Below, piece after piece: positions 1-33,421 of a stretch of 33,421 nucleotides of DNA; position 1 is the stretch's first letter; every line of letters starts with the position of its first letter. The notes beneath the pieces are model-generated. The model was not told where the DNA came from. It did not search any database and was given only the letters and a program-made list of their open reading frames with translations. The position numbers and the translations under genes are program-made. The DNA is taken from NCBI GenBank assembly GCA_016210925.1, contig JACQTF010000097.1, positions 1 to 33,421 of the forward strand. The letters run 5' to 3'. Origin of the DNA: Acidobacteriota bacterium (GTDB taxonomy: Bacteria; Acidobacteriota; UBA6911; JACQTF01).

Positions 1-485
1 CCCCAGGCTACGTGGTCGTTCCACCCGATCAGAATGCCGGGGCAGCCTGCCACGCCCAGCCCACGCACCCGGTAGGTCTTGCCGGAGAGGTGAATCTCGT
101 ACCACAGCGGCGGAGAGGTCGCGGAGATCTGGACATCCTCGTCCAGGTGATGGATGATCTCTTGCGCGTGCAGGTAGAGACCCAGGGTACGCATCAGTCG
201 GTCCGAGTCCAGCGCCCGCGCGCCCAGGACTTCGGTCAGTCTTCCCTGGAGCACGCGGGGGGCATAGTCCATCTGCAGGAGCCGGTCCTCCGCCGCGGCG
301 TAGCCGGCACCGTAGAAGACCCCCTCGTCCGTCGGCGCAAACACGTGAGCCACCCCTTGCGGATCCCGCAGAATTTCCACCTGCTCCTCCAGCGTTGCCG
401 CCGAAACAGCTTCGGGGCGTGCTCGAGCAGGATCGTTCCCGAGAGCGCAGAAGATCGCCAGCAGCGCGGCGATGCACCTGCCCAT
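1..485 (-). CDS. Penicillin acylase family protein, partial (N-terminal part; apparently internally shortened)
   Basis: The reading frame runs off the left edge, leaving 161 codons. It begins with a signal-peptide-like stretch (MGRCIAALLAIFCALG, residues 1–16). Next comes the amidase alpha-chain signature: VEILRDPQGVAHVFAP (about 36–51), a GVFYGAGYAAAEDRLLQMD block (56–74) and the LMRTLGL block (97–103). From about residue 125 it reads SPPLWYEIHLSG and then GCPGILIGWNDHVAWG, which in family members lies in the beta chain just after the autocatalytic cleavage site. The roughly 150–200 residues normally between these blocks, including the beta-chain N-terminal serine nucleophile, are not there, so activity is doubtful. 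The ATG at 485 has a GGAG motif 6 nt upstream; an in-frame ATG at 509 is the alternative. Family call is confident; function is not. Confidence 0.75.
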   Translation of the reverse strand, partial: MGRCIAALLAIFCALGNDPARARPEAVSAATLEEQVEILRDPQGVAHVFAPTDEGVFYGAGYAAAEDRLLQMDYAPRVLQGRLTEVLGARALDSDRLMRTLGLYLHAQEIIHHLDEDVQISATSPPLWYEIHLSGKTYRVRGLGVAGCPGILIGWNDHVAW

Positions 486-583
486 GGTTCGCTCCGCCGG
501 ACATTTCATGTGTCTTGTGCCTGCCCGACTTTTGAAGCCCGCTGCGGCGAAAGAGCCAGCGGGCCAAGCAGGCCAGCTCTCCC

Positions 584-612
584 TTGATGTTCCGGAGGCT
601 CGGGCGTAGGAT
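584..612 (+). promoter_or_regulatory. Candidate sigma70 promoter for the pilin-like gene
   Basis: TTGATG (584–589), a 17-bp spacer and TAGGAT (607–612) lie about 40 bp upstream of the start at 653. Each hexamer matches 4 of 6 consensus bases. The location is right but the match is moderate. Confidence 0.4.
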
Positions 613-652
613 AGTCCCCGCGACCGACGCTTCCAGGTTTTAGGAGGGATGC

Positions 653-1033
653 ATGCGACCTGCAGGTCTGCTTCTGACGCTGGTGGTGGTTCTGGGCGTG
701 GGTTATTACTTTTACAGCCGCGCCCTGGTGCCCGTGACCCCTGGCGGAGTTGCTCCCCTGCAGGAGATTCAGCTGACCGCAGTCCAGAGCGATCTGCTGG
801 CCATCGCCCAGGCCGAGCGCAACTACCTGGCCCGTAACGACAGGTATGCCACCCTGGCCGAGCTGGTCTCGTCGGGGGACCTCTCCCCTTCCAGGACCGG
901 ACGAGGCGGCTACCGATACACGGTGCTCCTCGAGGGCGGAAGCTTCACCGCGACCGCGCGGTACCAAGGATCGGAACCCGGAACCCATCCCGTACTCAGG
1001 ATCGATGAGACGTTGCGGGTGAAGCGGGAATAG
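653..1033 (+). CDS. Small membrane-anchored protein, type IV pilin-like
   Basis: 126 residues. A single hydrophobic segment (residues 4–22, GLLLTLVVVLGVGYYFYS) is followed by an extracytoplasmic domain containing AIAQAERNYLARNDRYATLAEL (about 51–72). That pattern of a long amphipathic helix with a YATLAEL turn is common in pilin and pseudopilin minor subunits. No prepilin peptidase site (G-F-T-L-x-E) is visible, so it is more likely a pilin-like anchored domain than a true processed pilin. A strong AGGAGG (642–647) sits 5 nt before the ATG at 653; another ATG at 649 is too close to it. The gene stands alone, convergent with the minus-strand gene ending at 1053. Role unknown. Confidence 0.7.
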   Translation: MRPAGLLLTLVVVLGVGYYFYSRALVPVTPGGVAPLQEIQLTAVQSDLLAIAQAERNYLARNDRYATLAELVSSGDLSPSRTGRGGYRYTVLLEGGSFTATARYQGSEPGTHPVLRIDETLRVKRE

Positions 1034-1052
1034 CCGGGCTGCTGGCGCGCCA

Positions 1053-1415
1053 CTATCCCGAGGAGCCGGACGTCTTTCGGCTCGTGCGCGACCCGTAGCC
1101 CGTCGGCGCGTCCCGGAAGTGCACGATGGCCTCGTCCGACAGGACGCACTGCGCATCCACAGGCGTGTCGGGACCCTCCGCCGCGAGGTCGGCCGCGAGT
1201 TTCCGGAAGCAGATCTGGGCCGCCTCCTGAAACCGTATCCGGTTGACGCCAGCAAAGGCGTCGCTTCTCACCAGCACGGAGAACTGTCGCGAGGGCTGGC
1301 CGAACTGGCAAGCGTCAAAGTAATACCAGCGGCCCTCCTCAGACCCTTCGAACCCCAGATACCGAAGAGAGATCTTTCGGGAGGGAGTTTCGCTTTCGGG
1401 CCCCGCGTGCTGCAT
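1053..1415 (-). CDS. Hypothetical protein, 120 residues
   Basis: The family is not recognised. The frame reads as a compact soluble protein: a beta-rich start (KISLRYLGFEG, then GRWYYFDACQFG), a FSVLVRSDAF strand, an alpha-helical middle (RFQEAAQICFRKLAADLAAEG) and a polar tail. There is no signal peptide or membrane segment. The ATG at 1415 is preferred because GAGGGG lies 5 nt upstream; the longer frame starting at 1454 lacks such a site. It lies 32 bp downstream of the RRM gene on the same strand and is probably co-transcribed, so a role near RNA metabolism is possible but unproved. Confidence 0.6.
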   Translation of the reverse strand: MQHAGPESETPSRKISLRYLGFEGSEEGRWYYFDACQFGQPSRQFSVLVRSDAFAGVNRIRFQEAAQICFRKLAADLAAEGPDTPVDAQCVLSDEAIVHFRDAPTGYGSRTSRKTSGSSG

Positions 1416-1447
1416 GCTTTCCCCTCGGCCTTCTGTGGAGCGATGGC

Positions 1448-1762
1448 TTACCAACGGGGCTCGCGCCGGCTGCGCTCAAATGATTTTCCAGGTCGGGCGT
1501 CGCGTCGGGGCGCCTGGGGCCGAGCTTCATTGACCTGCAGGGCACGCCCGTCGGCCTCCTTTCCGTTCAGGGCCGCAATGGCCTTGTGGAGGTCTTCGCT
1601 CTCCTTGAGCTCCACGAATCCAAACCCACGGGATCGGCCGGTTCCCAGATCCCGGATGACGCGGGCCGATTCCACCTCGATCCCGGATGACGTCACGAAT
1701 GCCTCCAGGTCGCCGTCGGTGTAGGCGCGCGGCAGATTTCCAACGAACAATTTTTTAGGCAT
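1448..1762 (-). CDS. RRM-domain RNA-binding protein
   Basis: 104 residues with one complete RNA recognition motif. RNP2 is LFVGNLP (residues 5–11) and RNP1 is RGFGFVEL (about 45–52), both with the aromatic residues that stack on single-stranded RNA. A short basic tail rich in Arg and Pro follows (about 84–104). Proteins of this size and layout are the bacterial single-RRM family, known from cyanobacteria and other phyla and often linked to cold or stress responses. That link is family knowledge, not visible here. The ATG at 1762 has GGGGGA 4 nt upstream. It is the first gene of a likely two-gene unit. Confidence 0.92.
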   Translation of the reverse strand: MPKKLFVGNLPRAYTDGDLEAFVTSSGIEVESARVIRDLGTGRSRGFGFVELKESEDLHKAIAALNGKEADGRALQVNEARPQAPRRDARPGKSFERSRREPRW

Positions 1763-1791
1763 CGTCCCCCAGCTCTTCTCTGGACTATTTG

Positions 1792-1820
1792 AAAATTGAA
1801 CGAGCGGACCGAACGGTCAA
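1792..1820 (-). promoter_or_regulatory. Weak candidate promoter for the RRM gene
   Basis: Reading the minus strand, TTGACC (1815–1820), a 17-bp spacer and AATTTT (1792–1797) precede the RRM gene by about 30 bp. The -35 is good and the -10 is poor. A small inverted repeat GACCG-TT-CGGTC overlaps the -35 and could be an operator. Confidence 0.3.
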
Positions 1821-1950
1821 TCTCCGATTCTCGTCGTCGGGCTCGCTTTTTCAAACGTGCTCTTAGCGTAGCACAGGCAGCCCACCACGGCGAGCAAAAT
1901 CGTGGGGACTCCCCTGGCCGGACCGTCCCGGGAACGCCGGTCCAGCCCCG

Positions 1951-3333
1951 CTAGGGCTCCACGAGCCACCGCAGTGCCGCCACGAGGCCAGCCGCCACCT
2001 GTCGGGGTTTCTCGATATGACCGTAATGGGTCATGGGAACGTCGAAGAGGGCAACCCGGATGGGAATGGCTGGATTTCTCCGGCGGAACTCGTTGGCGAA
2101 TTGAAGCTCCCGGGCCTTCTCCGGATTGGCGTTCCAGTGGCCGTTGTCCAGCCTGGCCACCACCCAAATCATTTTCCGGTAGCCCGAAAGCGGTGACCGG
2201 TTCGTGGAAAACAGGTCCGCGATCACCGGATCCGGCTTTATGCCGAGCCCATTCCCCTCCAGGGCCTGGCGCACCTCCTTCTCCGCTTTCTGGCGAAGCT
2301 CGTCTGTTCCTTGATGCTCCAGGTCCTGAAGCACCTGTTTGAACTGCGGGCGGCGCCGCTCTTCGAGCTGGAACCATCGGCGAGCCACCTCCAGGTCCGA
2401 CGCGCCCCCCGTGGGGTTCAAGGGCCCGATGTACTTGCTGCCCACATAGCCTTCCGGGCTGCGGGGACGCAGGATCCAGACAAGGGGGTACTCCCGGAGC
2501 CGTTCCACGCTCCGGGCCCGATCTCCCTCTTTTTCATCGAACAGTTTGGTCAGGCTGGCGGGTCCGCCGGTCCCCCATCCCAGGGAGAGTCCTCCCATGC
2601 GGTTCTTGAGGCTGGACTCCTCCAGGATGAACCGGATTTCCCCTCCGGTGGAATGGCCCACCACGACCACGGGACCGGTGGTGGCCGCCTCGATGAGGCG
2701 CCGGACCCCTTCTGAGACCAAACGGAAGGTGTAGATCGCGTTGCGGACTTTGGCCTCACCGGGGGAGAGGGTCTTGTGGAGCAGGTACGCCGGAACACGT
2801 GCCCCGTAAGGATCCGTCCACCCGCCATGCTTGTAGTTCCCCGGGATGGTCACCAGGAGCACGGGCACTTTCTGGGCCAGGTACTGTCCGAGACCGGGTC
2901 GGTTCAGGGGATCCACGAAAAACTCGTACCAATTGGCTGAACCTCCATGAATGATCACCAACGTGGGCGCTCCGGGCAGAGGGCGGTTGGGCGCCAGGTG
3001 GAGGCCCGGGATATCCCAATCCAGGCCGTAGAACGGGTACCTTACCTCGTGCCATTTTGCCCGGTACCCCAGCTTGTCCGCTGGCAGCGCCTCCAGCTTG
3101 CGTGGGTCGAAAGCGCCGCCGGGAGCCGCATCTGCCAATGACTTCACGTGGGCGCCGCCGTCCGGCAAGTCCCATCCCAGCTGATCGAACAAATCTTTGG
3201 GAATGGAAGTGTAAGGGCTTTCCTGCCGCAGCAGCCCCAGTACCTGTTCCTCGCCGGGCCCGCTGACCTGCGCCACAGCCGCTGGCGCGAAGGTTGCCAG
3301 GGCGATCCATAACTGCCAGTAAGCCTTGACCAT
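1951..3333 (-). CDS. Secreted alpha/beta hydrolase
   Basis: 460 residues. A Sec-type signal peptide (residues 1–21, with cleavage likely after AAVA) leads into an alpha/beta-hydrolase fold. The oxyanion-hole motif HGGSANWYEFF is at about 128–138, the nucleophile elbow GHSTGGE at about 226–232 (serine as nucleophile), and a C-terminal THYGHIEKP carries the likely catalytic histidine near 440. A substrate-binding insert rich in charged helices lies between about 300 and 370. The substrate cannot be read from sequence; esterases and lipases share this pattern. The ATG at 3333 has AAGGAAGGAG upstream. The gene stands alone, with 188 bp to the RRM gene and 177 bp to the gene upstream. Confidence 0.87.
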   Translation of the reverse strand: MVKAYWQLWIALATFAPAAVAQVSGPGEEQVLGLLRQESPYTSIPKDLFDQLGWDLPDGGAHVKSLADAAPGGAFDPRKLEALPADKLGYRAKWHEVRYPFYGLDWDIPGLHLAPNRPLPGAPTLVIIHGGSANWYEFFVDPLNRPGLGQYLAQKVPVLLVTIPGNYKHGGWTDPYGARVPAYLLHKTLSPGEAKVRNAIYTFRLVSEGVRRLIEAATTGPVVVVGHSTGGEIRFILEESSLKNRMGGLSLGWGTGGPASLTKLFDEKEGDRARSVERLREYPLVWILRPRSPEGYVGSKYIGPLNPTGGASDLEVARRWFQLEERRRPQFKQVLQDLEHQGTDELRQKAEKEVRQALEGNGLGIKPDPVIADLFSTNRSPLSGYRKMIWVVARLDNGHWNANPEKARELQFANEFRRRNPAIPIRVALFDVPMTHYGHIEKPRQVAAGLVAALRWLVEP

Positions 3334-3510
3334 GGTGGGACTCCTTCCTTCACCGCTGCCAGCATTTTCTCAAATTCGTCACACAATTCAACGACAGAAG
3401 AAGCATTCCGCCCCGCCTTCACGTCCAACCCCTCAGGATTTCCCTGGCGGCTGTCCTTCTCATGCCTGCGCGGCCTGGATCAGAGGGAGTGCCGCCGCCT
3501 ATGACTTTAC

Positions 3511-4350
3511 CTACTTCCGGTGGTGCTCCAGCCACCGGGCCGGAGCTCCCTCCTTGCCCAGCAGCAAGTCCGCGGCCAGGATTGCCCTGCGAGTTTCCGA
3601 CACCAGGGGGTTGGTAAGGGCACAGCTCAAGCCGGCTCCCATCGCCAGGGGGAGAAACGCCGCGTTCAGCGCGAGCCGATTCGGCAACCCGAAAGAGACG
3701 TTACTGGCGCCTACCGAGACGTTCACCTTCAACTCCGTCGCTAGCAGACGAATGCTCTCCAGCGTTACGACCCCTCGTCTGGGACCCCCTCCCACGGGCA
3801 GGGCCAGGGGATCGATGATCACGTCTTCGGGCGGAATACTGTAGTCTGCGGCCCGCTGCAGGATCTTCCGGGCAATCCGCAACCGTTCCCCGGGGTGGTT
3901 GAGGATGCCCCGCTCATCGGTGGTCAGGCCGATGACAGCGGCACCGTGCTTCTTGACCAAGGGCAGGACCCTGCTCAAAGAGGCCTCCTCACCCGTGACG
4001 GAGTTGACCAGCGGTTTGCCCTCGCAGACTGCCAGCCCCGCCTCCAAGGCTTCGGCGCTGGAAGAATCGATGCACAATGGCACGTCCACCGCGCCCATGA
4101 CCGCACGGACCGCTTCTGCCAGAAGCCTGGCTTCGTCCGCTCCAGGGATACCTGCATTGACGTCCAAGGCGTCAGCTCCCGCTTCCACCTGCGCCAGCGC
4201 TTCCCGCCGGACAACGTCCATGCGGAGGCTGCACAGATCCTCCGCCAGTTTCTGTCGCCCTGTGGGATTGAGACGCTCGCCGATGATGACGAAGGGGCCG
4301 TCCCGGTCGATCACCACGGTCTTGCTCCTGGACGCGATCACCGTCTGCAT
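3511..4350 (-). CDS. Pterin-binding methyltransferase-like protein (dihydropteroate synthase / methyltetrahydrofolate methyltransferase superfamily)
   Basis: 279 residues with a full TIM-barrel pterin-binding domain. The IIGERLNPTGR strand is at about 22–32, the DALDVNAG motif at about 60–67, PLCIDSS at about 91–97, LVNSVTGEE at about 113–121, VIGLTTDERG at about 138–147, DVIIDPLALPVG at about 175–186 and NVSVGASNVSFGLPNR at about 211–226. The DVN, IDS and GxSNxSFG elements match the methyltetrahydrofolate:corrinoid methyltransferase (AcsE/MeTr) and MetH pterin-domain group better than folate-synthesis FolP. No corrinoid protein or acetyl-CoA synthase subunit is nearby, so the methyl acceptor is unknown. 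The ATG at 4350 is chosen; an in-frame GTG lies at 4359. Divergent from the adenosine-specific kinase gene. Confidence 0.85.
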   Translation of the reverse strand: MQTVIASRSKTVVIDRDGPFVIIGERLNPTGRQKLAEDLCSLRMDVVRREALAQVEAGADALDVNAGIPGADEARLLAEAVRAVMGAVDVPLCIDSSSAEALEAGLAVCEGKPLVNSVTGEEASLSRVLPLVKKHGAAVIGLTTDERGILNHPGERLRIARKILQRAADYSIPPEDVIIDPLALPVGGGPRRGVVTLESIRLLATELKVNVSVGASNVSFGLPNRLALNAAFLPLAMGAGLSCALTNPLVSETRRAILAADLLLGKEGAPARWLEHHRK

Positions 4351-4384
4351 GGATCCCACTATAAATCATCGGCCCCCGGAACAG

Positions 4385-4413
4385 TTGTGGCTTGACGGTA
4401 AAACCGATAAAAT
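4385..4413 (+). promoter_or_regulatory. Candidate promoter for the adenosine-specific kinase gene
   Basis: TTGTGG (4385–4390), a 17-bp spacer and TAAAAT (4408–4413; 5 of 6 consensus bases) end 22 bp before the start codon. This would give a leader of about 16 nt that includes the ribosome-binding site GAGGAGG (4424–4430). The -35 is weak. Confidence 0.4.
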
Positions 4414-4435
4414 CGCCGGCAAAGAGGAGGTCCGA

Positions 4436-4918
4436 ATGGAACTCAAGATCGTCTCCATGCAGATTCCCGATGGGTGCAATCTCATCCTGGGACAGACCCA
4501 CTTCATCAAGACGGCGGAGGACCTGCACGAGGCCATCGTCAACACCGTGCCCGGGGCCAAGTTCGGCCTGGCCTTTAACGAGGCCTCAGGTCCCTGCCTG
4601 GTTCGGGCCGAGGGCAACGACGACGCCCTGAAACAGACGGCCATCCAGAATGCTTTGGCCTTGGGTGCCGGGCACGTGTTCGTGGTTTTGCTCCGGGATG
4701 CCTATCCCATCAACGTCCTGGACCGCATCAAGAATTGCTGGGAAATCTGCGCCCTTTTCTGCGCCACAGCCAATCCCGTGCAGGTGGTCCTGGCGGAGAC
4801 GGAACAAGGACGGGGCGTTCTCGGGGTAGTAGACGGCTATGCTCCAAAAGGCGTGGAACAAGACAAGGACGTTCTGGAGCGCAAGGGCTTCCTCCGTAAG
4901 ATCGGCTACAAGTTGTAA
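4436..4918 (+). CDS. Adenosine-specific kinase (DUF355 family)
   Basis: 160 residues, the usual length of this single-domain family, which was defined in archaea and is scattered in bacteria. Family members bind AMP or adenosine and phosphorylate adenosine. Recognisable blocks are ILGQTHFIKTAEDLHEAIV (about 20–38), GAKFGLAFNEASG (43–55), GHVFVVLLRDAYPINVLDRI (about 81–100) and the C-terminal GVVDGYAPKGVE. There is no signal peptide, so it is cytoplasmic. The ATG at 4436 is fixed by GAGGAGG 5 nt upstream and by the family N-terminus; an open frame continues upstream but is antisense to the neighbour. The divergent pterin-methyltransferase gene suggests C1 or adenosyl metabolism as a loose context. 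Confidence 0.88.
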   Translation: MELKIVSMQIPDGCNLILGQTHFIKTAEDLHEAIVNTVPGAKFGLAFNEASGPCLVRAEGNDDALKQTAIQNALALGAGHVFVVLLRDAYPINVLDRIKNCWEICALFCATANPVQVVLAETEQGRGVLGVVDGYAPKGVEQDKDVLERKGFLRKIGYKL

Positions 4919-4983
4919 TTCCCGGCCCCGGGCTGGACGGAGATCGGCTTCACCCTTGCCAGGGCACCTCGGACACAACAGGT

Positions 4984-5448
4984 TCAGGGACCGTCCCTTT
5001 TGCCACGTCCAGTGGCTTCGACCTCCTCAGAGGTGAGGAAAATTCCGGCCAGGGCCCTCTTTGCACGGGCCAGATCCGGAGCCTCAGAGAATTGGATGAC
5101 GACGCGAATCACATCCATTCTCTTGCGAGAGGCAAGGTAGGTCCTTCTCTTCCTACCCGGTTGCGTCCGGACCTTCTCGGTCACGACGACGACCTGATCG
5201 CCCGAAAGACTGGCCCGGCGGAACCATAGCGAGCAATCCTCCGCCGGCGTTCCGGGCGCCAGGTGCCCGGCCCCTGCGAGCTTCGCAGCGAGGCCGCCCT
5301 CGCCGTCATACTCGAGAACCCCCGTGGGCGCACGGACGCATTCCCTGAGGATCAGGACCCGGTGCTGCAACCATTGATTGAGCGCCCGTTCCAGCTCTTC
5401 ACGAGGGGGCGAAGCTGCCATCGCGCAGATCCAGAGGAAGACCCACAC
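4984..5448 (-). CDS. Exported protein of unknown function
   Basis: 154 residues. A short signal-peptide-like start (MWVFLWICAMAAS) precedes a domain beginning with an amphipathic helix (ELERALNQWLQHRVLILREC). It continues with VLEYDGEGGL, then beta strands (SLWFRRASLSGDQVVVVTEKV), a basic segment and a final RAKRALAGIFLTSEE block. From memory this resembles the N-terminal domain of exported, sometimes TonB-family, proteins of Acidobacteriota that read LRNFY..., but no search was possible. The start is GTG at 5448, with GAGGAG 6 nt upstream. It is convergent with the adenosine kinase gene, 65 bp away. Confidence 0.65.
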   Translation of the reverse strand: MWVFLWICAMAASPPREELERALNQWLQHRVLILRECVRAPTGVLEYDGEGGLAAKLAGAGHLAPGTPAEDCSLWFRRASLSGDQVVVVTEKVRTQPGRKRRTYLASRKRMDVIRVVIQFSEAPDLARAKRALAGIFLTSEEVEATGRGKRDGP

Positions 5449-5723
5449 GGATAACTCCTCAAAGGTAATCCGAGTCAGTTTTCGCCCGAGCCCCCTTCAA
5501 CGCGCACCACTCCTCTAACCTACAACACCCTTCGTGCCCGGCACCAGGATGAAAAGGGGCGCTGAAGACGGTGAGCGCCTACCGGCAAGCTGGGCGGACT
5601 AATCGATATCCAAAGGATGGGAAAAGCAAACCCTACCTACCGGCGAGAGTTCGCCCGGTTGCTTACCGCGTCCCGACAAGTTGGAGCGGGGCTCATGGAA
5701 ATGACCCCGAACAGCGGGAGCGG
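5449..5723. other. Non-coding gap with small stem-loops
   Basis: 275 bp with no convincing gene. Two short perfect stems can be seen: GGCGCT…AGCGCC (5558–5579) and GGCGA-GAGT-TCGCC (5641–5654). They could be folded RNA or chance. No promoter, tRNA or known riboswitch consensus was recognised with confidence. Confidence 0.35.
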
Positions 5724-5927
5724 CTAATAGACATCCGCCCACTTCATGGGGCGAACCGACGGCAGGTACTGATAGACCAGGAATTGACGGTTGTATCTGC
5801 GGATCTCTCCCTGAACCCGGCCGGACGGCAGAAACACCACCCAGCGAAGTTTGGTGGCTTGCTTGATCACCGAGTCCGGAAAGTTTTTCTGCGCTTCTTC
5901 CAGTGTAGCAACCTGTCTCTCGCGCAT
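5724..5927 (-). CDS. Small hypothetical protein, 67 residues
   Basis: The frame reads MRERQVATLEEAQKNFPD, then KLRWVVFLPSGRVQGEIRRY, then FLVYQYLP near the end: a short charged helix followed by alternating hydrophobic strands, as in a small folded protein. No family is recognised. The ATG at 5927 has GAGGTGAGG just upstream. The leader contains a perfect 10-bp hairpin (5960–5995). An overlapping plus-strand frame of 147 codons has no ribosome-binding site and no protein-like composition. Confidence 0.55.
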   Translation of the reverse strand: MRERQVATLEEAQKNFPDSVIKQATKLRWVVFLPSGRVQGEIRRYNRQFLVYQYLPSVRPMKWADVY

Positions 5928-6238
5928 CGCCTCACCTCTCTGTGTGCGGGGAAGAGAGACCGGGGATTCCTTCCCCCCCCGTTGAGAATCCCCGGCCCCT
6001 CCTCAGCCCGGTAAAATCAGGCCAACGCCCGAAGACCTCGCAAACAAGGTGCCAAACAGCATACCTTGAAATATGTATCTGCTAATACTTAAATATAAAT
6101 AACTTATATAAATAATATACTAAAATTGCGTAAATGTCCAAGTGCACTCAAAATTCAAAGTCGGCTAAAAAGGAGATTTTTTTTGAAAAAAGTCTTCCGC
6201 CGGTGTGAAAAAACGCAGACGCAACGACGATCGGGTTG
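5928..6238. other. 311-bp intergenic region with hairpin and AT-rich island
   Basis: This lies between the end of the kinase–sigma54 activator gene and the small gene at 5724–5927. It holds a GC-rich hairpin (5960–5995), then an abrupt AT-rich block (about 6060–6200, dominated by ATATAAATAA-like runs) that contrasts with the GC-rich surroundings. A weak minus-strand promoter candidate sits inside (TTGGAC 6136–6141, 18-bp spacer, TATTAT 6112–6117). No classical GC hairpin plus T-run terminator for the upstream gene is visible. Confidence 0.6.
5960..5995. repeat. Perfect 10-bp inverted repeat (hairpin)
   Basis: CCGGGGATTC (5960–5969) and GAATCCCCGG (5986–5995) pair perfectly across a 16-nt loop that contains a run of eight or more C. 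It would lie in the leader of the small gene starting at 5927. No T-run follows on either strand, so it is not a standard terminator. Confidence 0.7.
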
Positions 6239-9200
6239 CTAAGAGCGATAAGGGCGAAAATCCACCAGGCAATCCTGTTTGCGGAGAAAGTTCATCAAGG
6301 CCTTATATTCCGAATCTTTCAGATTGAACAGGTGCACCAGGTTCTTGTAGCGGCCTTTGCTTTGGACCAGCCCTCTACGGACCACCTCTCGGACGCATGC
6401 ACGGGAGAGGCTGCGGTTGAGGAAAGGTTCCTTCACGACGTTCCAGAAGTTGCCGCGTTGCGACAGCAGGGTGGAGAAAAGCTCTTCGGCCTGGTGGTCC
6501 GGGGCCTCCGCAGGACTCGGGGGGGAGGGTGCGTGGGTGGGGGTTGAGACCGGCAGGTCGCGGGCATCGATCTGGTTGGAGCTGGAGGTGTAATAAGCCG
6601 CGGCGATCAAGTTTTCCAGCTCCCGAACGTTGCCGGGGAAGGTGTAGCTTTCGAGCCAGCCCTGAAGTTCCCGGGAGAGGGTCTTGGCAGTGTTGTGCTT
6701 TTCGTTGAGCTGCTTCAGGAAGTAGAAGGCGAGGAAAACGGTGTCCTGCCCCCGCTCCCGGAGCGGCGGAAGTTGAACCTGGAGGACGTTCAATCGGTAA
6801 TAGAGGTCCTCACGGAATTCCCCGCGCTGCATCATGGCCTGCAAGTTCTGGTGGGTGGCCGCGATGATGCGGACGTCGATCTTGCGACTGAGGTTTTCGC
6901 CCAGCCGGCGGACTTCTCTTTCCTGGAGGACCCGCAGGAGTTTGGCCTGGAGCGCCTTCGGCATGTTCCCGATCTCATCCAGAAACACGGTGCCCCCGTC
7001 GGCCAGCTCGAAGAGTCCCATCTTGTCGCCCCCTGCGCCCGTGAAGGCTCCCTTCCGGTGGCCGAACAATTCGCTCTCGATGAGGGGCTCAGGCAAGCCG
7101 CCGCAGTCCACGGCGACGAACCGCCTGTTCTTACGGGGACTGTGAAAGTGGATCGCGCGGGCGACCAGTTCCTTGCCGGTTCCGCTCTCGCCCAGGATGA
7201 GCACGTTGGCGTCCGCACGACTGATCGTGTCCAGGCGGCGATACAGCTCCAGCATGGGCAGGCTTTTGCCGATGATGCGGTCGTATTTGAACCGGCTCTC
7301 CACCTCCTCCTTCAAGGAAAGGTTTTCCTGGCGGAGCATCTCGTGCAGGCGAGCATTCTCCAGGGCCACGGCGAACAGGTTGCAGAGGGAGTTGAGCAGG
7401 TCAATGTCCTTCTCGGCAAACTGGCCGCGAGCGGTTCGTCGGTCCAGGTAGAGGACGCCCAGCAATTTCTCCTGGAGGCAGATGGGCAGACACAGGACCA
7501 TGCGGATTCCCAGGTCGATGATGCTGCGGCGGTCCTTCAGGCGGGGGTCCGAATCGGTATCGGTGGAGATCAGGGGCTGGAGGGATTCGGCCACGTGAGC
7601 GACGACACTGGTGCTGACTGGGGCCTCGTGGGGTTTGAGGGCTCCCATCCAGTCCCGCATCAAGCGCAACTCCGGCTGGCCGGAGGCATCCACCAGGAAG
7701 AGGGCAGCCCGCTCCCCATTGACGGTCTCCAGCACCACCTCCAAGATGCGCTCCACGAGTTCATCCAGGCTCAAGATGGAGGTGAGAATCTTACTGACCT
7801 GGAAGAGGGTCAGGAAGTGGCTGCGGTCCTGCTCCAAGCCCTGGGGATCCGGGCCGACGGGGACGGGAAAGCTTTCCAGTCTCCTTTTGACGGCGGCCTC
7901 CCGATAGGCTTCGGGCCAGGAGAGGCTGCAATCCCGAAGGCAGGCCTCGGCGCGCTTCCAGCGATCCTGGGCCGCCGGGCGGTTCTGGCGAGCTTCCAGG
8001 CTGGCCCAGAGGGCCAGCGCCTCCCATGCCCCTTCGGGGAACCGGATCCGCTCTGAGAGTTCCCAGGCCTGACGGCAGTCCTCCTCCGCTGCGCTGGCAT
8101 GTCCGTGGGACCCGGCCACCCGGGCCCGCGCGATCAGAGTCCGGACCTGGGCATGCGCGAAGTTCTTTTCCCCTGAGAGCTGAAGGGACCGCCGCAACTG
8201 GATTTCAGCTGCCTCCAGGTCGCGCATCTCCAGGCAGACCTCTGCCAGTTCCAGGGCGACCTCGGCGATCAAGAAGGGGATGCGGAGGCGGCTGCTCTCC
8301 GTGATCAGCTTCTCCAGGGCGCTGCGGGCTTCCTGGAGGTCTCCACGGCGCCGCCACCACCGGGCGCGGTGCAGATTCACCTCGATCTGCTCCCGGGGCA
8401 GCGCGGCCGCTTGAGCCGCCAGATCCAGGAACCGTTCAGCCTGCTCGAGCTGGTCCAGCTGCAGGTAGATTCGGGCCAGCCAGAGGAGATTTTGGAACCG
8501 GGCCTCGGGAGTCTGGCTCTTTTCCGCCAGCGCCAGGCTGGACTGGAACAGTTCCAGGGCTCGTGCATATTCGCCCCGGTAGTAATGGTTCTGTCCCAGG
8601 TCTTTTTCGATCTCCGACTGCAGGAATCGGTCGTGGAGGTGCAGGTCGCTGATCCGGAGGGCCTCCTGCAAAAATTCCAGGGCACGGTCGTGGAGACCCT
8701 GCTTGCAATAGGAGTTGGAGAGGTTGATGCAGGAAATGGTCATCCCGCGCCGGTCGCCGATCTTCCTCTGGATTTCCAGAGCCTGCTCGGCGCACTGGAT
8801 GGCCTCCACGAAGTCGCCCTCTTCGTAAGCCACGTTGCCCAGATTCAAACGCATCCCTGCGATCCCGTAGAGGTGTTGGAAGCCCTCGTACACCTGCAGC
8901 CCCTTCTGGAAATAGCGGCGCGATTCCTGGTGCTCCCCTTGATATTGGTAACAAGCACCCAGCATGTTGTAGATCTCGCCTGCCCAGACTCCCTTCTCCC
9001 CCAGTCCCTGGATCTCCTCGAGGCCCTGCAGGCAGTAGTGGATGGTGGTGTCGTACTCCCCCAGGCGAAAATGTTGCAGGGCCAGGGAGCCCAGCAGCTC
9101 TGCCTTCATCCGGGGATTGTCCTCGGTGCGGACCAGCTCCAGCATGTCCTTCAGAATTCGGATGGCCTCGCTGAACTCGGTCCTGCGCTCGTGAATCTTC

Positions 9201-11530
9201 GCAAGCTTCTTGCGGAGCTTGGCTTGCCTGCTCAGGTTCCTGCGCACGGAGGGCTGCTCCAGCAAGTTCGAGAAGATGCGGTAAGCCTCCTCCCCCTCTC
9301 CCAGGATCGAGAGGAGATAGCCGATCTTCTCCTGCACCTCCACTCGTCGCTCGTCCTCTTCCGGACCCAGGAGAGGAAGCGCGACCCGGTACCATCCAAG
9401 GGCTTCTTCGTGGGCATACAGGGTCCGAAGCTGTTCGGCAGCACCCAGAGCATAGCCGCGCAACTTCTCCTTGTGGTCGGCCTGGCGAAAATGATGGGCC
9501 ACTTCCAGGACGTGCTCCTTCAGCGTGCCCTCCCGCTTCAGCAAATCCTCCAGTACTGTGCCGATTCGCAGGTGGGCCCGGAGCCGGTCGTTGGTTTCCA
9601 GGGAACCGTACAACCATGATTTCATCTGCTGGTGCTTGAAATCGTAAAGCACCCGATCCTCATCCGGCCGGGCGAGGACCACCTGCCGGTGCTGGAGTTC
9701 TCCCAGGGCCGCCCGCAAGGCGCCGTCCTCCATCTCCGTGACGTCCCGCAGCCAGGCGAAGGGTGCGGGCTGGTGAAACAAGGCCAGGCTGCTGGCGACC
9801 TGCTGCGCCTCGCCCGAAAGCCGGTTCAGTCGTCGGACAAAGGCCCGGGCCACCGTGTCCGGGAGGCTGAGTTCGGAGAGCTCGCTTACATGGATTCGCC
9901 AGAGGCCCCGCGTCTTCGCCAGGGTTCGGTCCGCCACCAGCGACTTCATGCACTCTTCCACATAGAACGGGTTCCCTTCCGTCTCCCGATACACAAGATC
10001 CAGGAAGTCCCCAGGAAAGGCGCACCTCCCGAACATGGATCGGATCAGGCGGAAGGTGTTGTCCCGGTCCAGGGGTTCCAGGACTAGCTCCTGCAGGATT
10101 CCTTCCGCCTTGTTGACCTGGATGAACCGGGACAGACGGGGCGTACTTTCCTCTTCCCGGTAGGTTGCGCAGACCAGGAGGGCGGAGCTCTTCAAGACAT
10201 TGGCGATGTACTGGAGCAATTCCATGGACAGCTCATCGGCCTGGTGCAGGTCGTGCAGGTGCAGGATGAGCGGGCGGTGGGAGGCCTCCCGGGCCAGCCA
10301 TCCGGCCGCCTGAACCAGCAGGTTCTCCCTTTCGCCGCGAAGCACAGGGACCGCTGGGATGGAGGGGGGGGAGATCCAGCTCGCAAGCTGTTCCGGCACC
10401 CCGGCTTCGGGGCGCGGATCGCCCTGTGCACTGCGCAGGAGGTAATGGAAGATCTCCCGGAATGCGCTGAAGGTGTTGCCCGCATAGCAACTCCCCACGT
10501 AAACGGACAAGCCCCGCAGCTGGCCAAGGATCTGCATTTCCTGCAAGAGCCGGCTCTTGCCCACACCGCTCTCACCCGAGATGAGCAGGACCTTTCCGGT
10601 GCCCTCCTCCTGGAGCCGATCCAATTCCTCCCGCAACAGCTTCATCTCCCGGATCCGGCCGACGAAGTGGCCGCTAAATACGTAGCTCTCCTCCGTGGCC
10701 CGGGTCTCCAGCTCAAAGCGGGTCCCCAATCCCGCGTTCAGGGCCTCGATCACCTCGTTGGCACCGGCGAAGCGATCCTCAGGACGCTTGGCCACCAGCT
10801 TCAGGATCAGTTCCTCCAGGGCAGAAGAGAGCCCCTCCCGGAAAAACCCCGGCCGCTCGGGAAGGACATTGATCTGCTTTTGTACCAAATAGGCCACATC
10901 TCTCTCCTCGAACGGCAAACGCCGAGCCACCACCTGGTAGAGCACCATGCCCAGGGCGTACAGGTCCGCACGGTGATCGGTGGGAGTTCCCAACAAGATC
11001 TCTGGAGCACAGTAGTGCAGAGTCCCGGAGATACCGGACGACGGACGCCAGGGGAGCATCCGTGCCAGGCCGAAATCCACCAGCTTCACCCGGGGACCCG
11101 GGCCTTCTCGCACCAGGATGTTCTCGGGCTTTAGGTCTCCGTGCAGGACTCCCTTGGAATGGATGTATTCCAGGGCGCGACACACTTCGACGATGAGGGG
11201 GTAAAGGTCGTCCAAAGGCGCGGACTCCGTGGAAAAAAAGAGGTCCTTTCCTTCTACATATTCGGCGGTGAAAAAGGGGGTCTCGGCTTTGCCCATGACC
11301 CCGAAGTCGTGCACCGCGACCAAATTGGGATGCCGGAGTTCCTTAAGAAAGCGAAATTCCTGAGCGAAACCGTCGCGCAGCCGCTTGCCGGGCGAAAGCT
11401 GAGAGAACTTCTTGAGGGTGATCGGCCGGTCGTCGCTCCAGGTATCTTCCACCAGGTACACGACACCCGTGCTGCCGCGGCCCAGCCGCCGCACGATCCG
11501 GTAGCGTCCTTGAATCAGGCCTGGCTTCAT
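6239..11530 (-). CDS. Ser/Thr protein kinase – AAA ATPase – TPR – GAF – sigma54 activator fusion protein
   Basis: 1763 residues from the ATG at 11530. Domains in order: a Hanks-type kinase (about 8–270) with glycine loop GRGSTGVV, catalytic loop HGDLKPEN (about 130; Gly in place of the usual Arg), DFG and APE; an AAA_16/MalT-like ATPase (about 290–550) with Walker A GESGVGKS near 317; a long TPR region (about 680–1190); a GAF sensor (about 1247–1410); and a sigma54-interaction AAA+ domain (about 1425–1660) with GESGTGKE near 1443 and an intact ESELFGHRKGAFTGA near 1490, so it should contact sigma54 RNA polymerase. The C-terminal ~65 residues (VREVVRRGL … LMNFLRKQ) look like a DNA-binding or effector tail rather than a typical Fis helix-turn-helix. 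There is no membrane segment. No Shine-Dalgarno motif precedes the ATG; an in-frame TTG at 11566 lies inside the palindrome. Signal unknown. Confidence 0.93.
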   Translation of the reverse strand: MKPGLIQGRYRIVRRLGRGSTGVVYLVEDTWSDDRPITLKKFSQLSPGKRLRDGFAQEFRFLKELRHPNLVAVHDFGVMGKAETPFFTAEYVEGKDLFFSTESAPLDDLYPLIVEVCRALEYIHSKGVLHGDLKPENILVREGPGPRVKLVDFGLARMLPWRPSSGISGTLHYCAPEILLGTPTDHRADLYALGMVLYQVVARRLPFEERDVAYLVQKQINVLPERPGFFREGLSSALEELILKLVAKRPEDRFAGANEVIEALNAGLGTRFELETRATEESYVFSGHFVGRIREMKLLREELDRLQEEGTGKVLLISGESGVGKSRLLQEMQILGQLRGLSVYVGSCYAGNTFSAFREIFHYLLRSAQGDPRPEAGVPEQLASWISPPSIPAVPVLRGERENLLVQAAGWLAREASHRPLILHLHDLHQADELSMELLQYIANVLKSSALLVCATYREEESTPRLSRFIQVNKAEGILQELVLEPLDRDNTFRLIRSMFGRCAFPGDFLDLVYRETEGNPFYVEECMKSLVADRTLAKTRGLWRIHVSELSELSLPDTVARAFVRRLNRLSGEAQQVASSLALFHQPAPFAWLRDVTEMEDGALRAALGELQHRQVVLARPDEDRVLYDFKHQQMKSWLYGSLETNDRLRAHLRIGTVLEDLLKREGTLKEHVLEVAHHFRQADHKEKLRGYALGAAEQLRTLYAHEEALGWYRVALPLLGPEEDERRVEVQEKIGYLLSILGEGEEAYRIFSNLLEQPSVRRNLSRQAKLRKKLAKIHERRTEFSEAIRILKDMLELVRTEDNPRMKAELLGSLALQHFRLGEYDTTIHYCLQGLEEIQGLGEKGVWAGEIYNMLGACYQYQGEHQESRRYFQKGLQVYEGFQHLYGIAGMRLNLGNVAYEEGDFVEAIQCAEQALEIQRKIGDRRGMTISCINLSNSYCKQGLHDRALEFLQEALRISDLHLHDRFLQSEIEKDLGQNHYYRGEYARALELFQSSLALAEKSQTPEARFQNLLWLARIYLQLDQLEQAERFLDLAAQAAALPREQIEVNLHRARWWRRRGDLQEARSALEKLITESSRLRIPFLIAEVALELAEVCLEMRDLEAAEIQLRRSLQLSGEKNFAHAQVRTLIARARVAGSHGHASAAEEDCRQAWELSERIRFPEGAWEALALWASLEARQNRPAAQDRWKRAEACLRDCSLSWPEAYREAAVKRRLESFPVPVGPDPQGLEQDRSHFLTLFQVSKILTSILSLDELVERILEVVLETVNGERAALFLVDASGQPELRLMRDWMGALKPHEAPVSTSVVAHVAESLQPLISTDTDSDPRLKDRRSIIDLGIRMVLCLPICLQEKLLGVLYLDRRTARGQFAEKDIDLLNSLCNLFAVALENARLHEMLRQENLSLKEEVESRFKYDRIIGKSLPMLELYRRLDTISRADANVLILGESGTGKELVARAIHFHSPRKNRRFVAVDCGGLPEPLIESELFGHRKGAFTGAGGDKMGLFELADGGTVFLDEIGNMPKALQAKLLRVLQEREVRRLGENLSRKIDVRIIAATHQNLQAMMQRGEFREDLYYRLNVLQVQLPPLRERGQDTVFLAFYFLKQLNEKHNTAKTLSRELQGWLESYTFPGNVRELENLIAAAYYTSSSNQIDARDLPVSTPTHAPSPPSPAEAPDHQAEELFSTLLSQRGNFWNVVKEPFLNRSLSRACVREVVRRGLVQSKGRYKNLVHLFNLKDSEYKALMNFLRKQDCLVDFRPYRS

Positions 11531-11541
11531 AGAAGAGCGGG

Positions 11542-11583
11542 AGGGACAGACTACCGAATTGGCCAATTCGGTAGTCTGTCCCT
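11542..11583. repeat. 42-bp perfect palindrome at the start of the kinase–sigma54 activator gene
   Basis: AGGGACAGACTACCGAATTGG (11542–11562) is followed directly by its exact reverse complement (11563–11583), with no spacer. The GGGACAGAC…GTCTGTCCC ends resemble the REP-like palindromes that, from memory, accompany RAYT (Y1) transposases in several phyla. It lies between the predicted transcription start (about 11588) and the ATG at 11530. Confidence 0.93.
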
Positions 11584-11594
11584 TCAGGGCGCAA

Positions 11595-11623
11595 ACTATA
11601 GTACAGGGGTGAGGGGATGTAAA
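11595..11623 (-). promoter_or_regulatory. Sigma70 promoter for the kinase–sigma54 activator gene
   Basis: On the minus strand, TTTACA (11618–11623), a 17-bp spacer and TATAGT (11595–11600) each match 5 of 6 consensus bases. The predicted start is about 11588, so nearly the whole leader is the palindrome. The gene can therefore be expressed independently of the zinc-finger gene upstream. Confidence 0.6.
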
Positions 11624-11685
11624 GGAGCGGTCGTGGCCTGCCGGAACTGTTCAGAGGCAGTCCGCTAGAGCCGCGGTGTCAGGGC

Positions 11686-11868
11686 TCAGGAGGGAAAGAT
11701 ACGCAGATCAAGACCTTCCTCGCCGTAGAGCTGGTGCAACTCCCTAAGAATCTCCACGACATGACTGCAGATGATGCAGCTCCTGAGATGCCCCTGAAGC
11801 CACTGGTAGGCCTCAAAGTCCAACTGATCCTCGAAGTAGCCAGCGATCTTGCCGGAATCGCACTCCAT
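11686..11868 (-). CDS. Small zinc-finger protein, anti-sigma-factor-like (zf-HC2 type)
   Basis: 60 residues. Cys3 near the start and the HLRSCIICS motif (about 27–35; His-x3-Cys-x2-Cys) are the spaced ligands of the zf-HC2/ZAS domain that begins many anti-sigma factors. The intervening YFEDQLDFEAYQWLQGHL matches the usual helix pair. There is no transmembrane segment or effector domain, so it is a stand-alone cytoplasmic module that may bind a partner protein. The ATG at 11868 is preferred (GAGG 7 nt upstream); the open frame continues upstream to 11985 without a site. It lies 155 bp upstream of the kinase–sigma54 activator gene, same strand, with a sigma54-type promoter in front. Confidence 0.7.
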   Translation of the reverse strand: MECDSGKIAGYFEDQLDFEAYQWLQGHLRSCIICSHVVEILRELHQLYGEEGLDLRIFPS

Positions 11869-11910
11869 GGGTCGACCTCGCCGCCCGGGTCCACCCGATA
11901 CGGCTTCCAA

Positions 11911-11928
11911 CCGCAAAACCCGAGCCAA
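11911..11928 (-). promoter_or_regulatory. Candidate sigma54 (-24/-12) promoter
   Basis: The minus strand reads TTGGCTCG, four bases, then TTGC: the invariant GG and GC are exactly 10 bp apart, and only the A of GGCA and the final W differ from the YTGGCACG-N4-TTGCW consensus. Transcription would start near 11902, about 34 nt before the zinc-finger gene. Single matches occur by chance, but this one lies next to a GAFTGA-containing activator gene. Confidence 0.5.
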
Positions 11929-11977
11929 TGTAGAACTTACCATCCACAAAAGGTTTATGCTGGGGAAGCGGGCTCCA

Positions 11978-11996
11978 AGTGACAAAACTTGTCACT
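11978..11996. promoter_or_regulatory. 8-bp inverted repeat, possible enhancer or operator site
   Basis: AGTGACAA-AAC-TTGTCACT is a perfect inverted repeat of 8 bp with a 3-bp centre, the form of a dimeric regulator site. It lies about 85 bp upstream of the start predicted from the sigma54-type promoter, the usual distance for an upstream activator site. No T-run follows, so it is not an obvious terminator for rplQ. Confidence 0.5.
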
Positions 11997-12092
11997 CGAA
12001 GTTGACGCGGTAGGGGAAACCCGGGGATTCAAGCTACCCGTAGCTGTTTTCGAATGCCTGCTCCTGGGGGGACTGTCGGGCGAGAATTTCAC

Positions 12093-12521
12093 TCAGGCCT
12101 TGCTCTCTGCCCTGCGAGCCGCAGGCTTCTTGCTCTTCTTCCGATCCGCCTCGGCAGGCTGGTGCTCGCTGCCCAGGAGCTCGAAGAGGGCCATCTCAGC
12201 CGCGTCTCCCTTGCGCCAGCCCAACCGGATGATGCGGGTATAGCCGCCCGGCCGGTCGGCGAAACGGGGCGCGATCTCGTCGAAGAGCTTTCGCAAGACA
12301 GACTTTTTTCGGATGAAACGAGCCGCCTGCCGCCGGGCGTGCAAGGTCTCCCGCTTACCCAGGGTGATCATCTGCTCGGCGACGGGACGCACGGCCTTGG
12401 CCCGGGGCACCGTGGTTACCAGGTGCTCGTGGTCGAAGAAGGAGGTAACCATGGTGCGGAACATGGCGTTCCGATGCTCGGTGACCCGGCCCAACTTTTT
12501 TCCCTTCACGCGGTGTCGCAT
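12093..12521 (-). CDS. rplQ: 50S ribosomal protein L17
   Basis: 142 residues; last gene of the alpha operon. The N-terminal MRHRVKGKKLGR…HRNAMFRTM and the TTVPRAKAVRPVAEQMITLGK block are diagnostic, and the GGYTRIIRLGWRKGDAAEMALFEL end completes the core at about residue 120. A further ~20-residue Lys/Arg/Ala-rich tail extends past the core. L17 lies near the peptide exit tunnel. The ATG at 12521 has no strong ribosome-binding site; the heptamer repeat just upstream offers AGG 7 nt away. No clear terminator follows in the 224 bp before the zinc-finger gene. Confidence 0.97.
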   Translation of the reverse strand: MRHRVKGKKLGRVTEHRNAMFRTMVTSFFDHEHLVTTVPRAKAVRPVAEQMITLGKRETLHARRQAARFIRKKSVLRKLFDEIAPRFADRPGGYTRIIRLGWRKGDAAEMALFELLGSEHQPAEADRKKSKKPAARRAESKA

Positions 12522-12524
12522 TTT

Positions 12525-12607
12525 GAAACCTGAAACCTGAGACCTGAGCCGTAGAACTGAAGGAACCTCTTGGTTTCAGGTCTCAGGTCTCGGGTCTCAG
12601 AGTTTCG
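12525..12607. repeat. Heptamer inverted-repeat element, GAAACCT family (rpoA–rplQ)
   Basis: The left arm (12525–12548) has tandem GAAACCT/GAGACCT heptamers. The right arm (about 12572–12607) has the complementary GGTTTCA/GGTCTCA units. A centre of about 23 bp separates them. It fills almost the whole spacer. Confidence 0.9.
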
Positions 12608-12617
12608 GATTTGTGTT

Positions 12618-13607
12618 TTACGTTGCTTCTTCCACAATACGACCCTGCTGGTCCACCTTCATGCCGAAGTTCAGGCCCATCTCGACCAGGATCTCCTTGA
12701 TCTCGTTCAAGGACTTGCGACCGAAGTTCTTGGTCTTGAGCATCTCGGCTTCGGATTTCTGCACCAGTTCGCCGATCGTCCTGATGTTGGCGTTCTTCAG
12801 GCAGTTGTACGACCGGACCGACAGCTCCAGCTCGTCCACGGACTTCTGCAGGTACTCGTTCTTCTTGGCTGCTTCCATGTCTACCTTTTCTTCTTCGGTG
12901 CCCGTGTCCGGCTGCTCCTCGAAGCTGATGAAGATAAACATGTGGTCCTTCAGGATCTTGGCCGCTCGACCCAGTGCCTCCTCTGGAGACATGCAGCCGT
13001 TGGTCCAGACCTCGATGTTGAGCTTGTCGTAGTCGGTGGCCTGTCCCACCCGGGCCGGCTCCACGTAGAAATTGACCTTGCGCACGGGGGAATGGACGGA
13101 GTCCACGGGGACATAGCCCAGGGGAAGGTCGTCGTCGAAGTTCTCATCGCAGCTGACGTAGCCGCGGCCGCGCTTCACCCGCATCTCCAGCTTCAGCTTG
13201 CCGCCCTCGTTGACAGAGGCGATGTGGACGTTGGGGTCCATGATCTCTACGTCCGGGTCCGGCTTGATGTCTCCTGATTTGAGCTCTCCCGCGCCAGTGG
13301 ATTCCAGGTACAGCGTCTTGGCGTGATCCACATGAAGTTTCAGGGGGATTTGTTTCGCGTTCATGATGATGTCGATGGCGTCTTCGGTCACGCCCGGGAT
13401 GGGAGAGAACTCATGGAGGACACCCTCGATCTTGACCGCGGTGATGGCCGCCCCTTCGATGGAAGCAAGCAGAATGCGGCGCAGGGCGTTCCCGATGGTG
13501 GTGCCGTAACCGCGCTCGAACGGTTGCGCGTAATAGTGACTGTACTTTTCGGTCAAGCTTTCCGCGTTGCACAGCAATCTTTTCGGTCGTTGAAAGGCGA
13601 TAGTCAT
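12618..13607 (-). CDS. rpoA: DNA-directed RNA polymerase subunit alpha
   Basis: 329 residues. The N-terminal assembly domain (about 1–235) includes the [20 protein letters not shown]-type block, here starting [15 protein letters not shown]. The C-terminal domain (about 260–315), with [11 protein letters not shown]…IRTIGEL…[18 protein letters not shown], carries the helix-hairpin-helix surface that contacts UP elements and activators. A charged linker with [14 protein letters not shown] (about 235–255) joins them. Its place between rpsD and rplQ is the standard alpha-operon position. The ATG at 13607 follows an AGATGTAACGAGA leader. Confidence 0.98.
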
Positions 13608-13714
13608 TCTCGTTACATCTCCGATTTATTTTTGAGTCCGATGGTCCTTGCTCCTGGCCCGCGCCGCGGACCCACGCAAGATGGGGTCGCGTGTGGCCGG
13701 GGCTGCGGGACCGT

Positions 13715-14350
13715 TCACTTCGAGTACAACTCGACGATGTACTGCTCGTTGAGAGGCAGGCGGATGTCGTCGCGCCGGGGCACCCGCTTGACGGAGCCCT
13801 GGAGCTTTTCCGAATCGAGTTCCAGCCAGTCGGGGACGCCACCCCGGCCCGACACGGTCTCCACCGAGTACCGGATCTGCTCGTTCTGAGCGCTCCTCTC
13901 TCGAACGGAGACCACGTCCCCCTCCTCCACCAAATAAGATGGAACGTCTACTTTCCTGCCCTTGACCTGGATGTGGCCGTGATTGACCAGCTGCCGGGCC
14001 TGGGCGTGGGAGGTGGCAAAGCCCAGGCGGAGCACCACGTTGTCCAGGCGGCGCTCCAGGAACGAGAGCAGGTTCTCGCCCGTGATCCCCCTCTGGCGCT
14101 CGGCCCGTTCGAAATACAGCTTGAACTGGCGCTCCAGCACGCCGTACATGCGCTTCACCTTTTGCTTTTCCCGCAGTTGCAGGCCGTAGCCGACCACCTT
14201 CTTAGGACGCCGGTCCCGACCATGCTGGCCAGGGGCCCCGCTCCGTTTTTCGATGGCGCAGGAGTCCTTGAAGCAACGTTCCCCCTTCAGAAAGAGCTTC
14301 ATGCCCTCTCGTCGGCAGAGCCTGCAGACCGCTCCTCGATATCGTGCCAA
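13715..14350 (-). CDS. rpsD: 30S ribosomal protein S4 (zinc-binding form)
   Basis: 211 residues. It nucleates assembly of the 30S body and often represses its own operon. The N-terminal Cys9, Cys12, Cys26 and Cys31 (CRLC … CFKDSC) are intact, so this is the C+ zinc-binding paralogue form. The S4 RNA-binding domain with [27 protein letters not shown] is at about 95–125. The start codon is TTG at 14350: TTGGCACGATATCG gives the expected M-A-R-Y, and GAGGAGG lies 8–9 nt upstream. Confidence 0.97.
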
Positions 14351-14372
14351 ATGGTTAACCTCCTCGTTTTTT

Positions 14373-14439
14373 AAACCCGAAACTCTGAAACCTGAGACTC
14401 GAAACTCCTGGTTTCTGCGGTCTCAGGTTTCAGGTTTCT
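14373..14439. repeat. Heptamer inverted-repeat element, GAAACCT family (rpsK–rpsD)
   Basis: The left arm has AAACCCG/AAACTCT/GAAACCT units. The right arm is GGTCTCAGGTTTCAGGTTTC (14420–14439). It lies between the rpsK stop and the rpsD ribosome-binding site. Confidence 0.88.
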
Positions 14440-14445
14440 AATTTG

Positions 14446-14844
14446 TCACACCCGACGGCGCTTCGGCGGGCGGCAGCCGTTGTGGGGGATTGGGGTCACG
14501 TCCCGGATGGCCCGCACCTCCAATCCCGCCGTCTGCAGGGCGCGGATGGCGGACTCTCGCCCCGCCCCTGGTCCCCTGACCCGGACCTCGAGGGTCTTCA
14601 TGCCGTAAAAGTCACGGACCTGATTGGCCGCAGACTGGGCTGCCTGCTGGGCGGCAAAAGGCGTCCCTTTCCTAGACCCCTTGAATCCTACGGAGCCCGC
14701 GCTGGCCGAAGCCAGCAGGTTCCCCTGCAGGTCCGTGATGCTCACGATGGTGTTGTTGAACGTGGCCTGAATATGGGCCAGGCCTTGGGGGACCAGCTTC
14801 CGCTCTTTTTTCTTTCCCGCACGCTTCGGCTTCTTGTCTACCAT
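14446..14844 (-). CDS. rpsK: 30S ribosomal protein S11
   Basis: 132 residues with the conserved [13 protein letters not shown] strand pair, [19 protein letters not shown] and the C-terminal [18 protein letters not shown]. The last block lines the platform near the mRNA exit. A lysine-rich N-terminal tail of about 17 residues precedes the core, as in most bacteria. The ATG at 14844 has AGGAG 6 nt upstream. It is followed by rpsD through a repeat-filled spacer. Confidence 0.98.
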
Positions 14845-14891
14845 CTAAACTCCTCGCGGCTCAAACGTCCATCGTCCCAAAGGACCGACCA

Positions 14892-15269
14892 CTACTTTGT
14901 CTCCTTTTTCTTCTTGGCCAGGATGGCGCGCCGGGGCCCCTTCCTGGTGCGGGCGTTGGTGTGGGTTCGCTGGCCGCGCACCGGGAGGCCCCGCCTGTGG
15001 CGCAATCCGCGGTAGCAGCCGATGTCCATCAGCCGCTTGATGTCCATCTGGACGTCCTTCCGCAGATCTCCTTCGATCTTGTAGTTCTGGACCTGGTTCC
15101 GGACCTTGACGATCTCATCCTCGGACAGGTCCTTGACTCTCTTATGGATATCCACGCCGGCGTCCCGGCAGATCCGGTTCGCCAGGGACCGGCCGATGCC
15201 AAAGATGTAGGTCAGCCCCACCTCCAAACGCTTGTTGGGAGGAATGTCCACGCCTGCGATTCTCGCCAC
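14892..15269 (-). CDS. rpsM: 30S ribosomal protein S13
   Basis: 125 residues; first gene of the alpha operon. [30 protein letters not shown] at the start, [29 protein letters not shown] near the end and a Lys-rich tail are diagnostic. S13 forms intersubunit bridges and touches the P-site tRNA through its tail. The start codon is GTG at 15269, with AGGAGG 9 nt upstream. Confidence 0.98.
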
Positions 15270-15284
15270 TGTTTCAAACCTCCT

Positions 15285-15343
15285 GGTTTTCAGTTTTCAG
15301 GTTTCAGCTTTTGCTGACAACTGAAAACTGACGACTGACAACT
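15285..15343. repeat. Heptamer inverted-repeat element, AACTGAC family (rpmJ–rpsM)
   Basis: The left arm is GGTTTTCAGTTTTCAGGTTT. The right arm has ACTGAAA/ACTGACG/ACTGACA heptamers. This element mixes AACTGAC- and GAAACCT-type units and directly abuts the rpmJ stop codon (15345–15347). Confidence 0.88.
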
Positions 15344-15344
15344 A

Positions 15345-15458
15345 CTATCCTTGCCGCTGCTTGTGCTTGGGATTGACGCAAATGACCCGCACCACGCCCT
15401 TGCGGTGAACGATCTTGCATTTGTCACAAATCTTTCTGACGGACGCCCGGACTTTCAT
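15345..15458 (-). CDS. rpmJ: 50S ribosomal protein L36 (zinc-binding form)
   Basis: 37 residues reading [17 protein letters not shown], then [19 protein letters not shown]. Cys11, Cys14, Cys27 and His32 form the single zinc site of the C+ L36 type. The gene sits in its usual place between infA and rpsM, starting 8 nt after the infA stop. The ATG at 15458 has GAGG upstream (GGTGAGGCG). It is short but complete. Confidence 0.96.
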
Positions 15459-15466
15459 CGCCTCAC

Positions 15467-15685
15467 CTATTTGTAGCGGTAAATGATCCGTCCCCGGGAC
15501 AGGTCATAGGGGGAGAGTTCCACCAGGACCCGGTCCCCAGGCAGAATGCGGATGAAGTTCTTGCGCATCTTCCCTGAGATATGGGCCAGCACCTGGTGCT
15601 TGTTCTCCAACTCCACGCGAAACATGGCGTTGGGCAGGGTCTCCTTCACATACCCCATGACCTCAATGGCCTCTTCCTTAGGCAT
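15467..15685 (-). CDS. infA: Translation initiation factor IF-1
   Basis: 72 residues forming one S1-like OB fold. [40 protein letters not shown] and [15 protein letters not shown] are all canonical. IF-1 blocks the ribosomal A site during initiation. The ATG at 15685 matches the family N-terminus; an in-frame TTG at 15700 would add five residues encoded by the repeat and is unlikely. No clear ribosome-binding site exists, because a heptamer element occupies the leader. Confidence 0.97.
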
Positions 15686-15694
15686 AGAACGTTC

Positions 15695-15752
15695 AGTCAA
15701 ACGTCAATCGTCAATCGTCAAACGTGAACCGAATGACGATTGACCAATGACG
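15695..15752. repeat. Heptamer inverted-repeat element, GTCAATC family (infA–map)
   Basis: The left arm is five near-identical heptamers (GTCAAAC GTCAATC GTCAATC GTCAAAC and a degraded unit). The right arm is GAATGACGATTGACCAATGA. The two arms pair across a very short centre, and the element ends 8 bp before the map stop codon. Confidence 0.9.
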
Positions 15753-15760
15753 AAGATTTC

Positions 15761-16519
15761 TCAGGCGCCATGGTCCAACCGGGTGAGCACTTCGGGCCCG
15801 TTGGAGGTGCAGGCGACGGTGTGCTCAAAGTGAGCCGAGTAGCTGCCGTCGGCGGTAACGGCGGTCCAGCGATCCGACAAGATCCGTACCTCGGGCCCCT
15901 TCATGTTCACCATGGGCTCGATGGCCAGCACCATGCCCTCCCGCAGCCGGGGCCCGCGGCCGGGCTCCCCGAAATTGGGAACCTGCGGGTCCTCATGGAG
16001 GGCCTGCCCGATCCCGTGGCCCACGAAATCCCGGACCACGGAGTAGCCGAACGATTGCACGTACTTCTGGATCCGGTGCCCGATGTCCGAGACCCGGTTG
16101 CCGACTCGAACCTGCTGGATCCCCAGTTCCAGGGACTCCCGTGTCACCTGCAGCAATCTTTCCACCTCAGGGACGATGGTCCCCACCGGGAAGGTAACGG
16201 CCGCGTCGCCGTAGTAGCTGTCTACGATCGCCCCGGCGTCCACGCCCACGATGTCTCCCTCCCGGAGCTTGTAGTCGTTGGGGATGCCGTGGACCACTGC
16301 CTCGTTGACCGAGGTGCACAGGGTGGCCGGGTAGCCGCGATACCCCTTGAACGCCGGTCGGGCACCCGCCCTCTGGATGAAGTCCTCGGCAAACCGGTCC
16401 AGCTCCTTCGTGGTCACCCCGGGCCGGACCAGGGGACGGAGTTCTTTCAGGAGCCGGGCCACGATCTGGCACGCTTCTCGGATCTTCGTCATTTCTTTTT
16501 GGGACTTGCAGATGATCAT
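15761..16519 (-). CDS. map: Methionine aminopeptidase, type I
   Basis: 252 residues. The pita-bread metallopeptidase fold removes the initiator Met from nascent proteins. The five metal ligands are visible: Asp in VDAGA (about 94), Asp in YYGDAAVTF (about 105), His in DFVGHGIG (about 168), Glu in LAIEPM (about 201) and Glu in AHFEHTV (about 232). The substrate-side His is in AVVHGIP (about 77). No zinc-finger N-terminal extension is present. It lies 31 bp downstream of adk, the common spc-operon order. Confidence 0.97.
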   Translation of the reverse strand: MIICKSQKEMTKIREACQIVARLLKELRPLVRPGVTTKELDRFAEDFIQRAGARPAFKGYRGYPATLCTSVNEAVVHGIPNDYKLREGDIVGVDAGAIVDSYYGDAAVTFPVGTIVPEVERLLQVTRESLELGIQQVRVGNRVSDIGHRIQKYVQSFGYSVVRDFVGHGIGQALHEDPQVPNFGEPGRGPRLREGMVLAIEPMVNMKGPEVRILSDRWTAVTADGSYSAHFEHTVACTSNGPEVLTRLDHGA

Positions 16520-16550
16520 ATCCTACGGGTCCCGGCGATTCACCCAACGC

Positions 16551-17198
16551 TCACACCGCCTCGACGACGGCGGCAATACGCCGAAAGATCTCATCGGCGT
16601 CCCCGTCGCCATCCACGTGCTTCAGGTGGCTCCGGCTCTGGTAGTACTGGATCACCGGTTCGGTCTGGCGCCGGTGTACTTCCAGTCGCGTACGGACCAC
16701 GTCCTCGCGGTCATCGCTCCGCTGCACCAGCGTCCCGCCGCAGGCTTGGCATCTCCCGTCCGACGGCGATGGCGACGCATACACGTTGTAGAGGCGTGCG
16801 CACCGGGCGCACTGTCTGCGTCCCGAGAGGCGACGCACCAAAGTCTCTTCGTCCAGGAGCAGGTGGATGGCCTGCAGCCGCACCGACCCATTCAGCATGC
16901 GATCCAGCATCTCCGCCTGACGGACCGTGCGGGGGAAGCCGTCCAGGATGAACCCCCGCGCGCAATCGGGGAGGGCCACCCGCTCCCGGATGATGTCCAT
17001 CATGATTTGGTCGGACACCAGCTCACCCCGGTCCATGATGGCCTGGGCCTTTTTCCCCAACTCGCTTCCCTTTCGGGCCTCCTCCCGCAGGATGTCGCCG
17101 GTTGAAATCTGGGGCAGGCCGTATTTTGCTTCCAGCTTCTTGGCCTGAGTGCCCTTACCGGCTCCCGGAGGACCCAACAAAATGACTGCTCGTTTCAC
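16551..17198 (-). CDS. adk: Adenylate kinase
   Basis: 215 residues catalysing ATP + AMP to 2 ADP. The Walker A motif GPPGAGKGTQ is near residue 9 and the AMP site near STGDILREE (about 30). GFILDGFPRTVRQAE is at about 81–95. The LID domain carries the zinc pattern CARC…CQAC (about 127–152), typical of the long zinc-binding form. The start is GTG at 17198 (VKRAVILLGPPG), with an adjacent GTG at 17201. The same frame stays open far upstream through secY, but that is antisense-frame noise. 41 bp separate it from the secY stop. Confidence 0.97.
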   Translation of the reverse strand: MKRAVILLGPPGAGKGTQAKKLEAKYGLPQISTGDILREEARKGSELGKKAQAIMDRGELVSDQIMMDIIRERVALPDCARGFILDGFPRTVRQAEMLDRMLNGSVRLQAIHLLLDEETLVRRLSGRRQCARCARLYNVYASPSPSDGRCQACGGTLVQRSDDREDVVRTRLEVHRRQTEPVIQYYQSRSHLKHVDGDGDADEIFRRIAAVVEAV

Positions 17199-17239
17199 CA
17201 CACAGGCCAGCCTGCCGCCTGGCAGCACAGCGGCCGCCC

Positions 17240-18643
17240 TTAGCCACGGCGTCCCCGGATCCGTCCCTTCTTCAAGAACCCATCGTAATGGCGCATGATG
17301 AGCTGCGACTCGATTTGCTGAACCGTGTCCATGGCTACGCCCACCACGATCAGCAGGGAAGTGCCACCGAAGTAAAACGTCACGCCCAGGCCCGTGGTGA
17401 AAAAGTCCAGCCCGGCCCGGTTCAGGAAATCGTCCAGGGCCGGACCCACGACGGGAACGGGTTGCACCTTGAAGCCGGTCATCAGGAACTCCGGCAGCAG
17501 GGACACACCCACCAGGTACAGGGCTCCCGCAAACGTCAGCCGGCTCAAGATCCGATCCACGTGCTGCGCCGTGTTCTTGCCCGGTCGGATGCCTGGAATG
17601 AAGCCGCCGTACTTCCGCAGGTTCTCCGCCACCTCGTCCGGGTTGAAGATGATGCTCACGTAAAAGAAACAAAAGAAGATGATTCCGACCACGTAGATGA
17701 GGTTGTACAGAGGCATCCCCTGCCCCAACTGCCGGGACAGCTCCTGCATCCAACCGAACTTGGCCACGACGCCCAGGGTGGTGGGGAAGGCGACAATGGA
17801 GGCGGCAAAGATCACCGGGATGACTCCCCCGGAGTTGACCCGCAGGGGCAGGTGGGTGGACTGGCCGCCGTAGACCCGGCGTCCCACCACCCGCTTGGCA
17901 TACTGTACCGGGATCTTCCGCTGGCCCCGCTCCACGAACACGATGGCAGCCACCACCAACAGCATCATGGCCAGCAGGATCAGGATGGTCGGCACACCCC
18001 AGGTATGCTCCCGGAAGTTGATATAGATGGCCTGGATGGCCTGGGGCAGGCCCACCACGATCCCCGCAAAGATGATCAACGAAATGCCGTTCCCGATGCC
18101 ACGCTGGGAGATCTGTTCCCCGATCCACATGATAAACGTGGTGCCCGTGGTCAGGGTGATCATGCTCATGAAGCGGAAGCCCCAGCCCGGATGGGGAACC
18201 ACGGCGCGCCCCGCGGAGGCCGCTGTCTGCTCCAATGCCAGGGCCGTGGCCAGGGATTGGAACATGCAGAGGGCAACGGTCAGGTAACGGGTGTATTGAG
18301 TGATCTTCCTGCGCCCCAGTTCTCCTTCCTTGGAAAGCTTCTCCAGGTAGGGCCACACCACGGTCAACAATTGCAAGATGATGGACGCCGTGATGTACGG
18401 CATGATCCCCAGGGCGAAGATGCTGAGCCGTCGCAGGTTCCCTCCGGAAAAGATGTCCAGGAAGCCGAAAATGGTTCCTTGCTGTTGCTGGAAAAAGTCC
18501 TCCAGCGCCTGGGCGTCTATTCCGGGGGTTGGGATCCACGCCCCTACTCGGTAGACCGCCAGCAAGCCCAGCATGTAGAGGATTCGCTTCCTCAATTCGG
18601 GGATATTCCAGATATTCTTAATGCTCTCTGCGATGCGTTCCAT
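17240..18643 (-). CDS. secY: Protein translocase subunit SecY
   Basis: 467 residues with ten predicted membrane helices. The N-terminal cytoplasmic helix (IKNIWNIPELRKRILYML), the plug-region PTPGIDAQAL, GIMPYITASIILQLL in helix 2, PVQYAKRV and NSGGVIPVIFAAS in the middle, and FYVSIIFNPDEVAENLRKYG near the end are diagnostic. It forms the Sec channel with SecE and SecG, which are not in the window. The 42-bp spacer upstream carries a one-armed GTCAA-type heptamer tract. Confidence 0.98.
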   Translation of the reverse strand: MERIAESIKNIWNIPELRKRILYMLGLLAVYRVGAWIPTPGIDAQALEDFFQQQQGTIFGFLDIFSGGNLRRLSIFALGIMPYITASIILQLLTVVWPYLEKLSKEGELGRRKITQYTRYLTVALCMFQSLATALALEQTAASAGRAVVPHPGWGFRFMSMITLTTGTTFIMWIGEQISQRGIGNGISLIIFAGIVVGLPQAIQAIYINFREHTWGVPTILILLAMMLLVVAAIVFVERGQRKIPVQYAKRVVGRRVYGGQSTHLPLRVNSGGVIPVIFAASIVAFPTTLGVVAKFGWMQELSRQLGQGMPLYNLIYVVGIIFFCFFYVSIIFNPDEVAENLRKYGGFIPGIRPGKNTAQHVDRILSRLTFAGALYLVGVSLLPEFLMTGFKVQPVPVVGPALDDFLNRAGLDFFTTGLGVTFYFGGTSLLIVVGVAMDTVQQIESQLIMRHYDGFLKKGRIRGRRG

Positions 18644-18648
18644 AGTTC

Positions 18649-18672
18649 GTCAACCGTCAAACGTTAATGGTC
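18649..18672. repeat. Short GTCAATC-family heptamer tract (secY–rplO)
   Basis: Three heptamer-like units (GTCAACC GTCAAAC GTTAATG) occur in the short spacer without a clear second arm. It looks like a decayed or partial element. Confidence 0.6.
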
Positions 18673-18684
18673 CATGGTGTCTCT

Positions 18685-19176
18685 CTAGGGCGCGGCGGTC
18701 TTTGGGCTCTGGGAGGGAGTTGGTTCCGCGGTCGCTTGTTCAACCCTGCCTCCCGCGAGGGCGATCTTCTCCGCCGCCGACTTGCTAAATTTGTGAGCCA
18801 CGACGGTGAGGCTCTTTTTCAGGTCGCCGTGGCCCAACACCTTCACCGGGAGTCGGTCATTCCGAACCAAACCGCGCTCCAGAAGTTGTTTCGCGTCCAC
18901 GCGCATTCCCTCTTTGAACCGATCGAGCTTGCCCACGTTGACGATGGCATACTCCGTCTTGAAGATATTCGTGAACCCTCGTTTGGGGAGCCGGCGGTGG
19001 AGGGGCATCTGCCCACCCTCGAAGCCCGGACGGACGGACGAGCCCGCCCGGGACTTTTGCCCCTTGCTGCCCCTCCCGGCAGTCTTGGCCAGGCCGGACC
19101 CGGGTCCCCTGCCCACTCGCTTGGGCTTCTGAGTGGCTCCTTTCGGGGGCTTCAACGAATTCAACGCCATGGCCAT
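18685..19176 (-). CDS. rplO: 50S ribosomal protein L15
   Basis: 163 residues. The glycine-rich start ([25 protein letters not shown]), [18 protein letters not shown] and the [26 protein letters not shown] end are diagnostic of L15, a late-assembly protein of the 50S. The tail is an extra Ala/Pro/Thr-rich stretch of about 15 residues. The ATG at 19176 is chosen because GAGG lies 9 nt upstream; ATGs at 19191 (directly after the rpmD stop) and 19170 are alternatives. Confidence 0.96.
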
Positions 19177-19191
19177 GACGGAGCACCTCAT

Positions 19192-19437
19192 CTAGGACGA
19201 CACCACTTCCACCAGGTGTCGGACCTTCTCCACCATCCCGCGGATATTGGGCGTATCGGGCCGCTCCACCACCTGGTTCAGCTTGCGGAAGCCCAAGCCC
19301 TTGATGATGATCTTGTGCTTCTTGTGGGCCCCGATGGCGCTCCGCACATAGCGGAGCCTCACGGTGGCCTGAGTTGGCTTCCGGGGCCGTGTGGTCTTCT
19401 TTGCCCTCTTTTCCGGTGCCTTCTTGGCGACCGTCAT
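19192..19437 (-). CDS. rpmD: 50S ribosomal protein L30 with basic N-terminal extension
   Basis: 81 residues, against about 60 in most bacteria. The core from [14 protein letters not shown] through [23 protein letters not shown] to VRHLVEV is normal. The first ~22 residues are a Lys/Arg/Ala-rich tail that may reach into rRNA. Its ATG overlaps the rpsE stop (ATGA) and its stop abuts the first possible rplO start, so translation of the three is likely coupled. Confidence 0.96.
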
Positions 19438-19934
19438 AGCGCCAACTCCTCCACCGCCTTGCCCCGACGCTTGGCAACCTCCTCGAGGCTCTCGAGTCTT
19501 TCAAGGGCGTTGAAGGTGGCCTTGACCACGTTGTGGGGGTTTGTGGTTCCGAGGGACTTCGTCAGCACGTTGCGAATGCCGGCCGCTTCCATGACAGCCC
19601 GCACCGGGCCACCGGCGATGACGCCCGTGCCCTCGCCGGCGGGCTTGAGCAACACCATCCCGGCGCCGAACTTCCCCGTGATGGCATGGGGGATGGTGGT
19701 CCCTGCCAGGGGAACCTTCTTCAAGGTCTTTCGCGCCTTTTCCACGGCCTTTTGAATCGCCGACGGCACCTCTTTCGCCTTCCCCATTCCGTAGCCGACG
19801 TGGCCATTCTCGTCACCCACCACAACCAAGGCGCTGAAGCTCAAGTTCTTGCCCCCTTTGACCACCTTGGTCACGCGGTTGATGGAGACCACGTGATCCT
19901 TCAGTTCCAGTTGGTTTGGATCAATCCGCTCCAA
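19434..19934 (-). CDS. rpsE: 30S ribosomal protein S5
   Basis: 166 residues. The N-terminal double-stranded-RNA-binding half ([24 protein letters not shown]) and the C-terminal half ([29 protein letters not shown]…[10 protein letters not shown]) are complete. S5 takes part in decoding fidelity. No ATG suits the start: the frame is open upstream into a heptamer repeat, but AGGGAGGAAAG lies just before TTG at 19934, giving [13 protein letters not shown], the expected N-terminus. Confidence 0.96.
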
Positions 19935-19957
19935 TCTTTCCTCCCTCTGATAAATGC

Positions 19958-20040
19958 AAAACTTGAAACCCGAAACCTGAAACCTCCGCACAACCCTTTC
20001 CGAGTGGTTTCAGGTCTCAGGTTTTACAGTTTCAGGTTTC
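19958..20040. repeat. Heptamer inverted-repeat element, GAAACCT family (rpsE–rplR)
   Basis: The left arm is AACTTGAAACCCGAAACCTG followed by AAACCT. The right arm (20006–20040) is GGTTTCAGGTCTCAGGTTTT plus a further unit. It ends a few bases from the rplR stop codon. Confidence 0.9.
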
Positions 20041-20043
20041 TCT

Positions 20044-20406
20044 TTAGAATTTCATCCCGGCTTCCCGGGCAGCGTCGGCCAGGGCCTTGATCCTGCCGTG
20101 ATATCGGTAGCCGCCCCGGTCGAAAACCACCTTCTCGATCCCCTTCGCCAGGGCTCGTTCGGCCACCGTCTTGCCCACGAGTTTTGCAGCTTCCACGTTG
20201 CCGCCGTTCCGGACGTCCTTTCGCACCAATGTGTCCACGGTCGAGGCCGAGACCAGGGTCATGCCCCGAAAGTCGTCGATGACCTGGACATAAATGTGTT
20301 TCGCGCTCCGAAAGATGTTCATTCGAGGCCGGTCTTGAGTGCCCTTGAGCTTCTTCCGGATTCGAAAGTGTATGCTCCGCCGGGCCATTCTCCTGGTAGC
20401 TTTCAT
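20044..20406 (-). CDS. rplR: 50S ribosomal protein L18
   Basis: 120 residues. [21 protein letters not shown] near the start, [20 protein letters not shown] in the middle and [25 protein letters not shown] at the end are canonical. L18 binds 5S rRNA with L5. Two starts are possible: ATG at 20406 ([10 protein letters not shown]; no Shine-Dalgarno, but GGG from the repeat lies 6 nt away) and ATG at 20388 ([14 protein letters not shown] directly adjacent). Family N-termini usually begin MARR or MARK, so the shorter form is a real alternative. Confidence 0.95.
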
Positions 20407-20409
20407 TTC

Positions 20410-20503
20410 AAACCCGAAACCTGAAACCCGAAACCTGAAACCCAAAAGCTCAAACTTTTTGGCGATAGTTTTAGGTTTCAGGTTTCAGAGTTTCAGGTTT
20501 AAA
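20410..20503. repeat. Heptamer inverted-repeat element, GAAACCT family (rplR–rplF)
   Basis: The left arm has six heptamers (AAACCCG AAACCTG AAACCCG AAACCTG AAACCCA and a degraded unit). The right arm is AGGTTTCAGGTTTCAGAGTT plus TCAGGTTT. It spans nearly the whole 99-bp spacer. Confidence 0.92.
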
Positions 20504-20505
20504 CA

Positions 20506-21066
20506 TCAGGCGCTCTTCTTGCCCACCTTCAGCCTGACGGCCTCCTTGGCGTAGCGAATGCCCTTCCCTTTGTAGGGATCCGGAGGGCGCAGGCCGCGGA
20601 TATCGGCGGCCACCTGGCCCACCTTCTGTTTGTCCGGGCCCGTCACGATGATGGTGGCGATGTAGTTCTGCAGGGGCTTGGTTTGTTTTTCCACAGCAAT
20701 CTGAATGTCCGGGGGCACAGGAAACTCCACCGGGTGGGAGTAGCCCAGAGTCAGCAATAGCCATTTCCCTTTGGCATCCGCCTTGTAACCGATGCCCACC
20801 AGGTCCAGCTCTTTGCGAAATCCCTGGGTGACGCCCCGGATGGCGTTGGCTGCCAAGGTCCGCATCAACCCGTGCAACGCTTTCTTCTCTCGGGTCTCGC
20901 CGGATCGGGTGGCCACCAGTTGGCCATCGGTAGTTTCAAACCGAACGTCCTCGGGAACCTGACACACCAGCTTGCCTTTGGGACCGGAAATCTCCAGCTT
21001 CTGTCCATCCACTTTCACCTGGACCCCAGCAGGAATCTTAATTGGCTTCTTTCCTACTCTGGACAT
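20506..21066 (-). CDS. rplF: 50S ribosomal protein L6
   Basis: 186 residues with two tandem L6 folds. MSRVGKKPIKIPAGVQV begins the first (about 1–80), and VGIGYKADAKGKWLLLTLGYSHPVEFPVP begins the second. The conserved GLRPPDPYKGKGIRYAKE end lies near the sarcin–ricin loop. The ATG at 21066 has GGAG 8 nt upstream. The frame is open further upstream through a repeat element, which is not coding. Confidence 0.98.
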   Translation of the reverse strand: MSRVGKKPIKIPAGVQVKVDGQKLEISGPKGKLVCQVPEDVRFETTDGQLVATRSGETREKKALHGLMRTLAANAIRGVTQGFRKELDLVGIGYKADAKGKWLLLTLGYSHPVEFPVPPDIQIAVEKQTKPLQNYIATIIVTGPDKQKVGQVAADIRGLRPPDPYKGKGIRYAKEAVRLKVGKKSA

Positions 21067-21077
21067 TCTGAAGCTCC

Positions 21078-21171
21078 GACCTGAAAACCTAAAATCTGAA
21101 ACCCAAAACCTGAAACTTGAAACCTGAAACTCCAGAACCCGAGGAGGATGGTTTTGAGTTTTAGGTTTCAG
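21078..21171. repeat. Heptamer inverted-repeat element, GAAACCT family (rplF–rpsH)
   Basis: A long left arm (21078–21133) has about seven variant heptamers (AAAACCT, AAAATCT, GAAACCC, AAAACCT, GAAACTT, GAAACCT, GAAACTC). A shorter right arm (21150–21171) reads GGTTTTGAGTTTTAGGTTTC. The arms are unequal in length. Confidence 0.88.
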
Positions 21172-21172
21172 C

Positions 21173-21565
21173 TCAGTGGACCTGGCACAGGATCTCGCCG
21201 CCGACACCTTCCTGCTTTGCCCGCTTTCCGGTCATGACGCCTTTGGGAGTGGAGAGGATGCTGACGCCCAGCCCCCCCATCACCGCCGGAATCCCTTCCT
21301 TCGGCGCATACACCCGCCGCCCGGGGCGGCTGACCCGTTCCAGTTCTGTGATGACGGACTCCTTGTTGGCACCGTATTTCAGAAACACGGTAATGGTGCC
21401 CTGCTTGTTGTCTTTCGTGAACTTGTAGTTGTCCAGGTAGCCCTCGTCCTTTAAGATTTTGAGGATCTCCAGTTTTAACCTGGATCCGGGGATGTCCACG
21501 GATTCCTGGCGGGCCCGGATGGCGTTTTTGATTCGCGTCAACATATCGGCGATGGGATCGGTCAT
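21173..21565 (-). CDS. rpsH: 30S ribosomal protein S8
   Basis: 130 residues. MTDPIADMLTRIKNAIRAR at the start, SRLKLEILKILKDEGY and the C-terminal GLGVSILSTPKGVMTGKRAKQEGVGGEILC are diagnostic. S8 binds the central domain of 16S rRNA and in many bacteria represses the spc operon. The ATG at 21565 gives the canonical N-terminus; ATG at 21568 just before it (GGGAG 8 nt upstream) may be used. The frame stays open upstream without significance. Confidence 0.97.
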   Translation of the reverse strand: MTDPIADMLTRIKNAIRARQESVDIPGSRLKLEILKILKDEGYLDNYKFTKDNKQGTITVFLKYGANKESVITELERVSRPGRRVYAPKEGIPAVMGGLGVSILSTPKGVMTGKRAKQEGVGGEILCQVH

Positions 21566-21657
21566 CATCTCGTCAACTCCCATGGCGTCCCGCCGTCCGC
21601 TCCTCTCGCGCTCCATGTTTTCGTGGCCCATGGCGCTGGAGGCGCTCGGCGGGAAAG

Positions 21658-21843
21658 CTACCAGCTGGCCTTGATCACACCCGGGACCTCGCCGGACAGG
21701 GCCAGCATGCGAAAACAGATCCGGCACAGAGCGAACTTGCGCAGGTAGCCCCGGGAGCGCCCGCACCGCTGGCACCGGTTGTGCTGGCGCACCTTGAACT
21801 TCGGCTTCCTCCGCGTCTTCGCCATTCGAGCCTGAGTGGCCAT
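21658..21843 (-). CDS. rpsN: 30S ribosomal protein S14, type Z (zinc-binding)
   Basis: 61 residues, the short zinc form (also called rpsZ). [20 protein letters not shown] gives the CxxC…CxxC zinc site (Cys24, Cys27, Cys40 and Cys43), and [14 protein letters not shown] is the standard end. A basic N-terminal stretch ([16 protein letters not shown]) precedes it; ATG at 21825 (MAKTRRKPK) is an alternative start. Located between rplE and rpsH, as expected. Confidence 0.97.
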
Positions 21844-21851
21844 ATCTTTTT

Positions 21852-21942
21852 AAAACCCAAAACCCAAAACCTGAAACTTGAAACCCAAAACCCAGATGTC
21901 ATGCTACCTAGTTTTAGGTTTCAGGTTTTAGAGTTTTAGGTT
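21852..21942. repeat. Heptamer inverted-repeat element, GAAACCT family (rpsN–rplE)
   Basis: The left arm has AAAACCC AAAACCC AAAACCT GAAACTT GAAACCC AAAACCC units in perfect 7-bp register. The right arm has GTTTTAGGTTTCAGGTTTTA and one more unit. The centre is about 17 bp. Confidence 0.92.
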
Positions 21943-21947
21943 CGCAT

Positions 21948-22493
21948 TTACGTTCTTTTTATAAAGGGCATTCCCAGCTGGGAGAGCAGCTGCTTCGCCT
22001 CGTGATCAGTTTTCGCCGTGGTGCAGATGGTGACGTTCATGCCCCGGATCTTGTCCACCTTGGCGTAGTCCACCTCGGGAAAGATCATCTGGTCCCGCAA
22101 CCCGAGGGTAAAGTTTCCGCGGCCGTCGAAAGATTTATCCGACACGCCCTTAAAATCGCGGACCCGCGGCAAGGCGATGTTCACCAAACGGTCAAAGAAC
22201 TCGTACATCCTGTCGCCTCGCAGGACAACACAAGCACCGATGGGCATACCCTTCCGGAGTTTGAAGGCGGAAATGGCCTTCTTGGCCCGGGTGACGACGG
22301 GCCGCTGCCCGGTGATGGTCGCGATCTCCTCTCCCGCCACGTCCATCACCTTGGGATTTTGAAGGGCGTCGCCCAATCCCATGTTGACGACGATCTTTTC
22401 CAGCCTGGGCACCGCCATCACGTTCTTGTAATTGAACTGTTTGGTCAGCGCCGGGATGATCTCTTTCTTGTAATGCCCTTTGAGCCTTGCCAT
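21948..22493 (-). CDS. rplE: 50S ribosomal protein L5
   Basis: 181 residues. [43 protein letters not shown] is the canonical start, and [45 protein letters not shown] is the conserved C-terminal region. L5 binds 5S rRNA and contacts S13 and the P-site tRNA. The ATG at 22493 is fixed by the family; the frame upstream runs through repeat sequence. The ribosome-binding site is weak. Confidence 0.98.
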
Positions 22494-22502
22494 AAAGCTT
22501 CT

Positions 22503-22589
22503 AAACCTGAAACTCTGAAACCTAAAACCTGAAACGTGAAACTGAGAGCTGAAAGCCAACCGTTAAGTGCCCTTAGTTTCAGGTTTCAC
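22503..22589. repeat. Heptamer inverted-repeat element, GAAACCT family (rplE–rplX)
   Basis: A left arm of about seven units (AAACCTG, AAACTCT, GAAACCT, AAAACCT, GAAACGT, GAAACTG and degraded copies). A short right arm, AGTTTCAGGTTTCACT, reaches the rplX stop codon. The asymmetry suggests decay of one side. Confidence 0.88.
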
Positions 22590-22590
22590 T

Positions 22591-22914
22591 TTAGTCCAGC
22601 TCTGCGCCGCACTTCTTGCACACCCGGACCTTCTTGCCGTCTTCATGGGTCTTGAACCCGACCCGGGCGTGCTCGCTGCACTCCTTGCAGATGACCTGCA
22701 CCTTGGATAGAGGAATCGGGGCCGCTTCCGGCAGGATTCCGCCCTGGATGTTCTTGGCTGGGTTGGGCCGGATATGCTTTTTGAGCACGTTGACGTTTTC
22801 CACCAGCACTTTCCCCGACGCGGGAAAGACCTTCACCACCCGGCCAGTCTTTCCCCGGTCCTTGCCGCTGAGGACAAACACCTGGTCTTCCTTCTTAACG
22901 TGCAATCGACTCAT
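22591..22914 (-). CDS. rplX: 50S ribosomal protein L24 (with C-terminal zinc ribbon)
   Basis: 107 residues. The KOW motif KKEDQVFVLSGKDRGKTGRVVKVFP (about 7–31), ENVNVLKKHIRP and GGILPEAAPI are canonical. The C-terminus keeps ICKEC…VRVCKKCG, a CxxC…CxxC zinc ribbon found in part of the family. L24 starts 50S assembly. The ATG at 22914 gives MSRLHVKKED; the longer frame starting at 22938 begins in repeat sequence. Confidence 0.97.
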   Translation of the reverse strand: MSRLHVKKEDQVFVLSGKDRGKTGRVVKVFPASGKVLVENVNVLKKHIRPNPAKNIQGGILPEAAPIPLSKVQVICKECSEHARVGFKTHEDGKKVRVCKKCGAELD

Positions 22915-22924
22915 GCTCTTTTCT

Positions 22925-23000
22925 CGTCGATTCGTCACTCGTCAAACGTCACCCGCCAAACGTGAAACACGAATGACGATTGACCTTTGACCAATGACGG
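22925..23000. repeat. Heptamer inverted-repeat element, GTCAATC family (rplX–rplN)
   Basis: The left arm has CGTCACT CGTCAAA CGTCACC CGCCAAA CGTGAAA units. The right arm has AATGACG ATTGACC TTTGACC AATGACG. Register is 7 bp throughout, with a very short centre. Confidence 0.9.
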
Positions 23001-23003
23001 TTC

Positions 23004-23372
23004 TTAGAGCACCTCGGGGGCCAGGGAGACGATCTTCATGAACCGCCTGTCCCGCAGCTCCCGGGCCACGGGCCCAAACACCCGGGTTCCGAGAGGCTCG
23101 TGCTGGTCGTTGATGAGCACCGCCGCGTTCTGGTCGAACCGAATGTAAGAACCGTCCTTGCGCCGGGTCTCCTTCCGAGTCCGAACGATGACCGCCTTGA
23201 CCACTTCTCCCTTCTTGACGGCGCCCTCGGGGGCGGCCTCCTTGACGGAAGCCGTGATGACGTCACCCAGGCCCGCGAACCGCCCGGTGGAACCGCCGAT
23301 GGGCAAGATGCAGGAGATGCGGCGAGCGCCGGAATTGTCCGCCACCTCCAGGATCGTTCGCATTTGAATCAT
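23004..23372 (-). CDS. rplN: 50S ribosomal protein L14
   Basis: 122 residues, the standard length. [32 protein letters not shown] and the [17 protein letters not shown]…[26 protein letters not shown] end are diagnostic. L14 forms bridges with the 30S. First gene of the spc section, 49 bp downstream of rpsQ with no repeat between. Confidence 0.98.
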
Positions 23373-23421
23373 GGCTGCGTCACCAACCCGTTGCTTCTTT
23401 TCGTTCCTGCCTCAGGCGCCC

Positions 23422-23694
23422 TCACGTAGCCCGCTGGAGCACCTGGGCGACGCGCCAGCGCTTGCGCCGGCTCAGCGGCCGGCTCTCCACGATCAGGACT
23501 TTGTCGCCCACCTGGCACTCGCTCTTCTCGTCGTGGGCCATAAACCGGGCAGTGCGGCGGATGATTTTCTTGTACAGGGGTTCCTGGACGAACCGGTCCA
23601 CCCGCACCACCACCGTCTTCTGCATGGAGTTGGACGTCACGACGCCCACCTTCGTGTTCTTTTTCGCCCGGGGCCTGGTCTGTTGTTCCATCAT
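23422..23694 (-). CDS. rpsQ: 30S ribosomal protein S17
   Basis: 90 residues, one OB fold. [33 protein letters not shown], then [30 protein letters not shown], are canonical. The ATG at 23694 overlaps the rpmC stop (ATGA), and a second ATG follows at 23691. GGAG in the rpmC end serves as the ribosome-binding site, so the two genes are translationally coupled. Confidence 0.97.
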
Positions 23695-23891
23695 GCTTCT
23701 CCGGCGCGCACTTTCTCCCGGAGGACGGTCTTCACCCGGGCCAAGTCATGGCGGACGAGCTTCATCTTGGTGGCCTTCTCCAGCTGGCCTGTTGCCTTCT
23801 GGAACCGCAACCGGAAGAGCTGGTCTGCCAGGTGCTGTTCCTCCTGGCGCAATTCGTCCGTCCTCATCTCGCGCAGCTTGTGGGCTTTCAT
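23691..23891 (-). CDS. rpmC: 50S ribosomal protein L29
   Basis: 66 residues, a helical hairpin at the tunnel exit and part of the docking site for trigger factor and [41 protein letters not shown] and [13 protein letters not shown] are diagnostic. It begins one base after the rplP stop, with GGAGGG inside the end of rplP as its ribosome-binding site. Confidence 0.97.
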
Positions 23892-23892
23892 G

Positions 23893-24306
23893 TTACCCTC
23901 CCGGCCGGGAGACGAACTTGGTCGGAATGGGCAGCTTGTTGGCCGCCAGCCGCAAGGCTTCCCGGGCCGTTTCCTCCGTCACCCCTTCCATCTCGAACAA
24001 GATCCGCCCCGGTTTCACCACGGCCACCCATCCTTCCGGAGCGCCCTTTCCCTTGCCCATGCGGGTCTCCGCAGGCTTCTTGGTGATGGGCTTGTCCGGA
24101 AAAATCCGGATCCAGATCTTGCCCCCGCGCTTCACGAACCGGGTCATGGCGATTCGGGCTGCCTCGATTTGCTTGTCGGTGATCCACGCAGCCTCCAGGG
24201 CCTTCAGGCCATATTCGCCGAACTGCACTTCCGCCCCCCGGGTGGCCAGGCCCTTCATCCGGCCACGCTGTTGTTTCCGGTACTTGACTTTCGAGGGCAT
24301 CAACAT
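23893..24306 (-). CDS. rplP: 50S ribosomal protein L16
   Basis: 137 residues. [19 protein letters not shown] is the family N-terminus, so the ATG at 24306 is preferred over 24300. [54 protein letters not shown] and ILFEMEGV complete the protein, which lies at the A-site side of the peptidyl transferase centre. A heptamer element just upstream leaves no clear Shine-Dalgarno motif. Confidence 0.98.
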
Positions 24307-24310
24307 GGCA

Positions 24311-24378
24311 GTCGTCAGTTATCAGTTGTCAGTTTTCAGTTCAGCGCTCAGCTTTCGCTGACAACTGACAACTGACCA
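24311..24378. repeat. Heptamer inverted-repeat element, AACTGAC family (rpsC–rplP)
   Basis: The left arm has CAGTTAT CAGTTGT CAGTTTT CAGTTCA units. The right arm is CTGACAACTGACAACTGACC. It abuts the rpsC stop codon (24379–24381). Confidence 0.92.
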
Positions 24379-25020
24379 CTATGTTTTCTTCTTCTCCTCA
24401 AAGATCTCACCCTTGTAGATCCACACCTTCACGCCGATGACGCCGTACGTGGTATACGCTTCAGCGAAACCGTACTCGATATCCGCGCGCAGAGTATGCA
24501 AGGGAAGCCTTCCCAACAGGTACCATTCGGTGCGGGCGATCTCGGCGCCGTTGAGGCGGCCGGCGCAGCGCACTTTCACTCCCTGGGCCCCGAACCGCAG
24601 GGTGCTGTCCACGGCCCGCTTCATGGCCCGTCGGAACGCCACCCGCTTCTCCAGCTGCAGGGCGATGGACTCGGCCACCAGCTGGGCATCCAGCTCGGGC
24701 TTGTCGATCTCCTGGATGTTGATGAACACCTCCCGCTTGGTGGCGGCCTGCAGGTCATTCTTCAGCTTGTCGATCTCGGACCCCTTGCGTCCGATGATGA
24801 TGCCCGGTCGGGAGGTATAAATCAGGAGGGTCAGCTTGTTGGCTGCCCTCTCGGTCTCGATCCTGGAGATTCCCGCGTGGAAGAACCGCTTCTTCAGGCT
24901 CTTTTTGATGGTCAGGTCCTCGTGGAGCAGCTTGCCGTAGTCCTTCTTGGCGAACCACCGCGATCTCCAGGTCCGGGTGTATCCCAGGCGAAAACCAAAA
25001 GGATGAACTTTCTGTCCCAC
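24379..25020 (-). CDS. rpsC: 30S ribosomal protein S3
   Basis: 213 residues. [24 protein letters not shown], the KH-domain loop [16 protein letters not shown] (about 68–83), and the C-terminal [31 protein letters not shown] with [13 protein letters not shown] are canonical. S3 forms part of the mRNA entry helicase. The start codon is GTG at 25020, which shares one base with the rplV stop (TAGTG), implying coupled translation. Confidence 0.98.
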
Positions 25021-25391
25021 TATGCCTCCTCTTTTTCGCTGCCTTCGGCGGCGCCATCCGTGACGTGAATGGTGATGTGGCTCATCCGGCGCATCTGGCG
25101 GTACGCGCGGCCCATGGGCGCCGGCCGGACGCGCTTGCGGTACTTGGTCGGTCCCAGATCCACGCAGGCTCGGGAGATGAACAGGTCATCCACATCCAGC
25201 GTGGGTTTCTTCTGCTCGGCGTTGGCAATCGCGGAGCGCAGCACCTTTTCGATGGGGCGCCCGGCGCGCTTCCGGGTGTAGCGCAGGATGGAGAGCGCCT
25301 CGCCCACCTTCTTGCCCCGAATCAGGTCCACGACCAGCCGCGCCTTCTGCGGTGATCCCTTGATGTACCTGGCGATCGCCTTGGCTTCCAT
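25020..25391 (-). CDS. rplV: 50S ribosomal protein L22
   Basis: 123 residues. [49 protein letters not shown] and the tunnel-lining hairpin [29 protein letters not shown] are diagnostic; macrolide-resistance changes map to this hairpin in other species. An acidic tail of about 15 residues follows. The ATG at 25391 has AGG 5 nt upstream; the GTG at 25394 directly before it is less likely. Confidence 0.97.
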
Positions 25392-25404
25392 CACGCCTGC
25401 TTCT

Positions 25405-25447
25405 CGTCAACGGTCAATCGTCCATCGATGGAGGTTTGACGATTGGC
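25405..25447. repeat. Heptamer inverted-repeat element, GTCAATC family, short (rplV–rpsS)
   Basis: The left arm CGTCAACGGTCAATCG and right arm GTTTGACGATTGGC pair across about 13 bp. Fewer units than in other elements. Confidence 0.75.
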
Positions 25448-25464
25448 ATTCAGCATCTCGCTCG

Positions 25465-25749
25465 TCACTTCACCACCGTGGCCTTCTCTGCCTTGGACGA
25501 GTGGGCCCTGAACTGGCGGGTGGGGGAGAACTCTCCCAACTTGTGGCCCACCATGTTCTCGGTGAGGTACACCGGGATGAACTTTTTGCCGTTGTGGACC
25601 GCTAGGGTATGCCCGATCATCTCCGGCACGATGGTGGACCGGCGGGACCAGGTCTTGACCACGGACTTCTCCCGCCGCTGGTTTAGGGCGCTGATCTTCT
25701 TCATCAGCGCCTCGTCCACGAACGGCCCTTTTTTGAGGCTTCGAGCCAT
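25465..25749 (-). CDS. rpsS: 30S ribosomal protein S19
   Basis: 94 residues. [67 protein letters not shown] and the basic end are canonical. S19 partners S13 in the 30S head. The ATG at 25749 has AGAGG upstream; eight extra in-frame codons further upstream fall in repeat sequence and are not counted. Confidence 0.98.
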
Positions 25750-25758
25750 AATTCCTCT

Positions 25759-25824
25759 AAATCCAAACCCCAAAATCCAAAATTCCGGAGGGCTCTTGCT
25801 TTTAGATTTTGGATTTTAGATTTG
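25759..25824. repeat. Heptamer inverted-repeat element, AAATCCA family (rpsS–rplB)
   Basis: The left arm AATCCAAACCCCAAAATCCA and the right arm TTTTAGATTTTGGATTTTAG (25799 onward) form the only element of this sequence type in the window. The centre is about 15 bp. Confidence 0.88.
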
Positions 25825-25828
25825 TTTT

Positions 25829-26647
25829 TCATTTGCGGCGTTTCACGATAAAACGCCGGGTGCGCTTGTTGCGCCGCGTCTTGTAACCCTTCGTCGGCTG
25901 GCCCCACGGCGTGGTGGGGTGCTTCCCGAAGGTCTTGCCCTCCCCGCCGCCGTGGGGATGATCCACCGGGTTCATGGCGGTGCCCCGGACGGTGGGGCGG
26001 ATCCCCAGCCAGCGCCGGCGGCCCGCCTTTCCCACGCTCACGTTCTCGTGGTCCAGGTTGCCCACCTGGCCGATGGTGGCGTAGCACTCCACGTGGACCT
26101 TGCGCACCTCGCCCGAGGGCAGCTTGACCTGGGCGTATTCGTTCTCCTTGGCCAGGAGCTGGGCACCGGCGCCTGCGCTGCGGACCATCTGACCCCCCTT
26201 CCCGGGGCGCAGCTCGATGTTGTGGATGATGGTGCCCAGGGGAATGTTCTTCAGCGGGAGGCTGTTGCCGGGGATGATGTCCGCCTCGGGTCCCGCCACC
26301 ACGGTGGAGCCCACCTGCAGTCCCGCGGGAGCAATGATGTACCGTTTCTCCCCGTCCGCATAGTGAAGCAACGCGATCCGGGCCGACCGATTGGGGTCGT
26401 ACTCGACGGTGGCCACCCGGGCCAGGACGTTGCGCTTGTCCCTCTTGAAGTCGATGACCCTGTACCGGCGCTTGTGGCCCCCGCCGCGATGCCAGATCGT
26501 GATCCGGCCCCTGTTGCTCCGGCCACTGGTTCGCCTCTTGGGCTCCGTCAGGGCCTTTTCGGGCTCCCTGCGGGTCAGATCCTCAAAGGTCTGCACCGTG
26601 TGGAAGCGGCGGCTGAACGGCGTCGGCTTAAATGTCTTGATTCCCAT
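25829..26647 (-). CDS. rplB: 50S ribosomal protein L2
   Basis: 272 residues. [17 protein letters not shown] starts it; GRNNRGRIT-type sequence (here [26 protein letters not shown]), [21 protein letters not shown] and the functional loop [20 protein letters not shown] with the conserved histidine near 229 are all present. L2 is needed for subunit joining and peptidyl transfer. The ATG at 26647 is directly preceded by a repeat element and has only AGG about 10 nt upstream. Confidence 0.98.
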
Positions 26648-26653
26648 TTTTTA

Positions 26654-26738
26654 AAAACCTGAAACCCGAAACCTGAAACCTGAAACTCGGAACCCTCTCT
26701 CAGAGGTTTTAGGTTTCAGGTTTCAAAGTTTCAGGTTT
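26654..26738. repeat. Heptamer inverted-repeat element, GAAACCT family (rplB–rplW)
   Basis: The left arm has AAAACCT GAAACCC GAAACCT GAAACCT GAAACTC in register. The right arm has AGGTTTTAGGTTTCAGGTTT and a further unit. One of the cleanest copies. Confidence 0.93.
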
Positions 26739-26746
26739 GCTCTTCA

Positions 26747-27037
26747 TTAGACCGTTTCGAAGAACTCGGGAAGTTTCTGGCCCGCCTTGAGCTTCACGTA
26801 TGCCTTCTTCCAGTCGGGACGGTGGCCACGGCTCCGGCCCATGCGTTTCAACTTCCCGTGAAAGTTGGCCGTGCGGACCTGGTCCACTTTTACGTTCAGG
26901 AGCCTCTCGACGGCCTCTTTGATCTGCTGTTTGTTGGCCCGGCGATCCACCTTGAACGTGAGCACGCTATCGGTCTCCTTGAGCGCGGTGCTCTTCTCGG
27001 TGATCATCGGTGCCCGCAGGATATCGTATTTGTCCAT
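26747..27037 (-). CDS. rplW: 50S ribosomal protein L23
   Basis: 96 residues. MDKYDILRAPMITEKSTALKE, TFKVDRRANKQQIKEAVERLLNVKVDQVRTANF and GRSRGHRPDWKKAYVKL are diagnostic. L23 is the main docking site for trigger factor and SRP at the tunnel exit. The ATG at 27037 gives the usual N-terminus; GTG at 27043, overlapping the rplD stop (GTGA), is the alternative. Confidence 0.97.
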   Translation of the reverse strand: MDKYDILRAPMITEKSTALKETDSVLTFKVDRRANKQQIKEAVERLLNVKVDQVRTANFHGKLKRMGRSRGHRPDWKKAYVKLKAGQKLPEFFETV

Positions 27038-27039
27038 GA

Positions 27040-27669
27040 TCACGACGGCTTCAAAGTCTTTTGCAGCGCCTGAATGGCCTGCTTAGAGAACATCAGTTGG
27101 TCGTGGTACAACACGTCGTGGATGTTCAGGCTGCTCAAGTCTGCCAGGGTGACCCCCGGGAGATTCCGGCTGGAAAGGAGCAAGTTGCGGTTCCGCAAGG
27201 AATCCACCACCAGCAGCGTGGACTGGATGTCAAAGCGGGCCAGGACTTCCGCCAGGGACCTGGTCCTGTGGTTTGCCAGGCTGAACTCATCCACCACCAA
27301 CAGCTTGCCGTCCTGGAGCTTGGCCGATAGCGCACCGCGCAGGGCGCCGCGGCGCTTCTTTTCCGGGAACGCGTAGGCGTATGTACGCGGGCGCGGCCCG
27401 TGAACCGTCCCTCCGTGGCGCCACAGGGGACTGCGGATGCTTCCGATGCGGGCCCGTCCCGTCCCTTTTTGCCTCCATAATTTCTTCCCGCTTCCGGACA
27501 CTTCACCCCGGGTCTTGGTGGACGCGGTTCCTTTACGCTGCGCCGCCAGGAAGTGGCGCACCGCCTCCCAGATCAGCCCCGTATTGGGCTCGATGCCAAA
27601 CACCTGGTCGTCGAGGTTTAATTTTTCGACCACCTGATTTTCCAAATTTTTGACTTCGACTTCCGGCAT
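27040..27669 (-). CDS. rplD: 50S ribosomal protein L4
   Basis: 209 residues. The tunnel-reaching loop TRGEVSGSGKKLWRQKGTGRARIGSIRSPLWRHGGTVHGPRPRTYAYAFPEKKRRGALR (about 53–112) is complete. The C-terminal KLLVVDEFSLANHRTRSLAEVL and LLSSRNLPGVTL blocks are present. In enterobacteria L4 represses the S10 operon; no matching leader can be seen here. The ATG at 27669 has GAGAGAGAG just upstream. Confidence 0.97.
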   Translation of the reverse strand: MPEVEVKNLENQVVEKLNLDDQVFGIEPNTGLIWEAVRHFLAAQRKGTASTKTRGEVSGSGKKLWRQKGTGRARIGSIRSPLWRHGGTVHGPRPRTYAYAFPEKKRRGALRGALSAKLQDGKLLVVDEFSLANHRTRSLAEVLARFDIQSTLLVVDSLRNRNLLLSSRNLPGVTLADLSSLNIHDVLYHDQLMFSKQAIQALQKTLKPS

Positions 27670-27679
27670 CTCTCTCTCG

Positions 27680-27764
27680 TGAAACTCGAAACCCGAAACC
27701 TCAAACCTGAAATGCAGAACGGCTAGTCTTAGGTTTCAGGTTTCGAGTTTCGGGTTTTGGGTTT
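27680..27764. repeat. Heptamer inverted-repeat element, GAAACCT family, overlapping the end of rplC
   Basis: The left arm (27680–27712) has GAAACTC GAAACCC GAAACCT CAAACCT units. The right arm (27729–27764) has AGGTTTC AGGTTTC GAGTTTC GGGTTTT GGGTTT and is translated: it contains the rplC stop codon (27729–27731) and encodes its last residues. Confidence 0.93.
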
Positions 27765-28382
27765 GAGAATGAGAAGGTAGCTGCCGTTGGCGCCTGGCAC
27801 CGAGCCGCGGACCACCAGCACGTTTTGTTCCCCGTTCACCCGAACGACCTGCAGGTTCCTGGCGGTGACCCGCTCGTTTCCCATTCGGCCTGCCATCCGC
27901 TGTCCCGGCCAGACCCGGGAGGGAAACGAGGATGCTCCGATGGACCCGGGGGCCCGGTGGAACATGGAGCCGTGGGTGGCGGCGCCGCCGCGGAAGTGGT
28001 GGCGCTTGACCACGCCGGCAAAGCCACGGCCCTTGCTGGTCCCGACCACGTTCACGCGCTCCCGCTCCTTGAACAGCGCGTCCACCAGCAACTGATCGCC
28101 CACTTTCAGATCGTCGCCCTCCTCCACCTTGAACTCCCGCAGGATCCGGGTAGGGAGAACCCCGGCTTTTTTGAAGTGGCCCTCCCGGGGTTTTGTCACC
28201 TTCCTGGCAGGCTTACCTTCGACGAAACCCAGCTGCACCGCGTTGTAGCCGTCGTTCTTCAGGGTCTTCCGCTGGACCACCACGCAGGGGCCCGCCTGGA
28301 TCACTGTGGCGGGCACCACGCTGCCGTCCTCCCGAAACAACTGCGTCATGCCTATTTTCTTTCCGATTAACCCCTCGACCAT
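27729..28382 (-). CDS. rplC: 50S ribosomal protein L3, C-terminus formed by a repeat
   Basis: 217 residues. [28 protein letters not shown], the [20 protein letters not shown]…[27 protein letters not shown] loop (which reaches the peptidyl transferase centre) and [19 protein letters not shown] are canonical. The final 11 residues ([11 protein letters not shown]) are encoded by the right arm of a heptamer repeat, the 7-bp unit being read in three successive frames. The ATG at 28382 is the family start; an upstream TTG at 28394 is unlikely. The ribosome-binding site is weak. Confidence 0.97.
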
Positions 28383-28406
28383 ACCCGTGAGCAAAACTCA
28401 AAACCT

Positions 28407-28470
28407 AGTTTTCAGTTGTCAGTTCTCAGTGGTCAGTTTCCTGAGAACTGACAACTGACCACTGAAAACT
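28407..28470. repeat. Heptamer inverted-repeat element, AACTGAC family (rplC–rpsJ)
   Basis: AGTTGTCAGTTCTCAG (28414–28429) pairs perfectly with CTGAGAACTGACAACT (28441–28456): a 16-bp stem with an 11-nt loop. Further partly paired heptamers lie outside. The best-preserved hairpin of the AACTGAC family. Confidence 0.93.
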
Positions 28471-28474
28471 GAAG

Positions 28475-28801
28475 CTATTTGTGTTCGGGTCCGAAGGCTT
28501 TGATCTCCACGTCGATGGCCGCGGGCAGCTCCAGCTTCATCAAGGCGTCCACCGTCTGGGGAGTCGGTTCCAGAATGTCCACCAACCGCTTGTGGGTGCG
28601 AATTTCAAATTGCTCCCGGGACTTTTTATCCACGTGGGGCGAGCGAAGCACCGTATAGCGGTTGATATCCGTCGGGAGCGGGATGGGTCCCGAGACCTTC
28701 GCCCCCGTCCGCTTGGCAATCTCCACAATCTCGGAAGCGCTCTGATCCAGCACCCTGTAATCGTAAGCCTTCAGCCTGATCCGAATTTTCTCTTGAATCA
28801 T
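28475..28801 (-). CDS. rpsJ: 30S ribosomal protein S10
   Basis: 108 residues. [91 protein letters not shown] are diagnostic. S10 (NusE) also joins transcription antitermination complexes. First gene of the S10 section, following tuf across a repeat-filled spacer. The C-terminal ~5 residues (GPEHK) extend slightly past the usual end. Confidence 0.98.
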
Positions 28802-28808
28802 CTCAAAG

Positions 28809-28887
28809 AACCAAACCCGAAACCCAAAACCTGAAATCTGAAACCTTTGGTCTCAGCTTGAGAGTTTGAGGTTTCAGGTTTCAGGTT

Positions 28888-28889
<2 letters not shown>
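28809..28889. repeat. Heptamer inverted-repeat element, GAAACCT family (rpsJ–tuf)
   Basis: The left arm has AAACCCG AAACCCA AAACCTG AAATCTG AAACCTT. The right arm is GAGGTTTCAGGTTTCAGGTT and runs into the tuf stop codon: the TGA at 28888–28890 belongs to the outermost TGAAACC unit. Confidence 0.92.
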
Positions 28890-30072
<1,183 letters not shown>

Positions 30073-30102
30073 CTCATTCCCCCTTTTGCGACGCGGAAGT
30101 GG

Positions 30103-32196
30103 TCATTTCGTCACAAACTTGCCCTTCACCCTGGTGATGATCTCGTCGGAGATTTCCCGCGGCACCTGGAAGTAGTGGGAGAAGTGCATGGTGTACGTGG
30201 CGCGCCCCTGGGTCAGACTCCGCAGGGTGGTGGCGTAGCCGAACATCTCCGACAGCGGGACCCTGGACTGGATGATCTGGGTGCCTCCCCGGGCCTCCAG
30301 GTGATCCACCTTGCCCCGCCGGGCGTTCAGGTCGCCGATGACTTCGCCCACGAATTCCCCGGGCACCACCACTTCCACCCGCATGATGGGCTCCAGCAAC
30401 ACGGGACCCGCTTTGGCGCTTGCCCCCTTGAGGGCCATGGAAGCAGCGATCCTGAAAGCAATCTCGGAGGAGTCCACGTCGTGGTACGAACCGTCATAGA
30501 GGGTGACGCGCAGATCCTTCATGGGGTATCCGGCCAGCACACCTGTTTCCGTCGCTTCCTCTACCCCTCCCTTCACCGCCGGAATGAACTCCTTCGGGAT
30601 GGCACCTCCCACGATCTTGTTTACGAACTCGATGCCGGAACCGGGAGGAAGGGGTTCCAGGGTGATCTTGACGTGGCCGTACTGCCCCCGACCGCCCGTC
30701 TGCCGGATGAACTTCCCTTCCGCATCGGCGGCGCGGGTGACGGTCTCCTTGTACGCCACCTGGGGCTTCCCCACGTTGGCACCGACGTTGAATTCCCGCA
30801 TGAGCCGGTCGACCAAGATCTCCAGGTGCAACTCCCCCATGCCGGAAATGATGGTCTGCTGCGTCTCGGAGTCGGTGTGGACGCGGAAAGTGGGATCCTC
30901 CTGGACGAGTTTGCCCAGGGAGAAGCCCAGCTTCTCCTGGTCCGCCTTGGTCCTGGGCTCAATGGCCACGGAGACCACCGGCTCGGGAAACTCGATGGCC
31001 TCCAGGGTGATGGGCTTCTTCGGCTCGCAGATCGTATCGCCGGTGGTCACGTTCTTGAGACCGACCGCGGCGGCGATGTCGCCTGCGTAAACCTCCTTGA
31101 TCTCCTCTCGTTTGTTGGCGTGCATTTTGAGCAAGCGCCCGATCCGCTCGTTCTGCCCCTTGCCGGAGTTCAACACCGTGGCCCCCGATCTCAGGTTGCC
31201 GGAGTAGACGCGGAAGAACGCCAGTTGTCCCACGAAGGGGTCACTCATGATCTTGAAGATCAGCGCGGAGAAGGGCCCCTTGTCGTCCGCCTGTCTCTCT
31301 TCCAGCTCGTTGTTCTCGGGATTGGTTCCTGTCATGGCGGGGATGTCCAGGGGGGAGGGGAGGTACTCGACGATGGAGTCGAGCAGCGGCTGCACGCCTT
31401 TGTTCTTGAAGGCGGCGCCGCACGCGACGGGCACGAAGCGCTGCCCGACGGTCCCCTTGCGGAGGGCCGTTTGGATCTCCTCCCCGTCCATCGCCTCGCC
31501 GGACAGGTATTTCTCCAGGATGGCATCGTCCGTCTCGGACACTGCCTCGATCAAGAACTCGCGGCCGCGGTCAGCCTCGGCACGAAACTCCTCCGGGATC
31601 TCTGACACGACGTAGTCGGCACCCAGGCTCTCGTCCTTGTATTCGATGGCCTTCATCCGAATCAGGTCAATGACCCCACGGAACCGGTCTTCCTTTCCCA
31701 GGGGGATCTGGATCGGAACAGGGCGGGCATTGAGCTTGGTGCGGATCTGGGACACGCAGCGGTGGAAATCAGCGCCCGGGCGGTCCATCTTGTTGACGAA
31801 GGCAATGCGGGGAACACGGTACTTGTCTGCCTGGCGCCAGACAGCCTCCGACTGGGGCTCCACGCCCCCCACGGCGCAGAAGACGGCCACGGCCCCGTCC
31901 AATACCCTGAGGGAGCGCTCCACCTCAGCGGTGAAGTCCACGTGCCCGGGGGTATCAATGATGTTGATGCGCACGTCCCCCCAGAAGCAGGTGGTGGCCG
32001 CGGAAGTGATGGTGATGCCCCGCTCCTGCTCTTGCTCCATCCAGTCCATGGTAGCTGTCCCTTCGTGGACCTCTCCCATCTTGTGGGTGATCCCGGTGTA
32101 GTACAGGATCCGCTCCGTGGTGGTGGTCTTACCGGCATCGATGTGGGCCATGATGCCGATATTTCGAGTTTTGTTCAGCGGTACGACTCTCGGCAT
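30103..32196 (-). CDS. fusA: Elongation factor G
   Basis: 697 residues, the standard length. [31 protein letters not shown] (P-loop about 18–26), [32 protein letters not shown], and domains IV and V ([15 protein letters not shown] near 515; [30 protein letters not shown] near the end) are intact. EF-G drives translocation and recycling. The frame is open upstream into rpsG, but the family N-terminus fixes the ATG at 32196; ATG at 32220 is the only other candidate. Confidence 0.98.
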
Positions 32197-32260
32197 AAAT
32201 ACCAGAGACACTTGAGCCATCGGAGAGACGGGTACCGACTTCCCACCGATGACGAGCTGA

Positions 32261-32731
32261 TTACCAGCGATAGTGTGCGAAAGCTTTGTTGGCCTCTGCC
32301 ATCCTGTGTGTATCTTCCCGCTTCTTGATGGCGCTGCCCCGGTTGTTGGCGGCATCGAACAACTCATTGGCCAACCTGTCAGTCATGGTCTTTTCGCCGC
32401 GCTCTCGGGCATAATTGACCAGCCAGCGGATGGCTAAGGAAACACGACGGTGGGGACTGACTTCCACCGGGACCTGGTAGGTGGCCCCGCCGACGCGACG
32501 GGACTTCACTTCCAGGACCGGCTTGACGTTGTCCACGGCCCTCTTGAACACCTTCAGGGGATCGTCCTTGGCCTTGTTCTTGACGATCTCCATGGCGCCA
32601 TAGAACGTGTTTTCCGCCAGGCTCTTCTTCCCCCTGCGCATGATCACGTTGACGAACTTTGTGACCAGCTCGCTGTTGTAAATCGGGTCCGGCGTCAGTG
32701 TCCTCCTTTCAATCTCTCTTCTTCTCGGCAT
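32261..32731 (-). CDS. rpsG: 30S ribosomal protein S7
   Basis: 156 residues. [71 protein letters not shown] and the C-terminal [33 protein letters not shown] are canonical. S7 nucleates the 30S head and, in enterobacteria, represses the str operon. 64 bp separate it from fusA and 65 bp from rpsL; neither spacer carries heptamer repeats. Confidence 0.98.
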
Positions 32732-32796
32732 CGCTGCGGTCGAACCTCGTTTTTCCCCAGCGCTCGCGTCTCAGGTCCCAAGAGGCCCGAGACCCG

Positions 32797-33171
32797 CTAC
32801 GCTTTCGGTCGTTTCGTTCCGTATTTGGAGCGGCTCTTCTTCCGGCCCTCCACGCCAACGGCGTCCATCGTGCCGCGGATGACGTGGTATCGGACGCCTG
32901 GAAGGTCCTTCACCCGGCCCCCGCGGATCAGCACGATGGAGTGCTCCTGCAAGTTGTGGCCGATGCCAGGAATGTACGTGGTCACTTCGATCCCATTCGT
33001 CAGCCGGACCCGGGCCACTTTCCGCAACGCGGAGTTGGGCTTCTTGGGTGTCTGCGTATAGACCCGGATGCATACCCCCCGCCGTTGTGGACTTCCCATG
33101 AGAGCCGGACTCTTCGTCTTTTCCCTTACCTTTTCCCGGCCCATCCGCACCAGCTGATGAAATGTGGGCAC
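32797..33171 (-). CDS. rpsL: 30S ribosomal protein S12
   Basis: 124 residues. [15 protein letters not shown], the decoding loop [15 protein letters not shown] (about 41–55, with the lysine whose replacement gives streptomycin resistance elsewhere intact), [30 protein letters not shown] and KYGTKRPK are canonical. The start codon is GTG at 33171, with AAGGAG 9 nt further upstream. First gene of the supercluster, with its own promoter and structured leader. Confidence 0.98.
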
Positions 33172-33192
33172 TCTCCACCGCTCCTTCCAGCC

Positions 33193-33211
33193 GCCGGCAA
33201 ACCGTGCCGGC
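33193..33211 (-). promoter_or_regulatory. Leader hairpin upstream of rpsL
   Basis: GCCGGCA-AACCG-TGCCGGC forms a perfect 7-bp stem with a 5-nt loop, 7–10 nt upstream of the rpsL ribosome-binding site. The placement could affect translation start or serve as a protein-binding site. Confidence 0.6.
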
Positions 33212-33254
33212 CGAACAAAATAAAAAGAAATTCCAACCCCTCACTTGCCACAAA

Positions 33255-33266
33255 CCCCTGCAGGGG
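33255..33266. repeat. 12-bp perfect palindrome in the rpsL leader
   Basis: CCCCTGCAGGGG lies about 20 bp downstream of the predicted transcription start of the str operon and could fold or bind a dimeric protein. Confidence 0.55.
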
Positions 33267-33290
33267 GTCCCAGCAGAGCAAAACTTATCA

Positions 33291-33319
33291 AATGTATCAG
33301 GCTCTCGGCTCGCTGTCAA
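33291..33319 (-). promoter_or_regulatory. Strong sigma70 promoter of the str–S10–spc–alpha cluster
   Basis: On the minus strand, TTGACA (33314–33319) is a full consensus -35, the spacer is exactly 17 bp and TACATT (33291–33296) matches 4 of 6 bases of the -10. Transcription should start near 33284, giving a leader of about 113 nt before rpsL. This is the best promoter seen in the window. Confidence 0.8.
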
Positions 33320-33421
33320 GCGCGCGCGGTACAAGGGGCGTGCGACATATTTGTGGGTGGAGAAATCAACCAATAGCTCGGGTTTCCCAAAATTCTTCCC
33401 AACGCGCACTCAACTGGCAAC

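Follow-up and report, generated by a model that had tools for sequence, protein, structure and literature searches.

A 42-bp perfect palindrome in the leader of a sigma54-activator regulator gene of an Acidobacteriota bacterium is, judging from sequence comparison, very probably a non-autonomous mini-element, consisting of the head-to-head fused ends of a TIRYT/TIRtron-kind Y1 transposon without its transposase gene. The palindrome lies in a stretch of DNA of 33,421 nucleotides that was analyzed as a whole (here called the window). This reading draws on direct observation of a dispersed palindrome family, of covariation between arms, of family repeats flanking a Y1 gene in relatives, of a transposase remnant behind comM, and of the absence of the palindrome before three homologues of the regulator. 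An odd palindrome is thereby made traceable, with its transposon ends, its likely comM source, and its orphan copies all legible in the DNA. The case bears on the origin of short bacterial palindromes from Y1 transposons, which earlier work did not settle (PMC3733652), and it warns that a perfect palindrome adjoining a promoter is not necessarily an operator.

Palindrome and leader of the regulator gene

The regulator gene (6239..11530, minus strand) encodes a protein of about 1760 residues with Ser/Thr kinase, AAA_16, TPR, GAF, and sigma54-activator domains, and the N-terminus of a homologue supports the ATG at 11530 as its start. In the G002 homologue (41% identity), the ATG lies equally far before the conserved RY that opens the kinase domain (MSTLMLDKRY / MKPGLIQGRY), and this match favors the ATG over a TTG within the palindrome as the start codon. 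The preliminary description had placed a loop-free palindrome with 21 bp per arm between a sigma70-like promoter and this ATG, and the sequence bears out that layout. The palindrome (AGGGACAGACTACCGAATTGG / CCAATTCGGTAGTCTGTCCCT, 11542..11583) is built from arms at 11542-11562 and 11563-11583, each of 21 nt, which are 100% complementary with a spacer of 0. Such exact pairing is far beyond chance, as the longest spacerless arm in 100 Markov-resampled windows was 11 and the runner-up in the real window was 9. Each arm contains a conserved core, recognized by its recurrence in the genome and by alignment, with GGGACAGACTAC lying on the plus strand at 11543..11554 in the left arm and on the minus strand at 11571..11582 in the right arm. 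A site without the insertion would be predicted to read GCGCCCTGA|CCCGCTCTTCTATG, where the exact junction may shift by about 1 base.

The promoter of the kinase gene, TTTACA-N17-TATAGT (minus strand, 11623..11595), was identified purely by its match to the consensus (10/12 matches). It is the sole such site in the 241-bp region, for which shuffles gave 0.0. Across 15 kb, the number of such sites does not exceed chance (2 found versus 2.8 expected), so that the main support for the promoter is its position. On the minus strand, the promoter is followed by a predicted start near 11588, from which the palindrome would occupy +6 to +47, and then by an 11-nt spacer (CCCGCTCTTCT, 11531..11541), in which no Shine-Dalgarno motif occurs, and the ATG (11530-11528). 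The very stable leader stem that had been proposed is likewise recovered as a predicted fold, with a free energy of -43.9 kcal/mol and a z score of -5.1 for the leader region as RNA. An insertion just past the promoter would fit a promoter that is native and a leader that became longer. In an observation apart from the palindrome, a small ORF upstream of the regulator (11697-11870, minus strand) carries an H-x3-C-x2-C motif (HLRSCIICSHV) and appears to resemble a zinc-finger anti-sigma domain.

This geometry would suit an inserted palindrome that has been co-opted as an RNA control, in which the 5' stem would shield the mRNA or hinder ribosome entry. The stem ends 11 nt before an ATG that has no Shine-Dalgarno motif, its predicted fold is strong, and a stem so near the 5' end may make the mRNA more stable and leave little room at the ribosome site. 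However, other copies of the palindrome sit where a leader function is impossible, and we consider such co-option possible but rather unlikely here; it concerns present function and is compatible with an origin from transposon ends. The hairpin is also strong and intergenic, as a transcription terminator would be, and the assembly consists of 240 contigs, a fragmentation that could invite an assembly artefact. Yet no intrinsic terminator, with a GC-rich stem and then a T run, was found at the palindrome, the T run being absent on both sides, and the palindrome recurs independently in many contigs as well as in other species, which speaks against an artefact, so that either explanation is scarcely credible. 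No Rfam family was matched.

Dispersed copies and covarying arms

A search of the genome for further copies, which the preliminary description had suggested, returned 29 arm matches versus 7 with the reversed control. About 17 loci were judged real, and at these GGGACAGACTAC recurs in 12 palindromes, of which 1 is interrupted, and in 5 arms that are single or degenerate; the matches in C85 and C205 lack a second arm, look like chance, and were rejected. Palindrome length varies among copies from about 38 to 94 bp. Neighboring genes converge on the copy in C30 and C38 and diverge from it in C99 and C225, and further copies lie in tandem gaps and inside operons, as judged from gene calls made with a codon-position GC heuristic rather than a trained gene finder. 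A stop or start codon is often abutted by a copy. In C38, both convergent genes end on stop codons contributed by the two arms (...ETDY* and ...GTDY*), and in C239, an apparently ybbR-like gene is preceded by a gap that the element occupies, 9 nt from the ATG. Control of the regulator may have been taken over by the palindrome, as the preliminary description had raised, but nothing indicates that the copies single out promoters or this regulator gene.

These positions bear directly on whether the palindrome is a native duplex operator, at which a repressor or activator would bind GGGACAGACTAC...GTAGTCTGTCCC before the regulator and before other genes of a regulon. Perfect symmetry, a position just past the promoter, a conserved 12-bp core in about 17 copies, and the two copies between divergent genes are all in keeping with an operator. 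Copies that adjoin the ends as well as the starts of genes, whatever the orientation, nevertheless fit a promoter-operator reading badly, as do those at convergent 3' ends and inside operons, the variable length of the element, and the identity of its sequence with transposon ends. Moreover, an operator would be conserved with its gene, whereas a look at upstream regions, a comparison also raised in the preliminary description, gave the opposite picture: the palindrome is absent before the regulator homologues in G002, G011, and G016 (3/3), which are distant (29-41% identity), with only the one in G002 likely to be an ortholog. A native operator is therefore highly unlikely.

The arms of the family change together. 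In an alignment of 10 palindromes, 12 pair positions vary on both sides and 0 vary one-sidedly. Cells with two-sided change number 30, compared with 12 in shuffles, and 0/500 shuffles attain 30; pairing is 90% in the true register versus 36-47% in slid registers. The variable pairs occur outside the conserved core and, towards the center, inside it, and such pairwise change is unneeded for an operator. As the simplest reading, we infer that one arm templates the other in repair or template switching. A perfect palindrome would be maintained in this way, through a hairpin or template-switch repair, and arm templating would explain why arms differ among copies while still pairing. The cores differ widely among copies, so that a single repeat would be no more than a putative ancestor of them all.

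Separately, one family palindrome is apparently split by an insertion sequence, whose ends read GGGTGTGCGACAAATTTGTGGG and whose target duplication, CAGGGGCAC, measures 9 bp. Its parts lie at the end of G000 C68 (L009) and the start of C221 (L025), and these two contigs probably join at the split palindrome. A related insertion-sequence end with 2 mismatches is present near the contig end in the window (33338-33357), and a copy of the related insertion sequence of about 1.85 kb lies at G000 C37:7560-9410.

Y1 transposons with family ends and the comM locus

Terminal inverted repeats with the family sequence flank a Y1 gene in another genome of the class, where exact 32-bp inverted repeats (GAAAATATGGGGACAGACTACCCGTTCACCTA, containing GGGACAGACTAC) enclose a gene for a 225-aa protein at G037:C304; one terminal repeat is also found at C171 of the window's own genome. 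G035 contains dispersed palindromes with the same arms as the G037 repeats (GGGGACAGACTACCCGTTCACCTCATTT), so that autonomous-looking and fused-end forms both occur in the class. The Y1 protein matches PF01797 with 45.6 bits, and the HUH motif and the catalytic tyrosine, as NHxH and YVExNP, are present in 7/7 aligned members; by Pfam, the 225-aa protein has the Y1_Tnp domain only. Single-stranded GGGGACAGACTAC is a putative substrate of a protein of this type. Throughout the phylum, further related Y1 transposases come with GGGGACA repeats that are likewise related, and the repeats of related Y1 genes include GGGGACAGGCTACTCAA (G015), GGGGACAGTCACCACCGTCC (G011), and GGGGACGCCTCACTCGTTCCC (G006). 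In G011, GGGGACAGTCACC is common to a dispersed palindrome and the repeats of that genome's own Y1 gene.

Palindromes of the pattern GGGGACAG-N10-40-CTGTCCCC were detected in 17 of the 38 class genomes (reversed control in 1), with interiors that differ between lineages, and Acidobacteria bacterium records contain exact matches to the palindromes of G035 and G026. The nearest genomes compared share only the class with the window genome. The pattern was not found in viral contigs, in which single arms gave 43 scattered, uninformative matches, and a plasmid search gave no real match.

ComM is a DNA-processing helicase of natural transformation. At C171, the comM stop is followed by GGGGGACAGACTACGAATTGG and then by an ATG with MARLPRVVVPRL, 53 bp past the GGGG, after which the frame ends; what is left there is one terminal repeat, GGGGACAGACTACGAATTGG, and the first 12 transposase codons. 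The order is the same in G037, with comM, the repeat, 50 bp, and MARLRRVVAPKL. A Y1 gene lies directly behind comM in G037, G016, G026, and G019, whereas in G006 it follows comM after about 1 kb; in G007, a Y1 gene is probably located behind comM as well, with two contigs apparently breaking inside the gene. RAYT-like Y1 loci linked to comM (L199, L200, L201, and L220; also L210 and L218) were noted in several families of the class, and no such linkage was seen outside the class among the phylum loci compared. Within the literature covered, consisting of article texts largely from outside subscription journals, no published link of RAYT with comM was found. When arms were compared with the C171 repeat, that of the window, GGGACAGACTACCGAATTGG, matched it best, by a small margin over the next.

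The preliminary description had suggested a search for a Y1 (RAYT) transposase in the genome, and this was borne out in part. No intact transposase of this clade was found in the window's own genome (best identity, 32%; assembly about 90% complete, in 240 contigs), and the 12-codon remnant behind comM represents it there. Other Y1 genes of the same genome were rejected as sources. Those in C26 (L031) and C179 (L032) are flanked by palindromic repeats, AGGGCACG(G/C)C..., that belong to a different palindrome family with further copies in the genome, and that in C82 has no flanking repeats.

We propose that a RAYT-like Y1 (HUH-tyrosine) transposon contributed both of its terminal inverted repeats, which would have joined head to head, and that a copy of the product would have come to lie downstream of the regulator's promoter and ahead of its start codon. 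The transposon once located behind comM, now reduced to the remnant at C171, is a fairly probable source of the palindrome on the similarities described above. More tentatively, in a scenario that in its entirety is somewhat less likely than not, a Y1 single-strand transposase inherited with the chromosome just behind comM may have seeded palindromes that stay perfect because one arm is copied from the other and that outlived the transposase, one of them in the leader of the regulator.

Relation to known repeat families

TIRYT genes are flanked by GGGGWSAS repeats, have self-complementary and dimeric repeat families, and include a well-defined acidobacterial group (Di Nocera et al. 2013, PMC3733652). 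Most TIRYTs with GGGG[AT][CG]A[CG] repeats belong to TnpA-Y1 subclass 2.1, which has a C-terminal HTH (Quentin et al. 2018, PMC6006769). The family described here resembles TIRYT/TIRtrons in that a Y1 gene lies between long terminal inverted repeats, GGGGACAG fits GGGGWSAS, some repeats are self-complementary, and dispersed copies are both single and dimeric. It differs in that the window's own genome keeps only the 12-codon gene remnant and that most copies are fused head to head, with cores that vary but pair. In addition, the window copy starts with AGGG rather than the GGGG of the published motif, its outer end being AGGGACAG, with a matching T on the opposite arm, where most copies have GGGGACAG. 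Unlike members of subclass 2.1, the G037 protein has no C-terminal HTH by Pfam, and it may belong to another subclass. The element most likely belongs with the TIRYT/TIRtron repeats already published. This particular repeat sequence was not found in the text of the papers covered, and a literature search for GGGACAGAC gave unrelated matches.

The preliminary description had likened the ends of the palindrome to RAYT-associated REP sequences and suggested that it was mobile. The palindrome is indeed dispersed, probably mobile, linked to Y1 genes, and missing before three homologues of the regulator; its assignment to canonical REPs did not hold. With REP/REPIN sequences (RAYT, TnpA-REP), it shares the form of short extragenic palindromes that are likely non-autonomous and linked to an HUH-tyrosine transposase, and the presence of GTAG in each arm would also suit a canonical GTAG-tagged REP mobilized by a classical RAYT. 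By definition (PMC6006769), however, the hairpin of such a REP has GT[AG]G as an unpaired 5' foot, whereas here GTAG/CTAC is paired inside a long perfect stem and the associated gene bears terminal inverted repeats instead, making a canonical REP very improbable. MITEs such as NEMIS and Nezha are comparable in being internally deleted transposons with inverted ends that are often gene-adjacent and co-transcribed. They differ from the present elements, which are about 40 bp long, have almost no interior, and are linked to Y1 genes, with no target duplication noticed.

The window also contains other repeats. Between 12524 and 28890, many short arrays of 7-base units (AAACCTG and kin, or TCAGTTGTCAG and kin) face one another as inverted repeats and are apparently intergenic. 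Examples lie at 12524-12600, 14373-14433, 19959-20040, 20408-20500, 21079-21139, 21852-21942, 22503-22586, 26655-26738, 27681-27764, and 28827-28890. The sequence AACCTGAAAC occurs 23 times in the window, whereas 60 kb taken from other loci of this genome contain it once.

Follow-up and report, generated by a model that had tools for sequence, protein, structure and literature searches.

Why are so many gaps between the ribosomal protein genes of this Acidobacteriota bacterium filled with tandem 7-bp units, mostly arranged as two arms facing each other? An earlier note had described such arrays of four types in 18 spacers of the window, i.e. the whole stretch of 33,421 nucleotides that was analysed, and reading of all 30+ spacers on the mRNA strand agrees in both respects: GAAACCT-type arms occupy 10 spacers, GTCANTS 4, AACTGAN 3 and AAATCCA 1. 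Period-7 arrays at the spacer sites were also called independently by TRF. The features are listed below in window coordinates; strand is assigned to the operons only, z refers to the RNA fold, and every array rests on spacer reading together with TRF unless marked "reading only".

12093..30072, minus strand: host operons rplQ...rpsJ-tuf, all genes on the minus strand
12525..12600: GAAACCT-type hairpin, rpoA-rplQ spacer; z -5.7
14373..14438: GAAACCT-type hairpin, rpsK-rpsD spacer, with the 8-mer variant GAAACTCT in one arm; z -6.1
15282..15346: composite, GAAACCT-type arm flanked by AACTGAN-type arms, rpmJ-rpsM spacer; reading only; z -6.2
15696..15752: GTCANTS-type hairpin, map-infA spacer; z -3.7
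18645..18665: lone GTCANTS-type arm (antisense SANTGAC), no hairpin, rplO-secY spacer; reading only; z +0.6
19959..20040: GAAACCT-type hairpin, rplR-rpsE spacer; z -3.8
20410..20500: GAAACCT-type hairpin with 8-mer arm, rplF-rplR spacer; z -8.7
21079..21170: GAAACCT-type, arms unequal (one long, one short), rpsH-rplF spacer; z -1.4
21852..21943: GAAACCT-type hairpin with 8-mer arm, rplE-rpsZ spacer; z -7.4
22503..22588: GAAACCT-type hairpin with 8-mer arm, rplX-rplE spacer; z -3.7
22923..22998: GTCANTS-type hairpin, rplN-rplX spacer; z -6.0
24307..24383: AACTGAN-type hairpin, rpsC-rplP spacer; z -6.0
25400..25450 (approximate limits): short GTCANTS-type hairpin, rpsS-rplV spacer; reading only; z -1.5
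25759..25823: AAATCCA-type hairpin, rplB-rpsS spacer; z -2.8
26655..26738: GAAACCT-type hairpin with 8-mer arm, rplW-rplB spacer; z -7.2
27681..27764: GAAACCT-type hairpin, rplC-rplD spacer; z -4.8
28384..28472: AACTGAN-type hairpin, then GAAACCT-type remnant, rpsJ-rplC spacer; z -5.6
28813..28890: GAAACCT-type hairpin, tuf-rpsJ spacer, its first units overlapping the tuf stop codon; z -5.2

The general plan of the element comprises two arms of ~28-45 bp, each with 4-6 units of 7 bp, which face each other across a short loop of unconserved sequence, and the unit of each family consists of 4-5 conserved and 2-3 variable positions. The description of nearly all arrays as two facing arms holds generally, the exception being the single arm between rplO and secY, and the assignment of one type to each spacer holds mostly, since the rpmJ-rpsM and rpsJ-rplC spacers each combine the AACTGA and GAAACCT types. 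No match within the window was obtained with Rfam 15 at the gathering score.

The array statistics are based on 605 kb of stretches of the source genome (G000, an Acidobacteriota MAG), 249 kb of which were picked without regard to hits. In 357 kb, 40 arrays were found at lag 7 and none at lags 4, 5, 6, 9, 10, 11, 12 or 13, while second-order Markov sequence gave none; in the unbiased 249 kb the corresponding numbers were 13 at lag 7, 4 at lag 8 and 0 at lags 5, 6, 9, 10 and 11. GAAACCTx2 has 71 matches in the genome as opposed to 0 for the reversed control. The 7-bp periodicity is therefore above background, and head-to-tail units above chance expectation are what is required of heptameric simple sequence repeats (LSSR). 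Counted beyond the operon, the same families recur across the 605 kb of the source genome, palindromes of this kind are scattered through the phylum, and the 605 kb contain two further heptamer families and one octamer family in addition to those of the operon.

The claim that arm order never reverses within a type is true genome-wide: all 83 adjacent inverted pairs of the source genome obey one order per family (fixed:reverse, GAAACCT 42:0, GTCANTS 14:0, GCTGANN 11:0, AACTGAN 7:0, GGATCGA 5:0, octamer 3:0, AAATCCA 1:0). This order is independent of gene strand, because reverse-complementing a palindrome leaves it unchanged. De novo pairs from other genomes were inverted in 82 cases versus 4 direct. 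The few de novo pairs of opposite polarity resemble near-palindromic units, or adjacent families that the clustering joined at one mismatch. The seventh base of the AACTGA family is variable, A being the commonest and C the next, and its arms are paired in inverted order. The 11 inverted pairs of the GCTGANN family overlap the AACTGAN family in part, and single GCTGANN hits, which are unreliable (22 in the Markov control), were excluded from the density counts.

According to one rival explanation, the arrays are neutral satellites, in which slippage during replication expands the units and template switching at quasi-palindromes makes and repairs the facing arm, with neither mobility nor function. 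It is favoured by the prevalence of period 7, with differing units, in dozens of genomes, as in published surveys (PMC6344855; the survey of Mrazek 2007, as far as it is cited in PMC4679880, agrees on the dominance of this period), by long homogeneous runs in some relatives, such as the about nine or more AACTGAC units of G214, by local duplications of whole arms (L099, L101), and by arms that are matched in two families, GTCANTS (p 0.002) and GCTGANN (p 0.03). The GAAACCT arm, however, has a fixed 7-8-7-7 architecture whose outer end is sharp; in 39 arms the 8-mer nearly always comes second, counted from that end, a position which independent slippage does not predict. The arm sequence AAACCTRAAACTYTRAAACCT has 148 genomic copies (up to 2 mismatches) versus 0 for the reversed control, and at L106:4374-4511 an intact GAAACCT element carries a GGATCGA hairpin nested in its loop. 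These features set the GAAACCT arm apart from a free-running satellite. Nor is absolute polarity in every family expected from independent inversions, and the GAAACCT arms are not matched to one another: an arm pairs with its own partner no better than with a stranger's (p 0.32), and no co-variation of arms was detected. Neutral satellites thus seem a rather unlikely account. As for the properties ascribed to the elements earlier, self-spreading fits the ~148 copies of a fixed arm and the one nested element, while slippage expansion may explain the long homogeneous arrays of some relatives and does not simply apply to the GAAACCT family, because the arm of this main family is fixed and non-uniform.

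The reading that we prefer, with a probability of roughly 0.6, is that the arrays are palindromic elements, short, dispersed and non-autonomous, which belong to several coexisting families and are copied as a unit, and that the hairpin is tolerated or favoured in ribosomal protein operons. The families would spread by copying of the whole hairpin, perhaps via a single-stranded intermediate as proposed for REPINs, and new copies would persist mainly in transcribed 3' flanks. Terminal inverted repeats, a defined end and multiple copies are shared with MITEs; target-site duplications were looked for and not found, the direct identity of the flanks being equal to that of shuffled sequence at 2-10 bp (31 apparent spans, a few of them overlapping). 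Old copies could have lost such duplications.

The inverted doublets, their variable spacer, their extragenic location downstream of genes and the presence of three Y1_Tnp genes in the genome could also suggest a REPIN family mobilised by the genome's own REP-associated tyrosine transposase. The tags expected at the outer end of the arm are nevertheless absent (GTAG 0/52) or nearly so (CGTC 1/52), no heptamer arrays adjoin any of the three Y1_Tnp genes, and one of these genes (C179) has instead another, ordinary REP on its flanks, GGGCACGGCTTCAGCCGTGCCC, a sequence that forms inverted pairs elsewhere. Mobility of the heptamer elements by this transposase is consequently disfavoured and appears highly improbable. 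The search of the sampled genome for a transposase, made for Y1_Tnp, revealed neither an enzyme nor an autonomous copy belonging to the heptamer elements. We read the dispersed palindromic elements as REPIN-like in behaviour but without REPIN tags or a visible transposase.

Arrays amount to 35.6 per 10 kb in codirectional spacers, 29.7 in convergent and 7.6 in divergent ones, and to 0.38 in coding sequence, i.e. a ~94-fold higher density in codirectional spacers than in genes. The median distance from the stop codon to the arm is 10-12 nt. Extragenic placement downstream of genes with avoidance of divergent spacers is typical of REP and REPIN sequences. Confinement to gaps, as stated in the earlier note, is hence correct, but it is not restricted to the ribosomal operon, being genome- and phylum-wide; its explanation by shifts of the reading frame is incomplete, because few arrays lie between divergent genes, which suggests that promoters are avoided too. 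Arrays are strongly over-represented in the ribosomal protein operons of two distant lineages, with 16/18 in these operons versus 18/64 (p 4e-6) in one lineage and 11/16 versus 5/53 (p 7e-6) in the other. This bias could reflect an insertion preference for heavily transcribed DNA.

The anticipated capacity to form hairpins is borne out by folding, as spacers with lag-7 arrays have a mean z of -3.4 against shuffles and those without, of -1.4. Strong stems within transcribed gaps might serve as intrinsic terminators or attenuators, so that expression is graded from gene to gene. The stems, however, are not followed by a T-run, terminator-like sites number 20 compared with 20.7 in shuffles, and such sites in nearly every gap of one operon would silence the distal genes, making this the least credible of the explanations considered; promoter and terminator signals within 12093..30072 are not above shuffles either. 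The supply of stop codons in three frames fails as a common purpose of the families, the TGA-bearing arm differing by family and the octamer having no TGA. Since own partners pair no better than strangers', pairing of the GAAACCT arms is under no strong selection. Substitutions on the mRNA strand show a weak bias to wobble-compatible changes (p 0.015 pooled; nothing at 2/4 positions), and this asymmetry, being weak and positional, is no proof of selection on RNA. A role of the hairpins in mRNA, such as the processing or stability signals considered in the earlier note, is plausible: within ribosomal protein operons a hairpin placed after a stop codon and before the following start, of any sequence, may be tolerated or favoured, possibly as an end-protecting structure of the mRNA or a stem coupling stop to start.

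Heptamer hairpins are scattered through the Acidobacteriota, and orthologous spacers of relatives carry hairpins of different heptamer families at the same places. If a hairpin is tolerated or favoured irrespective of its sequence, one family can replace another. The hairpins are dispensable, because many orthologous sites are unoccupied and the spacers of Bryobacterales-like relatives are short and empty. Spacer length is conserved within a site (18.9 v 27.5 nt, 0/500 permutations), but this was dropped as a sign of selection on hairpin size, since the site-specific remainder sequence would have the same effect.

The exchange of families also bears on the proposal that the arrays bind a protein, either a DNA-bending global regulator or an RNA-binding protein (S1, Csp or Csr family), which reads a word of 4-5 nt every 7 nt. 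The division of each unit into conserved and variable positions is in keeping with this, and similar proposals have been published for the pairs of Geobacter metallireducens (PMC2700814) and for TAACTGA repeats (PMC4679880). One cognate protein is, however, hard to imagine, because a single genome contains several unrelated words, and these substitute for one another at a given site in different species; moreover, ~1 in 10 arrays of the G000 sample is located in a convergent spacer, in which the translation of a downstream gene cannot be controlled. Protein-binding arrays are accordingly considered improbable.

The statement of the earlier note that no named element matches was too strong, since three published systems are close. 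The GGGAATC / GGGANTN repeats of Xanthomonas (Rehm et al. 2015, PMC4692102) likewise have 7-bp units with two variable positions, mostly ~four per array, and form intergenic convergent inverted pairs (70-75 per genome) near the end of the upstream gene, with few between divergent genes. The single orientation of inverted pairs is found here as well (83:0 in G000, 82 inverted to 4 direct elsewhere). The Xanthomonas repeats, however, represent one G-rich family with quadruplex potential, whereas GAAACCT, AACTGAN, GTCANTS, AAATCCA and GGATCGA contain no GGG, and that account lacks the multi-family swapping, fixed arm architecture and ribosomal operon bias seen here. Classes 1-3 of 'global regulator binding sites' in Geobacter metallireducens (Aklujkar et al. 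2009, PMC2700814) consist of tandem heptamers (class 3, MTYCTGA) or octamers, the two members of a pair lying on opposite strands with a varying distance between them, and several classes occur in one genome; they differ in unit sequence and in their low copy number (about 16-48 sequences per class), and were read as protein sites. The AACTGAN family is a one-base relative of the TAACTGA repeats of Beggiatoaceae, Cyanobacteria and Bacteroidetes (MacGregor 2015, PMC4679880), which are intergenic, near start codons, present also within ribosomal protein operons and over-represented in category J. Those are almost always direct (1/170 inverted), while the arms described here nearly always face each other, and the AACTGA family does not consist of the exact heptamer in direct repeats.

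REPINs and tagged REPs (Bertels and Rainey 2011, PMC3116915; Di Nocera et al. 2013, PMC3733652) share extragenic inverted doublets with a variable spacer, location downstream of genes, large hairpins and several families per genome, but their units are palindromic and tagged with GTAG or CGTC, whereas the present arms have a 7-bp period, carry no tag and show no linkage to a transposase. Finally, the P6b stem of the Nostoc tRNA-Leu(UAA) intron (Kaasalainen et al. 2015, PMC4476775) is a hairpin of degenerate heptamers (TDNGATT or NNTGAGT), in which one class replaces another over the whole stem, at the same place and with the fold kept; that is one locus in a self-splicing intron, as opposed to dozens of intercistronic sites and many families. 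Paired convergent heptamers (Xanthomonas) and replacement of a heptamer stem (one Nostoc intron) are thus already known; the multi-family, fixed-polarity, site-swapping form and the ribosomal operon bias are new, and our literature search found no paper in which Acidobacteria, heptamers and inverted repeats come together.

Tandem heptamers were reported to outnumber all other periodic repeats between prokaryotic genes, and 'no clear clue' to their function was seen (PMC6344855). Rather tentatively, the dispersed elements of the Acidobacteriota might constitute a modular, sequence-agnostic hairpin system, in which many mobile families of 7-nt words with fixed arm order compete for the same slots between cistrons, selection in ribosomal protein mRNAs keeps a hairpin of any family, and the period reflects the copying enzyme or a folded intermediate, not the target gene. 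The hairpins offer a concrete approach to the unexplained richness of bacterial genomes in 7-letter repeats, and four regularities, namely arm order, arm plan, ribosomal operon bias and family exchange, make the question 'why seven?' testable.

The studied Acidobacteriota genome (G000; 3.32 Mb in 240 contigs, the window being its contig C66) encodes an L5 protein with at most 73% identity to named genomes, mostly Acidobacteriota MAGs, and no relative closer than class was found among the genomes searched. Reading of every rplQ-to-tuf spacer on the mRNA strand revealed 7-bp units in 18 of them, belonging to the GAAACCT (10), AACTGAN (3), GTCANTS (4) and AAATCCA (1) families, the same counts as those tabulated in the earlier note. 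The facing arms described there are present in nearly all 18, the exceptions being a lone arm in rplO-secY and composite elements in rpmJ-rpsM and rpsJ-rplC. G000 also harbours the GGATCGA and GCTGANN families and one octamer family; 4-5 unit positions are conserved and 2-3 variable. A small inverted repeat, GGTCTC...GAGAC, lies outside the reported span in the rpsL-rpsG spacer (window 32732-32796) and has no 7-bp units. At its rplQ end the operon adjoins a minus-strand gene (window 6239-11530) for a 1763-aa protein with a Ser/Thr kinase domain, AAA, TPR repeats, GAF and a sigma-54 activator domain.

Under a stringent cut-off, 357 kb of G000 yielded 40 arrays of period 7, 3 of period 8 and none of periods 4-6 or 9-13, while a Markov sequence control gave none; GAAACCTGAAACCT has 71 matches in the genome versus 0 for its reversed control. 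The proposed 7-bp periodicity thus exceeds background. In 249 kb picked regardless of hits, 13 arrays had period 7, 4 had period 8 and none had periods 5, 6, 9, 10 or 11. Among 379 orthologous ribosomal-protein (r-protein) spacers from ∼25 Acidobacteriota, period 7 was found in 51%, period 8 in 5.5% and periods 6 and 9 in 0.3-0.5%; the corresponding values for 20 species of a single genus were 49%, 9% and 0.3%. Period 8 is the sole other period above background. The 3 period-8 arrays in the 357 kb represent the octamer family GGAAGGCT / AGCCTTCC, which is two-armed and of fixed polarity like the heptamer elements and occurs in G000 at the following sites:

L119:9357-9486 (contig C117), octamer family
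L102:19052-19149 (contig C155), octamer family
L091:2117-2194 (contig C5), octamer family

Of 36 cases of adjacent arrays detected de novo in G000, 35 were inverted and not direct; the other genomes gave 82 inverted and 4 direct cases, with 2 ambiguous and 14 unrelated. The claim that arm order never reverses within a type holds genome-wide (GAAACCT 42:0, GTCANTS 14:0, GCTGANN 11:0, AACTGAN 7:0, GGATCGA 5:0, octamer 3:0, AAATCCA 1:0). Since an inverted repeat reads alike on both strands, this order is intrinsic and independent of gene direction; the AACTGA, GCTGA and GTC families of other genera share it. GAAACCT is a fixed arm rather than a free satellite: its plan is AAACCT-GAAACTYT-GAAACCT-GAAACCT-GAAAC, and in 39 aligned arms with an 8-mer unit, that unit is nearly always the second from the sharp outer end. 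About 148 such 8-mer arms are present in the genome (reversed control, 0). The 31 doubly anchored GAAACCT spans (61-138 bp, a few overlapping) showed neither target-site duplication nor additional inverted symmetry beyond the outer end. In this family, arms match their own partners to no greater degree than they match arms from other elements (p 0.32), whereas own-partner matching is seen in GTCANTS (p 0.002) and GCTGANN (p 0.03). In one of the 31 spans, L106:4374-4511, the loop of the GAAACCT element encloses a complete GGATCGA hairpin, which reads as one family inserted into another.

We favour the reading that these are dispersed palindromic elements that would be copied as hairpins, because common descent of copies alone accounts jointly for why arm order and 8-mer position are fixed, why copy number is high and why nesting occurs. 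In this they would work in a similar way to REPINs. REPs, however, are tagged, and the heptamer arms fail the tag test; no link to the Y1 transposases of G000 was found, and one such gene has its own ordinary REP, so that mobilisation by these enzymes is disfavoured. The gene in question, for a REP-associated tyrosine transposase (Y1_Tnp, 1501-1695 of L170, G000:C179:6584-9778), is flanked by GGGCACGGCTTCAGCCGTGCCC palindromes at 1252-1275 and 2046-2092, and further copies of this REP form inverted pairs ∼120-150 bp apart at other loci (L095:8467/8588, L100:8533/8679). Ordinary REPINs therefore coexist with the heptamer elements.

Based on a home-made gene caller, codirectional spacers hold 35.6 arrays per 10 kb, convergent ones 29.7 and divergent ones 7.6, compared with 0.38 inside genes; arms start a median of 10-12 nt after a stop codon. 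Published accounts give REPs (PMC3733652) and the heptamers of Xanthomonas (PMC4692102) an equivalent placement. Avoidance of frame shifts, offered earlier as the cause of confinement to gaps, does not by itself account for the rarity in divergent spacers. Pairing potential of the RNA is strong (mean z against shuffles -3.4 in spacers with lag-7 arrays versus -1.4 without), yet covariation and wobble tests were weak or negative; hence mRNA protection or stop-to-start coupling by the stems is put forward as a hypothesis. Terminators and known RNA families were excluded at the sensitivity used.

The elements turn over at orthologous sites. Two relatives with 92% identical operons differ in the hairpins of several of the same spacers. 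In rpsM-rpsK, species of one clade have stems in AGGTGTC, AGGAGTC, TTRGCYN, GTAGCTN, TCAGTTC or an octamer; in rplR-rpsE, one genus has three families (CAGCT, CTAG and AATT words), the hairpin being absent in some species. In 52-69% of the 555 same-site species pairs with arrays, the units are unlike at ≥2 of seven positions, compared with 84% at different sites. Part of this turnover may be unit drift rather than replacement, AGGTGTC and AGGAGTC being one base apart. In G022, a relative's genome, 117 matches to TCCAAAGTCCAAAG, the reversed control pattern, reflect its own TCCAAAG heptamer family, and tripled AACTGAN has 168. Non-heptamer hairpins, AGACGCAGCTGGCTGCGTCTC with ACGTTGCAAGCAACGT, fill the same r-protein spacers (rpsH-rplF and others) in two Terriglobia stretches, L069 and L081, and adjoin a conserved start region, AAGAGCTGA(A/T)TT-ATG. 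At Terriglobales loci including L071, L075 and L083 (rplW-rplB, rpsH-rplF), lone 3' arms GCTAAGAGCTGATTT kept across species lie immediately 5' of start codons, with GAG or AAGGA at Shine-Dalgarno distance; heptamer arms may have been adopted there as ribosome-binding sites.

The kind of element is known, since paired convergent heptamers in Xanthomonas (PMC4692102), paired heptamers and octamers in Geobacter metallireducens (PMC2700814) and heptamer-stem replacement in a Nostoc intron (PMC4476775) have been published. What appears new, having no match in the literature searched (mostly outside subscription journals), is a multi-family form that combines absolute polarity with a fixed arm plan, orthologous-site exchange and a strong r-protein operon bias in two lineages. 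When codirectional spacers 60-160 nt long are compared, 16/18 in the r-protein operons of G000 contain arrays versus 18/64 in the unbiased sample of the remaining genome (p 4e-6); the Acidobacteriota genome G115, which belongs to another class and carries different heptamers, gives 11/16 and 5/53 (p 7e-6). Per-gene-pair occupancy in one Terriglobales genus correlates with that in other Terriglobales (rho 0.82) and more weakly with G000 (rho 0.51, p 0.004), and the spacers of Bryobacterales-like relatives are mostly short and empty. The heptamer elements therefore lengthen spacers and are dispensable, yet recur at the same gaps; the r-protein operon bias would fit either a preference for landing in strongly transcribed DNA or selection favouring a generic stem.
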